From: Verrucomicrobium sp. GAS474
GTDB lineage: Bacteria; Verrucomicrobiota; Verrucomicrobiia; Methylacidiphilales; GAS474
NCBI RefSeq assembly: GCF_900105685.1
Contig: NZ_LT629781.1
Span: forward strand, 1,860,001 to 1,924,000
DNA length: 64,000 bases
Reading direction: 5' to 3'
In this document: piece by piece, positions 1-64,000 of the stretch
Position numbering within the stretch: the first letter of the stretch is position 1
How the letters are laid out: every line of letters starts with the position of its first letter
Translations under genes and position numbers: made by a program
Notes under the pieces: generated by a model
Database searches by the model: none
What the model was told of the DNA's origin: nothing
The model's input: the letters and a program-made list of their open reading frames with translations, nothing else

Positions 1-1
1 C

Positions 2-418
2 CACGTCGAGGTCGTGGTCGACGCCGGGCACCTCGTACAGGCCAACGAATCGGGGCTGGTCCAGGCCCTCTCCAACCTGCTGGGCAACGCCGCGAAGTTC
101 GTCGCGCCCGGCGTGACGCCCCGCATCCGGGTCCATTCCGAGCGGCACGGCGAGATGATCCGGCTCTCGATCGACGACAACGGCATCGGCATCGCCCCCC
201 CCTACCAGGTGCGGCTCTTCGGGATGTTCGAGCGGGTCCTCCCGAAAGCCCATTACGAGGGGACCGGCGTCGGCCTCGCCATCACCCGCAAGGTCATCGA
301 GCGGATGGGAGGGAAAGTCGGCATGGAATCGGACGGCGAGCACGGCAGCCGGTTCTGGATCGAGCTGGCCGCGGGGATCGAAAACCGGAAAGGGGAAAAG
401 AACGGGGGAGGCGCATGA
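2..418 (+). CDS. Sensor histidine kinase, C-terminal ATPase part (5' truncated by window edge)
   Basis: The reading frame is open from the window edge, so only the C-terminal HATPase_c domain of a two-component kinase is seen. Visible ATP-binding motifs are the N-box (NLLGNAAKF), the G1 box (DDNGIGI), an F-box region (LFGMFERV) and the G2 box (GTGVGLAITRKV). The protein ends about 20 residues after the domain with a charged tail. Its stop overlaps the start of the next gene, a stand-alone receiver protein, by ATGA, so the two are translationally coupled and probably form a phosphorelay. The input domain lies outside the window, so the signal is unknown. Confidence 0.9.
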   Translation, partial: HVEVVVDAGHLVQANESGLVQALSNLLGNAAKFVAPGVTPRIRVHSERHGEMIRLSIDDNGIGIAPPYQVRLFGMFERVLPKAHYEGTGVGLAITRKVIERMGGKVGMESDGEHGSRFWIELAAGIENRKGEKNGGGA

Positions 419-840
419 GCGAGGCTCCTTCCGCTTCCCACGCGAACGCCAAAACGGTTCTCCTCGTGGAGGACAACGAGGACGATATCTTCCTCATGCG
501 GCGTCTTTTCAAGAAGGAGGCCATCGAGGTGCCCCTTCAGGTCGTCACCGACGGGAAGCAGGCATTGGAGTATCTCTCCGGCACCGGCCCCTATCGCGAC
601 CGCAGCCGCCATCCGCTGCCCGGATTCCTGTTCCTCGACTTGAAATTTCCCTACCTGCAGGGCTTCGAGATCCTCGCCTGGATCCGGGACCAGCCCCATC
701 TGAACGGGATTCCCGTCGCGATCCTCACCTCCTCGGTCGAGGATCGGGATCGGGGAAGGGCCGCCGAGTTCGGCGTCTCCTACCTGGTCAAGCCGCCGAC
801 GCCCGAAATGGTCGCTGAGGCGCTCCGCTTCCTCGCCTAG
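415..840 (+). CDS. Single-domain response regulator (CheY/Rcp1-like receiver)
   Basis: This 141-residue protein is a receiver domain with no output domain. Acidic residues D20 and D23/D24 follow the first strand (VLLVEDNEDD). D75 in FLFLDLKFP is the expected phosphoacceptor. T105/S106 (ILTSS) and K126 (YLVKP) complete the active site. The long loop between helix 2 and strand 3 and the DLKFP motif resemble the Rcp1 family, which often pairs with phytochrome-type or PAS-GAF kinases. The start overlaps the kinase stop by 4 bp, so the kinase is the likely partner. With no DNA-binding or enzymatic output, it probably signals by protein-protein contact or relays phosphate. Confidence 0.92.
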   Translation: MSEAPSASHANAKTVLLVEDNEDDIFLMRRLFKKEAIEVPLQVVTDGKQALEYLSGTGPYRDRSRHPLPGFLFLDLKFPYLQGFEILAWIRDQPHLNGIPVAILTSSVEDRDRGRAAEFGVSYLVKPPTPEMVAEALRFLA

Positions 841-854
841 GCTTTGGGGGGAAG

Positions 855-908
855 GGAAAAAGAAAAAGAGTTGGCGGGACGGGTGACCCCCCGGAACACC
901 CGCCCCGC
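855..908 (-). terminator. Rho-independent terminator of dps
   Basis: Two 12-base arms (874-885 and 897-908, one mismatch) form a GC-rich hairpin with an 11-base loop. Read on the minus strand the hairpin is followed by a T-rich run (complement of 855-872). It lies between the convergent receiver gene and dps. Confidence 0.65.
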
Positions 909-924
909 ACTCTTCACCGGCGGG

Positions 925-1419
925 TTACTCGCTCTTTTTGTAAAGATGCGCCTCGATGAACCAGAGGTTCTTGTCGGCGGCGCGGGAGACCTCGGTGAAG
1001 ATGTCGGCGGCGTCCTTGTCGCCCAGCTCGTCCGTTTCGTCGATCGCCTTGCGGGCGGCGTTCGCGAAGGTGGCCAGGGCGTTCGTCAGGGCCTTGAGGT
1101 GGCGGGTCGAGTCGTGGATGCCCACGGGATACTCGGCGAGGCGGGTCTTCGCCTGGATGTGCTGGATCGTCCCCTCGGCGGTGCCGCCGAGCTGCGCGAT
1201 CCGTTCGGCGAGGAGGTCGGCGCCGTTCTCGACGTCTTCCTCGATCTTGTCGAGGAGCTCGTGGACGGCGATGAAGTCATGGCCGCGGACGTTCCAATGG
1301 GCCTGCTTGATCTGGAGCTGGAGGTCGAGGGTGTCGGCCAGGGACTGGTTGATCAGGTTGACGACCTTTCGACGGACGCTTTCCTTGAGATTGACGTGGG
1401 AGGTGATGAGTTGAGTCAT
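925..1419 (-). CDS. dps: Dps-family ferroxidase / DNA-protecting protein
   Basis: The 164-residue four-helix protein is of the Dps/ferritin-like type, which forms dodecamers that store iron and protect DNA from peroxide. The ferroxidase signature is visible near residue 40 (KQAHWNVRGHDF, supplying His) and in the following helix (LLDKIEEDVENGADLLAERI, supplying Asp/Glu). The frame continues upstream, but the family begins at MTQLITSH, and this ATG is preceded by AGGAAAG at good spacing. The N-terminus is short with no Lys-rich tail, so nonspecific DNA binding may be weak. The gene is monocistronic, with a terminator directly downstream. Confidence 0.93.
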   Translation of the reverse strand: MTQLITSHVNLKESVRRKVVNLINQSLADTLDLQLQIKQAHWNVRGHDFIAVHELLDKIEEDVENGADLLAERIAQLGGTAEGTIQHIQAKTRLAEYPVGIHDSTRHLKALTNALATFANAARKAIDETDELGDKDAADIFTEVSRAADKNLWFIEAHLYKKSE

Positions 1420-1687
1420 GCTTTCCTGGGAGCTAGGCCGATGCCGCCGTCCCGTGCTTCCGTTGCAACTCTTTGGCGGGGAAATGATTTTAAGAAAGGG
1501 CCGGGAGGGAGCGCGGAACGGCGAAGGGTCGCAAAATGCAGGACTGCACCCGGAGAGCAGGCAATTGGCACGATCGGAAAAAGGAGCCGGAAAAACCGGA
1601 AAAGACGGAACCGATTTGCGTGGAGGATCTAAGGACGTCCGGAAGGACGGGGCCACGCGCTGGCATCGCCCGTGCGTCTCTCCTTCC

Positions 1688-1801
1688 ATGAAGCCTCAAC
1701 ACAAATCGATCAGCGGCCGGATTCCCCTCATTCTTCTTTGGCTGGTCGGCGTGCCGATCCCGATCCTCGTCATCATCTTCCTCTTCCGCGGCTGCTCGTA
1801 A
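1688..1801 (+). CDS. Small single-pass membrane peptide, function unknown
   Basis: This predicted 37-residue peptide starts with a basic segment (MKPQHKSISGR), followed by about 20 hydrophobic residues with a central GVPIP motif, and ends RGCS. This is a classic one-pass membrane micro-protein layout with a positive-inside N-terminus and a C-terminal Cys. The start is chosen because the basic-hydrophobic pattern begins there. The frame is open further upstream, but that sequence is low-complexity shadow of other frames. It is convergent with the hydroxyacid dehydrogenase gene, nine bases away. No function can be assigned. Confidence 0.5.
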   Translation: MKPQHKSISGRIPLILLWLVGVPIPILVIIFLFRGCS

Positions 1802-1809
1802 GCGGCGGG

Positions 1810-2802
1810 TCAGGTCTTGCGCGCTTCCCACACCTCGGCGTTGACGAGACGCGAGGGGCGGCGTCCGGAGAGGGCGGCGGTGAGCTCGACGATGCCTTCG
1901 TCGGCCATCGCCCGCCGCGTCTCATGGGTCGAGGTTCCCATGTGGGGGGAGAGGACGACGTTCGCCATCGTCATGAGCGGGGAGTCGGCAGGGAGCGGTT
2001 CGGTCTCGTAGACGTCGAGGGCGGCCGCCCGCAGGCGATTTTCCCGCAGGGCGTCGATGAGCGCCGCTTCGTCGAGGGTCTCGCCGCGCGAGATGTTCAC
2101 GAGGATCGCCCCGGGCCGGACGAGGGAGAATTCCCGGCGGCCCAGGAAATGGCGCGTCTCCGGGGTGAGGGCGAGGGCGACGCAGAGGAAATCGGCCTCG
2201 GCGAGGAGGGTGTCGAGGGGGACCCACGCGGCGTCGAGGGGGCGGGCCGCCGCCTGGTTCGGGCGGCGGCTGTGGTAGAGGATCTCCATGCCGAAACCGT
2301 GGCGGCCACGTCGCCCGATGGCCTGCCCGATCTGCCCGAAGCCGACGAGCCCGAGGCGCTTCCCGTGGAGGCTGGTGCCGAAGTGGGCTTCCCCGACGCT
2401 CTTCTTCCATTCCCCGCGCCGGACCCAGGCGTCGAGCTCGGCGATGCGCCGGGCCGCGGCCATGAGGAGGGCGAAGCCGAGGTCGGCGGTGCTCTCCGCG
2501 GCGGCGGTCGAGGTGTTCGTGAGGACGATGCCCCGGGTCTTGAGGGTGGCGAAATCGAAACGGTCGTGGCCGACGGAGAGGGTGGCGAGGGCCTCGAGGC
2601 GGGGCGTGGTGGCGGGATCGAGCGGGATCCGCTCCATGACGCGCCGTCCGCCGATGATCCCGTGGGCCCGGAGGAGGGCGGCGGCGAAGGCCTCCTTTTC
2701 CTCGTCGGGCTTCGCGATCCAGGTGACCTCGAAGGAACCGCGCAGCGTGGCGAGCTGGTCGGGGGTGAATTCGGTGCCGAAGGCCAGGACATGTTTTTTC
2801 AT
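1810..2802 (-). CDS. D-2-hydroxyacid dehydrogenase (glyoxylate/hydroxypyruvate reductase-like)
   Basis: The 330-residue NAD(P)-dependent oxidoreductase belongs to the D-isomer 2-hydroxyacid dehydrogenase family. The Rossmann motif GFGQIG is at 154-159. The catalytic triad is visible: R239 (NISRGE), a Glu in YETEP near 266-268 and H287 (SPHMG). The Arg-Arg following the nucleotide-binding motif region does not settle NADH versus NADPH preference. Substrate is not certain; glyoxylate or hydroxypyruvate is the usual one for this subgroup. The start follows the photolyase stop by 13 bp on the same strand, so the genes are probably co-transcribed. There is no clear Shine-Dalgarno. Confidence 0.88.
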   Translation of the reverse strand: MKKHVLAFGTEFTPDQLATLRGSFEVTWIAKPDEEKEAFAAALLRAHGIIGGRRVMERIPLDPATTPRLEALATLSVGHDRFDFATLKTRGIVLTNTSTAAAESTADLGFALLMAAARRIAELDAWVRRGEWKKSVGEAHFGTSLHGKRLGLVGFGQIGQAIGRRGRHGFGMEILYHSRRPNQAAARPLDAAWVPLDTLLAEADFLCVALALTPETRHFLGRREFSLVRPGAILVNISRGETLDEAALIDALRENRLRAAALDVYETEPLPADSPLMTMANVVLSPHMGTSTHETRRAMADEGIVELTAALSGRRPSRLVNAEVWEARKT

Positions 2803-2815
2803 GGTGGGAGGAAGA

Positions 2816-4267
2816 TCAGGTTTCGAGGGTGCGGATGGAACTGAGGGCGGCGAGGGCGTTCTTCCGCGCGACGGCGTGGTCGACGATCGGCTTCGGATAG
2901 TCTCGCCCGAGGACGATCCCGGCGCGGGCGAGGAGATCGCCCGGGGCCTCCCAGGGGCGATGAAGCCATGCGCCGGGCAGCCCCGCCAGCTCAGGACACC
3001 ACCGGCGGACGTAGCGCCCCAGGGGATCGAATTTCTCGCCCTGCGTGACCGGGTTGAAGATGCGGAAGTAGGGCGAGGCGTCGGCCCCGCACCCGGCGCT
3101 CCACTGCCAGCCGAGGGTGTTCTGGGCGAGATCGGCATCGACTAGCGTCTCCCAGAACCATGCGGCCCCCTCCCGCCACGAAATGAGGAGATCCTTCACG
3201 AGGAACGAGGCGGCGATCATCCGCACCCGGTTGTGCATCCACCCGGTCGCCCAGAGTTCCCGCATCCCGGCGTCGACGACGGGGTAACCGGTGAGGCCCT
3301 TCTGCCAGGCGCGGAGGCGGGCTTTGTCTTTCACCCAGGGGAAGGCGGCGAAGGGTTCCCGGAGCGGCTCCTCGGCGGTGTGGGGGAAGTGGTAGAGGAG
3401 GTGGTGGGAGAACTCCCGCCAGCCGATCTCGGTGAGGTAGCGGGAGCCGCGCCAGAGCGGGGAGGCGGGGGCGATGCGGGCGGCGTGGCGGCGGTAGGCG
3501 TGCCAGATCTGGCGCGGGCCGATCTCGCCGAAGTGGAGATGGGGGGAGAGGCGCGAGGTCCCTGGGAGATCGGGCCGGTCGCGGTCCCCCGCATAGTTTT
3601 CCGAGGCGGCGAGGAGGAAGCTCTCGACCCGCTCGGCCGCCCCGGCCTCGCCCGGATGCCAGGCGGCGGCGAGGCCGTGGTGCCAGGGGATCGTCGGCTC
3701 AAGTTCCAGCGCGGCCAGGGGAATCGATTCCGGCCACGCCTTCGGCGCGGGGAGACGGTCGGGCGCGGGGAGGGGGGCGGCGGGATCGGCCTTGCCGAGG
3801 GCGTGCTTCCAGAACGGAGTGAAGACCTGGAACGGCTTCCCGCTTTGGTTGGCGATGGTCCACGGCTCGTGGAGGAGGGCGGCGTTGAAGGTCTCGACGG
3901 CGTGGCCCGCCTTGCGGAGCGTCTCCTTGATCCGCGTATCGCGGGCGATGAGCGCGGGCTCGTAACGGCGGTTCCAGAAAAGGGCCTCGGCCCCGGTCTC
4001 CTTCAGGAGGGCCTGGAGCGTCCCGAGGCTCGCCCCCTCGCGGATCACGAGGCGGCTGCCCCGCTCGCGGAGCGAGTCGCCGAGCGCCTGCAATGAATGA
4101 TGGAGCCACCAGCGCGAGGCTCCGCCGGGCGCCCACGCCTCCTCCTCGCCGCGCGCATCGATGTAGACGGGAATGACCGGGCCGCCCCGGGCCAGCGCGG
4201 CCTGGAGGGCGGGATTGTCGGCGAGGCGGAGGTCGGCGCGAAACCAGACGAGGGCGGGGGAGGGCAT
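2816..4267 (-). CDS. phrB: Deoxyribodipyrimidine photolyase (cryptochrome/photolyase family)
   Basis: The 483-residue protein has the full class I layout. An N-terminal antenna domain opens with VWFRADLRLADNPAL. The FAD-binding half carries SRLSPHLHFGEI, WREFSHHLLYHFP, the GYPVVDAGMREL and TGWMHNRVRM blocks, and the ASPYFRIFNP motif near the C-terminus. It would use blue light to split cyclobutane dimers in DNA. The start MPSPALVWF matches the family N-terminus exactly. The gene sits between the alpha/beta hydrolase (28 bp upstream) and the hydroxyacid dehydrogenase (13 bp downstream), suggesting a three-gene transcript. A cryptochrome role cannot be excluded. Confidence 0.95.
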   Translation of the reverse strand: MPSPALVWFRADLRLADNPALQAALARGGPVIPVYIDARGEEEAWAPGGASRWWLHHSLQALGDSLRERGSRLVIREGASLGTLQALLKETGAEALFWNRRYEPALIARDTRIKETLRKAGHAVETFNAALLHEPWTIANQSGKPFQVFTPFWKHALGKADPAAPLPAPDRLPAPKAWPESIPLAALELEPTIPWHHGLAAAWHPGEAGAAERVESFLLAASENYAGDRDRPDLPGTSRLSPHLHFGEIGPRQIWHAYRRHAARIAPASPLWRGSRYLTEIGWREFSHHLLYHFPHTAEEPLREPFAAFPWVKDKARLRAWQKGLTGYPVVDAGMRELWATGWMHNRVRMIAASFLVKDLLISWREGAAWFWETLVDADLAQNTLGWQWSAGCGADASPYFRIFNPVTQGEKFDPLGRYVRRWCPELAGLPGAWLHRPWEAPGDLLARAGIVLGRDYPKPIVDHAVARKNALAALSSIRTLET

Positions 4268-4295
4268 GCGAGGACGGCGGCGGACCCTTCTGCCT

Positions 4296-5366
4296 TTACT
4301 CCCGCAGGAAGCCGAAGAGTTCCTGCTGGAAGAGTTCGGGGTGTTCCAGGTGGGGGATGTGGCCGCAATCGGGGATGACGACGAGGCGCGCACGGGGGAT
4401 CTCCCGGACGGCCGCCTGGGCCATCTCGACGAATTGGCCCATCGTCTTCCGCACCTCGGGCGCGGCGAAGTTGCTCAGCGGCGCGGTGCGGTCCCGGTCG
4501 CCGACGACGAGGAGGGTCGGCGCGGCGATCTTCGGGTATTGGGCGCGGACGGGCTGGGTGTAGATCATCTGGTAGGCGCGGGCGGAGGCCTTCGCCCAGC
4601 GCATGTTGTCGGGCCCGATCGCCGCGCCGATGGGGACCTCGGTCATCTTCGCGACGAGCTCGGGCCGGGGAAAGGCGAAGTAGTGGTTGAAGAAGGCGGT
4701 GATCTTCTCGGGATCGTTGTTCTTCAGTTCGGCCTGGTAGAGGGCCTCGTCCGATTGGGCGGGGACCTTCAGGCTGTAATCCTCGAGGCCGATGGGGTCT
4801 TCCAGGATCAGCTTCGCGACCCGCTCCGGGTAGAGGATCGCGAAGTGGGCCGCCAGCATCCCGCCCGTCGAATGCCCGAGGACGACGACGGGACCGGCGA
4901 TGCCGAGGCTGTCGAGCAGCGCGACGGTGTTCTGAGCGAGCCAGGAGAAACGGTAAGGCATGTCGGGCTTCGACGACTTGCCCCAGCCGATCTGGTCCGG
5001 GGCGACGACGCGGTACCCGGCGCGGGTCAGCGCCTCGACCAGGTTGTCCCAGTAGGGGCTGTATCCCGCGAAGTTCTTCCCGTGAAGGAGGAGGACCGTC
5101 TGGCCGTTGGAGCGGACGCCGGGCTGCGGCGCGATGTCCATGTAGGCCATCCGCAACGTCAGGTCCTGCCCCTCGGCCTTCACCGGGAGGAAGCGGACCG
5201 GATAGGGGTAGGGATAGGCCTCCAGCTCGAGGGTCACCGGGGCGTAATGGGAACTGGAGGGACCGTGGGAGGCCGGGGCGCCGAACAATCCCGCCGAGGC
5301 CGGGACGGGGAGGACGGCCGCCACGGCCAGGAGGAGGAGAGCGGGAAGGTGGAGGCGGGAAATCAT
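4296..5366 (-). CDS. Secreted alpha/beta-hydrolase
   Basis: The 356-residue protein has a signal peptide (residues 1-25, ending ASA), so it is exported. The hydrolase fold shows the oxyanion loop HGKNF (95-99), the nucleophile elbow GHSTGG with S166, a catalytic acid in GDRDRTAP (D290 or D292) and H336 in CGHIPHLEHPE. It resembles epoxide hydrolase/haloalkane dehalogenase-type enzymes and bacterial hydrolases acting on small esters, but the substrate cannot be read from sequence. It is the first gene of the probable operon with phrB. Confidence 0.88.
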   Translation of the reverse strand: MISRLHLPALLLLAVAAVLPVPASAGLFGAPASHGPSSSHYAPVTLELEAYPYPYPVRFLPVKAEGQDLTLRMAYMDIAPQPGVRSNGQTVLLLHGKNFAGYSPYWDNLVEALTRAGYRVVAPDQIGWGKSSKPDMPYRFSWLAQNTVALLDSLGIAGPVVVLGHSTGGMLAAHFAILYPERVAKLILEDPIGLEDYSLKVPAQSDEALYQAELKNNDPEKITAFFNHYFAFPRPELVAKMTEVPIGAAIGPDNMRWAKASARAYQMIYTQPVRAQYPKIAAPTLLVVGDRDRTAPLSNFAAPEVRKTMGQFVEMAQAAVREIPRARLVVIPDCGHIPHLEHPELFQQELFGFLRE

Positions 5367-5546
5367 GGCGTGCGGCGGGTCTCCCCATTATACCGCACCC
5401 GCGACGCTTGGAAAGCCGGAGAGGGAAATCGGCTATGGACTTGGAAAATAACTTCGGCTATCCACTCAAGCTCCTCCTTCCCCCGTAAAATCAGGGAAAA
5501 CCGGGAGGCGTTACCCTAATAATCCTGTAAAAAGCGGCTTTGAAAA

Positions 5547-6482
5547 ATGAGTAAAATCCTGGTGACCGGCGGCGCCGGTTATATTGGCTCGGTCCTGGTT
5601 CCCCAACTCCTGCAGCGGGGCCACAGCGTCACCGTCCTCGACACCTTCATCTTCCGCCAGCACACCCTGGCCGATGCCTGCGCCTACGAGACCTTCCAGG
5701 TCGTCCGCGGCGACGCCCGGGACGAGAAACTCCTCCGCAAGCTCACGGCCGACGTCGATTACGTCATCCCGCTCGCGGCCCTCGTCGGCGCCCCCATGTG
5801 CGCCCGGGACGAGGTCGGCGCGACGACGATCAACCAGGGCGCCGTCGAGCTCCTCTGCCGCATCCTCCGGCCCGAGCAGCGGATGATCTACCCGAACACG
5901 AACAGCGGCTACGGCGTCGCCACCGGCGACAAGTTCTGCACCGAGGAAACCCCCCTCTCCCCCATCTCCCTCTACGGCATCACGAAGACCAAGGCCGAGG
6001 AGGCCGTGCTGGCGCGGGGCAATTCCCTCACCTTCCGCCTCGCGACCGTCTTCGGGATGTCCCCCCGCATGCGCGTCGACCTCCTGGTGAACGACTTCGT
6101 CTACCGCGCGCTCAACGACCGGGCGGCGCTCATCTTCGAGGGCCACTTCAAGCGGAACTACATCCACGTCCGCGACGTCGCCGGGGCCTTCATCCACGCC
6201 ATCGACAACTTCGAGGCGATGCAGGGCAAGCCCTACAACGTCGGCCTCGAGGACGCGAACCTCTCGAAGCTCGAGCTCTGCGCGAAGATCAAGGAGCATC
6301 TCCCCCAGTTCACCTACGTCGAGGCCGCCATCGGCGAGGACCCCGACAAGCGGGACTACATCGTCTCCAACCAGCGCATCCTCGCCACCGGCTTCACCCC
6401 CCAGTGGAGCCTCGACCGCGGCATCGTCGAGCTGATCAAGGGCTATCAGATCATCAAGAACACGATCTACAGCAACGTCTAG
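5547..6482 (+). CDS. NAD-dependent epimerase/dehydratase (extended SDR)
   Basis: The 311-residue protein begins with the Rossmann motif GGAGYIG (8-14). The catalytic set is T118 (NTNSGYG region), Y143 and K147 (YGITK), all typical of extended short-chain dehydrogenases that modify nucleotide sugars. The C-terminal substrate-binding half ends without extra domains. No glycosyltransferase or sugar-nucleotide gene is adjacent, so the substrate is open. The start gives the family N-terminus MSKILVTGG. The upstream 180 bp is relatively AT-rich and may hold its promoter. Confidence 0.9.
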   Translation: MSKILVTGGAGYIGSVLVPQLLQRGHSVTVLDTFIFRQHTLADACAYETFQVVRGDARDEKLLRKLTADVDYVIPLAALVGAPMCARDEVGATTINQGAVELLCRILRPEQRMIYPNTNSGYGVATGDKFCTEETPLSPISLYGITKTKAEEAVLARGNSLTFRLATVFGMSPRMRVDLLVNDFVYRALNDRAALIFEGHFKRNYIHVRDVAGAFIHAIDNFEAMQGKPYNVGLEDANLSKLELCAKIKEHLPQFTYVEAAIGEDPDKRDYIVSNQRILATGFTPQWSLDRGIVELIKGYQIIKNTIYSNV

Positions 6483-6604
6483 TTGCTATCGCCTCTTCGG
6501 CCTCTCGATCCCCAGCACATTGGGGGGCGGGAGGGCCGTCGAGTGTGCTGTCTCGGCTTCGGCGGCAGCTTTTTGAAAGCGAGGGATCGGGCGATTGCGG
6601 AGGC

Positions 6605-6644
6605 TGTAGGGGAAAATCCTACATGCCTTACGGAAGATATCCTA
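6605..6644. promoter_or_regulatory. Two phased GGA-N-TCC palindromes upstream of the CxC protein gene
   Basis: TGTAGG (6605-6610) and CCTACA (6618-6623) form a perfect inverted repeat. A second, related dyad (TACGGA...TCCTA, 6629-6644) follows, with centres about 22 bp apart, close to two DNA turns. The spacing and similarity suggest a tandem operator for a dimeric regulator, possibly of the LuxR/NarL type. The regulator identity is inference. Confidence 0.35.
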
Positions 6645-6707
6645 TGGTTGCGCTTTCCCGGTAGGGTTACCATTGGTTCCTGCATTCCCTGCCTTGCTTT
6701 GCCGTCA

Positions 6708-7253
6708 ATGAGATCCAAGAGTGTTTTCGTCGTGTGGGCGTGTGGCGTCCTGGTTTTGATCCTTTTTTTGAGTCGTCAGCACCAGACTCCGCTTCCGCTT
6801 CCCTCCCTCCAGGCTTCGGTTCCCGTGTCTGCCTCGTCTTCGTGGCGGCTGGTCCACTTTCTGGTTCCGGGCTGTGCCTGTTCCGATGGGGTCGCCGGCT
6901 ATCTGGCCCGTCGCGGCCCTGTGACGGCAGAGGGGACTCTCGAAGAGGTGCTTTTGCTGGACGATGCCCCGGTTCTCTCGGCCCGTTTGAGGGGGGCGGG
7001 ATGGAAGGTCTCCACCGTCCATCCGGGAAGCCCGGAAGGATACGGCGTCCGGGGCGGACCCTGGCTGATGATTTTCGATCCAAACGGCGGGACTCGCTAT
7101 AGCGGCGGTTACGAGGGGAAACCGATTTCCGGGGATCGGGATTCCTTTGAGGATCTTGCCGTCCTCGCCCGGTTGCGCCGGGGAGAGCGTGTTGTTCCCT
7201 TTGGCCCTTTCGGGTGCATCGTCGGCTCGAAGTTCCTCGAAGCAGGTCGTTAG
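6708..7253 (+). CDS. Membrane-anchored CxC protein, possibly thioredoxin-like
   Basis: The 181-residue protein has one N-terminal transmembrane segment (about 5-21) and a predicted periplasmic domain. The segment WRLVHFLVPGCACSD places C56 and C58 after a beta-strand, as in some small periplasmic thioredoxin-like proteins. A strand ending in PWLMIFDPNGGTRYSGGY follows, then a late Cys (GPFGCIVG). The fold assignment is tentative. The chosen ATG begins the basic-hydrophobic anchor; upstream sequence in the same frame is unlikely to be coding. Codon use is less GC-rich than in neighbours. The chemoreceptor gene follows on the same strand after 48 bp. Confidence 0.6.
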   Translation: MRSKSVFVVWACGVLVLILFLSRQHQTPLPLPSLQASVPVSASSSWRLVHFLVPGCACSDGVAGYLARRGPVTAEGTLEEVLLLDDAPVLSARLRGAGWKVSTVHPGSPEGYGVRGGPWLMIFDPNGGTRYSGGYEGKPISGDRDSFEDLAVLARLRRGERVVPFGPFGCIVGSKFLEAGR

Positions 7254-7301
7254 TCGTCCGGTTTCCGCATTATCGCAATCTTCTCCAACTTTCTAAAACT
7301 C

Positions 7302-8723
7302 ATGAATACCGTCGCCACCACCGTTCAGGACAGCATCCGTGCCGAGCATCGGGCTAAGACAAACTTCCTCTTCCTTGTTTTGCTCTGGGCCCAAGTCCCG
7401 GCGATGGTCGGCGTCGCCGCTTATTTCGATACGGGGATGGGGCTGGCGGCAATGGTCGGGCTGGCCATCATGGCGGGGCCGACTCTTCTGTTTTTCCTGA
7501 ACAAGGAAAGCCGCCTGGCCGGCGTCGCCCTCGGCATCGCCTCCGAATGCCTTGCCGCGCTGCTCATCCATTTGACGCAGGGGCGGATCGAGGCCCACTT
7601 CCTGGTCTTCATCATGATTCCTTTCCTGGCCCTCTACGCCGACCTCTGGCCGATCCTGGCGTCGGCGGCGACGATCGCCGTCCATCACGTCGCCTTTTTC
7701 TTTTTTCTTCCCCACAGCCTCTTCAATTATGACGCCGCCTTCGCCGTCGTCCTGGTGCACGCGCTGTTCGTGATCCTCGACACGATTCCGGCCTGTCTCT
7801 TCGCCCTTACCTTCCAGCGCTATGTGATCGGCTCCCGGAGCGCGCTCGCCGGATTGGAGAGAGCTTCCCAGAGTCTGACGGTGACGTCGCAGGCGCTGGC
7901 CGAGGCGAGCCAGGCGTTGGCCGACGGCTCCAGCCAACAGGCGGCCTCCCTCGAAGAGACGAGCGCATCGACCGAGGAACTCTCCGGCATGACGAGGCGC
8001 AATGCCGATAATGCGGTGAGCGTGCGCAATCTTTCCAGCGCGACCCGGAACACCGCCGAGACCGGCCTTGTCCGCACCCGGGAGATGCAGGCCGAAATGG
8101 AGGCCATCCAGCAGGCCAGCGGAGAGATGAATCAGGCGATGGGGGATATCAAGGCGTCGAGCGACAATGTCTCCAAGATCATCAAGACGATCGACGAGAT
8201 CGCCTTCCAGACGAATATCCTCGCGCTGAATGCCGCCGTCGAGGCCGCGCGGGCCGGCGAGGCGGGGGCGGGATTCGCCGTCGTCGCCGAGGAGGTCCGG
8301 GGTCTTGCGCAGAGGAGCGCCCAGGCGGCCAAGGAAACGTCCCTGTTGATTGAAACCTCGATCGGCCAGAGCAACCGGGGGGTCGAGGTCAATAAGCGGG
8401 TAGTCGAGCGGATCAGCGCGATTGTCGAGAAATCGACCGGGGTGCGAGGGAGTCTCGACGACATCGTGGAAAAAGTCCGCCAAGTCGACACGCTGATTGC
8501 CGAAATCGCCGATGCCTCGAAGGAGCAGTCGTCAGGGCTCCAACAGATCGGCTCGGCGATGTCCCGCATGGACAAGGCGACGCAGGCCAACGCCGCCGGA
8601 TCGGAGGAGACGGCGAGCATCGCCGTCGAGCTCAGCCACCATTCGAGCGATTTGCGCGGGGAGGTGGAGACGCTTTACTCTCTCGTCAATGGAACGAAGG
8701 CCTCGCAGCTTCTCCCGGGATAA
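7302..8723 (+). CDS. Methyl-accepting chemotaxis protein
   Basis: The 473-residue chemoreceptor has about five to six N-terminal hydrophobic segments (residues 20-170) in place of the usual single periplasmic sensor domain. A long coiled-coil signalling domain follows. The highly conserved hairpin tip is present (DEIAFQTNILALNAAVEAAR, then GEAGAGFAVVAEEVR), which contacts CheA/CheW. Gln/Glu pairs flank it, as expected for methylation sites. No HAMP domain is evident. A multi-pass sensor of this type may sense membrane state or a small hydrophobic or gaseous cue. No che or flagellar genes are nearby. Confidence 0.93.
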   Translation: MNTVATTVQDSIRAEHRAKTNFLFLVLLWAQVPAMVGVAAYFDTGMGLAAMVGLAIMAGPTLLFFLNKESRLAGVALGIASECLAALLIHLTQGRIEAHFLVFIMIPFLALYADLWPILASAATIAVHHVAFFFFLPHSLFNYDAAFAVVLVHALFVILDTIPACLFALTFQRYVIGSRSALAGLERASQSLTVTSQALAEASQALADGSSQQAASLEETSASTEELSGMTRRNADNAVSVRNLSSATRNTAETGLVRTREMQAEMEAIQQASGEMNQAMGDIKASSDNVSKIIKTIDEIAFQTNILALNAAVEAARAGEAGAGFAVVAEEVRGLAQRSAQAAKETSLLIETSIGQSNRGVEVNKRVVERISAIVEKSTGVRGSLDDIVEKVRQVDTLIAEIADASKEQSSGLQQIGSAMSRMDKATQANAAGSEETASIAVELSHHSSDLRGEVETLYSLVNGTKASQLLPG

Positions 8724-8887
8724 GGCTGAGGGCGGGTCATCGACCGCGCGGCAGCCGATCCGCCCAAGGCTTTCCGTGGCCGTGCTTTTGGCCGTCTTTG
8801 TCGGTTGGAGGTGGCGCGAACAGGCGTTGCCTGTCGTCACGATGCGGTAAGCAAGTCGTTTCCCCCCATGGGGGAAGATTTGACCTG

Positions 8888-8908
8888 AAAAACACCTTCC
8901 GAAGGAAG
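8888..8908 (-). terminator. Terminator of tRNA-Leu
   Basis: On the minus strand a CTTCC/GGAAG hairpin (8896-8900 with 8904-8908) is followed by GTG and five T (complement of 8888-8892), just downstream of the tRNA 3' end. Confidence 0.55.
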
Positions 8909-8909
8909 A

Positions 8910-8994
8910 TGGTGCACTCGGGGAGACTCGAACTCCCATGGATTTCTCCACACGCACCTCAAGCGTGCGCGTCTACCAATTTCGCCACGAGTGC
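8910..8994 (-). tRNA. tRNA-Leu (anticodon GAG)
   Basis: The 85-nt cloverleaf has a 7-bp acceptor stem GCACTCG/CGAGTGC and a D-arm with AATTGGTAGACGC. The anticodon stem is CACGC/GCGTG around the loop TTGAGGT, and the anticodon GAG is the complement of 8958-8960. There is a class II variable arm and a TpsiC arm with GTTCGAGTC. The 3' CCA is encoded (complement of 8910-8912). It reads CUU/CUC leucine codons; CTC is the dominant Leu codon in the neighbouring genes. Confidence 0.95.
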
Positions 8995-9007
8995 AAGAGG
9001 AGGGGAG

Positions 9008-9036
9008 AATAAAGCGGGAAACGCTTTGGCTGTCCA
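9008..9036 (-). promoter_or_regulatory. Sigma-70-type promoter of tRNA-Leu
   Basis: On the minus strand TGGACA (complement of 9031-9036) and TTTATT (complement of 9008-9013) are separated by 17 bp. This would start transcription a few bases upstream of the tRNA 5' end. Confidence 0.45.
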
Positions 9037-9112
9037 CTCTTTCTTGTGCGGCGGCGCTCTTTTTTCTTTGCCCAGAAGCGATTGCCTTCTTTCCGCCTCC
9101 CGGGGGATTTGA

Positions 9113-9487
<375 letters not shown>

Positions 9488-9538
9488 GGCCGTTCCGGGT
9501 TCTTTTTTCCCCCAGCCCCCGCTTCCTTCCCGCGCTCC

Positions 9539-11332
9539 ATGGCCACGTGGCTTTTCCCCGAGGCAACGGCTGATGCGGGCGAGGGGAAGGGGGGGCGGGG
9601 CCGCCGGGGGGGCAGGAACCTCCTTGGCGCCGATTGGCGGAAGCCGCTTCCGCTCCTCTGCCTGCTGGCGGTGCTCGCCGGGGCCTTCTGGGCGACGTTC
9701 CGGCTGGGCCGGATCGGGTTCATGTCGCTCGACATGCCGATCACGTGGGACGCGGCCTGGCGGATGATGAACGGCCAGTGGCCGTGCCGCGATTTCAACA
9801 CGCCGGGCGATGTCCTCCCCGCCCTGATCCAGATCGTTTTCTTCAAGGTCTGCGGGGTCAACTGGTGGGGCTACCTGGTCCACGCGGGACTCTGCAACGC
9901 GGCCTTCGCCCTCGGGGTGATGCTCTTCCTCTCCCGGATGGGGGCGCCGGTGCTCCTCTCCCTCTTCGTCGGGGCGATGGAGGGGTGGCATTTCAACACG
10001 CCGATCGGGATTCCCTATTACGACCAGTATTCCTATTTCTTCGCGTTCTTCGCCCTCGCGGCGTTCACGCTCGGGGTCCTCGACCGGAACCTGATGCTGC
10101 GGGGGATCTTCCTCCTCCTGGTTCCGCCCCTCTGCGTGGCGACGATCCTCTCCAAGGTCTCCCCGGGGCTCTACGCGCTGGCGCTGCTGCCGGGGATCTT
10201 CGTCGTCTCCTGCCGCAGGGGGGAGCGTTGGGACGCGATCGGGGTGCTGGTCGCCTCGTCGATCCTGACAGTCCTCGGCCTCGGCCTGCTCTGCTGGTAC
10301 GGCGGGGTTGCCCCGGACCGGGTGTGGGAGTCGTTCTTCGGTCTTCCCTCGGGCATCGGGCACGAGCGGTGGGCGGCGGTCCGCTGGGAGGATTGGCGGC
10401 TGCAGGCGGAGTGGCGGATGGGACGGCTGGCGGGGCTCTGGATCGCGCTCCCGGCGGGGCTGGCGGCGGCGGTGGCGCTCCTCGTCCGGCGGGAGCGGGG
10501 GATGGCGGGGAGCCGCTATGTGAAGCCGGAGAACGATCTCCGGCGGGATCGCATCCGGGCGCTGATCTGGATCACGCTGGCCGCGCCCTGGGTCGATCTG
10601 GTGACGTTCCTCTCCGCCGACCAGCAGGCGCTGAATTACCTCGCCTACGGGGTGCTCGCGCTGGGGACGGGGCTGACGGCCTTCGGCCTCGCGGCGGGGC
10701 GCGGAGTGGCGGCGCGGACGGTTTACGTCGCGGCGTTTTGCCTCATGGTGGCGGTGACGGTCCGGGTCGAGCTCGGGACGGCCTGGAAGATGGTGCTGCG
10801 GAATGTGAACGACTTCGGCCTCCCCGAGTCGACGAAGCTTTCCGAGTTCCCCCCGGCGGGCCGGGAGCTGGCGCCGATGATCTGGATCAACTCGAACGGC
10901 CAGTACTCGGCGGAGGAGTTCTGGCGGGTGGTCGATTTCCTGAAGGAGAAGAACGAGCCCTTTTTGATCGCGGGCCAGAACACGCTCCCCTACGCCTTCT
11001 GCGGCCGGGTGAATCCGTTCCCCATCGCGTGGCTCCATCGCGGGCTGACGTTCCCGAAGCCCGAGGACCCGCGCCGCCCGGCGTTCGACGCCTGGGCGAT
11101 CGAGCGGCTGAAGGCGGCGGGTATCCGCTGGATGGCGGTCGACTCGACGTGGGGCAACTGGCTCGGCGACCTCCCGTTCCTCCAGGCCTGGGCCGACCGG
11201 GCGACGGGGCCCGAGGTGAGGATCGCCTCGTGGCGGCTGATCCCCGTCGACGTGGCGCTCCTCGGCCTGCCTGCGGAAGCGACGCCGACGCCCGCACCGC
11301 CGTCTGACGCGGTCCCGCCCGCCGCGCCATGA
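9539..11332 (+). CDS. Polytopic membrane protein, GT-C glycosyltransferase-like (paralogue 1)
   Basis: The 597-residue protein has about ten predicted transmembrane segments and a soluble C-terminal domain (from about 400). An acidic motif follows the first membrane segment (LDMPITWDAAWRMMNG), then RDFNTPGDV and a YYDQYSYFF block. This layout resembles GT-C lipid-linked sugar transferases of the PMT/ArnT type, where an Asp in the first external loop is catalytic, but the family is not firmly recognised. It is clearly paralogous to the next gene, whose ATG overlaps its stop by 4 bp. It ends in a Pro/Ala-rich tail. Substrate unknown. Confidence 0.7.
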   Translation: MATWLFPEATADAGEGKGGRGRRGGRNLLGADWRKPLPLLCLLAVLAGAFWATFRLGRIGFMSLDMPITWDAAWRMMNGQWPCRDFNTPGDVLPALIQIVFFKVCGVNWWGYLVHAGLCNAAFALGVMLFLSRMGAPVLLSLFVGAMEGWHFNTPIGIPYYDQYSYFFAFFALAAFTLGVLDRNLMLRGIFLLLVPPLCVATILSKVSPGLYALALLPGIFVVSCRRGERWDAIGVLVASSILTVLGLGLLCWYGGVAPDRVWESFFGLPSGIGHERWAAVRWEDWRLQAEWRMGRLAGLWIALPAGLAAAVALLVRRERGMAGSRYVKPENDLRRDRIRALIWITLAAPWVDLVTFLSADQQALNYLAYGVLALGTGLTAFGLAAGRGVAARTVYVAAFCLMVAVTVRVELGTAWKMVLRNVNDFGLPESTKLSEFPPAGRELAPMIWINSNGQYSAEEFWRVVDFLKEKNEPFLIAGQNTLPYAFCGRVNPFPIAWLHRGLTFPKPEDPRRPAFDAWAIERLKAAGIRWMAVDSTWGNWLGDLPFLQAWADRATGPEVRIASWRLIPVDVALLGLPAEATPTPAPPSDAVPPAAP

Positions 11333-13017
11333 AGACGCCTGCGGTGCCGTGGCTTTTCCCCGGGACCGGGGGGCGGGGCGATTTCCGGGCGGCGTGGCTC
11401 GCGCCCCTGCCGTTGCTCGCCCTCGCGGCGCTCGCGCTGTGGGCGTTCGGCGCGACGTTCTATTACGGGCGGATCGGCTTCATGCCGCTCGATTCCCCGA
11501 TCACGTGGGACGGCGGCTGGCGGATTCTCCGCGGGCAGGTGCCGCTCCGCGATTTCAACACCCCGGGCGATGTGATCCCGGCGCTCTTCCAGGCGGGCGT
11601 CTTCGCTCTCTGCGGGGTCAACTGGTGGGGCTACCTCGCCCATGCCGGGCTCAGCAGCGCGGTCTTCGCCGTCGGGGTGACGCTCTTCCTCTCGCGGCTC
11701 GGCTCGCCCCGGGCGGTCGCCCTCGGCGCGGGGGTGCTGGAGGGGTGGCTTTTCAATACGCCGAAGGGGATTCCCTACTACGATCAATATTCCTATCTCT
11801 TCGGCTTCCTCGCCCTCGCGGCGGCGGTGCTCGGGGTGACGGAGGCGGGAGTGTGGCGGCGGCGGTTTCTGGCGCTCGTCCCGCCGCTGGTCGCGCTCAC
11901 GGCGCTCTCGAAGCTGACGCCGGGGGCCTACATCGTGGCGACGATCCCGGTGGCGCTCTGGCTGGGCGATCGGGAAGGGGAACGCGGGACGACGTGGCGC
12001 TGCCTCGCGGTCTCGGCGGCGGCGACGGCGGCGGGGCTGGCGCTGCTCGGCTGGGGGCTCGGGATCACGGCGGGGAGGGCGTGGGAGTCGTTGGTCCGGC
12101 TGCCGCTGGAGATGGGGAAGGGGCGGCAGGACTGGCTATCGGAGGAGACCGTCCTTCATCAGCTGGGCTGGTATTTTTCCCACTTCCGGGTCTTTTACTT
12201 CGCGCTTCCCGTCGCGGCCCTGGCGACGGTGCTGACGTTGCAGCCGGAGTGGGAGGCGGACGAGGAAAGGCGGCGCATCCGGCTGCTGGCGTGGATCGCC
12301 TGCTGTGCGCCGGGGATCGACGTCTTGGCCCAGCTCCTTTCCTCGCAGGGGAATATCAATTACCAGGCCTTCGCCCCCCTCGGCCTCGGGGCGGGGTTGA
12401 CGGCGGGCCTCGTGGCGGCCGGGCGGCTGGGCGGGGAACGGCTGGCCCGGGGGAGGCGGTGGCGGGTGCTCTATGTCGCGATCCTCGCGCTCCTGGCGGT
12501 GCGGATGGGGCTGCTGGAGTGGGGCTCCTCGTGGAAGATCCGGGAACGGCAGGTGACGCTGCTCGGGCAGTTCCCGAAGGGATCGGCCGTCGAGGCCTAT
12601 CCCCGCGCCGGGCGCGAACTGCGGCCGCTGATCTGGGTCGAGTCCTCCCCCGGGGAATCGCCGGCGACGTTCTGGCAGGGGATCGATTTCCTGCGGACGA
12701 GCGGGAAGCCGTTCCTCCTCGCGGGGCGGAACACGCTCCCCTACGCCCTTTGCGGCCAGGTGAATCCCTTTCCCGCCGCCTGGTATCATGAGGGACTCAC
12801 GTTCCCCAAGGCGGGCGACCGGCGGCGCGAGGCTTTCGACGCCCGGGCAAAGGCGATGCTGAAGGCGGCGGGAGTGCGCTGGATCGCCGTCCAGGACGGC
12901 GACGACACGGCGTTGGCACTCTTCCCGTTCCTGCGGGAATGGGCGTCCCGGGGGGGGCATGAGGAGAGGCTTGGCTCATGGCGCTTCATCCAGGTCGATC
13001 CGGGACTGCTGCAGTAA
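11329..13017 (+). CDS. Polytopic membrane protein, GT-C glycosyltransferase-like (paralogue 2)
   Basis: The 562-residue protein shares the whole architecture of the preceding gene: SPITWDGGWRILRG, RDFNTPGDVIPALFQ, GVNWWGYLAHAG, YYDQYSYLFGF, and a C-terminal FLLAGRNTLPYALCGQVNPFP block. The start overlaps the previous stop (ATGA), so translation is coupled and the pair probably arose by tandem duplication. Divergence is spread along the protein, so the duplication is not recent. As with its partner, a role in adding a sugar or other group to an envelope polymer is inference from topology. Confidence 0.7.
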   Translation: MKTPAVPWLFPGTGGRGDFRAAWLAPLPLLALAALALWAFGATFYYGRIGFMPLDSPITWDGGWRILRGQVPLRDFNTPGDVIPALFQAGVFALCGVNWWGYLAHAGLSSAVFAVGVTLFLSRLGSPRAVALGAGVLEGWLFNTPKGIPYYDQYSYLFGFLALAAAVLGVTEAGVWRRRFLALVPPLVALTALSKLTPGAYIVATIPVALWLGDREGERGTTWRCLAVSAAATAAGLALLGWGLGITAGRAWESLVRLPLEMGKGRQDWLSEETVLHQLGWYFSHFRVFYFALPVAALATVLTLQPEWEADEERRRIRLLAWIACCAPGIDVLAQLLSSQGNINYQAFAPLGLGAGLTAGLVAAGRLGGERLARGRRWRVLYVAILALLAVRMGLLEWGSSWKIRERQVTLLGQFPKGSAVEAYPRAGRELRPLIWVESSPGESPATFWQGIDFLRTSGKPFLLAGRNTLPYALCGQVNPFPAAWYHEGLTFPKAGDRRREAFDARAKAMLKAAGVRWIAVQDGDDTALALFPFLREWASRGGHEERLGSWRFIQVDPGLLQ

Positions 13018-13034
13018 GGGGGCAGCCCGGCCTA

Positions 13035-13350
13035 CGGACGCGTGATTCTCCCGATAGGAGTCAGGGCGTATTGGTACTGCAATCCCTTCAGTACGTACCC
13101 TCGGGCGTACCGAAACCATCCGATTTTAATCCAGTTCGGAGACGGGGCGCCGCCAAAGCGCGTCCGCCTAGTTCAAGCCCTCAGAACAGGACTGCCTGCG
13201 CGATAGCGCAATACCTCGTAAAGGGGAAACTAACTTGCAGGGTCGGGAGACAAGTCACGGAGGGGCGGAGCCCCTCTGTGGCTATAAAGCGGATCGCCTC
13301 CAGCTGTACAGGGTCGACCGCGCAGGTCCCGAAGGGCCGCCCCGCTCCCA
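13035..13350 (+). repeat. Intergenic modular repeat, copy A (type I 5' half, with extra module)
   Basis: This copy fills the gap between two convergent genes. Its 5' half is type I, shared with copy G (CCGATTTTAATCCAGTTCGG, then GCGCCGCCAAAGCGCGTCCG). The extra module (about 13190-13255) has the hairpin TGCGC-GATA-GCGCA (13197-13210) and AGGGGAAACTAACTTGCAGG. The shared 3' half has the hairpin AGGGGC-GGA-GCCCCT (13261-13275), CTGTACAG (13304-13311), GGTCGACC and GTCCCGAAGGGC. No open frame is shared with the other copies. Confidence 0.85.
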
Positions 13351-13436
13351 TGGCGTCCAGGGGAGCGGACCGCATGGAAGCATCATCCAGAGGCGATTCT
13401 CTCTCGGGCTCTTGACCCCTTTTGGAAAGCCAAGCC

Positions 13437-15281
13437 CTAGCCCGGAATATCCCCTTCGAGCGCGCCCTTGTCCCCTTCCATCGGCTCGATGATGATGTCC
13501 CGCGCGGTGGCGCCGGCGGGGATCATGGGGAGGACGTGTTCGGTGTAGGGGACCATCACGTCGAGGACGTAGGCTTCCTTCGACTCGACGAGGCGCTTCA
13601 GCGCGGGACGGAGTTCCTCGGGCTTCGTGATCCGTTCCGACTTCACGCCGAATCCGGCGCAGATCGTCGGGTAATCGGGATAGATCGCCTTGAGGTCGTT
13701 CGGGTTGCCGAGGAAGGTGTGGCCGCGGTTGCTCTTGAAGAAGCGGTCTTCCCACTGCACCACCATGCCGAGGTATTGGTTGTTCAGGATGATGACCTTC
13801 GCGGGGATGTTCTCCGCCACGGCCGTCGCCAATTCCTGGACGTTCATGATGAAGCTGCCGTCGCCGTCGATGTCGATGACCTGCCGGTGCGGGTGGGCGA
13901 CCTTCGCGCCGAGCGCCGCGGGATGGCCGAAGCCCATTGTCCCGAGGCCCGCCGAGGTGAGGAAGCTGCGCGGGTGGGTGAACTTGTAATACTGCGCGGC
14001 CCACATCTGGTGCTGGCCGACGCCGGTGGTGATGATCGCCTCGCCCTTCGTGATCTCGCAGAGCTCCTCGATCACGCGCTGGGGCATGATGACGTCGACG
14101 GGGGTGTGCTGGCCCTTGTAGCGGAGGGGGAATTCCTTCTTCCAGCCGTCGATCCGCTTCTGCCACTCGGGGAATTTCTTCCACCGGCGGCCCTGGGCGG
14201 TCTGGGCGGCGATGATCTTGTTGAGGCGCGTCAGGGCGTAGCCGATGTCGCTGAGGATCGGGAGGTGGACGTCCTTGTTCTTGTTGATCTCGGAGTTGTC
14301 GACGTCGATGTGGACGATCGTCGCCTTGCGGGCGAATTCCTTCACGTTGCCGGTCACCCGGTCGTCGAAGCGGACGCCGAAGGCGAGGACGAGGTCGGCC
14401 TCGTCGACGGCGTAGTTCGCGTAGACGGTGCCGTGCATGCCGAGCCACTTCAGCGAGAGGGGATGGTTCTCCGGGAAGCAGCCGATGCCCATCAGGGTCG
14501 TCGTCACGGGGATGTGGAGGGTCTCGGCGAATTTCCTCAGCTCGGCCGAGGCCTCGGCGCTGATGATGCCGCCGCCGACGTAGAGGACGGGCCGCTCCGC
14601 CTGCTCGACGAGGCCGAGGATCTCCTGGAGGGCGAGGTCGTCGGCCTTCGGGGGCGGGTTGAAGCCGCGGAGGTTCACCTTGTCCGGGAAGATCGGCTGG
14701 CAGGGCATCTGCTGGATGTCCTTCGGCATGTCGATGAGGACGGGGCCGGGACGGCCCGAGCGGGCGATGTGGAAGGCTTCCTTCACCACGCGCGGGATGT
14801 CGTTCACATCCATGATGAGGTAGTTGTGCTTCACCACGGGGAGGCTCATCCCGAAGACGTCGGTCTCCTGGAAGGCGCCGCGGCCGATCATGTCCCGCTT
14901 CACCTGGCCGGTGATGGCCACCAGGGGGACCGAATCCATGAAGGCGTCGGCGATGCAGGTGATGAGGTTCGTCGCGCCGGGGCCCGAGGTTGCCATGCAA
15001 ACGCCGACCTTGCCCGTCGCCCGGGCGTAGCCGCCCGCCATGAAGCCGCCGCCCTGCTCGTGCCGGGGGAGGATCGTCCGGATCTTCTTCGACCGGGTGA
15101 GGGACTGGTGGAGGAGCATGCTCGCCCCGCCCGGGTAGGCGAAGAGAACGTCGACCCCTTCCCGCTCCAGGGCGGCGACGAGGACGTCGGCGCCGGTCAT
15201 GGGGGGGGAGAGTTTGGCGGGGGCCTTCGACGTTTTCGTCGTCTTGGCCGCTTTGCCCTTCGATTTGTTCTCTTTGCTCAT
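13437..15281 (-). CDS. ilvB: Acetolactate synthase large subunit
   Basis: The 614-residue ThDP enzyme condenses pyruvate to acetolactate (or with 2-oxobutyrate) for valine, leucine and isoleucine synthesis. Visible features are YPGGASM and the catalytic Glu in [15 protein letters not shown] near the N-terminus, the FAD/central domain with [11 protein letters not shown], and the ThDP/Mg motif GDGSFIMN...NNQYLGMV in the C-terminal third. A 25-residue Lys/Ala-rich tail precedes the family start. An in-frame GTG lies 36 bp further upstream, but ATG is preferred. No ilvN regulatory subunit or ilvC is adjacent; a repeat copy follows the stop. Confidence 0.94.
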
Positions 15282-15395
15282 AATAATAACGGGGTTGTAA
15301 AAACGGGAGGGAGTCACTAAACCATACCCCCTCTCTTTTGGCGATATCGAAATACCCTTACCGGGGCCGAAATTTCAGGGGCATGTACAAAATAA

Positions 15396-15424
15396 TTGAC
15401 ACTCCTCCCGATCGTACCTATTTT
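15396..15424 (+). promoter_or_regulatory. Strong sigma-70-type promoter for rplM-rpsI
   Basis: A perfect -35 TTGACA (15396-15401), a 17-bp spacer and -10 TATTTT (15419-15424) predict a start about 20 nt upstream of the rplM ATG. The short leader has no Shine-Dalgarno and is pyrimidine-rich. Confidence 0.75.
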
Positions 15425-15449
15425 CACCCCTCCCTCAACTCCTACTGTT

Positions 15450-15890
15450 ATGAGCAAAACGACGATCAGCGCCAAGGCCTCCGAAATCGAACGCAAGTGG
15501 TTCGTCATCGACGCCGCCAATAAGGTGGTGGGCCACGTGGCCGAAAAAGCCGCAGTCCTCCTCCGCGGCAAGCACAAAACCCTTTATACCCCCCATGTCG
15601 ACTCGGGCGACTTCGTCGTCGTGATCAACGCCTCCAAGGCGATCTTCACCGGCAAGAAGGAGACCCAGAAGGAATACCGGAGCTTCTCCGGCTTCATGGG
15701 CGGCCACAAGTCCGAGACCCCGGCCCGCCGCCGCATCCGGAAGCCCGAACTGCTGATCGAGACCGCCGTGAAGGGGATGATCCCCCACAACCGCCTCGGC
15801 CGCCAGATCTACCGCAAGCTCAACGTCTACGCCGGTGCGGAGCATCCCCACGCCGCGCAGCAGCCCGTCGCCGTCGAGGTGACCAACTAA
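15450..15890 (+). CDS. rplM: 50S ribosomal protein L13
   Basis: The 146-residue L13 is recognisable from RKWFVIDA, the GKHKTLYTPHVDSGD stretch, YRSFSGFMGG and KGMIPHNRLGRQ. It is an early-assembly large-subunit protein bound to 23S rRNA. The start MSKTTISA is chosen because it matches the family and lies just after the predicted transcription start; the frame is open further upstream but contains the promoter. The gene pairs with rpsI, 19 bp downstream, the near-universal L13-S9 operon. Confidence 0.97.
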   Translation: MSKTTISAKASEIERKWFVIDAANKVVGHVAEKAAVLLRGKHKTLYTPHVDSGDFVVVINASKAIFTGKKETQKEYRSFSGFMGGHKSETPARRRIRKPELLIETAVKGMIPHNRLGRQIYRKLNVYAGAEHPHAAQQPVAVEVTN

Positions 15891-15909
15891 TCTTAGAAAA
15901 AGAGATCCC

Positions 15910-16305
15910 ATGCCCACCGCTTCCCCGATCCAGACCACGGGCCGCCGCAAGACGGCGATCGTCACTGTCAAGCTCAGCCCCGGCACCGGCATCGTCACGG
16001 TCAACGGCCGCGACGTGAACGACTACTTCACCACCACCACCTCCCGCATCGAGGCCGTCAAGCCCCTCAACGCGATCGAGGGCGGCAAGAAGTTCGACTT
16101 CGTCTGCAAGGCCATCGGCGGCGGCACCACCGGCCAGGCCGGCGCCCTCAGCCTCGCCATCGCCCGCGCCCTCATCGAGCACGACGCGGAACTCCGCCCC
16201 GCCCTCAAGAAGGGCGGCTTCCTCCGCCGCGATCCCCGCATGAAGGAGCGCAAGAAGTCCGGCCAGCCCGGCGCCCGCAAGCGCTTCCAGTTCTCCAAGC
16301 GTTAG
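15910..16305 (+). CDS. rpsI: 30S ribosomal protein S9
   Basis: The 131-residue S9 starts with TTGRRKTAIVTVKL and has the central GGGTTGQAGALSLAIARALI helix. It ends in the basic tail KRFQFSKR, whose terminal Arg reaches the decoding site. It is co-transcribed with rplM. It is followed by a small hairpin. Confidence 0.97.
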   Translation: MPTASPIQTTGRRKTAIVTVKLSPGTGIVTVNGRDVNDYFTTTTSRIEAVKPLNAIEGGKKFDFVCKAIGGGTTGQAGALSLAIARALIEHDAELRPALKKGGFLRRDPRMKERKKSGQPGARKRFQFSKR

Positions 16306-16315
16306 TCTTTCTTTT

Positions 16316-16332
16316 CATCCTCCCGGAGGATG
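16316..16332 (+). terminator. Hairpin after rpsI, possible terminator
   Basis: CATCCTC and GAGGATG pair with a 3-base loop. It lacks a downstream T-run (the T-rich stretch is upstream), so it may be an RNA-stabilising hairpin rather than an intrinsic terminator. Confidence 0.35.
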
Positions 16333-16487
16333 CGTCTCCCAGAGCGGGGCAATTGGATTCGATTCATTTCGGCCCGGTTGTCCCGCTTCGGTGTTTTCAG
16401 GGGTGTTTCCTTCTTTGTTTCGTTGCGTTTTCGCCGCTGTTTTGCCATCCATCCACTTGGTTCCAGAATCCTAGACCGTTCCACAAC

Positions 16488-17519
16488 ATGAATACCGCCA
16501 TCATCGGAGCGTCCGGCTATGCGGGCGAGGAGACCGTGCGGATCCTCTCCCGGCATCCCCGGCTGAAGATCACGGCGGTGACCTCCCGGCAGTTCAAGGG
16601 GAAGACCCTCGGGGCGGTCGTCGGCGGCCTCACCCGGAACCGGGATATCCTCTTCGAGGACCTCTCCCCGGAGCAGGTCGCGGAGCGGGCCGACCTCTTC
16701 GTCCTCGCGGTCCCCCACGGCGTCGCCTCGGAGTACGCCGTCCCCCTGCGGAAGGCCGGGAAACTCGTCGTCGATCTCAGTGCCGACTTCCGGCTCCACG
16801 ACCCGGCGGTCTACGAGGAATTCTACGGCCATCCCCATCCCTCGCCCGAGCTCCTCAAGGAATCGGTCTACGCCCTCCCCGAGCTCCACGCCGACGCCAT
16901 CCGCAAGGCCGACCTCATCGCCTCCCCCGGCTGCTATCCCACCAGCATCCTCCTCGCCCTCGCCCCCGCCGTGCAGGAAGGGCTGATCGACCTCGCCACG
17001 ATTTCCATCACCTCCCTCAGCGGCGTCACCGGCGCGGGGAAGAAGGCCGAGATCCCCCTCCTCCACGGCGAGATCGGCGAGAGCGCGAAGGCCTACGGCA
17101 TCCCGAAGCACCGGCACCTGAGCGAGATCGAGCAGGAACTCGCCCTCCTGGCCGGGAAGCCGGTCCGCGTCAGCTTCGTCCCCCACCTTATCCCGATCAA
17201 CCGGGGCATCCTCACCACCATCACCGCGCAGCTCGTCCAGCCGCCGGAGATCGCCGTCATCGCCGCGATCCAGGCCCTCTACGAGGAAGCCTACCGGAAT
17301 GCCCCCTTCGTCCGGGTCCTCGCCGCCGACGCGCCCCTCCCCGAGGTGAAGAACGTCGCCCGGACGAACGTCGCCGAGATCGCCCTGCGGGTCGATCCCC
17401 GGACCGGGCGGCTGATCGTCATCTCGGCCATCGACAACCTCGTGAAGGGGACTGCCGGGCAGGCCGTCCAGGCGATCAACCTCCGTTTGGGATGGCCCGA
17501 GGACGAGGGACTTCTGTAG
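16488..17519 (+). CDS. argC: N-acetyl-gamma-glutamyl-phosphate reductase
   Basis: The 343-residue enzyme makes N-acetylglutamate semialdehyde in arginine synthesis. The NADP site GASGYAGEE is at 7-15. The active-site C149 lies in ASPGCYPTS. The AVPHGVASE and HRHLSEIEQEL blocks are family typical. The start MNTAIIGASG places the Rossmann motif correctly. It opens the argC-argJ-argB-argF run, with a 71-bp gap to argJ. Confidence 0.96.
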   Translation: MNTAIIGASGYAGEETVRILSRHPRLKITAVTSRQFKGKTLGAVVGGLTRNRDILFEDLSPEQVAERADLFVLAVPHGVASEYAVPLRKAGKLVVDLSADFRLHDPAVYEEFYGHPHPSPELLKESVYALPELHADAIRKADLIASPGCYPTSILLALAPAVQEGLIDLATISITSLSGVTGAGKKAEIPLLHGEIGESAKAYGIPKHRHLSEIEQELALLAGKPVRVSFVPHLIPINRGILTTITAQLVQPPEIAVIAAIQALYEEAYRNAPFVRVLAADAPLPEVKNVARTNVAEIALRVDPRTGRLIVISAIDNLVKGTAGQAVQAINLRLGWPEDEGLL

Positions 17520-17590
17520 TTTGGTCTTCGTTCCGTCTCATCATTTTCTGCGGCATCTAATTTTTGAAAGTTGAATCAAAAGGGGAATCC

Positions 17591-18892
17591 ATGGCGACTG
17601 TAATCGGTAAAGGCAAAGGCAAGAGCAAGGGCAGGGGCAAGGTCGTCAAGGCCGCCTCGGCCCCGGACGAGGGGCGGATCACGCTGCTGAAGAACGGCGG
17701 CGTCACCTCGCCCTCCGGCTTCCTCTCCTCCGGCGTCGCCGCCGGGATCAAGAAAAAGAAGGGCGCGCGCGACCTCGCCCTCGTCGTCTCGACCGTCCCC
17801 GCCGAGGTCGCCGCCGTCTTCACCGTCAACCAGGTGAAGGCCGCCCCCGTCCGCGTCTCGATCGAGCACGCGAAGCAGGGGAAGATCCGCGCCGTCGTCG
17901 CCAACGCCGGTTGCGCCAACGCCTGCACCGGCGTCGACGGCATCCGGGACGCGAAGGAGACGACCGAGCTCGTCGCCGCCTCCCTCACCGAGGCCGGGCT
18001 CCCGGCGAAGGGCTCCGAGGTCCTCGTCTGCTCCACGGGCCGGATCGGCATCCTCCTCCCGATGCCCGCCGTCCGGCGCGGGGTGAAGGCGGCGACCGCC
18101 GCCCTCGCCTCCGACGGCCACCACGCCGCCGAGGCGATCATGACGACCGACACCTTCGCGAAGCACGTCGCCGTCCGCATCGTCATCGACGGGAAGCCCG
18201 TCATCATCGGCGGCATCGCCAAGGGCGCCGGGATGATCCATCCCGACATGGCGACGATGCTCTGCTTCGTCACCACCGACGCCGCCATCGACCGGACCAC
18301 CCTCCGCCGCTGCGTCGACGAGGGCGTCGCCCGCTCCTTCAACTCGATCTCCGTCGACGGCGACACCTCGACGAACGACACCGTCATCGTCCTCGCCAAC
18401 GGCCAGGCGAAGAACCCGAAGCTGACCGCGAAGCACCCCCAGCTCCCCCTCTTCCGCTCCGCGCTCCGCCGCGTGATGAAGGAACTCGCCCGGATGATCG
18501 TCCGGGACGGCGAGGGGATCAGCAAGGTCGTCGAGGTCACCGTGAAGGGGGCCGCCTCCGCCCGCGAGGCGAAGCTGGCCGCCGAGGCCGTCGGCAAGTC
18601 GACCCTCGTGAAGTGCTCCTGGTGCGGCAACGACCCGAACTGGGGCCGCATCATGGACGCCCTCGGCTACTCCAAGGCCCGGATGCAGGAAGAACTCGTC
18701 GAGATCTTCTACGACGGGCTCCAGGCCGTCGTGAACGGCCAGCGGAGCCTCGTCCCCGAGACCCGCATCCGCAAGATCGTCGCCCGGCCCGAATTCACCA
18801 TCACCATCCACCTCCACCTCGGCCACGGGGAATACACCTTCCTCACCGCCGACCTCACCGAGGAATACGTGACCCTGAACAAGGGAGAGTAA
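17591..18892 (+). CDS. argJ: Bifunctional glutamate N-acetyltransferase / amino-acid acetyltransferase
   Basis: The 433-residue ArgJ transfers the acetyl group between acetylornithine and glutamate, recycling it in arginine synthesis. Self-cleavage and catalysis depend on T222 in KGAGMIHPDMATML. Other family blocks are NAGCANACTG, STGRIGILLP and GNDPNWGRIMDALGYS. About 26 residues precede the family start and are rich in Lys/Gly (KGKGKSKGRGKVVK), an odd basic tail. The ATG has AAGGGG upstream. Presence of ArgJ means a cyclic pathway, so argA may not be needed. Confidence 0.95.
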   Translation: MATVIGKGKGKSKGRGKVVKAASAPDEGRITLLKNGGVTSPSGFLSSGVAAGIKKKKGARDLALVVSTVPAEVAAVFTVNQVKAAPVRVSIEHAKQGKIRAVVANAGCANACTGVDGIRDAKETTELVAASLTEAGLPAKGSEVLVCSTGRIGILLPMPAVRRGVKAATAALASDGHHAAEAIMTTDTFAKHVAVRIVIDGKPVIIGGIAKGAGMIHPDMATMLCFVTTDAAIDRTTLRRCVDEGVARSFNSISVDGDTSTNDTVIVLANGQAKNPKLTAKHPQLPLFRSALRRVMKELARMIVRDGEGISKVVEVTVKGAASAREAKLAAEAVGKSTLVKCSWCGNDPNWGRIMDALGYSKARMQEELVEIFYDGLQAVVNGQRSLVPETRIRKIVARPEFTITIHLHLGHGEYTFLTADLTEEYVTLNKGE

Positions 18893-18912
18893 GCTCTCCC
18901 CAACCCCACGCC

Positions 18913-19782
18913 ATGACCCCCAACGACCGCGCCGCCGTCCTCGCCGAGGCCCTGCCCTACCTGCAGAAATTCCGCGGGGAAACCTTCGTGATCAAGTACG
19001 GCGGCTCGGCGATGGAGAACGAGGAGCTCGTCGGACGGGTCCTCCGCGACGTCGTCTTCCTCGAGGCCGCCGGCATCAACCCCGTCCTCGTCCACGGCGG
19101 GGGGAAGGCGATCACCCGCGCGATGAAGGCGGCGGGCGTCGACGCCCGCTTCGTCGACGGCCTCCGCGTCACCGACGAGGCCCAGATCGAGCTGATCGAC
19201 CGGACCCTCGCCGCCGAGATCGCCCCCGGCATCGTCCGGCAGATCGAGGCCTTCGGCGGCCACGCCGAGGCGATCTCCGGCAAGGAAGTCCTCAAGGCCG
19301 TGAAGATGCGCTACCGGACGTCGAAGGGCGAGGACGTCGACCTCGGCTTCGTCGGCGACGTCAACGACGTCGTCCTCCCGCCCATCCAGGCTCTCCTCGA
19401 TCGCGAGGTCATCCCCGTCATCTCCCCCCTCGCGCGCGGGACCGGCGGCGAGGTCTACAACATCAATGCCGACATCGCCGCGGGCGAGGTGGCGAAGGCG
19501 CTGAAGGCGCGGAAGCTCATCTACCTCACCGACGTCAACGGCGTCCTCCTCGATCCGGCGATCCCCTCCTCGACGATCCCGACCCTCACCCCGGCCACCA
19601 TCGCCGACCTCAAGGACAAGGGCGTCATCGCCGGGGGCATGATCCCGAAGGTCGACTCGGCGGTCGAGGCCCTCCAGAGCGGCGTCGGCCAGATCCACTT
19701 CCTCGACGGCCGGATTCCCCACGCCCTCCTCCTCGAAATCTTCACCACGGCGGGGATCGGCACCGAGATCCGCAACGACTGA
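18913..19782 (+). CDS. argB: Acetylglutamate kinase
   Basis: The 289-residue amino-acid kinase phosphorylates N-acetylglutamate. The N-terminal VIKYGGSAM supplies the phosphate-binding Lys, VLVHGGGKAI the Gly loop, and GGMIPKVDSA the second catalytic Lys. The first helix (DRAAVLAEALPYLQKF) matches the N-terminal helix found in arginine-inhibited, hexameric NAGKs that can bind PII; that control is inference, supported by the PII gene in the same window. The gene begins 20 bp after argJ without a Shine-Dalgarno. Confidence 0.96.
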   Translation: MTPNDRAAVLAEALPYLQKFRGETFVIKYGGSAMENEELVGRVLRDVVFLEAAGINPVLVHGGGKAITRAMKAAGVDARFVDGLRVTDEAQIELIDRTLAAEIAPGIVRQIEAFGGHAEAISGKEVLKAVKMRYRTSKGEDVDLGFVGDVNDVVLPPIQALLDREVIPVISPLARGTGGEVYNINADIAAGEVAKALKARKLIYLTDVNGVLLDPAIPSSTIPTLTPATIADLKDKGVIAGGMIPKVDSAVEALQSGVGQIHFLDGRIPHALLLEIFTTAGIGTEIRND

Positions 19783-19854
19783 CCGTCCTCCCGTCCCGAC
19801 TGTCATTGACTCCCGTCCGTTCTTCCCCTTTCCTTTTCTTTTGCCTCTTTTCCC

Positions 19855-20742
19855 ATGAAGCATTTCCTCGCCCTCGAAGGCTTCGGCCTGGCCGATTCCC
19901 GGGACATCCTTGAGCGGGCCGCCGCCTTCAAGCGGGACCGCGACACCCGGACCGGCCACGCGAAGCCCCTCTCCGGGCAGACCTGGGCCCTCATCTTCAC
20001 GAAGTCGTCGACCCGCACCCGCGTCTCCTTCGAGGTCGGCATCCGGGAACTCGGCGGCGAGTCGCTCTTCCTTTCGTCGAACGACATCCAGCTGGGCCGG
20101 GGCGAGCCGATCCGCGACACCGCCCGCGTCCTCGGGCGGATGACCCACGGCGCCGTGATCCGCACCTTCGCCCAGAGCGACGTCGCCGAGTTCGCCTCCT
20201 TCGGCAAGATCCCGACCGTCAACGCCCTCACCGACGAGGAACATCCCTGCCAGGTCCTCACCGACGTCTTCACCTTCGAGGAAAAGCGCGGCTCGATCGC
20301 CGGGAAGAAGGTCGCCTTCATCGGCGACGCCGCCTGCAACATGGGCCGCTCCTGGGCCTACGCTGCCGGGATCTTCGGCTTCGACATCGTCTTCGCCGCG
20401 CCGAAGGGCTACGAGTGCCCCGTCTCCGGGCCGAACGTCTTCCAGACCACCTCGTGCGCCGAAGCCGCCGCCGGGGCCGACCTCCTCTACACCGACGTCT
20501 GGGTCTCCATGGGGAAGGAGGCCGAATCGGCCCAGCGCCTCGCCGACATGGCCCCCTACCAGATCAACGCCGCCCTCCTCGCCCGGGCCAAGCCCGACGC
20601 GCTCGTCCTCCACTGCCTCCCCGCCTACCGGGGGAAGGAGATCACCGAAGAGGTGATGGAAGCGCGCGCGCAGGATATCTTCGACCAGGCCGAGAACCGG
20701 CTCCACGTCCAGAAGGGCGTCCTCGACTGGCTGGTGGGGTAA
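19855..20742 (+). CDS. argF: Ornithine carbamoyltransferase
   Basis: The 295-residue transcarbamylase converts ornithine and carbamoyl phosphate to citrulline. The carbamoyl-phosphate loop STRTR is at 52-56, followed by VSFE. HPCQ is at 130-133, and the ornithine-binding HCLPA block is near residue 250. Fifteen or so residues after HCLPA match the family end. It closes the arginine cluster; argG and argH are not in the window, and an argD-type gene is 36 kb away. A strong terminator follows. Confidence 0.96.
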   Translation: MKHFLALEGFGLADSRDILERAAAFKRDRDTRTGHAKPLSGQTWALIFTKSSTRTRVSFEVGIRELGGESLFLSSNDIQLGRGEPIRDTARVLGRMTHGAVIRTFAQSDVAEFASFGKIPTVNALTDEEHPCQVLTDVFTFEEKRGSIAGKKVAFIGDAACNMGRSWAYAAGIFGFDIVFAAPKGYECPVSGPNVFQTTSCAEAAAGADLLYTDVWVSMGKEAESAQRLADMAPYQINAALLARAKPDALVLHCLPAYRGKEITEEVMEARAQDIFDQAENRLHVQKGVLDWLVG

Positions 20743-20789
20743 GGGCCCGCCCCGCCTCCCCGATCCCCAATCCCGAATCCCAAAAACGA

Positions 20790-20834
20790 AACAAGGCGGA
20801 AGGGCGCTGATCCCCTTCCGCCTTGTTGGTTTTT
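20790..20834. terminator. Bidirectional terminator between argF and the Ser-rich gene
   Basis: A 15-bp perfect stem (20790-20804 with 20813-20827) and 8-base loop are followed by GGTTTTT. On the minus strand the stem is followed by a T-rich run, so it can end both convergent transcripts. Confidence 0.85.
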
Positions 20835-20875
20835 GCGGGTCTGCAGGCCAGCAGCCCCGCAAAAGGGTCTCCAAA

Positions 20876-21973
20876 TCAAGTATCGGTCTCGCCCGCGCTG
20901 CCGGGGCCGCCGGGGCCCTGGCCTCCGCTCTGCGTGTAGGCCTGCCAGAGGCGGTCCTGCTGCTGGTAGACCGGCAGATTCTGCTGGATCGACGAGGCGA
21001 GGTTTTCCCCGAGGGTCTGGAGGGTTTTCAGGAACTGCTGGGCCTCGCCCGAGGTGAGGGAGGTCGAGGAGGTCAGCGAACTCGAATCGAGGCTCAGCGA
21101 GGTGGCCGCGCCGACCGACGAGGCCGACGGATTGCCCGCGCCGGGGGGCGGCGGGGGCGGGCCGAAGCTCGGGAACGAATCGAACGCGCCGGAACTCGTC
21201 GAGGAGGCGGCGATCAACGACGAGGTAAAGAGGTCGAGCGACGAGGTGATCGAGAGGAGGCTGAGCGAGATCGACGAGGCGACGGTGCTCGTCGTGTCGT
21301 CGCCGTCGAGCGCGCCGATGGCTCCGAGGCCGCCGCCGCCCCCACCGCCATGATGCCCATGGTGGCCGCCCCCGCCGACGCCCCCGATGCCGAGGGAGGC
21401 CGCCGACGAGGCCGAGGAATCGGAGTAGGAGCCCGAGGAAGTGCCGGAGGACGAGGCCTGGCCCTGCGAGAGGAAGAGATTCCCGAGCGCCTGGAGGTCG
21501 CCGAGGAAGGCATCGACGGCGGCGCTGCTGATCGAGGAGGTCGTCGTCCCGACCGAACTCGACGACCCCGAGTCGCCCCCGCCGACGGCGGCGAGATCCT
21601 TCTGGAGGTCGGCGATCAGGCTCTGGAGCTTCTGGGCGAAGGTGTCGGTCGAGGCCGTGCTGCCGGAATCGCCCGAGCCCGAGATCGACGAGGCATAGAG
21701 GCTGCTCGACTGGCCGAGGGAATCGAGCAGGTCCGACGCCTGCCGGGAGGAGCGGGCCTCCTGCGGGGAGATCCCCGAGCTGCCGCTGTCCGCGCCCGAA
21801 ACCGAGCCGCTCTGGAAGGTGTCCTGGGGCCAGGTGTTCTGGCTGCCGAGGATCGACGAGATTTCCGAGGAGCCGAGCGAGGTCGAGGTCGAGACGGAGA
21901 CGGAGCTGCTCGCGGTGAGCGAGCTCAGGTAGGCGTCGTAGGGCGTCGTGGAGCCGAGGGAACTGATGGACAT
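20876..21973 (-). CDS. Ser/Gly-rich low-complexity protein, function unknown
   Basis: The 365-residue protein is dominated by Ser, Gly and Thr. It has no signal peptide (start MSISSLGSTTPYDAYL). A Gly/His tract (GGGGHHGHHGGGGG) near residue 210 and a Pro run (GPPPPPPGAG) near 285 are present. Heptad-like helices lie near 115-130 (FAQKLQSLIADLQKDL) and 325-350 (AQQFLKTLQTLGENLASSI). The N-terminus and Ser-rich helices are reminiscent of secreted or flagellar-export substrates, but this is weak. The gene is divergent from the ECF sigma gene, with a palindrome-rich 215-bp gap between them, so it could be a target of that sigma factor. Confidence 0.65.
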   Translation of the reverse strand: MSISSLGSTTPYDAYLSSLTASSSVSVSTSTSLGSSEISSILGSQNTWPQDTFQSGSVSGADSGSSGISPQEARSSRQASDLLDSLGQSSSLYASSISGSGDSGSTASTDTFAQKLQSLIADLQKDLAAVGGGDSGSSSSVGTTTSSISSAAVDAFLGDLQALGNLFLSQGQASSSGTSSGSYSDSSASSAASLGIGGVGGGGHHGHHGGGGGGGLGAIGALDGDDTTSTVASSISLSLLSITSSLDLFTSSLIAASSTSSGAFDSFPSFGPPPPPPGAGNPSASSVGAATSLSLDSSSLTSSTSLTSGEAQQFLKTLQTLGENLASSIQQNLPVYQQQDRLWQAYTQSGGQGPGGPGSAGETDT

Positions 21974-22019
21974 AGGGGGTCTCTCCTTGCGGGTTGGGGA
22001 AGGTTTTAATGCGAACTGT

Positions 22020-22107
22020 GTCGTACGACGGCGGTTCCCGGCGAAAGTTGCGCGACATTTGCTTTTTCAGGAAAAAAGGTCCCCGCGGCGATTTGGCCGC
22101 AACTTTC
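22020..22107. promoter_or_regulatory. Palindrome and 10-bp inverted repeat between Ser-rich gene and ECF sigma gene
   Basis: GTCGTACGAC (22020-22029) is a perfect 10-bp palindrome. GAAAGTTGCG (22043-22052) and CGCAACTTTC (22098-22107) are a perfect inverted repeat 45 bp apart, enclosing a smaller CTTTTT/AAAAAG dyad. The whole could fold as an mRNA leader of the sigma gene or act as divergent operators. Confidence 0.4.
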
Positions 22108-22188
22108 CCCCCGGGTTTGCGTCTATCTGGAGGGAGAAAGAGAAACGCATCTCGTGACCCCCAGACCAAGTTTGACGAAGCCCGCCGC

Positions 22189-22776
22189 ATGGAGAAGAAC
22201 GACGCCGACCTGTCCCATGCCCCGTGGGTCGAGGCGGCCCGCGTCGGCGACGCTCCGGCCCAGGAAGCCCTGATCCGGCTCTACCAGCAGCGGATCGCCG
22301 GTTTCGTCTACGCGATGACGGGGGAAACGGGACACGTCGAGGATCTTTCCCAGCAGATTTTCGTCAAGATGGTGCACGGATTGCCCAGCTTGAAGGAAGC
22401 GATTCGGTTCGAGGCATGGCTCTTCCGCCTGGCGCGGAACGTCTGCCTCTCCCACATCCGGCGGCGGCGCTGGCTGGGGCGGTTCGTCGCCTTCGACGAT
22501 GTCGGGGACGATTACGATCCCCCCGCGCCCCCGCCCGAGGCGACGACGGAGGACCGGGAGGAGGCGGAGGCCCGCCTCCTGTGGCTGCAGCGGGCCATGG
22601 CCTCCCTGCCCATGGGGCAGCGGGAGTTGTTGGCAATGCTGCAGGATCGTGAGATGAGTTATGAAGAGATGGCCCGGATCACCGGCGCCAGCGTCAGTTC
22701 GGTGAAGTCGCGTCTCTTCAGGGCGCGGGAACAATTGAAAGCATGGAGGCAAAATGGATTTCGCTTCGGAACCTAG
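22189..22776 (+). CDS. RNA polymerase sigma factor, ECF family
   Basis: The 195-residue protein has sigma region 2 (ALIRLYQQRIAGFVYAM, then DLSQQIFVKMV, then FEAWLFRLARNVCLSHIRRRR). An acidic Pro-rich linker follows, and then region 4 with an HTH (LPMGQRELLAML, then YEEMARITGASVSSVKSRLF). Region 3 is absent, as in ECF sigmas. The ATG chosen starts the family pattern; no better start is seen. The next gene overlaps by 23 bp and encodes a short membrane protein that is the likely anti-sigma factor. Confidence 0.9.
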   Translation: MEKNDADLSHAPWVEAARVGDAPAQEALIRLYQQRIAGFVYAMTGETGHVEDLSQQIFVKMVHGLPSLKEAIRFEAWLFRLARNVCLSHIRRRRWLGRFVAFDDVGDDYDPPAPPPEATTEDREEAEARLLWLQRAMASLPMGQRELLAMLQDREMSYEEMARITGASVSSVKSRLFRAREQLKAWRQNGFRFGT

Positions 22777-23032
22777 ACACGATGTTTGGAACGATTTGAG
22801 GGCGCGGGCCGCGGAAGCGCTCCCGCCCGACTTCGCCGCGGGGGTGATCCGCGCGGCGGCCCGCGAGCGGCGGCAGCGGCAGGTGCGGAACATGGCCTTC
22901 GGCGGCGTCGCGGTGATGCTCTGCGTCGCCTACGGCCTCCTCGCTTTGGCGCGGATCGAGACCGGCCACAAACGGGAAGCCCTCTGGCTCCAATACCAGC
23001 AGGGGCAGTGGATCGCCCTGCGGACCCTCTAG
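22754..23032 (+). CDS. Short membrane protein, putative anti-sigma factor
   Basis: The 92-residue protein has a soluble N-terminal half with an amphipathic segment (DFAAGVIRAAARERRQRQ). One transmembrane helix follows (about 48-66), then a short outer tail. This size and topology match CnrY-type minimal anti-sigma factors, which hold an ECF sigma at the membrane. There is no zinc-binding HxxxCxxC motif. Overlap with the sigma gene and tight spacing to the next gene support a three-gene regulatory unit. The function is inferred from context. Confidence 0.6.
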   Translation: MDFASEPRHDVWNDLRARAAEALPPDFAAGVIRAAARERRQRQVRNMAFGGVAVMLCVAYGLLALARIETGHKREALWLQYQQGQWIALRTL

Positions 23033-23054
23033 GGCGGGGCGAGGGAGCGAGATC

Positions 23055-23597
23055 ATGAAAGAATACTTCGGCATCCTCTCCGGGGCGGCGGCCTTCCTCG
23101 CCCTCGGCCTTTCGCTGATCCTGTGGAACGAGCACCGGAACGCCCCGCCTCCGGCCCCGTTTCCCTTCTTCCACGAATTCGCCCCCACCCGGGCCGAGAT
23201 CGAGGAGATCGAGGCCTATCAGAAAAAGGTCGAGACGATCCGGGCGAAGTACCACGGGCAGATCGTCGCCCTCCTGAGCGCCGACCAGAAGAAAGCCTTC
23301 GAGGCCAGCCAGGCGCGGGCGATCGAGGCGATCCGTCAGGCCCCCTTCGGCCCCAACGGCAATCCTGACGCCTGCCGCCTCGGCCCGCCGCCGGAGTTCG
23401 CCGTCCTCAGCATGGTCGTCTACCGCCCCGTGCTCGAGCTGCTGGCCACGGAACTAAAGCTCGACACCCTCCAGCGGACGAAAGTCTCCGCAATCCTCGA
23501 AGCGCGGCGGATCGAGGTGCTCCGCCTCGTCGACAGTGAGCCCCTGCCCTCATTCCTGCAGCAACGGCCGCCGCCGATGGCCGAGACCTTGCCGTAG
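23055..23597 (+). CDS. Membrane-anchored Spy/CnrX-like periplasmic helical protein
   Basis: The 180-residue protein has an N-terminal membrane anchor (about 7-24) and then a Pro-rich linker. A helical domain with two related segments follows (VALLSADQKKAFEAS and ATELKLDTLQRTKVSAIL). These resemble the LTxxQ motif of Spy, CpxP and CnrX, though Q is preceded by different residues. In CnrYXH-type systems such a protein senses periplasmic metal or stress and releases the ECF sigma through the anchor protein. Here the order is sigma-anchor-sensor. No efflux pump is adjacent. Confidence 0.6.
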   Translation: MKEYFGILSGAAAFLALGLSLILWNEHRNAPPPAPFPFFHEFAPTRAEIEEIEAYQKKVETIRAKYHGQIVALLSADQKKAFEASQARAIEAIRQAPFGPNGNPDACRLGPPPEFAVLSMVVYRPVLELLATELKLDTLQRTKVSAILEARRIEVLRLVDSEPLPSFLQQRPPPMAETLP

Positions 23598-23625
23598 AGA
23601 GGAAAGGGAAGCCCTTCGGGGCAGG

Positions 23626-23660
<35 letters not shown>

Positions 23661-23674
23661 AGAGCTTTTGGAAG

Positions 23675-23955
23675 CCGTCGTTCCTCCCAAGCGGACAAGG
23701 GAACTAGCGGACCCTTTCTACCCGAAGCGGACGGCCTAATGCGGTACGGCTAGAATAGTTCAGGCCTATCAGACGGGGACTGCCGTCGCGTTAGCGACAC
23801 TCGTTCGTCAGGGGAAACTAACTTGCAGGGCCAGGAGGTAAGTCCAGGAGGGGCGAAGCCCCTCTTGCGTCGTCTAACACGTGCGGATCGCCTCCAGCTG
23901 TACAGGGTCTCTGCCCGGTCCCGAAGGAGCATTCACCGCCCCCCTTCGCTACCCC
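23675..23955 (+). repeat. Intergenic modular repeat, copy B (type II 5' half, with extra module)
   Basis: The type II 5' half has repeated AGCGGAC units and ACGGCCTAATGCGGTACGG. The extra module carries the hairpin GTCGC-GTTA-GCGAC (23785-23798) and CAGGGGAAACTAACTTGCAG. The common 3' half has the 8-bp hairpin around GGGGCGAAGCCCC (23847-23865), CTGTACAG (23898-23905), a GGG/CCC stem and GTCCCGAAGG. It lies between the sensor gene and the RRM terminator. Confidence 0.85.
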
Positions 23956-23981
23956 TTTCCTCCGTGCCCCCCCGAAAACGA

Positions 23982-24011
23982 AAAACCCCCGGAGTCACCT
24001 CCGGGGGTTTT
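23982..24011 (-). terminator. Terminator of the RRM protein gene (bidirectional)
   Basis: AAAACCCCCGGAG (23982-23994) pairs with CTCCGGGGGTTTT (23999-24011) around a TCAC loop. Both strands end in T-runs. It ends the minus-strand RRM transcript and also isolates repeat copy B. Confidence 0.85.
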
Positions 24012-24039
24012 GGGAAGACGCTAAAGAATTAGCGAATCC

Positions 24040-24342
24040 TTAGTAACGACCGCGGCCACCGCCGCCGCCGCCGCCACCACCACGGGAATCGCGACGCGGT
24101 TCCATGGGCTTGGCTTCGTTGACGGTCAGGTTGCGACCGTCGATCGACTTGCCGTGGAGGGCGTCGATGGCGGCCTGGCCCTCCTGGGCGCTGCCGAGGG
24201 TGACGAACCCGAAGCCGCGGGAGCGCTGCGTCTCACGATCCATGATGAGATGGACATCGTTGACGTTGCCGTACTGCGAGAAGAGTTCCTTCAAGTCGTG
24301 TTCGCTGGTCTGGAAGGAAAGGTTTCCTACGTATAATTTCAT
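24040..24342 (-). CDS. RRM-type RNA-binding protein with glycine-rich tail
   Basis: The 100-residue protein has one RNA recognition motif: RNP2 is KLYVGNLSF (2-10) and RNP1 is RGFGFVTL (about 42-49). A short Arg/Gly tail follows ([13 protein letters not shown]). Such proteins in bacteria bind single-stranded RNA and are often cold-induced. The DEAD-box helicase at 49.8 kb has a similar Gly-rich tail and may act in the same process. The start has no Shine-Dalgarno. A perfect GAGGT-TACG-ACCTC hairpin (24358-24371) lies 16 bp upstream and may be a leader element. Confidence 0.93.
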   Translation of the reverse strand: MKLYVGNLSFQTSEHDLKELFSQYGNVNDVHLIMDRETQRSRGFGFVTLGSAQEGQAAIDALHGKSIDGRNLTVNEAKPMEPRRDSRGGGGGGGGGRGRY

Positions 24343-24542
24343 ACTGCTTTTATTTTAGAGGTTACGACCTCACATCGATTGAAGAGCGTGTAAAACGCAG
24401 AATACCTTTGGAAGCGAGCAGGGAAAACCTGGGACACCACTACTTGGCTTCAGAACGAAGCGATGGATCGGATGGAGGAACATTTGCACGCTTTTGGGGG
24501 AAAGCAACGGAAATCTTACGGCACCGGTGTGAAAAGGTGTTT

Positions 24543-26108
24543 TTAATGGGCTTCCTTCGCGGCCTCCGCCGAGGGGGCCTGGGTCCGTTTCAAGAGAGGA
24601 ATCAGGATCAGGGCCCCGAAAAAGAGGACGGCGATGAGCCAGAATACGTCGGCGAAGGCCATCGTGACGGCCTGCTGGCGGACGGTCCGGGCGAGGATGG
24701 CGAGGGTGTGGGGATCGCCCGGAGTGGTGCCGATCCGGTCGGCGATACCCTGGAGGGAGGTCTGGACTTTGGGGTCCCCGGCGCGGAGGTTCTCGGCGAG
24801 GCGGTGCCAGTGGAGGTTCGTCCGGTCGTTGATCCAGGTGTTGATGCAGGCGATGCCGATCGCTCCGCCGAGGTTCCGCATGGTGTTGAAGAGGGCGCTC
24901 CCCATCTTCAGGTGGGCGGGCGCGAGGGAGCCGAGGGCCATGTTCGTCGCCGGGACGATGCAGAGGAGGATGGCGAGCCCCCGGACGATCTGGGGCCAGA
25001 AGAATTCCCCGCTCTGCCATTGGGGGGTGACGTAGGTGGTCATCCAGAGGCCGAGGGCGAAGAGGAGGAAGCCGGCGGCGAGCATCGCCCGGGGGTCGGC
25101 CCTTTGGGAGAGCCGGGCGACGAGGGGGGCGATGAGGATCTGGGAGAGCCCGGCGACGAAGACGGCCTCGCCGATCTGCCGGGCATCGAACCCGGCGACG
25201 CGGGCGAGGAAGAGGGGAAGGACATAGATGCCGCCGAAGAGGCCGAACCCGGTGACGAAGATGAAGAGGGAAGCGACGGCGAAGGTCCGGCTTTTCAGCG
25301 CCCGGAAATCGACGATCGGGCTGGGGTGGCGGAGGGACCGCCAGACGAAGGCGACGCCGGAGACGAGGGAGACGGCGGCCCAGGCCCGGATCGTCCCGTC
25401 GTCGAGCCAGTTCCAGCGGTAACCCTCCTCCAGTACGTATTGGAGGCTGCCGAGGAAGAGGGCGAGGAGGAGGAGGCCGATGAGGTCGAACTTCTTCAGG
25501 AGGGAGGGTTCCGGCTCGTCGATCGCCTCGAAGAAGGGGATGGTGAAGGTGATGACGAGGCCGGGGACGATGTTCACGAAGAAGAGCCAGCGCCAGGAGA
25601 GGGTGTCGGTGATCCAGCCGCCGAGGGTCGGCCCGAGGGTCGGGGCGAGGCTGCTGAGGAGGCCGAGGGTCGCGGGGATGAGGGCCCGCTTCTTCCCCTC
25701 GAAGAGGGCGAAGCCGGTGGCGAAGACCGTCGGAATCATCGCCCCGCCGACGAAGCCCTGGAGGGCCCGGGCGGCGATCATCGAGTGGATGCTCCAGGCG
25801 AAGCCGCACAGCACGCTGGAGAGGGTGAAGGCCGCCGCCGAGGCGGTGAAGAGCCAGCGGGTCGAGAAGGCGCGGGAGAGCCAGCCGGAGAGGGGGATCA
25901 TGACGATCTCCCCGATGAGGTAGGCCGTCTGGATCCAGGAACTCTCGTCCGGGGCGGCGGCGAGGCCCGCCTGGATGTCGGAGATCGAGGCGGCGACGAT
26001 CTGGGTGTCGAGGAGGGCCATGAACTGCCCGATCGCCATGAGGGCGAAGAGGGTCAGCTTCCTCCGGTCCGACATGGAGGCGATCACCGAAGAAGGGGCG
26101 GCGCTCAC
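24543..26108 (-). CDS. DHA2-family (EmrB-like) MFS drug exporter
   Basis: The 521-residue protein has about 14 membrane segments. The early LLDTQIVAASISDIQAGL motif is typical of EmrB (motif D1 region). The segment WIQTAYLIGEIVMIPLSGWLS, then RALQGFVGGAMIPTVFA and GPTLGGWITDTLSWRWLFFVN (motif C/antiporter) are also diagnostic. The GTG start at 26108 has GGGAG at 6-bp spacing; a farther ATG exists but is less likely. It is divergent from the tetR gene and followed there by an EmrA-like adaptor, forming a regulated tripartite efflux set that would borrow a TolC-like channel, such as the one at 31.8 kb. Confidence 0.93.
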   Translation of the reverse strand: MSAAPSSVIASMSDRRKLTLFALMAIGQFMALLDTQIVAASISDIQAGLAAAPDESSWIQTAYLIGEIVMIPLSGWLSRAFSTRWLFTASAAAFTLSSVLCGFAWSIHSMIAARALQGFVGGAMIPTVFATGFALFEGKKRALIPATLGLLSSLAPTLGPTLGGWITDTLSWRWLFFVNIVPGLVITFTIPFFEAIDEPEPSLLKKFDLIGLLLLALFLGSLQYVLEEGYRWNWLDDGTIRAWAAVSLVSGVAFVWRSLRHPSPIVDFRALKSRTFAVASLFIFVTGFGLFGGIYVLPLFLARVAGFDARQIGEAVFVAGLSQILIAPLVARLSQRADPRAMLAAGFLLFALGLWMTTYVTPQWQSGEFFWPQIVRGLAILLCIVPATNMALGSLAPAHLKMGSALFNTMRNLGGAIGIACINTWINDRTNLHWHRLAENLRAGDPKVQTSLQGIADRIGTTPGDPHTLAILARTVRQQAVTMAFADVFWLIAVLFFGALILIPLLKRTQAPSAEAAKEAH

Positions 26109-26165
26109 CTCGCGCTCCCGTTTCTTTTTTCCGAAAAAAGAGATTGCATGATGACCAACATATAA

Positions 26166-26178
26166 TATGATGATCATA
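26166..26178. promoter_or_regulatory. Candidate TetR operator between efflux genes
   Basis: TATGAT-G-ATCATA is a perfect dyad in an AT-rich 83-bp gap separating the divergent efflux transporter and tetR starts. It overlaps the likely -10 areas (TATAAT at 26161). Position suggests autoregulation by the adjacent TetR protein; binding is inference. Confidence 0.45.
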
Positions 26179-26191
26179 ATTCAATAAAATT

Positions 26192-26761
26192 ATGCGCTAC
26201 GACAAAGGACACAAGGAAGAGACGCGGAAGAAGATCGTCGAGGTCGCCTCCGCCGCCTTTCGCCGCGAGGGGATCGACGGCATCGGCGTCGCCGACGTGA
26301 TGAAGCGGGCCGGGCTGACCCACGGCGGCTTCTACAGCCACTTCAAGTCGAAGGAGGAATTGGTGAAGGAGGCCGTCGCCTCCGCTTTTTCCCAAAGCCG
26401 CCTCCGCAAGGGGCGGGAGGAGGGGAAGAGTGTCGAGGAACTGATCCGCAGCTACCTCCGGCCCGAGCACCGGGACCGGCTCGACGGGGGGTGCGCGATG
26501 GCCGCCCTCGTCGGCGATTTCGCCCGCCGCCCGAAGGCGAACCGCGAGGACTTCGCCACGCGGATCGGACGGATGATCGGCCTCATCGAGGAGGTCCTGC
26601 CTTCCGCCCTTTCCCCAGCGGCGCGGAAGAAGAAGGCGACGGGAATCGTCGCCACCCTGGTCGGCGCCCTCCAGCTGGCCCGGACCGAGACCGATCCGAA
26701 GGCCTCCGACGCGATCCTCGAGGCGGGCATCGATGCCGCGCTGAGCCAAGTGAACTCCTAA
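26192..26761 (+). CDS. TetR/AcrR-family transcriptional regulator
   Basis: The 189-residue protein has an N-terminal HTH (RKKIVEVASAAFRREG, then GVADVMKRAGLTHGGFYSHFKSKEEL). A helical ligand domain follows, with GGCAMAALVGDFAR, typical of the subgroup that represses its neighbouring efflux genes. It is divergent from the DHA2 exporter and 12 bp ahead of the adaptor gene. Ligand unknown. The start follows an AT-rich leader without Shine-Dalgarno. Confidence 0.92.
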   Translation: MRYDKGHKEETRKKIVEVASAAFRREGIDGIGVADVMKRAGLTHGGFYSHFKSKEELVKEAVASAFSQSRLRKGREEGKSVEELIRSYLRPEHRDRLDGGCAMAALVGDFARRPKANREDFATRIGRMIGLIEEVLPSALSPAARKKKATGIVATLVGALQLARTETDPKASDAILEAGIDAALSQVNS

Positions 26762-26773
26762 CCCCCCTATCTT

Positions 26774-27664
26774 ATGTCCACCCTCGCCCCCACCGTCCCC
26801 CTGAACGGGCACGCCGTTCCTCCCCGCATTCCTGCCGAGACGCCCGTCTCGCGGAAGCCGACCCGGAAGCACCTCCTCCTCGGAGGCGGGGGCCTCCTCC
26901 TCGCGGCGGGCCTCGTTCTCTATCTGATCCACGCCGGCCGCCACGAGGTGACCGACGACGCCTACACGACCGGCCACGTCCACGCGATCAGCGCCCGCGT
27001 TCCCGGGACGGTCGCCGAGGTCGCCGTCGACGACAACGACGCGGTGAAGGACGGCCAGACCCTCGTCCGCCTCGACCCGCGCGATTTCCAGGTCGGCGTC
27101 GACAAGGCGAAGGCCGACTTCGAGAAGGCCAATGCCGACTTCGCCCGCGTCGAGCAGCTCAAGGGAACCGGCGCCCTCTCCGTCCAGGAGTACGACCAGA
27201 CGAAGGCGGCGATGCTCGTCGCGAAGGCGACCCTCGACGACATGAACAATCAGCTCGGCTACTGCACCCTCGCCGCGCCGACGGCGGGGATCGTCGGGAA
27301 CAAGACCGTCCAGATCGGGAACCGGATCGCGGCGGGGACCGTCCTCATGTCGGTGGTGCAGGACGTCTGGATCGTCGCCAATTACAAGGAGACCCAGGTC
27401 GGCCGCCTCCGCGAGGGGCAGCGGGTCGCCATCAAGATCGACGCCGTTCCCGGCCACGTCTTCACCGGCCGGATCGACAGCCTTTCGCCCGGCTCGGGCT
27501 CGACCTTCGCCCTCCTCCCGCCCGAGAACGCGACGGGCAACTTCACCAAGATCGTCCAGCGCGTCCCGGTGAAGATCGTCTTCGATCCCGACTCGATCCG
27601 CGGCTACGAGAAGCGCCTCGTCCCCGGCCTCTCCGTCGAGACCGATGTCGACCTCCGGGACTAG
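26774..27664 (+). CDS. EmrA/HlyD-type membrane fusion protein
   Basis: The 296-residue periplasmic adaptor has one N-terminal membrane anchor (about 35-52) and VTDDAYTTGHVHAISARVPG, the start of the barrel-sandwich domain. A very short alpha-hairpin follows (about 110-160), then the second lipoyl half (APTAGIVGNKTVQIGNRI) and a beta-barrel. It is about 90 residues shorter than E. coli EmrA, mostly in the hairpin, so it may not reach an outer-membrane channel in the same way. The stop overlaps the convergent gene's stop by 4 bp. Confidence 0.92.
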   Translation: MSTLAPTVPLNGHAVPPRIPAETPVSRKPTRKHLLLGGGGLLLAAGLVLYLIHAGRHEVTDDAYTTGHVHAISARVPGTVAEVAVDDNDAVKDGQTLVRLDPRDFQVGVDKAKADFEKANADFARVEQLKGTGALSVQEYDQTKAAMLVAKATLDDMNNQLGYCTLAAPTAGIVGNKTVQIGNRIAAGTVLMSVVQDVWIVANYKETQVGRLREGQRVAIKIDAVPGHVFTGRIDSLSPGSGSTFALLPPENATGNFTKIVQRVPVKIVFDPDSIRGYEKRLVPGLSVETDVDLRD

Positions 27665-28068
27665 GCCGGTCCCGCTTCCTTCTCCCACTTCCCCAGCGGG
27701 CACCGCTCCGACGCCCAGGTCAGCTTGATCCCGCTGCACCCGCATTTCCGGCAGCGCCCCAGCCCCGCGTGGCCTGTGTCGTCCCACTCGGGGCAGGCGC
27801 GGCAGAGGGCCTGCCTCGCGAGGTAGGTCGGCTGGCTGGCCTTCTGGAAACCGGAGGCCGCGAAGCGGGCCGAGGCCTTCACCGCATTCAGCGCGGTCTG
27901 GGCGAGGCCCGGGCTCGTGCGATACTTGGCCGCGAGGGTCGCGTAGACCTCGTCGTCGAAAACCACATCGTCCCCCTGCACGGTGCCGTGGGCGAGGAGG
28001 TCGGCCACATAGCCGGGGGGACGTTTCGCGGCGCGCGAATGGATGGACGAGAGCGGGATGGCGATCAT
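27661..28068 (-). CDS. Cys-rich zinc-ribbon-like protein, phage-like, function unknown
   Basis: The 135-residue protein has a helical N-terminal part (FDDEVYATLAAKYR). Its C-terminal third has six Cys: CRACPEW, RCRKCGCSG and ERCPLGKW. The Cys pattern with SERCPLGKW resembles small zinc-ribbon proteins found in tailed-phage structural regions, so it may be a phage remnant; this is from memory of family style, not a search. The ATG overlaps the upstream gene's TGA (ATGA), so the two are coupled. The stop overlaps the convergent emrA-like stop. Confidence 0.6.
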   Translation of the reverse strand: MIAIPLSSIHSRAAKRPPGYVADLLAHGTVQGDDVVFDDEVYATLAAKYRTSPGLAQTALNAVKASARFAASGFQKASQPTYLARQALCRACPEWDDTGHAGLGRCRKCGCSGIKLTWASERCPLGKWEKEAGPA

Positions 28069-28526
28069 GGGGCGGGGTTGCAGATGTCCCGGATGTCGAA
28101 GGTCTGGTCGAGGCCGCCGCTGTCGAAGGCGTTCGAGGTGACCTCGCCGCCGGGACCGGTGAGGGTGAAGACGGCGTAGGTGTTGCAGCAGTTGGCGTGG
28201 TCGAATTCGAGGCTCAGCTCGATCTCGCAGCAGGGGCCGACCTCGGCGAGGGCGACGGTGAGGGGGATCTCCCGGATCGTCTCCGGGCAGGGATTGCCCG
28301 ACGCGTCGGTGCCGCAGCACCCGGCGGGGCTCGAGACCATGTCGAGGAGGGCGATGAAACGCTGCTGGGAATCGCCGCTCTCGTCCTTCCACTTCAGGTA
28401 GACGTTGAAGGCGTCGTCCTCGCAACGGTTCACGTCGTCGTACTTCAACGTCATCAGGCACGGCGCGGCGAGGCAGCAGGTGCCGCAGCTTCCGGCGGTG
28501 CTCGAGGTGGGCCAGCGAAGGATCAT
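28065..28526 (-). CDS. Cysteine-rich orphan protein (13 Cys in 153 aa)
   Basis: Four Cys pairs or near-pairs are spread through the protein (CGTCC, GCCG, PCCEI, NCCN). The middle is predicted beta-rich, with strands such as FNVYLKWKDESG and TYAVFTLTGPGG. No signal peptide is seen, so the Cys may bind metal rather than form disulfides. It is translationally coupled to the following zinc-ribbon-like gene. The family is not recognised; a phage baseplate or decoration protein remnant is one possibility. Confidence 0.6.
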   Translation of the reverse strand: MILRWPTSSTAGSCGTCCLAAPCLMTLKYDDVNRCEDDAFNVYLKWKDESGDSQQRFIALLDMVSSPAGCCGTDASGNPCPETIREIPLTVALAEVGPCCEIELSLEFDHANCCNTYAVFTLTGPGGEVTSNAFDSGGLDQTFDIRDICNPAP

Positions 28527-28587
28527 GACCCCGCGACGATGGCAGGGGGCCGCGCCCGCGTCGTCGACGGGGGGAAGGGAGGGCGCG

Positions 28588-29412
28588 TCAGGGACGCTTC
28601 ACGTAGAGCGCCTGGGAGATCAGGGGCCGGTCGAAAAAAAGTTCCCGAAGCTCGAAGCCTTCCGCCGCGAGGACTTTCTCCCCCTCGGCGCGGGGCGCGA
28701 CGGCGTGATGCCATTCGATGAGGATGCGCCGGGCCTGGCGCAACAAGGTGTTTTCGGTCTTCAACAGGGTGTATTCGGCCCCTTCGATGTCGATCTTCAG
28801 GAGATCGATGGCGCGGTCCCCGGCGAGGGCGGTCCAGGCTTCGAGGGCGCTGACGGCCGGGACTTCGATGCGGCGTTCGGGAGCGGCCCCCACGGTCGAC
28901 GAGGCGACGGCCTCGAGGTGGGAACCGAGGTGGGCGGGCTCGACGGCGAATGCGACTGGCGATCCGGCGGGGAGGCCCGTCCCGACGGCGCCCCAGACGA
29001 CGCGGACCTGGTTCAGGCTGTTCGCTTCGACGAGGCGTTCCAGCCGGGGGATCAGCGCGCGGTTGGCCTCGACGAGAAGGGCGTGCGAAAGGCGGGGCGC
29101 GAGGGTGTCGAGGACGGCGAGGGAGAAGAACCCGGCGTTGGCCCCGAGATCGACGAGGGTCTCGATTTCAGTCTCGCCGGCGAGGCGCTGGAGCTTCGCC
29201 CCGGCCTTCCATTCCTCGTGGGCGAGCCACCCGTTCCAGTCGGAAATGCGATAGCGAAGTCCCCTGCGGGGGGAACGCCGTTCCCGGGCGGTCGCCCCGA
29301 GGAGGGCATCGACGACCGCGCGAAGCGAGAGGAGTCGGGAGAGGGCGCGGACGGCCCGCGAGTGGTCGAGAAAGCCGACCCACGAGCCATAGGGGCTGGC
29401 TTTCTCGTTCAC
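28588..29412 (-). CDS. FkbM-family SAM-dependent methyltransferase
   Basis: The 274-residue protein has the SAM-binding glycine loop in LVDLGANAGFFSL and an acidic residue ending the next strand (ALLVEANRAL). FkbM signature blocks include DLLKIDIEGAEYTLLK and ILIEWHHAV. Such enzymes O-methylate sugars or small molecules. The GTG start lies 14 bp after lysC on the same strand, so it is probably co-transcribed with aspartate kinase, with no obvious biochemical link. The N-terminal 60 residues are variable. Confidence 0.85.
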   Translation of the reverse strand: MNEKASPYGSWVGFLDHSRAVRALSRLLSLRAVVDALLGATARERRSPRRGLRYRISDWNGWLAHEEWKAGAKLQRLAGETEIETLVDLGANAGFFSLAVLDTLAPRLSHALLVEANRALIPRLERLVEANSLNQVRVVWGAVGTGLPAGSPVAFAVEPAHLGSHLEAVASSTVGAAPERRIEVPAVSALEAWTALAGDRAIDLLKIDIEGAEYTLLKTENTLLRQARRILIEWHHAVAPRAEGEKVLAAEGFELRELFFDRPLISQALYVKRP

Positions 29413-29426
29413 GGGAAATCCCTCGA

Positions 29427-30659
29427 CTACTTCACCGCGCCGAGCTCGAAGGCGTCGTGGACGGCCTGGGCCGCCGCGGGGCCGCCCGCCTCGTCGATGA
29501 CGACGGAGATCTTGATCTCGCTGGTCGAGATCATCTGGACGTTGACCCCCGCGCCGGAGAGGGCGCGGAAGAGCGACGCCGCGACGCCGCTGTGGGAGCG
29601 CATCCCGATGCCGACGATGGAGAGCTTGCTGATCCCTTCCTGCGCGGTGAAGTTCTTCGCGCCGAGGGCGGCGACGAGGGGCTCGGCCACCTTGCGGGCC
29701 TTCGGGAGGTCGTCCTTGTGGAGGGTGAAGGTGATGTCGGTCGCGCCCTGGTTGGAGACGTTCTGGACGATGACGTCGATGTTCACGTGGCCCTCGGCGA
29801 GGGCGGTGAAGAGCTTCGCGGCGACGCCGGGCTGGTCGGGGACGCCGGAGACGGTGACCTTGGCTTGGTTCTTTTCGAGGCTGACGCCGCGGACGACGAC
29901 TTGTTCCATGGATTTCATTTCTTCCTTGATGAGGGTGCCGGGGACGTTGCTGCCGATCTCGCTGAAGCTGGAGCGGACTTCGAAGGGGACGTTGAATTTC
30001 TTCGCGAACTCGACCGAGCGGGCCTGCATGACCTTCGAGCCGAGGGCGGCCATCTCGAGCATCTCGTCGTAGGAGAGGACGTCGATCTTGCGCGCGTTCG
30101 GGACGAGGCGGGGGTCGGCGGTGTAGACGCCGTCGACGTCGGTGTAGATCTGGCAGAGGTCGGCCTTCAGCGCGGCGGCGAGGGCGATGGCGGTGAGGTC
30201 GGAACCGCCGCGGCCGAGGGTGGTGATGCTCCCCTCCTCGTTCTGCCCCTGGAAGCCGGCGACGATGACGACCGCCCCGGCGTCGAGGTGCTGGCGGACC
30301 TTCTTCGGGGTGATGTTGGCGATCTTCGCCTTCGTGTGGAGGCCGTCGGTGACGATCCCGGCCTGGGCTCCCGTGAGGGAGACGGCGGGGACGCCCGCCG
30401 CGTGGAGGGCCATGGCGGTGAGGGCGATGGTGGTCTGCTCCCCGGTCGAGAGGAGCATGTCGATCTCGCGCTCGGCGGGCTCGGGGGCGACCTCGCGGGC
30501 CAGCTTCAGCAGCCCGTCGGTGACGCCCGACATGGCGGAGACGACGACGACGATCTGGTGGCCGTCCCGGTGCCAACGGGCGACGCGGGCGGCGACGTTC
30601 TTGATCCGCTCGGCGTTGCCGACGGAGGTGCCGCCATATTTTTGGACGATCAGGGACAT
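29427..30659 (-). CDS. lysC: Aspartate kinase (lysine-sensitive type with two ACT domains)
   Basis: The 410-residue enzyme starts the aspartate pathway to lysine, threonine and methionine. KYGGTSVG (7-14) is the kinase signature, LSTGEQTT the aspartate site, and GRGGSDLTA the ATP loop. Two ACT domains (about 265-405) contain VSGVPDQPGVAAKLF and GIGMRSHSGVAASLF. An internal Met (EEMKSMEQVVVRGV, near 245-250) begins the ACT region, where related alpha2beta2 enzymes start a separate beta chain. First or second gene of the FkbM-containing run. Confidence 0.96.
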   Translation of the reverse strand: MSLIVQKYGGTSVGNAERIKNVAARVARWHRDGHQIVVVVSAMSGVTDGLLKLAREVAPEPAEREIDMLLSTGEQTTIALTAMALHAAGVPAVSLTGAQAGIVTDGLHTKAKIANITPKKVRQHLDAGAVVIVAGFQGQNEEGSITTLGRGGSDLTAIALAAALKADLCQIYTDVDGVYTADPRLVPNARKIDVLSYDEMLEMAALGSKVMQARSVEFAKKFNVPFEVRSSFSEIGSNVPGTLIKEEMKSMEQVVVRGVSLEKNQAKVTVSGVPDQPGVAAKLFTALAEGHVNIDVIVQNVSNQGATDITFTLHKDDLPKARKVAEPLVAALGAKNFTAQEGISKLSIVGIGMRSHSGVAASLFRALSGAGVNVQMISTSEIKISVVIDEAGGPAAAQAVHDAFELGAVK

Positions 30660-30723
30660 GGGAAGGGTCTTTATAGGGAAAAAGACCCGCGCATGGCAAT
30701 CCCGGCGTTGAGGGGGACGGGGC

Positions 30724-31431
30724 CTACTTCCGCAGCGCCTTCGGCTCGATCCACTTGTCCTCGGAGATCCAGCGGTTCTGGTACATGTAGTCGGAGAGCT
30801 CGGCGGTGATCTCCCGCGCGGTGCGGGCGGTGTCCTCGGTCAACCCGTGGGCGATGCCGCCCGCGCCGCCCGCGGCCGCCTCGATGACGATGGTGAGGGG
30901 ATCGGTCGCGATGGCGGTGACGGCGCCGGGCTCCGCGCCGCTGCCGCCTATGGTGGAGAAGGTGAGGAAGGGGGTCGCGGTCCCCTTGCTGAGGTCGTAG
31001 ACGGAGACGCGGGTCTCGTACCGGGTCCGGCCCAGGCCGAAGCCGATCGTGCCGCGGAGGGCGCGGCTGCCCTGGTGGATGCGGGTGAACTTGCCCCGGA
31101 TCAGCCAGGCGTTCTCGGAGGTCGCGAACGACTGGTCCTTCCCGGCGGCGACGGCGGGGATCAGGCGGCGGGAGAGGTCGGTGGTGATCCCCTTCTGCAG
31201 CATCACCTGAAGCTCCCGCTTGAATTCGGCGAGCTCGATCTTGTCCCGGTCGACGCGGAAGTCGGCCCCGTCGGTCTCGAAGAGCGCGACGTAGACCTTC
31301 TTCGGCATCCGGTCGGTCTCATGGGAGGTATGGGTATCGACGCTGACCGAGGCGCACGAGGAGAAGAGGGTGGCGAGGGCGAGCGCGAATGCTGCGGGGA
31401 CGACGGTGCGGAAAAGGGAAAGACGTTTCAT
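30724..31431 (-). CDS. Predicted lipoprotein, DUF4410-like
   Basis: The 235-residue protein has a signal sequence ending in a lipobox-like LFSSC, so it is probably lipid-anchored. The mature part carries VYVALFETDGADF, LSRRLIPAVAAG and IRGKFTRIHQGSRALRGTIGFGLG, with a Gly-rich helix near 195-205. These match my memory of DUF4410 proteins, of unknown function. The start MKRLSLFRTV places Lys/Arg before the hydrophobic core; the frame is open upstream. It lies 64 bp before lysC on the same strand. Confidence 0.75.
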   Translation of the reverse strand: MKRLSLFRTVVPAAFALALATLFSSCASVSVDTHTSHETDRMPKKVYVALFETDGADFRVDRDKIELAEFKRELQVMLQKGITTDLSRRLIPAVAAGKDQSFATSENAWLIRGKFTRIHQGSRALRGTIGFGLGRTRYETRVSVYDLSKGTATPFLTFSTIGGSGAEPGAVTAIATDPLTIVIEAAAGGAGGIAHGLTEDTARTAREITAELSDYMYQNRWISEDKWIEPKALRK

Positions 31432-31518
31432 GGAGGAGGGAAGTATCCAAGCTACCACACAAATACCGGAGCCGGAGGAAATGATTTCCAGGGCCTGTTA
31501 TTCAAACCCGCTGTTCCT

Positions 31519-31810
31519 CCCGCACTCGGACGCGTGATTCCTCCCAAGCGGCCAGGGGAACTAGCGGACGTTCTTTCCCCGAAGCGGACGGCCTAATGCG
31601 GTACGGATAAAACAGTTCAGGCCTATCAGACGGGGAGGTCCAGGAGGGGCAGAATGCCGTCGCGGTAGCGACACTCGTTCTCAGGGGAGACTAACTGGCA
31701 TGGCCGGGAGGCAAGCCCCTCTTGCGTCGTCTAACACGTGCGGATTACATCCACCTGTACAGGGTCTGTACCCAGTCCCGAAGGGCACCCACAGCCCCCT
31801 TCGTGTCCCC
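31519..31810 (+). repeat. Intergenic modular repeat, copy C (type II, extra module in hairpin loop)
   Basis: The 5' half opens CCCGCACTCGGACGCGTG and has AGCGGAC units. Here the extra module is placed inside the loop of the GGGGC/GCCCC hairpin. Its outer stem is ATGCC/GGCAT (31654-31658 with 31697-31701) and its inner hairpin GTCGC-GGTA-GCGAC (31659-31672). The 3' half has CTGTACAG (31755-31762), GGGT-CTGT-ACCC and GTCCCGAAGGGC. It points opposite to both flanking minus-strand genes. Confidence 0.85.
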
Positions 31811-31820
31811 CCCCTCAGCC

Positions 31821-33662
31821 CTACGGAGCCATCGTCTTCCCCGCCGAGGGAATCGGGGCCGAGGTCACCGTCGTGACGGCGTCGCTTCCCGTCGGGGCGT
31901 TCCCGGCGGCGACGTGGAGCTTGATGAAGTTCAGCCGCGTGTTCATGTCGGCGACGTGGAGCTGTTGCCGGGCCGAGTGGTAGCTCTGCAGGGCGGTGAG
32001 GACGTCGAGGTTCGCCGAGACGCCGTGGCGGTAGTCATCGAGCTGGGCGTTGTAGTTCATCGCGCTGAGCTCGGCGTATTGCCGGTTCTGGAGGTATTGC
32101 GCCGCGCTCCCGTTGAAGTTCGCGTAGGCGGAGCGGACCTGCTGGTCGCCCGTCCGCTGGAGGCTTTCCAGGCTGAACTGGCTCTGGCGGAGGAGTTCCC
32201 GCTGCTCGTTGATCCGGCCGATGATGAGGCCGCCGTCGAAGATGGGGAGGCTGACGTTGAAGGTCGCCGTCCACTGCTGGGTGTTCTTCGGGTCGTTGAG
32301 GGGGGTCCAGTTGAAGTCGCCGGTGATCGTCGGCCAGAGGGCGCCCTTCGCCGAGGAGAGGTCCCGCTCCGTCGCGCGGATCGTGGCGAGCTGGGAAAGA
32401 AGGTCGGGCCGGAAGTTGATGTCCCGGAGGTAGGCCTCGATGTTCGCGGCGGTGGGGAGGGCGGCCTCGTCCCGGAGGAAGATCTTCCCGGCGGGGATGC
32501 CGATGAGGAAGGCCATCATTTCACGGTCGACGTTGAGGAGGGCCTTCTCCTGCTCCAGGGAGACGCGGCCCGAGGCGAGGTCGGCCTGGGCGAGGAGGAG
32601 ATCGGCGGGGCGGGAGCGGCCGAGGCGGACGCGGCGCTGGAGCTCGGTGACGCGGGACTCGAAGTCGTGGACGAGGTCGGTGAGGATCGAGACCTGCCCG
32701 GCGTCGATCAGCATCTGGTAGAAGGCGGTGGCGGTGTCCTGGTAGAGGGTCTGGTAGCCGTAGCGGAGGGTCTGCCGCTTCGCCTCGATGGTCTGGCTCG
32801 CCGCGCCGACGGCGTTGTAGTTCTGGGCGCCGTTGAAGATCGTCTGCGTGGCGCCGATTCCGGTGCTGGAGCCGTAGTCGCGGCCCGCGGCCCCGCTGAC
32901 GCTGAGGCGGGCGGCGGTCCCGTTGCGCACCTGGTTCTGGAACGACTCGCTGTTGACGAGGCTCACCGTCGGGAAGAGCCCGGCGGCGGCCTGGGACCAC
33001 TGGGTCTTCGCGATGAGGACGTCCTGGGCGGTGATCTTCAGCGTGTCGCTCCGGATCGCGGCGAGGCGGAAGCACTCGGCGAGGGTCAGCGGCTTCTCCC
33101 CGGGGGCGAGGGGAGTCGGCCCGCCCTGGGCGACGGGGGAGGCGGTGGCCGCCGCCTGTGTGGCGGGGGCGAAGGTGTCGGTCGCCGGGGGCGGGGGGAC
33201 CGGGTCGGCGACGTCGCTCGACTTCGTCTCCTGCCGCGTGGCGGGGGAGGGGCCGTTGACCGGGAGGAGGGCGGCCTTGGCCGTCGCCGTGTTCGTATCG
33301 ACGTCGCTGGTGGCCCATTCCCGGTGGCTCCTGCGCCCGGCGGAACCGGAACCGGAACCCGAGGCGGCTGCGCTGGAGCCCGAACCCGAAGCCGATTGCG
33401 CCGGCTGGCTCTCGCCGAGGGAGGTGCTTCCGCTGGTGCTGACGCCGTCGGTCGAGCCGGAAGGGGAGGCCGAGGCATTGGCCGGGGAAGCGGAGGTGAC
33501 CGAGGCCGACGCGGTGTCGGCGGCCGCCGAGGTCGAAGTCGAAGTCGAAGCCGACACGGAAGGCGACCCGCTGTCGGCGGCGGGGCTGGACGAGGTCAGG
33601 GCGCCTGCCAGGAGGAAAACGAAAGCCAGGGTATTCCGGCAGTTCCGGCGGGAAAGGGGCAT
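31821..33662 (-). CDS. TolC-like outer-membrane efflux protein with Ser/Ala/Thr-rich N-terminal region
   Basis: The 613-residue protein has a signal peptide (about 1-28), then an unusual 120-residue low-complexity stretch of Ser, Ala, Thr, Gly and Pro. Two outer-membrane-factor repeats follow (starting LTLAECFRLAAIRSDTLKI and near NIEAYLRDINFRPDLLS). The PIFDGGLIIGRINEQRELL segment before the second coiled coil is diagnostic. It would form a trimeric channel for tripartite efflux. No pump or adaptor is adjacent; the emrAB-like set 4 kb away is a candidate partner. The start MPLSRRNCRN begins the signal peptide. Confidence 0.88.
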   Translation of the reverse strand: MPLSRRNCRNTLAFVFLLAGALTSSSPAADSGSPSVSASTSTSTSAAADTASASVTSASPANASASPSGSTDGVSTSGSTSLGESQPAQSASGSGSSAAASGSGSGSAGRRSHREWATSDVDTNTATAKAALLPVNGPSPATRQETKSSDVADPVPPPPATDTFAPATQAAATASPVAQGGPTPLAPGEKPLTLAECFRLAAIRSDTLKITAQDVLIAKTQWSQAAAGLFPTVSLVNSESFQNQVRNGTAARLSVSGAAGRDYGSSTGIGATQTIFNGAQNYNAVGAASQTIEAKRQTLRYGYQTLYQDTATAFYQMLIDAGQVSILTDLVHDFESRVTELQRRVRLGRSRPADLLLAQADLASGRVSLEQEKALLNVDREMMAFLIGIPAGKIFLRDEAALPTAANIEAYLRDINFRPDLLSQLATIRATERDLSSAKGALWPTITGDFNWTPLNDPKNTQQWTATFNVSLPIFDGGLIIGRINEQRELLRQSQFSLESLQRTGDQQVRSAYANFNGSAAQYLQNRQYAELSAMNYNAQLDDYRHGVSANLDVLTALQSYHSARQQLHVADMNTRLNFIKLHVAAGNAPTGSDAVTTVTSAPIPSAGKTMAP

Positions 33663-33807
33663 CGGGGGACTATAGGAGGGGAAGGAAGCGGCGTAAACCC
33701 CTTTGCCGGGCTTTCCTTGCCCTATTCCTTTCATTTTTTCGGTCGGCTTTCCGTTCATTCGAGTGGCGGAAAGACGCGGGAAGGGGGGAAAGGTTACCGG
33801 CCAAGGC

Positions 33808-33845
33808 AAAAACCCCGCGCCTTCCCATAAGAGAGAAGGGCGGGG
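33808..33845 (-). terminator. Terminator of pgi
   Basis: CCCCGCGCCTTC and GAAGGGCGGGG pair with a single bulge around a 10-base loop. On the minus strand the hairpin is followed by TTTTTGCC. Confidence 0.75.
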
Positions 33846-33876
33846 CTGGCTTGGCTGGGCTTGGACGGGGGGGCGC

Positions 33877-35553
<1,677 letters not shown>

Positions 35554-35580
35554 TCACTTCGGGGGGCAAGCTGAAGGAAG

Positions 35581-35808
35581 GGGGCGCGAGGTTGTGTGTT
35601 GCGCCCTTCGGGACGGGGTACAGACCCTGTAACAGGTGGAGGCCGGACGGGCGTTTCGAGATCCAAGAGGGGTTGGCCCCCTCCTGCACCTCCCCCTCTG
35701 ATAAGGCCTGAACTGGAAAACTGTTTCTCTTAAGGCGATACAACGTGATGAAGCTATCGTCCGCTAGTTCCCCTGTCCGCTTGGGAGGAATCACGCATCC
35801 GCAGGCTG
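35581..35808 (-). repeat. Intergenic modular repeat, copy D (type II, divergent)
   Basis: This copy is on the minus strand, in the same direction as both flanking genes. It keeps GTGATTCCTCCCAAGCGGAC and GGGGAACTAGCGGAC in the 5' half and AGTTCAGGCC at the junction. The core hairpin is altered (GGGGGCCAACCCC). The palindrome has one extra base (CTGTAACAG read on the plus strand, 35627-35635). GGGT-CTGT-ACCC and GTCCCGAAGGGC are intact. There is no extra module. The most degenerate of the full-length copies. Confidence 0.8.
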
Positions 35809-35826
35809 GGGGGAGCCGAAGTCGAT

Positions 35827-36906
35827 TTAGCTTAACAGCGTTTCTGCTTCGCCCCAGATACGGCGGACGATCTGCCCCGCCGGTTCCGCCTGCGCCAGCG
35901 CCGCCGACTGCCCGGCCCACGCTTGGACGCGATGAAAATCGTTCGCGGCTTCTCCGGTCTTCCGCATCGCCGCCGTGAGGGCGCGCTGGACGGGGTAGGG
36001 GGCGGGCGTCGGGCCGAGGTCGGAGATCGCCGCCTTCACGTAATCGGTGACGAGGCTCCGGCCCGCCCGTCCGCTGAAGACGCGGCTGACGACGGTTCCC
36101 TCGGGCGGCGTGAGGGCGAGGGCGTCGGCCCAGCTCGAAATGATCCCGGCCTCGGGGCTGCGGAGGAATCCGGTCCCGATCTGGACGGCGCTCGCCCCCA
36201 GCGTCAGGGCGGCGGCGATGCCCCGCCCGTCGGCGATCCCGCCCGCCGCGACGAGGGGGAGCCTTACCGCGTCGGCGACGGCGGGGAGGAGGGCGAAGAG
36301 GCCGACGAGTTCCCGTTCGGCCCGGGGCGGCGCGGGGTCGAACGAGGCGCGGTGGCCGCCCGCCTCGGCCCCCTGGACGATGAGGGCGTCGGCCCCCGCC
36401 GCCGCCGCCTGCCGCGCTTCGGCGACGGTCGAGACGGTGGCGATCCACGGGATCTTCTTCGCCTTGAGCTGGGCGACGAAGGACTCGGGAAAGAGCCCCA
36501 TCACCGACGAGGCGGCGGCGGGGGCGATGTCGAGGATCGCCTCGCACTGGGGCTCGAAGGGATGGGGGAGGGCGTCCCCGGCCTCGGGCGGGACCTCGGG
36601 GCTCCAGCTGGCGGAGAGGAAGTGGCGGACGCGGGCCTCCTGCGCCGGATCGCGCCGGGGCGCGGGATCGGGGACCCAGAGATTGATCTGGAACGGCTGG
36701 TCCGTCCCGGCGCGTACGGCGGAGGCCCACTCCTTCATCTGCGCGGGCGTCATCGGCAGCGCCCCGCACGAGCCGAGGCCCCCGGCCTCGGCGACGGCGA
36801 CGGAGAGCGCCGGAGGGCAGGCCCCGGCCATCGGGCCGAGGAAGACGGGGAGGCGGAGGCCGAGGGAGTCGCAGAAGGCCCGGGAGCGGGCGAGGGCGGG
36901 ATTCAT
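35827..36906 (-). CDS. Nitronate monooxygenase-like FMN protein (2-nitropropane dioxygenase family)
   Basis: The 359-residue TIM-barrel flavoprotein has the N-terminal LPVFLGPMAGACPPALS, where FMN-binding begins. QGAEAGGHR is the conserved loop with the catalytic-type His, and AAGGIADGRGIAAALTLGASAVQIGTGFL is the phosphate-binding end. Family members oxidise nitronates, or reduce enoyl groups (FabK). The length and the GHR loop favour nitronate monooxygenase. It starts 28 bp after alkB, so the two are probably co-transcribed. Confidence 0.85.
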   Translation of the reverse strand: MNPALARSRAFCDSLGLRLPVFLGPMAGACPPALSVAVAEAGGLGSCGALPMTPAQMKEWASAVRAGTDQPFQINLWVPDPAPRRDPAQEARVRHFLSASWSPEVPPEAGDALPHPFEPQCEAILDIAPAAASSVMGLFPESFVAQLKAKKIPWIATVSTVAEARQAAAAGADALIVQGAEAGGHRASFDPAPPRAERELVGLFALLPAVADAVRLPLVAAGGIADGRGIAAALTLGASAVQIGTGFLRSPEAGIISSWADALALTPPEGTVVSRVFSGRAGRSLVTDYVKAAISDLGPTPAPYPVQRALTAAMRKTGEAANDFHRVQAWAGQSAALAQAEPAGQIVRRIWGEAETLLS

Positions 36907-36934
36907 GATCCCATTTTAGCACAGGCTCGCGGGG

Positions 36935-37606
36935 TCAGGAAGCTTGCCGGAAGGTGAGGTTGACCCGGCACCGGCCCGTCAAGGGGTGATTCCCCCCGGC
37001 GAGCGGATCGACGCCGTGGAACGCCATCCGGGCGGGGCCGCCCCAGACGACGACGTCGCCGTTCTCCAACCGGAAGCGGCGGGGCTTCTCCTGCCGCGTC
37101 AGGCCGCCGAAGAGGAACCGGGCGGGGAGGCCGAGGGAGACCGAGACGATGGGGGCGGCGAGCCGCTTCTCGTCCTTGTCCTGATGGAGGGAGAGGCGGG
37201 CGCCCGGCTCGTAGCGGTTGATGAGGCACGAGTCGGGCGCGAAGCCGGGGAAGCCCGCCCGCGCGGCGGCCCCGACGGCGAGGGCGCGGAAGAAAGGGGG
37301 CATCGCGGGCCACGGCTTCCCCGTCCCGGGATCGCAGGGGGCGTAGCGGTAGCCGCGCCGGTCGCTCGTCCAGCCGAAGTCGCCGCAATTCGTGATCGCG
37401 ATCGACATGACGAACCCGCCCGGGGTCGTCATGTGGCGGAAGGGGGCGGCCTCCGCGATGGCCTGGACGGCGGCGAAGAGGGCGGGGGCCTCGGCGCGTG
37501 CGCCGCCCCGGAAGAGGACGGCCCCGTCGGCCAGCGGTTCGGTTTCCGGTTCGGGCTTTCGGGCTTCGCCTAGGAGGGTGTCCATCTCGGACTGGCTGTC
37601 GCTCAT
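36935..37606 (-). CDS. alkB: AlkB, 2-oxoglutarate/Fe(II)-dependent DNA alkylation-repair dioxygenase
   Basis: The 223-residue protein has the complete iron triad H141, D143 (LHQDKDE) and H197 (FHGVDP). The 2-oxoglutarate-binding Arg are R214 and R220 (GRCRVNLTFR). The nucleotide-recognition segment FGWTSDRRGYRY and NRYEPGARLSLHQD match AlkB closely. It reverses 1-methyladenine and 3-methylcytosine damage. No ada gene is nearby. It heads a two-gene transcript with the nitronate monooxygenase-like gene, and repeat copy E lies directly upstream. Confidence 0.94.
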   Translation of the reverse strand: MSDSQSEMDTLLGEARKPEPETEPLADGAVLFRGGARAEAPALFAAVQAIAEAAPFRHMTTPGGFVMSIAITNCGDFGWTSDRRGYRYAPCDPGTGKPWPAMPPFFRALAVGAAARAGFPGFAPDSCLINRYEPGARLSLHQDKDEKRLAAPIVSVSLGLPARFLFGGLTRQEKPRRFRLENGDVVVWGGPARMAFHGVDPLAGGNHPLTGRCRVNLTFRQAS

Positions 37607-37639
37607 TTGCGTTAGTCTAGCATATTGCGTCCGGCTCCG

Positions 37640-37870
37640 CCCGCACTCGGACGCGTGGTTCCTCTCAAGCGGACAGGGGAACTAGCGGACATGCTCTACC
37701 CGAAACGGACAGCCTAATGCAGTACCGCTCCGAACAGTTCAGGCCTATCAGATGGGGAGGTCCAGGAGGGGCGAAGCCCCTCTTGCGTCGTCTAACCCGT
37801 GCGGATCGCCTCCAGCTGTACAGGGTGTGTACCCGGTCCCGAAGGAGCGTTCACCGCTCCCTTCGCGTTC
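37640..37870 (+). repeat. Intergenic modular repeat, copy E (type II, compact consensus form)
   Basis: At 231 bp this is the cleanest copy without the extra module. It has CCCGCACTCGGACGCGTGG, GTTCC/GGGAAC arms around CGGACAG, three CGGAC units, AGTTCAGGCC and the hairpin around GGGGCGAAGCCCC. CTGTACAG (37816-37823), GGGT-GTGT-ACCC and GTCCCGAAGG follow. It ends against the PIN gene stop and is opposite in direction to both flanking genes. Confidence 0.88.
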
Positions 37871-37873
37871 CCC

Positions 37874-38350
37874 CTACGGCTGGCTCCGCACGCCGCTCGC
37901 CGGGCGGTGGAACTCCTCCAGGAATCGGATCGCCGAGAGGACCGGCGTCGCCCCGCACCGTTCTGCCGGGAAGCGTCTGAAGTCCGCCGCCACCAGGGGA
38001 TGCCCCGTCGTCAGCGCCACTTCGGCGAAGCACGCGTCGTCGGTCGAGGGGGTCGGCACCTGCGCGGTCGAGACGCACCGGAGGGTGTCTTGAAGGATGA
38101 AGTGGAGGATCCGCTCCTTCTCCAGCGGCAGCAACTCGCTCTGCGCCAGCCCCGACCGGTAGCGGGCCAGGACCCGATCGTCGGCGACGAGGCGGATATG
38201 GCCCGCCCTCAGGAGATCGACGATGCGCCGGGCGAGCGGCTCCCCCGGCCAGCCGGGCAGTCCGACGCCGATTCCCGAAAGGAGGAGGGGCAGGTCGAGG
38301 ACGAGGGGGACGATCCGGCGGAACGTCGCCTTATGGGCGGTCGGGATCAT
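37874..38350 (-). CDS. PIN-domain protein, putative toxin of a type II toxin-antitoxin pair
   Basis: The 158-residue protein fits the PIN nuclease fold. D19 follows the first strand (VPLVLDLPLLLSG), D104/D105 open the third helix (TDDACFAEVALTTG) and D123 is in LVAADFRRF. The second acidic position, usually in LLEEY, is less clear here (DDRVLARYRS), so activity may be changed. VapC-like PIN proteins cleave RNA. The partner gene lies 9 bp upstream on the same strand and has antitoxin character. Confidence 0.7.
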   Translation of the reverse strand: MIPTAHKATFRRIVPLVLDLPLLLSGIGVGLPGWPGEPLARRIVDLLRAGHIRLVADDRVLARYRSGLAQSELLPLEKERILHFILQDTLRCVSTAQVPTPSTDDACFAEVALTTGHPLVAADFRRFPAERCGATPVLSAIRFLEEFHRPASGVRSQP

Positions 38351-38359
38351 GGGAGGGAG

Positions 38360-38569
38360 TTAGCTCCGGCGCGTCCGGGCCGTGGCGACGGCGTCGGAGA
38401 AGAAGGCGCGGCGGACGGCGGCCAGGGTCGCCTCGAGGCTCTCGGGGTGGATTTCGAGGATCAACGCGCCGGGCCGTCCGTCCCGGGTCAATACGATCTC
38501 CTTTTCATGGGCCAGAGTCTCCCAAAACTTCTTCGACTGCTTGAGGTCGGCGACGCCGATGTAGGTCAT
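38360..38569 (-). CDS. Phd/YefM-like antitoxin
   Basis: The 69-residue protein begins MTYIGVADLKQSKKFWETL, the N-terminal fold of Phd-type antitoxins that both bind DNA and neutralise a toxin. EIVLTRDGRPGALILEI continues that fold, and a short basic C-terminal tail would contact the PIN toxin. The start codon lies inside a perfect 9-bp inverted repeat that also contains the Shine-Dalgarno AAGGAG, which fits autoregulation. Confidence 0.75.
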   Translation of the reverse strand: MTYIGVADLKQSKKFWETLAHEKEIVLTRDGRPGALILEIHPESLEATLAAVRRAFFSDAVATARTRRS

Positions 38570-38591
38570 GATCTCCTTAATAGGAGATCAT
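38568..38591. promoter_or_regulatory. Operator-like inverted repeat over the antitoxin start
   Basis: ATGATCTCC and GGAGATCAT (9-bp arms, 6-base spacer) cover the Shine-Dalgarno and ATG of the antitoxin gene. A second copy of ATCTCCTTAA lies 49 bp away (38620-38629), next to a CTCAT/ATGAG dyad (38618-38640). This fits cooperative binding by a toxin-antitoxin complex. The same region is also the sucA promoter zone. Confidence 0.6.
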
Positions 38592-38703
38592 ATGGACTTT
38601 AAAAGCCTATTTATCGCTCATCTCCTTAAGCATTAATGAGTGAAAACGCGAAAACGCTTGAAAATAAGAGGGAAACGGATAGGTTGGCCCCCCCTAACTA
38701 TAT

Positions 38704-41550
<2,847 letters not shown>

Positions 41551-41596
41551 AGCCTCGCCCAGCACCCCCCTCCAACCCCTTAATCCTCCCCAACAC

Positions 41597-42808
41597 ATGG
41601 CCATCGAAGTCAAAGTCCCCTCCGTGGGCGAATCGATCACGTCCGGCACCATCGGCACGTGGCACAAGAAAAACGGCGACTACGTCAAAGCCCAGGAAGT
41701 CCTCTTCGAGATCGAGACCGAGAAGGTCACCTCCGAGGTCCACGCCGAAGTCGGCGGCGTCCTGAAGATCCTCGCCGAGACCGGCGCGACGGTCGACGTC
41801 GGCCAGGTCGTCGCCAGCATCGACGAGAAGGCCCCCGCGCCTGCCGCCGCCGCCCCGGCTGCCGCTCCCGCTCCCGCGCCCAAGGCCGAGGAAAAGAAGG
41901 CCGCCGCGCCCGCCCCGGCGGCTGCCGCCCCCGCTCCCGCCCGCGACAGTGGCGCTGCCGCCCTCTCCCCCGCCGTCCGCTACAACGCCGAGGAAAAGGG
42001 GATCGACGCCTCGAAGCTCGCCGGAACCGGTCCCGGAGGCCGCGTCACCAAGGGCGACGTCCTCGCCGCCCCCGCCGGGGGCGCTCCCTCCGCGCCTGCC
42101 GCCGCCGGTCCCCGCTCCACGCGGAAGCCGATGAGCCAGATCCGTCAGAAGATCGCCGCCCGCCTCGTCAGCGCCCAGCAGGAAGCCGCCCTCCTCACCA
42201 CCTTCAACGAAGTCGACATGACCAACGTCATGGCGACCCGCGCGAAGTTCCAGGACCGCTTCGTCGCCAAGAACGAGATCAAGCTCGGCTTCATGTCGTT
42301 CTTCGTGAAGGCCGTCGTCTACGCCCTCCAGTCGGTCCCGTCGATCAACGCCCGCATCGAGGGGAACGAGATCGTCCAGAACCACTACTACGACATCGGT
42401 GTCGCCATCTCGACCGAGAAGGGCCTCATGGTCCCCGTCCTCCGGGACGCCGACGCCCTCGGCTACGCCGGGGTCGAGAAAGCGATCGCCGACTACGCCA
42501 AGAAGGGCCGCGCCGGGAAGATCGGCTTCGCCGACCTCGAAGGCGGCGTCTTCACCATCACCAACGGCGGGACCTTCGGCTCCCTCCTCTCGACGCCGAT
42601 CGTCAACGCCCCCCAGAGCGGCATCCTCGGCATGCACTCGATCCAGGACCGCCCGATGGCGATCAACGGCGCCGTCGTCATCCGCCCGATGATGTACATC
42701 GCCCTGACCTACGATCACCGCGTCGTCGACGGCAAGGAAGCCGTCACCTTCCTCGTCCGCGTGAAGGAATACATCGAGAACCCCGGCCTCGGCCTCCTCG
42801 ATTTGTAA
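41597..42808 (+). CDS. sucB: Dihydrolipoyl succinyltransferase (E2 of 2-oxoglutarate dehydrogenase)
   Basis: The 403-residue E2 has one lipoyl domain with K43 in [11 protein letters not shown]. An Ala/Pro-rich linker follows, then a subunit-binding domain ([22 protein letters not shown]). A second Ala-rich linker leads to the catalytic domain with [18 protein letters not shown], typical of SucB. The active-site motif [11 protein letters not shown] is near the C-terminus. The leader is pyrimidine-rich without a Shine-Dalgarno. Confidence 0.96.
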
Positions 42809-42836
42809 AAATCCCTTCGGACCGCTCCCGCTTCCC

Positions 42837-43226
42837 ATGAAGTGCTTCTACTCCGGGAACGACGCCGTCGGCCTGTGCAAGGCCTGCGGGCGGGGGCTTT
42901 CGTTGGCCCATCTTACTGAATTGCCTCGCGGTCTTGCCTGTAAGGGGAGGTGCGAGGAAAAGACTGGAGACCTGATTGAGGCGGAGGATGGCAATATTCA
43001 ACTCCGCAAGAGTGGAATGATGAAAACAATGGCAAAGGGTTCAGCGCGCGCCACCTTTGTGGTCGCTTGTTTCTTTCTGCTGTTCGGCGGTATTTTGTGT
43101 TTCATCTATTGGCACAGCAGGGATTTCGTGAGTCTTGCTTTTGGGGTGGCCCTTTTTGCCTTTGGTGTTTTTTACATATTTAGAAGCCGGAAACTCGGAG
43201 CGCAGATCGAATCTGCAAAATTTTAA
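42837..43226 (+). CDS. B-box-like zinc-finger membrane protein between sucB and lpd
   Basis: The 129-residue protein has an N-terminal Cys/His cluster (C3, C14, C17, a His near 25, C35, C39) resembling a B-box zinc finger, then two transmembrane segments (about 72-94 and 97-114). From the 70th base on, the gene is markedly more AT-rich than sucB and lpd, with different codons, while its first 60 bases match neighbouring composition. It interrupts an otherwise standard sucA-sucB-lpd order. Function unknown; foreign origin of the body is inference. Confidence 0.7.
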   Translation: MKCFYSGNDAVGLCKACGRGLSLAHLTELPRGLACKGRCEEKTGDLIEAEDGNIQLRKSGMMKTMAKGSARATFVVACFFLLFGGILCFIYWHSRDFVSLAFGVALFAFGVFYIFRSRKLGAQIESAKF

Positions 43227-43241
43227 TTTTTAATTTCTCTT

Positions 43242-44636
43242 ATGCCCCAATACCAAGTCCTCGTCATCGGTGCCGGTCCCGGCGGCTACGTCGCCGCGAT
43301 CCGTGCCGCCCAGCTCGGCTTCAAGACCGCCATCGTCGAAAAGGGGAAGACCCTCGGCGGCACCTGCCTCAACGTCGGCTGCATCCCCAGCAAGGCCCTC
43401 CTCGCCTCGACGGAGCATTATCACTTCGCCCAGGAGCGGTTCGCCGCCCACGGCATCGTGGCGGAAAAACTCTCCGTCGACCTCGGCGCGATGATGAAGC
43501 GGAAGGACCAGATCGTCACGAAGCTCACCGGCGGCGTCGACTTCCTGATGAAGAAAAACAAGATTGAGAAGCTGACCGGCAAGGCGACCTTCCTCGACGC
43601 GAACACCGTCGAGATCGACAACGCCGGGACGAAGACCACCGTCACGGCGGAGAAGTTCGTCCTCGCCACCGGGAGCGTCCCGGTCGAGTTGCCCTTCCTG
43701 AAGTTCGACGGGAAGACCGTTCTCTCCAGCGATCACGCCATCGCCCTCACCGAAGTCCCGAAGTCGCTCCTCGTCATCGGCGGCGGCGCCATCGGCCTCG
43801 AACTCGGCTCCGTCTGGCGCCGCCTCGGCGCCGAGGTCACGGTCGTCGAGTTCCTCCCCCGCATCGCCACCGGCTTCGACGGCCAGGTCGCCGAGACCCT
43901 CCGCAAGAGCCTCATCAAGCAGGGCATCACGATCCACACCGGCACGAAGGTCGAGTCGGGCGAAGTCACGAAGGGCGGCATCGCCCTCACCGTCTCCGCC
44001 GAAGGGAAGACGACGAAGCTCGAGGCCGAGAAAGTCCTCGTCGCCGTCGGCCGCCGCCCCTATGTCGAAGGCCTCGGCCTCGAGAAGGCCGGCGTCGCCC
44101 TCACCGACCGCGGCCGCGTGAAGATCGACGCCCATTGGAAGACCAGCGTCCCCCACATCTCGGCCATCGGCGACATCGTCGACGGGCCGATGCTCGCCCA
44201 CAAGGCCTCCGACGAGGGCATCGCCGCCGTCGAGCGGATGGCGGGCAAGCCCGGCCAGGTCAACTTCGACGCCATCCCCGGCGTCATCTACACGAACCCC
44301 GAAGGGGCCTCCGTCGGCCTCACCGAGGAACAGCTGAAGGAAAAGGGCGTCGCCTACAAGAGCGGCAGCGCCCCCTTCGGCCCGAACGGCCGCGCCCTGG
44401 CGAACGACGCGACCGAAGGTTTCGTCAAGATCCTCGCCGACGCGAAGACCGACCGGGTCCTCGGCGTCCACATCGTCTCCAGCGCCGCCTCGGAGCTGAT
44501 TGCCCAGGCCGTCTCGGTGATTGAATTCGGCGGGTCCGCCGAAGACATCGCCCGCACCTGCCACGCCCACCCGACGATGTCCGAAGTCGTCCGCGAAGCC
44601 GCCCACGCCGTCGGCGGGCACCCGATCCACGGGTAA
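43242..44636 (+). CDS. lpd: Dihydrolipoyl dehydrogenase (E3)
   Basis: The 464-residue flavoenzyme reoxidises dihydrolipoamide of the 2-oxoglutarate complex. The FAD motif is GAGPGGYVAAI (10-20). The redox pair C42/C47 is in GGTCLNVGCIPSKAL. An NAD-binding loop (VIGGGAIGLELGSVW) and the C-terminal CHAHPTMSE with active-site His and Glu are present. It is the last gene of the suc operon and ends at a strong terminator. The leader (TTTTTAATTTCTCTT) has no Shine-Dalgarno. Confidence 0.97.
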   Translation: MPQYQVLVIGAGPGGYVAAIRAAQLGFKTAIVEKGKTLGGTCLNVGCIPSKALLASTEHYHFAQERFAAHGIVAEKLSVDLGAMMKRKDQIVTKLTGGVDFLMKKNKIEKLTGKATFLDANTVEIDNAGTKTTVTAEKFVLATGSVPVELPFLKFDGKTVLSSDHAIALTEVPKSLLVIGGGAIGLELGSVWRRLGAEVTVVEFLPRIATGFDGQVAETLRKSLIKQGITIHTGTKVESGEVTKGGIALTVSAEGKTTKLEAEKVLVAVGRRPYVEGLGLEKAGVALTDRGRVKIDAHWKTSVPHISAIGDIVDGPMLAHKASDEGIAAVERMAGKPGQVNFDAIPGVIYTNPEGASVGLTEEQLKEKGVAYKSGSAPFGPNGRALANDATEGFVKILADAKTDRVLGVHIVSSAASELIAQAVSVIEFGGSAEDIARTCHAHPTMSEVVREAAHAVGGHPIHG

Positions 44637-44654
44637 GTCCGGCCACCGCCCAAC

Positions 44655-44689
44655 AAAAAGCCCGCTCTCTTCGGAGAGCGGGCTTTTTT
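44655..44689. terminator. Bidirectional terminator between lpd and M48 peptidase gene
   Basis: A 15-bp stem (44655-44669 with 44674-44688) closed by a stable TTCG tetraloop ends in T-runs on both strands. Confidence 0.92.
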
Positions 44690-44702
44690 GCGTCAGGAAC
44701 GC

Positions 44703-45773
44703 TCAGTTGGCGGGGTTGGCCTTGGCCACCGGTTCCGGGGGCGCGTCGGAGGCCGGGGCGGGCGGCGGCGGCTGAGGCGGGGGCGCGGAGGGGAGGGCGG
44801 GGATGATGACCGGTTCCGTCGGCGTGTAGACGGGGCCGTCGGAGGCGCGGCGGTGGGCCTGCTTCGCCTTCATCCCGAGGGCCTGCTGTTGGGCCTTCTG
44901 GAACGCGGGGAAGGCGATGGCCGCGAGGATGGCGATGTAGAGGAAGACCCCCATCTGGACCGAGACGAAGGCGGAGAAGAAGTAGGCGAGGGGGTTCCGC
45001 TTCACCGGACGGAGGAACTGCGGGTCTTCGAGCGCGAGAATGTTCGAGACGCGCTGGGAGAGGGTCGGGTAGCCCGAGTTGAGCTCGTGCCACGAGATGA
45101 AGAAGCCGCGATGGCGATGGTGCTGCCCGGCGAACATCGGGGGATTGGCCTTCGGGGCGGCGTCCTTGCCCGCGGCGAGGACGAGGAGGGCGCGGGTCGA
45201 GGGGGCCGCTTCCCCGGCGGCGAGGGCGCCGTGCCGGTCGCACGTCGCCTCGCAGGCGCGGGAATAGGCGTGGCCGAGGAGGGGGACGATGTGGGCGGGC
45301 AGGAGGAGGGCCCGCTTGAAGAGGTGGTTCCGCTTGAGGTGGCCGATCTCGTGGCCGAGGAGGAACTTCATCTCCGGCGTCGCCTCGCCGAGGGCCTCGA
45401 GGAAGCTCGAGTTGACGACGACGAAGTTCCGCCCGCTGTGGCGCGTCGCGAAGGCGTTCAGGATGCCGCCCGACTGGAGGACGTAGAGGGAGGGAAGGGT
45501 GTCGGTCAGGCCGAGGGTGCGGCAGACTTCGAGGTGGGTGGCATGGAGCTGGGGGAGCTGTTCCGGAGTCACCTCGACCGACTCGGAGCGGAGCTTCGCG
45601 ATGAGGAGGCCGTTCGCCATGAAGAGGGCGATGGCGGCCCCGATGGCGTAGGGGATGCCGATGATCGTGATCGCCACCGCGATCCAGGCGAGGATCGATA
45701 TGGCCAGGGCGAATTGGAAGTAGGTCTTTTCCTTCGGCAACGTCAGGGTCTCGGGGGTCAGGGAAATCGGCAT
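44703..45773 (-). CDS. M48-family membrane metallopeptidase (HtpX/Ste24-like)
   Basis: The 356-residue protein has two N-terminal membrane segments (about 18-55) and the zinc motif HEIGH in LLGHEIGHLKRNH. The third ligand Glu is in ACEATCDRHG. A later membrane segment (near 285-305) and a Pro/Ala-rich tail follow. SLYVLQSGGILNAFATRHSG matches the strand-and-loop before the zinc helix. HtpX-type enzymes degrade damaged membrane proteins. The start MPISLTPETL is chosen over upstream in-frame codons because the family begins here. Confidence 0.88.
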   Translation of the reverse strand: MPISLTPETLTLPKEKTYFQFALAISILAWIAVAITIIGIPYAIGAAIALFMANGLLIAKLRSESVEVTPEQLPQLHATHLEVCRTLGLTDTLPSLYVLQSGGILNAFATRHSGRNFVVVNSSFLEALGEATPEMKFLLGHEIGHLKRNHLFKRALLLPAHIVPLLGHAYSRACEATCDRHGALAAGEAAPSTRALLVLAAGKDAAPKANPPMFAGQHHRHRGFFISWHELNSGYPTLSQRVSNILALEDPQFLRPVKRNPLAYFFSAFVSVQMGVFLYIAILAAIAFPAFQKAQQQALGMKAKQAHRRASDGPVYTPTEPVIIPALPSAPPPQPPPPAPASDAPPEPVAKANPAN

Positions 45774-45943
45774 GGGCCGGATTGGAGCACGACGGGAAAG
45801 CCTTGTCCCTACAAAAAAGAGGGGGGCGCGATTGCGAAACAGTGGCGCTCCTCCGCTCCGGATTGGGTCAATCTGTCCCTTTTTGGGAAGGACGGAGAAA
45901 AACAAAAAGAGCGAACTTATTTTGATAATCAACAGGTTGAGAT

Positions 45944-45987
45944 AAAGTACGGGGCGCGGAACGGATTCTGCGAAGAGAACGTACTTT
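45944..45987. promoter_or_regulatory. Inverted repeat in the groES upstream region
   Basis: AAAGTAC (45944-45950) and GTACTTT (45981-45987) are a perfect dyad 30 bp apart, in the 295-bp gap before groES. No CIRCE (TTAGCACTC-N9-GAGTGCTAA) is present in the gap. AT-rich sequence at 45915-45950 probably contains the promoter. Function of the dyad is unknown. Confidence 0.3.
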
Positions 45988-46068
45988 TAGAACCGGCTGC
46001 GGCGTTCCGAATCGGGCGCGGCGGCCATTTACGCGATCTAGAAAACAACACCAAGGAGTCCACACATT

Positions 46069-46365
46069 ATGGCACAACCCAGCATCAAGCCCCTCAGCGA
46101 CCGCATCCTCGTCAAACTCGTCGAGGAAGGCGAAGTCCGCAAGGGCGGCATCATCATCCCCGACAGCGCGAAGGAAAAGCCCCAGGAGGCGAAGGTCATC
46201 GCGGTCGGACCCGGCAAGCTCGACGAAGCGGGCAAGCGCCTCCCCGTCGACGTGAAGGTCGGCGAGAAGGTCCTCATCAGCAAATACGGCGGCACCGAAG
46301 TGAAGATCGACGGGGACACCTACCAGATCCTCCGCGAAGACGACATCCTGGCCGTCCTCGCCTAA
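46069..46365 (+). CDS. groES: Co-chaperonin GroES
   Basis: The 98-residue protein has [12 protein letters not shown] at the N-terminus, the mobile loop [15 protein letters not shown] that docks on GroEL, and [13 protein letters not shown] at the end. AAGGAG lies 13 bases before the ATG, one of the clearer Shine-Dalgarno sites here. It is followed by groEL after 39 bp. Confidence 0.97.
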
Positions 46366-46404
46366 CGCTTTTCAAAACACAACCCACCCACCACTCAAAA
46401 TACT

Positions 46405-48030
<1,626 letters not shown>

Positions 48031-48051
48031 GCATTAGCTAGTTCCCGCACA

Positions 48052-48081
48052 GGGCGTCCCGGTTTGCATACCGGGGCGCCC
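48052..48081 (+). terminator. 12-bp hairpin downstream of groEL
   Basis: GGGCGTCCCGGT and ACCGGGGCGCCC pair (one T.G wobble) around a 6-base loop. No T-run follows, so it may stabilise or process the groESL mRNA, or be a weak terminator before the next small gene. Confidence 0.45.
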
Positions 48082-48129
48082 CATGCTAAAGATAAGAAAA
48101 CCAACCCCCCTCCACATCCCTCCATCCCG

Positions 48130-48357
48130 ATGAGCGAACATTCCTGCGGTTCTGGCTGCGGCTGCGGTCCCAAAATCTCCTCCACTGTGAAACCGAGCGG
48201 CGAGAAGACCACCAAATCGGCTCCCTCCATCCAGAACGGCAAAGGCTCCGGCCCCCGCAATATCAGCAAGAAATTCCTCTCGAACTACGAGGGAATCCGC
48301 TGGGAATCGGCCGGAAAGAAACGGAAGGAAGGCAGCAAGTTCGTGAAGGTTTACTAA
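48130..48357 (+). CDS. Small Cys/Lys-rich protein, function unknown
   Basis: The 75-residue protein opens with MSEHSCGSGCGCGPK, a four-residue-spaced Cys cluster able to bind metal. A Ser/Lys-rich linker follows, then a basic C-terminal segment (FLSNYEGIRWESAGKKRK). No signal peptide or membrane helix. It lies 99 bp after groEL, beyond a hairpin, and has its own terminator. The family is not recognised. Confidence 0.6.
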   Translation: MSEHSCGSGCGCGPKISSTVKPSGEKTTKSAPSIQNGKGSGPRNISKKFLSNYEGIRWESAGKKRKEGSKFVKVY

Positions 48358-48379
48358 ACCGTCACCCTCCCATTTCCCA

Positions 48380-48416
48380 AACGCCGGATGCGCCCACGCG
48401 CTCCGGCGTTTTTTCT
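48380..48416 (+). terminator. Terminator of the small Cys/Lys-rich gene
   Basis: AACGCCGGA and TCCGGCGTT (48380-48388 with 48402-48410) form a stem followed by TTTTCTTTTC. Confidence 0.8.
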
Positions 48417-48449
48417 TTTCCGCTCCCGACGTTAGGGAAAGATGAGCGG

Positions 48450-49568
48450 ATGAGTTCCTTCGCCACGCTCCTCCAGTCCCGGGTCGATTCGGGCCTTTTC
48501 TCCGGTGCCGTCTACCTCGTCGCCGACCGGGAGCGGGTGCTCGAAGTCGTGACGGTCGGCCTCGCCGACATCGCGACCGGCAGGCCGATGGCCGAGGAGA
48601 CCCTCTTCTGGGTCGCCTCGATGACGAAGCCGGTCACCGGGGCCGCCTTCATGATCCTCGTCGACGAGGGCAAGGTCCAGGTCGACGATCCCGTCTCCCT
48701 CTACATCCCCGAGTTCGCCCGTCTCCAGGTCCTCCACGCCGACGGCACCCTCGCCGCCCCGCGCCGCCCGATCCTCGTCCGTGATCTCCTCTGCCACACC
48801 AGCGGCCTCCGCTTCCTCAACACGAAGGACAACCACCTCATCGATTCGGTCCCGCTGAAGACCTCGATCGAGCACAACCTCCTCGAGCCGCTGGTGGCCG
48901 AGCCGGGGACGACCTACCTCTATTCCAACGAGGGGACCGACACCGCGGGCCGGATCATCGAGATCGTCTCGGGGATACCCTACGAGACCTTCCTCCAGGA
49001 ACGGCTCTTCACCCCCCTCGGCATGCCCGACACGACGTTCTTCCCCGACGCCGCCCAGCTCGCCCGCCTCGCCAAGACCTACAGCTCCGTCGAGGGCGTC
49101 CTGACCGAGAAACCGATCCATTACCTCAGCCACCCCCTCGACCGGCCCGACCGCTATCCCGCCCCCGGCGGCGGCCTCTTCTCGACGGCGCGGGACATGG
49201 CCCGCTTCTGCCAGATGCTCGCCAACGGCGGCACCTTCGAGGGAAAGACCTACCTCAGCCCCGAGGCGGTCCGCCAGATGACGGTGAAGCAGACGCCGAC
49301 CCTCGTGCCGAACGCCTACGGCTTCGCCATCGGCGCGCCGTCGCTCGACGGGAAGGGCTTCGGCCACGGCGGGGCCTATCGCACCGTGATGGGCGTCGAT
49401 CACGGCCAGGTCCGCGTCTACATGGTCCAGCAGGCCGAGGCCCCGCCCGATCCCGAGATCGGCCCCGCCCTCGATGCCGAGGCGCGCCGCCTCTATCCCG
49501 TTTCAGACGGTCCGGCGGCGGCGACCTCCTGGGCTCCCGTGGGGGCGCAGATCGTCGCGCGCCCGTGA
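48450..49568 (+). CDS. Beta-lactamase-related serine hydrolase
   Basis: The 372-residue cytosolic protein has the class C/DD-peptidase fold. S57 and K60 are in ASMTK, the catalytic Tyr in YSNEG (near 157), and HGGAYR replaces the usual KTG/HTG motif. LLCHTSGL is the conserved helix start. Without a signal peptide it is more likely an esterase (EstB-like) than a secreted beta-lactamase. It is monocistronic. Confidence 0.88.
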   Translation: MSSFATLLQSRVDSGLFSGAVYLVADRERVLEVVTVGLADIATGRPMAEETLFWVASMTKPVTGAAFMILVDEGKVQVDDPVSLYIPEFARLQVLHADGTLAAPRRPILVRDLLCHTSGLRFLNTKDNHLIDSVPLKTSIEHNLLEPLVAEPGTTYLYSNEGTDTAGRIIEIVSGIPYETFLQERLFTPLGMPDTTFFPDAAQLARLAKTYSSVEGVLTEKPIHYLSHPLDRPDRYPAPGGGLFSTARDMARFCQMLANGGTFEGKTYLSPEAVRQMTVKQTPTLVPNAYGFAIGAPSLDGKGFGHGGAYRTVMGVDHGQVRVYMVQQAEAPPDPEIGPALDAEARRLYPVSDGPAAATSWAPVGAQIVARP

Positions 49569-49778
49569 TGATTTAAGAGAGGCAGGGGGCGGCGCGAGGG
49601 TCCGCTTCGCGGCATTGACGATTCCCGTACGACATTTTCCTTCTTGCAGAACCGGCGAATCGTGCGACTCTGACCCGCCGCACTATTCGCCCTGCGCGTC
49701 TCCTCGGCCCGTTTCACACGGGCGACGACGCTGGGTATCACAGCGAAATGGAGTGCGGGTTTACCCCACACTGTTCCC

Positions 49779-51212
49779 ATGACCACCCCTCTCGTACCCG
49801 TCACCGATGTGACGTTTGCCTCCCTCAAGCTTTGCGAGCCCCTCCAGCAGGCGCTCGCCGAAAAGAACTACATCCACCCCTCGCCGATCCAGGCCGGGGC
49901 GATCCCCCACCTCCTCGAAGGCCGCGACCTCGTCGGCATCGCCCAGACCGGGACCGGGAAGACCGCCGCCTTCGCGCTGCCGATCCTCCACCGCCTCGCC
50001 GCGAACCCGAAGGTCGCCGGACCGCGCCAGATGCGCGTCCTGATCCTCACGCCGACGCGCGAGCTCGCCACCCAGATCGGCCAGAGCTTCGTCTCCTACG
50101 GGAAGCACCTCCGCCTCTCGAAGGCCGTCATCTTCGGCGGCGTCGGCCAGGGGCCGCAGGTCACCGCCCTCCGCCGGGGCCTCGACGTCGTCATCGCGAC
50201 GCCCGGCCGCCTCCTCGACCTCGTCCAGCAGCGCCACGCCGACCTCTCCCAGGTCGAGGTCTTCGTCCTCGACGAGGCCGACCGGATGCTCGACATGGGC
50301 TTCATCCACGACATCCGCAAGATCCTCGCCATCCTCCCCGCCAACGGGAAACGGCAGTCCCTCCTCTTCTCCGCGACGATGCCCGACACCATCCAGGAAA
50401 TCGCCGCGAAGCTCCTCCACAACCCCGCCCGCGTCGAGGTGACCCCCGTCGCCACCACCGCGGAACGGATCGACCAGCACCTCTGCCAGGTCTCCAAGGA
50501 CAACAAGCCCCGCCTCCTCGTCCACCTCCTCCAGAAGGAACACACCGAGGGCCTCGTCCTCGTCTTCGTCCGGATGAAGCACGGCGCGAACCGCCTCGTC
50601 GACCGCCTCGCCATCGACGGCATCAAGGCCGACGCCATCCACGGGAACAAGTCGCAGGGAGCCCGCCAGCGCGCCCTCGAGAACTTCCGCGACGGCAAGG
50701 TCCGCGTCCTCGTGGCGACCGACATCGCCGCCCGCGGCATCGACGTGAAGGGAATCACCCTCGTCGTGAACTACGACCTCCCCGAGGAGCCCGAGTCCTA
50801 CGTCCACCGCATCGGCCGCACCGCCCGCGCGGGTAAAGAGGGCGTCGCCATCGCCTTCTGCGCCCCCGACGAGCGCGGCCTCCTGCGCGACATCGAGCGG
50901 ACCATCCGCCAGCCGATCCCCCTCCGCAAGGAACACCCCTTCGCGCCGACCGCCGCCGAAGCCGCGGCTGCCCTCCACGTCCCCGACGCGCCCCGAGGGG
51001 GCGGCGGCGGTGGCCGTCGCGGGGGTGGCGGTGGCGGTAACCGTGGCGGCGGTCGCTCCTTCGGTGGTGGTGGCGGCGGTGGCCGCAGCAGCTCCGGCGG
51101 CCGTCCCTCGGGCGGCGGCCAGGGCCACTCCGGCCCCCGCAGCTTCTCCCCCCGCTCCAGCAGCGGCGGCGGCGGCCAGCACCGCAGCCCCGGCGGCGCG
51201 CGCGGGCGGTAG
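49779..51212 (+). CDS. rhlE: DEAD-box ATP-dependent RNA helicase (RhlE-like) with Gly-rich tail
   Basis: The 477-residue helicase carries motif I AQTGTGKT (55-62), Ia PTRELA, DEAD at 165-168, SAT (FSATMP), and [12 protein letters not shown]. The C-terminal 70 residues are Gly/Arg/Ser-rich (RGG-type), which would bind RNA loosely. Such helicases remodel RNA in the cold and during ribosome assembly. A 210-bp upstream region without genes may hold a leader; no Shine-Dalgarno precedes the ATG. The RRM protein at 24 kb has a similar tail. Confidence 0.94.
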
Positions 51213-51225
51213 GCTTGAATGGCAC

Positions 51226-51258
51226 AAAAAAGGACACCCGATGAGGGTGTCCTTTTTT
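51226..51258. terminator. Bidirectional terminator after the helicase gene
   Basis: AAAAAAGGACACCC (51226-51239) pairs with GGGTGTCCTTTTTT (51245-51258). It serves both convergent genes. Confidence 0.92.
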
Positions 51259-51284
51259 ATTGGGGCCGAGCGTTTTTCTGTTTC

Positions 51285-52121
51285 CTAAGGCCCGTCCTTC
51301 TTCACCCACGGTGGGGTTTCGCTCTTCCGCTCGGGCATCGAGAATTCACTCACCGGGACCGCGCCCTCCGGCGGCGTGAAGGTGAATTGCTCCGGCGGTA
51401 CCGGCTCATTCGTCTTCCAGCCCGAGAAGGCGAAGGTGTAGCTGAACGTCCTCCCGGGCATCATCGAGGAAGTCTCGGCCTGCTGCAGGAGCGGCGCGGC
51501 TCCCGAGGTGAACCAGAGGTCGGTGATGGTCTCATTTTCCCCGACCTTGGTCGTGAGGCGCAGGTGATCGCACGGCGTTTCGCCGATCTTCTCGCTCCCG
51601 ACGTAGGCTCCCGAGGTGTGGCCGGCTACTACCAGGGGGGCGAAGGGGTATTTCGCGAGCAGGGACTCGATGAGCGGGGTGTAGAGCACCACCCGGCCAT
51701 ATTTCAATTTCGTCGACATCGTGAAGAGGTCGCCGACATCAGCGGGCGCGGGGGAGGCGATGTATTCCTTCTTGCCCGGGGCGGGGAAGGGGAAGGCGAA
51801 GTAGGCGGTCGCCGTCTTGCCGTCGGAAAGGAGCATGCCCCCCATGATGCCTCCCTGATTCGTCGAGGCGAAGCAGCCGGGGCGGGAGAGGGCGAGATGG
51901 AAATCGGCACCGGTTTCCGTCTTCGTCTGCAGCGCCGTGATGCTGTTCTTGAGGACCACGTGCTCCTCGACCTGGAAGGTCTTGAGCCCGGCATAAAAGG
52001 CGCTCGCGGCACCAAGGATTTCCGTGCTCTTCGCATCGAGGCCGGAACTCTCGTCGCCGAGGGCTCGGAAGCAGAGGCAGCAGGAGAGGGCCAGACCGAA
52101 GATGAGGGGCGAGGATTTCAT
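51285..52121 (-). CDS. Secreted protein resembling DUF2092 / LolA-fold proteins
   Basis: The 278-residue protein has a signal peptide (about 1-23, with two adjacent Cys; a lipoprotein is possible but the box is not ideal). The mature part opens with AKSTEILGAASAFYAGLKTFQVEEHVV and is beta-rich. DFHLALSRPGCFAS and YIASPAPADVGDLF match my memory of DUF2092 proteins, which share a LolA/LolB-type fold that binds lipids. It is the last gene of a four-gene run with nfeD and floA. Confidence 0.7.
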   Translation of the reverse strand: MKSSPLIFGLALSCCLCFRALGDESSGLDAKSTEILGAASAFYAGLKTFQVEEHVVLKNSITALQTKTETGADFHLALSRPGCFASTNQGGIMGGMLLSDGKTATAYFAFPFPAPGKKEYIASPAPADVGDLFTMSTKLKYGRVVLYTPLIESLLAKYPFAPLVVAGHTSGAYVGSEKIGETPCDHLRLTTKVGENETITDLWFTSGAAPLLQQAETSSMMPGRTFSYTFAFSGWKTNEPVPPEQFTFTPPEGAVPVSEFSMPERKSETPPWVKKDGP

Positions 52122-52150
52122 TTTGGGACGGGGTCTCGCTGTTTATTTGT

Positions 52151-52669
52151 TCAAGCGTTTCGGAGGGCGAGCGGCGGCTGCAACACCTCGGCGAGGAGGA
52201 TCGCCCGCCGCGCTTCGGTTCGGTTTCGCAGCACGCTTTGCAGTCGGAGCGTATTCGCCGTGGCGGCCTGGATGGTGACGGCGGTATCGACCGTGATGGA
52301 ATTGCTGCGCGCCCTCGATTCCGTGCGGTCTTCATCGGCCCGGAGCTGGTCGGCCTGGCGGAGGCGGGCGAGGAGGTTGTGCAGTTCGGCGGCGTCGGGA
52401 TCGGGGGTTGAGACGGCAACCGGAGCCGGGGCCGGGACTTCCCGGTAGGGAGTCGGCTCGGGTCGGGCCACGACGACGGGCTCGGGCCTCCAGACCGGCT
52501 CGGGCTGGGGACGCGGCATCGGCCTTTCCGACTTTTCCGGCCTCGGAGGCCGGGGGGGCGGCGCGGTCGGCGGCTCCCCCTTCCGCATCGAGTTCATCAC
52601 CTGGGCGATGATCGCCACGACGATGAAGAGGATGCCGACGAGGCTGAATTCGGCGCGTTCGATGGGCAT
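52151..52669 (-). CDS. Pro-rich membrane-anchored protein of the FloA operon, function unknown
   Basis: The 172-residue protein has an N-terminal transmembrane segment (about 8-25). A 65-residue Pro/Arg/Glu-rich linker follows, then a helical C-terminal region (AAELHNLLARLRQADQL and later NRTEARRAILLAEVLQPP). This last segment resembles the C-terminus of proteins in Verrucomicrobia/Planctomycetes whose role is unknown; that is from memory. It lies 12 bp after floA and probably works at the same membrane domain. Confidence 0.65.
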   Translation of the reverse strand: MPIERAEFSLVGILFIVVAIIAQVMNSMRKGEPPTAPPPRPPRPEKSERPMPRPQPEPVWRPEPVVVARPEPTPYREVPAPAPVAVSTPDPDAAELHNLLARLRQADQLRADEDRTESRARSNSITVDTAVTIQAATANTLRLQSVLRNRTEARRAILLAEVLQPPLALRNA

Positions 52670-52681
52670 GGATCGGGGAGG

Positions 52682-53722
52682 TTAGGAGGCGGGATCGGCG
52701 GGGCGTTCCTCCCCGGCGATGCTGGTTCGCATCTGAGTGTCGGCCTGGACGTTCTTCATCTTGTAATAATCCATGACGCCGAGGTTCCCGGCGCGGAAGG
52801 CCTCGGCCATCGCGAGGGGGACCTGGGCTTCGGCCTCGACGACCTTCGCCCGCATCTCCTGGACGCTGGCGCGCTGTTCCTGCTCGAGGGCGACGGCGGC
52901 GGCGCGGCGGACTTCGGCGCGGGCCTGGGCGACGCGCTTGTCGGCCTCGGCCTGCTCGGCCTGGAGCTTCGCGCCGATGTTGTCGGCGACGCTGACGTCG
53001 GCGATGTCGATCGAGAGGATCTCGAAGGCGCTGCCCGAGTCGAGGCCCTTCGCCAGAACGGTCTTGGAGATCAGGTCGGGGAATTCGAGGACCTGCTTGT
53101 ACGATTCGGACGCGCCGATGGTGGCGACGATCCCTTCGCCGACGCGGGCGATGATCGTCTCCTCGGTCGCGCCGCCGACGAAGCGGTCGAGGTTCGTCCG
53201 GACGGTGACGCGGGCGCGGACGTTGACGGCGATGCCGTCCTTCGCGACGCCGGCGATGGCGGAGAGGCCGGAGGCGGCGTTCGGGCAGTCGATGACGCGG
53301 GGGTTGACGCTGGTGCGGACGGCCTCGAAGACGCTCTTGCCGGAGCCGAGGGTGGCGAGGTCGATGGCGCAGCAGCGGTCGAAGTCGAGGGGGATCCCGG
53401 CCTTCGCGGCGGCGATGAGGGCGCGGACGACGGCCTCGATGTTGCCGCCGGAGAGGTAGTGGGTCTCGAGCTGGGCCGTCGTGATCTCGAGGCCGGAGCG
53501 GATCGCGGTGATCCGCTGGTTCACGACGAGGGAGGGCGGGATGCTCCGCAGCCGCATCCCGACGAGGTTCATCAGCGAGACGTGGGCGCCGGAGATCCAG
53601 GCGCGGACGTAGATGCCGACGAAGTTCACGAGGATGAAGGCGACGAAGAGAGCGACGACGACCAGGACGATGCCGAGGATGATCATCAGGAAGTTGCCGG
53701 GATCGATAGTGCTGCTGTTCAT
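52682..53722 (-). CDS. floA: Flotillin-like protein FloA
   Basis: The 346-residue protein has a long N-terminal membrane helix (about 11-38) and an SPFH-type domain with [25 protein letters not shown] coiled-coil region rich in Ala/Glu follows ([22 protein letters not shown]). It matches the YqfA/FloA family that scaffolds functional membrane microdomains. It follows the NfeD gene by 47 bp, the classic nfeD-floA pairing. Confidence 0.94.
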
Positions 53723-53769
53723 GGAGGGGTGGGTTGGTGGGTTGGGGAAGGAAAGAGAAAGAGAAAGGG

Positions 53770-55203
53770 TTAGGCGGGTTGGACGACGACACGGATGCCC
53801 TCGATCCGGGTGACCCGGACGCGGGCGCCCTCGGGGAGGAAGCCGCCGTCGGAGACGACGTCGATGCGGTGGGGGCCGTCCTCCTGCTGGAAGAGGGCGG
53901 CGCCGGAGGGGCGGAGGGCGGTGGCGGTCCGCCCGGTGTCGCCGACGCGGACGAGGGCGACGTAGGAGCCGGCGGGGAGGGCGGGGCCGTGGCCGGTCGC
54001 AGCCTCCAGGGTCCGGGTGGCGATGCCGCTCTTCAGGACGTAGCGGGTGAGGAGGGCCACGGCGGCCCCCGCCATGATCGTGGCGAAGGCGAGGCGGAGG
54101 AGCGCTCCCCGGAGGTCGTGAAGCGAGGGGAAGCCCTGGCCCGGTCCCGCGGTCTGCCCGGCCATCGCCCAGACGAAGGCGAGGAGGAGCAGGAGGAGGC
54201 CCGTGGCGACGGGGACGATGAAGCCGGGGAGGAAGAAGATCTCGACGGCGATCAGGACGAGGCCGAGGAGGAAGAGGATGAGGGGCTCGTACCCGCTCAG
54301 CCCCGCGACGTAGCTGCCGAGGAAGAACAGGAGAAAGCAGAGCCCCGCCGCGATGCCGAAGAACCAGGTGCCGGGGGCCTTGAATTCGAGGTAGCCGAGG
54401 ATCATCCCGAGGGTGAGGAGGAGGGGGGCGATCCGGACGAGGAAGCGGGCGAGGGTCTCGAACCCGGTCGGCTTCAGCGTCTCGATGCGGACGTCGGGCC
54501 CGGCGAGTTTCCGGGCGAGTTCGCCGAGGGTCGGGACGGTCCCTTCGGAGAGGAGGTTCCTCGGCGGCGTGCCGTAGCGGCGCTCGGCCTCGAGGTTCGT
54601 GAGGGTGACGATGCGGCCCTTCGGGACGAGGGTCGCGCCGTCGACGACGAGGCCCCGCTCGCTGTTCACCATGGCGGCGAAGACCTCGGGATTGTGGCCG
54701 TGGCGCTCCGCCGTGGCGCGGCCCGTGGCGTCGAAGAAGGAGATGAGCTTCTTCTCGTAGCTCTCCGGGAGCTTCTCCGGGCTGCCGCCGGAGCCGATCA
54801 TGACGGGGGTCGCCGCGCCGATCACCGAGCCGGGGGCCATGTAGATGCGGCGGGTCGAGGAGGCGATGAAGGCCCCGGCGGAGGCGGCTTTCTTGTCGAT
54901 GTAGGAGGCGGTGTTCTCCTGGTTGGGGAACGACTCGACGGCGCGGACGATCTCCTCCATCGCGTCGGTGCGGCCTCCGGGGGTGTCGATGCGGAGGAGG
55001 AGGTAATCGGCCTGGAGGCGGACGGCCTCCCGGACGCCGCGCCGGACGAGGGCGGAGAGGGAGGGCTCGATCTCATCCTCGATCGGGATGACATAGACGA
55101 GCGGCGCGGCGGCGATCTGCGCGAGCGCGAGGAGGGAGAGGAGGGCAGTCCCCAGCCAAGAGAAATGGGGAAGGGAAAGGCGACGGCGAGGAGGCAGACG
55201 CAT
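53770..55203 (-). CDS. nfeD: NfeD-family membrane serine protease (long form)
   Basis: The 477-residue protein has a signal/anchor, then a ClpP-like serine protease domain ([17 protein letters not shown]; the catalytic Ser lies in [10 protein letters not shown] near 110, with a Lys later in the ESYEKKL region). Four or more membrane helices follow (about 245-400), and an OB-fold domain ends the protein ([21 protein letters not shown]). This is the 1510-N/YqeZ type that works with flotillin-like FloA. The ATG is chosen over an upstream TTG. A repeat fragment (copy F) lies upstream. Confidence 0.92.
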
Positions 55204-55242
55204 AAGGGTAGCCCATCGTAGCAGGAACCGGGGCGATCCCAA

Positions 55243-55325
55243 GCGGAAACGGATCGGTGATGCCCTCCACCTGTACAGGGCCTGTCCCCAGTCCCGAAGG
55301 GCATCCCCCGCCTCTTCGCGACCCC
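55243..55325 (+). repeat. Intergenic modular repeat, copy F (3' end only)
   Basis: Only the last 80 bp of the shared 3' half are present: CGGATC, CCTCCAC, CTGTACAG (55271-55278), the stem GGG-CCTGT-CCC and GTCCCGAAGGGC, then CTTCGCGACCCC. No hairpin core or 5' half is seen, so it is a truncated copy. It lies between divergent nfeD and the binding-protein gene. Confidence 0.75.
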
Positions 55326-55350
55326 TTCCTGAATATCGCTCCGCCTCGCT

Positions 55351-55366
55351 GTAGGCAAAGGCCTAC
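55351..55366 (+). promoter_or_regulatory. Small hairpin upstream of the ABC binding-protein gene
   Basis: GTAGGC-AAAG-GCCTAC is a perfect 6-bp stem 59 bases before the ATG. It could act in the 5' leader or as an operator; no function is shown. Confidence 0.25.
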
Positions 55367-55424
55367 GTCCGAATCAGGGAAAGGCCGATACCGGAGAGGC
55401 CGGGTGGGAGGGTACGATGGAACC

Positions 55425-56657
55425 ATGCGAGTTCCCATTTACTCCTTCGTCGCCTTCTTCGGCGGGGCGGCCCTCATTCTTTCGAGCTTCACTCTCGTCG
55501 TCCCGCCCGAGCGGGCGCAGGCGAATGCCAATGACAATGCCAATGCGAACGGCGGCGACAGCAGTTCGGAAATTTACATCGGCAGTTCGCTCCCCCTCGG
55601 CGGGGCGTTCTCCGCCGTCGGGCAGGAGACGAAGGCGGGGATGGAGGCGGCCTTCCGGGTCGCGAACGAAAAAGGCGGCATCTTCGGCGCCCACCTCAAC
55701 CTCGTGACGCTCGGCGACGGCTACGATCCCCTGCTCTGCGTCCAGAACACCCTGCAGCTCATCGAGACGAACAAGGTCCTCGCCCTCTGCTCCTACGTCG
55801 GCACGCCGACCTCGCTGAAGGCGGCCCCCGTCTGGCAGGGGGCGAAGGTCCCCGTCGTCGGCTTCTACACCGGGGCGCGGGTGTTGCGGGAGCCGTTCAA
55901 CCGCTACAACATCCATATCCGCCCCTCCTACGAGCAGGAGACGAAGGCCGCCGTCGATGTCTTCGCCGGGAAGTTCCAGGCGAAGACCTTCGCCATCCTC
56001 TACCAGGACGATTCCTTCGGCGACGCTGTGAAGACGGCGACCGAAAAGGCCCTCCGGGAACGGGGCCTCGCGCCGGTCGCCTCCGGCACCTTCGTCCGCA
56101 ATACGCTCCACGTCGAGGAGGCGGTCGACCGCATCGCCGCCGCCGCCCCCGACGTCGTCGTCCTGGCGGGGACCTACGCCCCCCTGGCGCGGGCGATCGA
56201 CCTGGCGAAGGGGAAGGGCCTCTCCAAGACGATCTTCTACACCGTCTCCTTCGTCGGTCCCGAGGCTCTGGCCGGGGCGCTCGGCTCTGGGGGCGATCAC
56301 GTCGTCGTCAGCGAGGTGCTCCCGCTCTACACCGACACGAAGCAGCCGATCGTCGCCGCCTACCTCGCCGCCCTCCGGGGCCGGGCTCCCTCCTTCCCCT
56401 CCTTCGAGGGGTACCTCAACGCCCGGGTGGTGATCGAGGGGCTGCAGCGGGCCGGAAAGCATCCGACCCATGAATCGCTCATCGACGCCATCGAGACCAT
56501 CCGCGACAACCAGATCGAGCCCGGCCTCGAGATGGCCTACGGGCCGAACGACCACGAGGGCCTGTCGACCGTCCACCTGATCTCCCTCGACAACGGGAAG
56601 TGGAAGGAAATCGAGACCCGCACCATCCCCGACCGGGTCGCCGCCGCAGGGCATTAA
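55425..56657 (+). CDS. Liv-type ABC transporter substrate-binding protein
   Basis: The 410-residue exported protein has an N-terminal hydrophobic segment (about 5-24), then an Asn/Ala-rich linker. A type I periplasmic binding fold follows: IYIGSSLPLGGAFSAVGQE, ANEKGGIFGAHL and AILYQDDSFGDAV are typical of the branched-chain amino acid family. The permease and ATPase genes are absent from the window, so it may act as a sensor or serve a remote transporter. The ATG has GGGAGGG a short distance upstream; an out-of-frame ATG also lies nearby. Confidence 0.88.
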   Translation: MRVPIYSFVAFFGGAALILSSFTLVVPPERAQANANDNANANGGDSSSEIYIGSSLPLGGAFSAVGQETKAGMEAAFRVANEKGGIFGAHLNLVTLGDGYDPLLCVQNTLQLIETNKVLALCSYVGTPTSLKAAPVWQGAKVPVVGFYTGARVLREPFNRYNIHIRPSYEQETKAAVDVFAGKFQAKTFAILYQDDSFGDAVKTATEKALRERGLAPVASGTFVRNTLHVEEAVDRIAAAAPDVVVLAGTYAPLARAIDLAKGKGLSKTIFYTVSFVGPEALAGALGSGGDHVVVSEVLPLYTDTKQPIVAAYLAALRGRAPSFPSFEGYLNARVVIEGLQRAGKHPTHESLIDAIETIRDNQIEPGLEMAYGPNDHEGLSTVHLISLDNGKWKEIETRTIPDRVAAAGH

Positions 56658-56703
56658 ATTTTTTATCGCGCCCCGATTTCGACTGCGCGATATTGGCCGG
56701 CCT

Positions 56704-57918
56704 ATGTCCCGGACGACCGACCTCTACGATCAGTACATCCTCAACACGGCCAAGCGGTCCTTCACCCTCGTGCGGGGCCAGGGCGTCCGCGTCTGGGACG
56801 ACGCGGGGCGGGAACTGATCGACTTCGGCACCGGCGTCGCCGTGAACAGCCTCGGCCACGCCCATCCGGCCCTCGTCGAGACCTACGCCACGCAGCCCTC
56901 CAAGCTGATCCACTGCTCCAACCTTTACTACAACGAGAACGCCGGGCCGGTGGCCGAGAAGCTCGTCTCCCTCGCCGGTCCGGGGAAGATCTTCTTCGCG
57001 AACAGCGGGGCCGAGGCCAACGAGGGCCTCATCAAGCTCGCGCGGCTCCACGGCCACGCCAACCGGGGTGGCGCGTACGAGATCGTCTCGACGACGAATT
57101 CCTTCCACGGCCGGACCATGGCGACGATCACCGCCACCGGGCAGGAGAAGATCTACCACGGCTTCGAGCCGCTCCTCCCCGGCGCGGTCCACGTCCCCTT
57201 CAACGACATCGAGGCGATGCGGGCCGCCATCGGGCCGAAGACCGCCGCCGTCCTCATCGAGGGCGTCCAGGGCGAAGGCGGCGTCTTCCCCGCCGATCCC
57301 GGCTACCTGAAGGAACTGCGGCGGATCACGAAGGAGGCGGGCGTCCTTCTCCTCATGGACGCCGTCCAGTGCGGTTTCTTCCGGACCGGCGCCTTCCAGA
57401 GCTTCGAGCGGATCTTCGAGGAGGCGGGCGACGAGAGCGCCGAGGCGAAGGCCTTCCGGCCCGACGCGATCTCGATGGCGAAGTCGCTCGGCGGCGGTTT
57501 CCCGATCGGCGCGTTCTGGGTTTCCGACGCCTTCGCGGGGCTCTTCGCCGTCGGCTCCCATAACACGACCTACGGCGGCTCCCCCCTTGGCACCGCCGTG
57601 ATCGGGACGATCCTCGCCACCATCGAGAAAGACAACCTGGTCCAGAACATCCGGGATCGGGAAGCCGACCTCGTCGGTGGATTGAAGGCCTTGCAGGCGC
57701 GGTATCCCGTCATTACCGCCGTCCGGGGACTCGGCGCGATGATCGGCCTGGAACTCGCCGTCGAGCCCGCCGTGGCGATGCCGAAGTTCCACGAGGCGGG
57801 GCTGCTCCTCGCCCCCGCAGGATCGAAGACGGTGCGGTACCTCCCCCCCTACATCGTCACCCGCGCCGAGGTCGGCGAGGCGCTGGAGCGGACCGAAACG
57901 GCGCTGAAGGGACTGTAG
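56704..57918 (+). CDS. argD: Acetylornithine-type class III aminotransferase
   Basis: The 404-residue PLP enzyme has LIDFGTGVAVNSLGHAHP, FANSGAEANEGLIKLAR and FHGRTMATITATGQEK. GGVFPADPGYL and the PLP Lys in SMAKSLGGGFPIGAF are also present. All fit acetylornithine aminotransferase, the step between ArgC and ArgJ. The usual DEVQTG motif reads DAVQCG, so the Glu-to-Ala and Thr-to-Cys changes may alter specificity; another omega-aminotransferase is possible. It is unlinked to argCJBF, which lacks an argD. Confidence 0.85.
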   Translation: MSRTTDLYDQYILNTAKRSFTLVRGQGVRVWDDAGRELIDFGTGVAVNSLGHAHPALVETYATQPSKLIHCSNLYYNENAGPVAEKLVSLAGPGKIFFANSGAEANEGLIKLARLHGHANRGGAYEIVSTTNSFHGRTMATITATGQEKIYHGFEPLLPGAVHVPFNDIEAMRAAIGPKTAAVLIEGVQGEGGVFPADPGYLKELRRITKEAGVLLLMDAVQCGFFRTGAFQSFERIFEEAGDESAEAKAFRPDAISMAKSLGGGFPIGAFWVSDAFAGLFAVGSHNTTYGGSPLGTAVIGTILATIEKDNLVQNIRDREADLVGGLKALQARYPVITAVRGLGAMIGLELAVEPAVAMPKFHEAGLLLAPAGSKTVRYLPPYIVTRAEVGEALERTETALKGL

Positions 57919-57983
57919 GGGCGTAGGAGGGGGGGCTGCGGAAATGGCTCTTCCCCTCGGGGCGGGTCGTGCTACAAGGCAGG

Positions 57984-58736
57984 ATGGATATGTTGACCCC
58001 GCCCGAGGAGGCCCTCCCTCCGCTCTCCTTGAAGGCCGTCTTTGCGGAGAGCTTCCGCGTCGTCGGTTCCTCCTTCCGCACGGCCCCGCAGGTACTCCTG
58101 CTGACGCTGTTGGCCGAGGGCATGGTCGATTTATCGTGGCATACGGGGAAACCCCTCCTCGACGGTCTGCAGGCGCTCGTTTTCGGTGCCCTCAGTTTCG
58201 TGATGGGCATCGCGATCATCGCCTCCCTTCTCCCCCTGATCCGCAGGGGAGAAAACCGGTGGATTCTCACGTTCAGGCAGTGGGACAAGCTCGCTCGGTT
58301 CTGCGGGCTCTTGGCCCTCTTGGCGGTCTTTCTTCTGCTTTGCGGTTTCGGAGGGGTCGTGGTCGGCGTATTGCGAAACCTGTTCCATTGGTCGCCGCTG
58401 GTTCTGAAAGGGTTCAGCTTCCTTCTTCTGGCAGGAGTTGTTCTCGTCCCCCTCGTCGTCTGGGGACAATCCTTTTATCTCCTGGTCGATCAGGATCTCG
58501 GCGTGTTCGCCTCCCTTCATCACTCGGCGGAGTTGACGCGCGGGGCGCGGGGGACGATCACGGTCTATATGGCGCTCCTGCTCGCCCTCTTGGTCCCTCT
58601 TTCGATCTGGGCCAAGCAGAGCGGGTCAATCTGGCTCCATGGACTCGGCTATCTGGGCTCGGCTTTCTTCTGTTTTGCCGGGGCCGTTCTCTACGATCAC
58701 CTCCTTCGGCGGGCGGCGGCGGCCTCGGTGGAATGA
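57984..58736 (+). CDS. Polytopic membrane protein, function unknown
   Basis: The 250-residue protein has about five to six hydrophobic segments between residues 40 and 240, with a cytoplasmic N-terminus. The segment near 175-190 (LLVDQDLGVFASLHHSAEL) followed by TRGARGTITVYMALL is reminiscent of DUF975/YciC-type proteins. Codon use is less GC-rich than in argD. A second ATG 6 bp later has a better Shine-Dalgarno (AGGA) and may be the true start. Confidence 0.6.
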   Translation: MDMLTPPEEALPPLSLKAVFAESFRVVGSSFRTAPQVLLLTLLAEGMVDLSWHTGKPLLDGLQALVFGALSFVMGIAIIASLLPLIRRGENRWILTFRQWDKLARFCGLLALLAVFLLLCGFGGVVVGVLRNLFHWSPLVLKGFSFLLLAGVVLVPLVVWGQSFYLLVDQDLGVFASLHHSAELTRGARGTITVYMALLLALLVPLSIWAKQSGSIWLHGLGYLGSAFFCFAGAVLYDHLLRRAAAASVE

Positions 58737-58802
58737 AGCGGGGTCCGTACGTCCCCGTGAAAAGTACTTGCCTCTGAACGATTACTCTCTACTTTCCCTC
58801 GA

Positions 58803-58970
58803 ATGCCGCGCGAACACATCACCCTGGAATGCACTGAGGCCAAAGCCGAAGGTAAGCCCGCTTCCCGCTATTTCTCGACGAAGAACAAGAAGCTGACGAC
58901 GGAAAAGATTGAACTGATGAAGTACAATCCCTTCCTTCGCCGCCACACTCTTCACAAGGAACGGAAGTAA
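58803..58970 (+). CDS. rpmG: 50S ribosomal protein L33
   Basis: The 55-residue protein [19 protein letters not shown] continues with [21 protein letters not shown] and [24 protein letters not shown], the KYNPFLRRH core and the HKERK end match L33. It has a single Cys rather than the zinc pairs of the C+ form, so it is the C- type. It is isolated from other ribosomal genes and is followed by a strong terminator. Confidence 0.95.
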
Positions 58971-58996
58971 GGTTCCTTTTAGGAGTATTCCTTTTC

Positions 58997-59030
58997 AAAA
59001 AGCGCCATGGTTTTCCATGGCGCTTTTTTT
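58997..59030 (+). terminator. Terminator of rpmG
   Basis: AAAAAGCGCCATGG (58997-59010) pairs with CCATGGCGCTTTTT (59015-59028) around TTTT, followed by more T. It also separates rpmG from repeat copy G. Confidence 0.92.
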
Positions 59031-59034
59031 GTGC

Positions 59035-59278
59035 GTTCTGAGAGCGGGGCGGCCCTTCGGGGCTTGCGGGGTCAACCCTGTACAGGTGGATGTAATCCGC
59101 TTTATAGCCCAAGAGGGGCTTTGCCCCTCCTGGAACCTCCCCTTCGGAGGGCCTGAACTAGGCGGACGCGCTTTGGCGGCGCCTTGTCTCCGAACTGGAT
59201 TAAAATCGGATGGTTCCGGTACGCCCGAGGGTACGGATTGCGGGGGAAGACGGGACCCATGCGCCTCGACTCCTATGG
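59035..59278 (-). repeat. Intergenic modular repeat, copy G (type I, no extra module)
   Basis: Read on the minus strand this copy has ATAGGAGTC, CCCTCGGGCGTACCG, the long type I block shared with copy A (CATCCGATTTTAATCCAGTT region and GCGCCGCCAAAGCGCGTCCG) and AGTTCAGGCC. The hairpin GGGGC-AAA-GCCCC, CTGTACAG (59078-59085), GGGTTGACCC and CCCCGAAGGGC follow. It is enclosed by the rpmG and SOD terminators, so read-through from either gene should not reach it. Confidence 0.87.
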
Positions 59279-59283
59279 GCATG

Positions 59284-59317
59284 AAAAAGGCGCTCCGGTT
59301 TCCGGAGCGCCTTTTTT
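59284..59317 (-). terminator. Terminator of the SOD gene (bidirectional)
   Basis: AAAAAGGCGCTCCGG (59284-59298) pairs with CCGGAGCGCCTTTTT (59302-59316) around TTT, with T-runs on both strands. Confidence 0.92.
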
Positions 59318-59329
59318 AAGTCCGAAGGA

Positions 59330-59944
<615 letters not shown>

Positions 59945-60295
59945 GGTGGGTATTCCTAATTGGGGGTTGGATAAAGCGTAGGTAAATTTACGGACAAATC
60001 CCGTTTAATCAAGTGGCTTTGAAAAAAGGGCCCGATCCCCTCCGTACGGGACGAAGTTTTTACCTTGTTGCCTGGGGGCCGGAACGTTTTAATGGAGCGT
60101 CAGCGATTTGGGCTTCGGCCCGATTTCATGAGTGCGAAACCAACCCGAGACCAGAGTAGTTTCCGAGATCCAATTGGAGATCGAATCGAAAATCGATCTG
60201 GCAGCCCTCGGGGCTTCCTGCGGCAGGCCGGTTTTTGGGTCGGGACCCATTTCGTTCTATATTAGCCACGAGAACGGAATCCCCGACCTTTCCAT
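59945..60295. other. Intergenic region between sodA and the PAS-PP2C genes
   Basis: This 351-bp gap has no convincing gene. It holds the GTAAATTTAC palindrome near sodA, a dyad AGATCGA/TCGATCT (60178-60184 with 60193-60199), and GGGTC-GG-GACCC (60237-60248). A TATATT element at about 60257 could be the -10 of the phosphatase genes, with no good -35. Composition is more AT-rich than the coding regions. Confidence 0.5.
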
Positions 60296-61717
60296 ATGAG
60301 TACCTCTTCCAAGGCCTCTGCTCCCATCCCCACCCCCGCTCCCGTCCCGGGAGCGACGCCCTCCGTCCCCCCGCGGAAGGGAGCCAAGGGCGCGGATCGC
60401 GCCGAGGTTCCCTTGGCCGATATCAACCACCAGCTCCTCATGGCGCTGATGGAGATCATCCCCGACCGCATCTATTTCAAAGACCGCGAGAGCCGCTTCG
60501 TCGCGGTGAACAAGGCCGTCCTCGAATTCTTCCGCGCCAACACGGCGGGGGAGATCCTCGGCAAGACCGATGCCGACATCTTCCTCCCGGAACACGCCTT
60601 GCAGGCGCGGGCCGACGAGTTGAAGGTGATGCAGACCGGCGAGGCGCTGGTCGGCTACGTCGAGAAGGAGGTCTTCCCCGACGGCCGAGTCCGCTACGCC
60701 ACGACGACGAAGGCACCGCTGCGCGACCACCTCGGCGAGATCATCGGCGTCTGCGGTATCACCCGCGACGTGACCGAGGAGCATGAGCGGGCCGAGAAGC
60801 TGAAGGAATACGCCGAGACCCTGGCCGAGAAGCAGGCGCAGATGGAGGGGGAGCTCGAACTCGCCCGGCAGGTCCAGCGCGCCCTCCTTCCCAGCCGCTA
60901 TCCCGTCTTCCCTCCCATGGCCACGGAGGAGGAAAGCGCCCTCGGCTTTTCCTACCGGTATCAGCCGATGGGGAAGGTCGGCGGCGATTTCTTCACCGTC
61001 ATCCCGATCGGCTCGCGGCAGGCGGGCGTCTTCATCTGCGACGTGATGGGCCACGGCGTCCACGCGGCCCTCATCACCGCGATGCAGCGGACCCTCGTCG
61101 ACGACCTCCTCCCCGTGGCGTCGAATCCCGGGGCCTTCCTCGCCGAGGCGAATCGCCTTCTCTATCCCTTCTTCGAGCGGATGAAGACCCCCCTCTACGT
61201 CACCGGCCTCTACGCCGTTATCGACGTCGAGACGGGCCGCGTCCGCTTCTCCGCCGCCTCCCACGCCGCCCCCCTCGTCATCGCGAAGGACGGCAAGGTC
61301 CGCCTCCTCGGCGCGCCGAAGCGGGTGCCTTCCTCGGTCCCGCTCGGCTTCATGGGGGAATCGACCTACGGCGTCCTCGAGGACGCCGTCGAGCCGGGTG
61401 AGCGCCTCTTTTTCTATACCGACGGACTCCGCGACCTCGGCGACGAGGCCGAGATCGGCCTCAATGACGCGATGTTCCTCTCCCTCGTCGAAAAATGCGC
61501 CGTCGATGCCGCTTCCGGCCCTGCTTCGACTTCGGCTCCGGTTCCCTCCAAGGGCGGCCCCGCCTTCCTCGACGCCGTCCTGGCAGCGGCGAAGGAAAGC
61601 GCCGGGGTCGAGTCGTTCCTCGACGACGTCTGCCTCGTCGAAGTCCTCTTCCGGGGCCATCTCCATTCCGAGGCGGAGAACATCGCGGCGCTCTCCACCG
61701 GGCCTTACGGCTTGTAA
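60296..61717 (+). CDS. PAS domain-PP2C (RsbU/SpoIIE-type) phosphatase, paralogue 1
   Basis: The 473-residue protein has a Pro/Ala-rich N-terminus, then a PAS domain (about 45-160, with MEIIPDRIYFKDRESRFVAVN). A coiled linker with ELELARQVQRALLPSRYP follows, the hallmark of RsbU-type phosphatases. The PP2C domain has VGGDFF, CDVMGHGVHAAL, FFYTDGLRD and LDDVCLVEV, giving the Asp residues for metal. Such enzymes dephosphorylate anti-sigma-factor antagonists. Compared with the next gene it has a 20-residue insert near residue 405. No STAS or RsbW partner is adjacent. Confidence 0.92.
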   Translation: MSTSSKASAPIPTPAPVPGATPSVPPRKGAKGADRAEVPLADINHQLLMALMEIIPDRIYFKDRESRFVAVNKAVLEFFRANTAGEILGKTDADIFLPEHALQARADELKVMQTGEALVGYVEKEVFPDGRVRYATTTKAPLRDHLGEIIGVCGITRDVTEEHERAEKLKEYAETLAEKQAQMEGELELARQVQRALLPSRYPVFPPMATEEESALGFSYRYQPMGKVGGDFFTVIPIGSRQAGVFICDVMGHGVHAALITAMQRTLVDDLLPVASNPGAFLAEANRLLYPFFERMKTPLYVTGLYAVIDVETGRVRFSAASHAAPLVIAKDGKVRLLGAPKRVPSSVPLGFMGESTYGVLEDAVEPGERLFFYTDGLRDLGDEAEIGLNDAMFLSLVEKCAVDAASGPASTSAPVPSKGGPAFLDAVLAAAKESAGVESFLDDVCLVEVLFRGHLHSEAENIAALSTGPYGL

Positions 61718-61747
61718 GGAACTGAAGGGAAGCTGAAGCGTTCGACC

Positions 61748-63061
61748 ATGCCGCCCGCCCCCCTTTCTCCCGCCGTCCGCCCCCCCCTCACGGGGGACGT
61801 CTCCCCGCTGGCCGACATCAACCACCAGCTCCTCATGGCGCTGATGGAGATCATCCCGGAACGGATCTATTTCAAGGACCGGGAAAGCCGCTTCATCGCG
61901 GCGAACAAGGCCCTCCTCCAATACTTCGGCATGGAGATGGCCTCGCAGCTTCTCGGCAAGACGACGTTCGATATCCTCCAGCACGACGCCGCGCAGAAGA
62001 CCCGCAACGACGACCTCCGCACCATGGAGAGCGGGGAGCCGATGGTCGGCGACGTCGAGCAGAAGACTTTCCCCGACGGGCGGATGAGCTGGGCCTCGAC
62101 GACGAAGGCCCCGCTGCGCGACCACCTGGGGGAGATCATCGGCATCTGCGGCATCTCCCGCGACGTGACTGCCGCCCACGAGCAGGCGGAGCGGCTGCAG
62201 GAGTACGCCGAGGCCCTCGCCGAGAAGCAGAGCCAGATGGAGGGGGAACTCGAACTCGCGCGGCAGGTCCAGCGGGCCCTCCTCCCCAGCCGCTACCCGC
62301 TTTTCCCGCCGACGGCGACGGAGGAGGGGAGCGCCCTCGGCTTCTCCTACCGGTATCAGCCGATGGGGAAGGTCGGCGGTGATTTCTTCACCGTCATCCC
62401 GATCGGCTCGCGGCAGGCGGGCGTCTTCATCTGCGACGTGATGGGCCACGGCGTCCACGCGGCCCTCATCACCGCGATGCAGCGGACCCTCGTCGATGAC
62501 CTCCTCCCCGTCGCCTCCGATCCCGGCGCTTTCCTCTCCGAGGCGAACCGCCGCCTCCATCCCTTCTTCGACCGGATGCGGACCCCGATCTACGTCACCG
62601 GCCTCTACGCGACGATCGATTCGGAGACGGGCCGCGTCCGCTTCGCCTCGGCCTCCCATCCGGCCCCCCTCGTCCTCTCGAAGGACGGCGGCGTCCGCCT
62701 CCTCGGCTGCCCGCGCAAGGTCCCTTCCTCCGTCCCCCTCGGCTTCATCGACGATTCCTCCTACGTCGTGATCGAGGACACCATCGAGCCGGGCGACCGC
62801 CTCCTCTTCTACACCGACGGCCTCCGCGACCTCGGCGACGAGGCCGAGATCGGCCTCAACGACGCGATGTTCCTCTCCCTCGTCGAGAAATGTCCGGCGG
62901 GGCCCGGCTTCCTCGACGCCGTCCTCGCGGCAGCGAAGGAGAGCGCCAAGGTCGACACCTTCCTCGACGACGTCTGCCTCGTCGAAGTCGCCTTCCGCGG
63001 CCGCCTCCGCCCGGCGCCCGGGGCCGAGGCGATTCTCTCGAGCGGTCCCTATGGATTGTAA
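61748..63061 (+). CDS. PAS domain-PP2C (RsbU/SpoIIE-type) phosphatase, paralogue 2
   Basis: The 437-residue protein repeats the same architecture: PAS (MEIIPERIYFKDRESRFIAAN), linker ELELARQVQRALLPSRYP and PP2C with VGGDFF, CDVMGHGVHAAL, YTDGLRD and DDVCLVEV. The PP2C halves are nearly identical in long stretches, also at DNA level, while the PAS domains differ more. This suggests diversified input with a shared output, or gene conversion of the catalytic half. It starts 30 bp after paralogue 1 and its end overlaps gluQ by 11 bp. Confidence 0.92.
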   Translation: MPPAPLSPAVRPPLTGDVSPLADINHQLLMALMEIIPERIYFKDRESRFIAANKALLQYFGMEMASQLLGKTTFDILQHDAAQKTRNDDLRTMESGEPMVGDVEQKTFPDGRMSWASTTKAPLRDHLGEIIGICGISRDVTAAHEQAERLQEYAEALAEKQSQMEGELELARQVQRALLPSRYPLFPPTATEEGSALGFSYRYQPMGKVGGDFFTVIPIGSRQAGVFICDVMGHGVHAALITAMQRTLVDDLLPVASDPGAFLSEANRRLHPFFDRMRTPIYVTGLYATIDSETGRVRFASASHPAPLVLSKDGGVRLLGCPRKVPSSVPLGFIDDSSYVVIEDTIEPGDRLLFYTDGLRDLGDEAEIGLNDAMFLSLVEKCPAGPGFLDAVLAAAKESAKVDTFLDDVCLVEVAFRGRLRPAPGAEAILSSGPYGL

Positions 63062-63938
63062 GGAAGCGCCCGTCGCGCCCCCCTCCGTACCCTATCGCGG
63101 GCGGATCGCCCCGACGCCGACCGGTTTCCTCCACCTCGGCCACGCGGCGACCTTCGGCGCGGCCCACGCGCGGGCCCGCGCCGCCGGAGGGGAGATCGTC
63201 CTCCGGCTCGAGGATATCGACCCCCGCCGCTGCCTTCCCCTCTACGCCGAGGCGGCGATGGAGGACCTCCGCTGGCTGGGCCTCCACTGGGACGGGGAAC
63301 CCCTCTGGCAGAGCCGGAGACGGGAGCGGTACCTCGCCGCCTGGCGGCAACTCCGCGACGGCGGCTGGATCTATCCCTGCACCCGCTCCCGGAAGGAAGT
63401 GGCCGAGGCGGCCCCGTTGACCGTCGGCGCCTTCGATCAGGAGGAACCGCTCTTCCCCGCCGCCTGGCGGACCCCCGTCGAGGCCGCCCGCGCGTGGGAA
63501 ACCCCGGCGGGGGTGAATTGGCGCTTCCGCGTCCCCGACGGGGAGATAGTCGCCTTCGACGACGGCCTCCTCGGAGCCCTCTCTCCCCGGGCCGGGACCG
63601 ATTTCGGCGACTTCCTCGTCTGGAACCGCGACGACGTCCCGGCCTACGAGCTCGCCGTCGTCGTAGACGACGCGGGCGACGGGATCACCGAGGTCGTCCG
63701 GGGGGCCGACCTCCTTCTTTCGACCTCCCGGCAGCTCCTGCTCTACCGCGCCCTCGGCCTCGGCGGGGCGATCCCCGCCTTCCGCCACACGCCGCTGATC
63801 CGGGACGCCTCGGGCCGCCGCCTGGCGAAGCGCGACGCCGCCCTCGCCCTCCGCGCCATGCGCGAGGCCGGGGCCACCCCGGAGACGATCTGGGAGCAGA
63901 TCGACCGGAACGGCCCGTTACCCGGGCAAACGCCTTAG
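63051..63938 (+). CDS. gluQ: Glutamyl-Q tRNA(Asp) synthetase
   Basis: The 295-residue protein is a catalytic-core-only GluRS paralogue. RIAPTPTGFLHLGHA (18-32) carries the HIGH motif, RLEDID the amino acid site and RRLAKRD the KMSKS equivalent. There is no anticodon-binding domain, as in GluQ-RS, which adds glutamate to queuosine in tRNA-Asp. The zinc Cys set is reduced (one Cys in YPCTRS). Start and frame follow from family alignment; the 11-bp overlap with the phosphatase gene suggests coupling without an evident shared function. Confidence 0.88.
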   Translation: MDCKEAPVAPPSVPYRGRIAPTPTGFLHLGHAATFGAAHARARAAGGEIVLRLEDIDPRRCLPLYAEAAMEDLRWLGLHWDGEPLWQSRRRERYLAAWRQLRDGGWIYPCTRSRKEVAEAAPLTVGAFDQEEPLFPAAWRTPVEAARAWETPAGVNWRFRVPDGEIVAFDDGLLGALSPRAGTDFGDFLVWNRDDVPAYELAVVVDDAGDGITEVVRGADLLLSTSRQLLLYRALGLGGAIPAFRHTPLIRDASGRRLAKRDAALALRAMREAGATPETIWEQIDRNGPLPGQTP

Positions 63939-64000
63939 TCCTTTCCCTCGGGAAACGGTTCCCTAGAGAGGAAGGGAGCCCGGCGGGCTCGATTGACTCG

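Follow-up and report, generated by a model that had tools for sequence, protein, structure and literature searches.

The chromosome of Verrucomicrobium sp. GAS474 (G000, the genome under study) carries more than a hundred intergenic elements assembled from exchangeable structured modules, and these are probably non-autonomous, modular mobile hairpin DNA of a MITE- or BOX-like kind. The window, i.e. the whole stretch of 64,000 nucleotides that was analysed (G000:C1:1860001-1924000), lies on a single 3.76-Mb contig. The original prediction placed six copies and one fragment in it; all seven loci are present where it put them, and its description of a shared 3′ half joined to one of two 5′ types within the window is correct.

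A genome-wide family

The core of the elements, CTGTACAG-N-GTCCCGAAGG, has 75 exact matches across G000, compared with 0 for a reversed-pattern control. At ≤3 substitutions, ~126 cores were found in 296 kb of G000 DNA around the matches (127 hits, one clearly due to chance). Cross-copy BLAST depth delineates 107 element loci in G000, which together make up 37.4 kb (1.0%) of its chromosome, large elements measuring ~250–600 nt each. Thus, the large genome-wide family anticipated from the window exists and its copies are not local to it. Element loci are sparse over ~2.26–3.39 Mb of G000 (bins 6–8 of 10), where 7 of the 107 are found.

Two other species of the same genus were compared, G001 and G002, the latter being the congener CAISZB01 (‘uncultured Verrucomicrobium I3b_bin-317’, a MAG). 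The large-element family is present in G002 and was not found in any of the remaining genomes searched. Core-pattern hits outside Verrucomicrobium—in Zoogloea, Bacteroidales, Lachnospiraceae and Caulobacterales—numbered one per record and were taken as chance, and neither the core nor the smaller module M described below matched the viral contigs searched. Rfam searches at gathering as well as relaxed thresholds returned chance matches only, both for the large element and for M, so that the covariance models give no relevant match and the repeat is, as proposed, not a known Rfam family. A literature search for an earlier description of these repeats in this host found nothing. Nor was an IS or MITE family with TIR and TSD identified.

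Copies in the window and mosaic anatomy

The bounds of the window copies were set by cross-copy BLAST depth. Copy A (13038–13379, + strand) combines a type I 5′ half with the shared 3′ half and has M inside; it sits between convergent genes, one ending at 13017 and the other, a TPP-enzyme gene, at 13437. Its M spans 13185–13256 (+), a hit of the R1 covariance model at G000:1873185-1873256 with E 8.3e-15, copy A being among the 62 sequences used to build that model. Copy B (23663–23964, +), of type II and likewise with convergent genes on either side, holds M 5′ of the central hairpin at 23773–23844 (+; R1 hit G000:1883773-1883844, E 3.9e-13). In the type II copy C (31513–31815, +), M occupies the loop of the central GGGGC/GCCCC hairpin at 31647–31717 (+; R1 hit G000:1891647-1891717, E 3.8e-15). 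Copies D (35578–35826, −) and E (37632–37878, +; without M) are both of type II. They diverge and form the left and right edges of a 2.3-kb segment missing in G002, enclosing a nitronate monooxygenase-like and a 2OG-Fe(II) oxygenase-like gene (35827–37606, −). Copy F (55264–55327, +) is a fragment consisting of the 3′ core and tail alone, and copy G (59039–59287, −), a type I copy without M, lies between an L33-like and a superoxide dismutase gene. Wherever Pfam gives a name, the neighbours of the window copies are ordinary genes.

Across G000, three core/5′ types can be told apart: I (GGGTYGACCGCGC), II (GGGTCTSTRCCC) and III (GGGAGATGTACCC), the 5′ half of type III being found outside the window. 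The elements of G002 follow the same plan with yet another 5′ half, and their 3′ hairpin is longer. These types, with M at varying positions, are interchangeable modules among intergenic copies, which upholds both the intergenic placement and the modularity that the window had suggested. Doubles are found at 14 divergent loci, where both 3′ tails point outward, and at 7 convergent ones. The two ends of a single copy are unlike; in divergent doubles, the shared 3′ half is present at both ends in inverted orientation. At 805780, nearly all of the 5′ half is lost.

When 54 copies of type I were compared, all four haplotypes occurred, each at least twice, at 174 of the 231 biallelic column pairs, and segments have therefore been exchanged between copies. 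Median nearest-neighbour identity between copies is ~91%, which thus gives no evidence of very recent movement.

Conserved hairpins

The hairpins proposed from the window are real, as judged by covariation in M and in the central hairpin. In 84 parsed hairpins, the first pair outside the central stem, GAGGGGC/GCCCCTC, is A-T in 50, C-G in 33 and G-T in 1, with 0 mismatches. The same hairpin pattern caught 8 more (T-A), representing a second hairpin family that adjoins M in G002. A G.T pair flanking the central stem is conserved in 76 of 81 sequences, and folding of the sense strand is therefore favoured. Covariation was weak when the mixed-type 3′ half (alignment A3) was folded automatically, MAFFT having put gaps between types in the wrong places; direct parsing of the hairpins revealed it. 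Folding of whole copies is unremarkable and lies near the shuffled level: one type I copy gave z −1.91, and one type II copy −0.93 as sense RNA, −0.18 as antisense RNA and −0.47 as DNA.

Module M, a smaller structured unit

M is a separate structured insert of ~65–70 nt, present within three of the six full window copies (A, B and C). Its three helices are paired in 98.4% of cells in an alignment of 62 copies (A2), with 96 double-change cells vs 37 after shuffling. The covariation score of 0.323 (0.077 shuffled) is lost when the partner is slid by 1–3 columns. M can occupy the loop of the central hairpin or precede that hairpin on its 5′ side, it can be inserted either way round in the 3′ hairpin or lie outside the element altogether, and it can be present twice in a single element. 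Copies of M were picked up by the covariance model in G000, G002 and G001 (which has 2) and in further families of the same order (f3: 16, 8 and 6; f9: 1–2). Two more families of the class yielded weak matches (G100 and G198), which are borderline given that 236 genomes were searched. The model is a ready tool for finding further cases.

In G000 (L290) and G001 (L259), M lies just 5′ of an exact 26- or 40-nt duplicate of the 3′ end of an upstream tRNA-Gly. These two loci (L290:560-771, L259:1450-1690) belong to a set of M-like stretches 3′ of tRNA-Gly or tRNA-Ala that are followed by a second tRNA 3′ end, the others being L263 and L266:1450-1600. In G100, reading of the sequence places a core-like stretch at each of two tRNA-Ala genes, followed by a second AATCCCCTTGCCTCCA or AATCCCCTTACCTCCA, cases that are suggestive only because the 5′ strands of P1 and P2 in the model are the tRNA itself. 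The tRNA 3′-end duplications could be scars of site-specific integration. When one M/tRNA locus was compared with phages and plasmids by BLAST, matches were mainly to the tRNA part. As a tentative proposal, which we hold to be rather doubtful, M might represent an undescribed class of gene-less, ~65-nt mobile hairpins that targets tRNA 3′ ends and hairpin loops, duplicates its target and became a building block of larger mosaics in at least one bacterial lineage.

Two further observations concern the arrangement of M. G002 contains tandem M arrays with a shared sequence of 8–10 nt, CCAATCCC(GT), between units (L298:663-853, L301:640-742). In G000, three M-like matches, two of them weak, lie antisense and apparently in frame in what seem to be leader regions of prepilin-like genes, the identity of the genes having been read by eye (L292:654-724, L293:636-709, L294:713-783).

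Empty sites and gene context

The suggestion that the repeats are mobile DNA is supported by orthologous junctions that are empty in congeners. At site 16298, G000 has an element and G001 and G002 have none, the stop codons of the orthologous convergent pair nearly abutting. The junction of copy G is empty in G001, with one terminator between the L33-like and SOD genes, and holds an unrelated repeat in G002. At 2684490, both G000 and G002 have elements, of different type and in opposite orientation, which are best read as independent insertions. No target-site duplication was detected in the flanks, the mean flank LCS being 6.0 vs 5.58–5.79 in shuffled pairings (n=105). A different family of intergenic repeats (GCCGGTAGCCGGTG...CACCACCGG), and perhaps more than one, seems to be present in G002 where the corresponding junctions of G000 are filled by large elements (L306:1890-2140, L310:1960-2250).

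The outer neighbours of the D/E segment, PGI and the gene at 37874–38350, are adjacent in G002, with ~80 nt between them; for both enclosed genes, the ends that were tested matched nothing in G001 or G002. The 2.3-kb segment thus looks like a composite unit carried in with its two genes, although the same picture would result from two insertions combined with the gain or loss of genes.

For 96 loci, both neighbours were called: 52 are convergent, 39 tandem and 5 divergent, as against 9, 72 and 19, respectively, among element-free gene pairs in the same DNA. The convergent excess (52/96) is significant against the ~17% expected (p 3e-16), an expectation set at 19/110 because a circle necessarily holds as many convergent as divergent pairs. 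At convergent loci, a median of 12.5 nt of other intergenic DNA remains, a distance that is approximate because genes were called with our own codon-usage script. Elements in tandem contexts have no strand preference (13 sense vs 14 antisense).

What the elements may be

A resident transposase is the usual explanation for intergenic repeats in bacteria. Of the three enzyme families that were searched for, the Y1 transposase (PF01797, Y1_Tnp) had 0 matches in G000, while DEDD_Tnp_IS110 (PF01548) and the reverse transcriptase RVT_1 (PF00078) each had none in the three genomes G000, G001 and G002; control genomes were positive in all cases. It is therefore very improbable that the elements belong to a REP/RAYT system, an IS110-derived family or a group II/retron-type retroelement whose enzyme still resides in the genome, even though movement of an IS200/IS605-like or IS110-like kind would fit the missing TSD and the hairpin ends, and template switching would fit the mosaicism.

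The position of the elements allows for another role, namely that of bidirectional terminators or insulators retained between convergent genes. More than half of the loci are at such junctions, little other intergenic DNA is left there and the elements are rich in hairpins. Yet, the same junctions do without elements in relatives, 44 of the 96 loci are not convergent, the element tails lack T-runs, and ordinary intrinsic terminators adjoin window copies B and G. Moreover, selection against insertion into promoters predicts the same convergent bias, and an excess at convergent and unidirectional gene pairs has been reported for REPs (PMC3733652). On balance, we regard retention for termination or insulation as unlikely. 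Less likely still is a multi-copy structured noncoding RNA, acting in trans or as a 3′ UTR. The covarying helices of M and of the central hairpin speak for an RNA, as does the conserved G.T pair, which on the opposite strand would be an A.C mismatch, but in tandem contexts the elements favour neither strand of host transcription (13:14), M is found in either orientation relative to its host elements, no Rfam family matches, and z values for whole elements of −1.9, −0.9 and −0.2 are those of near-shuffled sequence. The strand ratio and the folding of whole copies likewise give no support to the free-standing structured RNA gene that had been entertained for the window.

Non-autonomous mobile hairpin DNA, the reading that we favour, has points against it as well: no TSD was detected at the large elements, searches for PF01797, PF01548 and PF00078 found no autonomous partner, and identity between copies is ~91%. 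Under this reading, copies would insert into intergenic gaps, chiefly at convergent junctions, where an insertion is least damaging. Recombination or template switching between copies would then shuffle them, swapping 5′ halves, hairpins and tails. In the simplest case, the conserved hairpins would be what an enzyme recognises, either in single-stranded DNA or in a transcript, and this enzyme, since lost or still to be identified, would act in trans. M would be a second, smaller mobile unit that repeatedly inserted into the hairpin loops of elements and beside tRNA 3′ ends. Of these points, recognition of the hairpins, the trans-acting enzyme and the nature of the intermediate are inferred. 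With ~100 mosaic copies, three tested enzyme families absent and M at tRNA ends, where the target is duplicated, the family offers a testable case for hairpin-driven mobility without an assigned enzyme.

Relation to known repeats

The closest known systems, on our best reading, seem to be BOX elements with regard to organisation and the GC clusters of yeast mitochondria with regard to shuffling. BOX elements of Streptococcus pneumoniae and S. suis are modular interspersed repeats in which boxAC or boxEF ends surround boxB; they are predicted to form stem-loops and thought to be non-autonomous (PMC3049150). The likeness, which concerns organisation, lies in alternative end modules around shared parts. 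Unlike BOX, the present family has an unrelated host, joins swapped 5′ halves to a shared 3′ half and has M outside the element as well. Palindromic GC clusters are GC-rich, mostly intergenic hairpins that merge and shuffle, their mechanism of proliferation being unproven (PMC4478555). They are mitochondrial, tens of nt long and flanked by short direct repeats, whereas the elements described here are bacterial, measure ~250–600 nt and have no detected TSD.

REP/RPE sequences are palindromic intergenic repeats located predominantly at unidirectional and convergent gene pairs; CGTC REPs lack a dedicated transposase, and GTAG REPs have been reported in the verrucomicrobium Opitutus terrae (PMC3733652). 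The present elements are far longer and modular, and a Y1/RAYT gene is absent from G000. With classical bacterial MITEs, they share non-autonomy, high copy number, structure and empty sites in relatives, but no TSD was detected, and the ends of single copies are unlike, inverted ends being seen in divergent doubles. Finally, many copies in the related MAG are found at contig ends, and the elements are probably the reason why its assembly breaks there.
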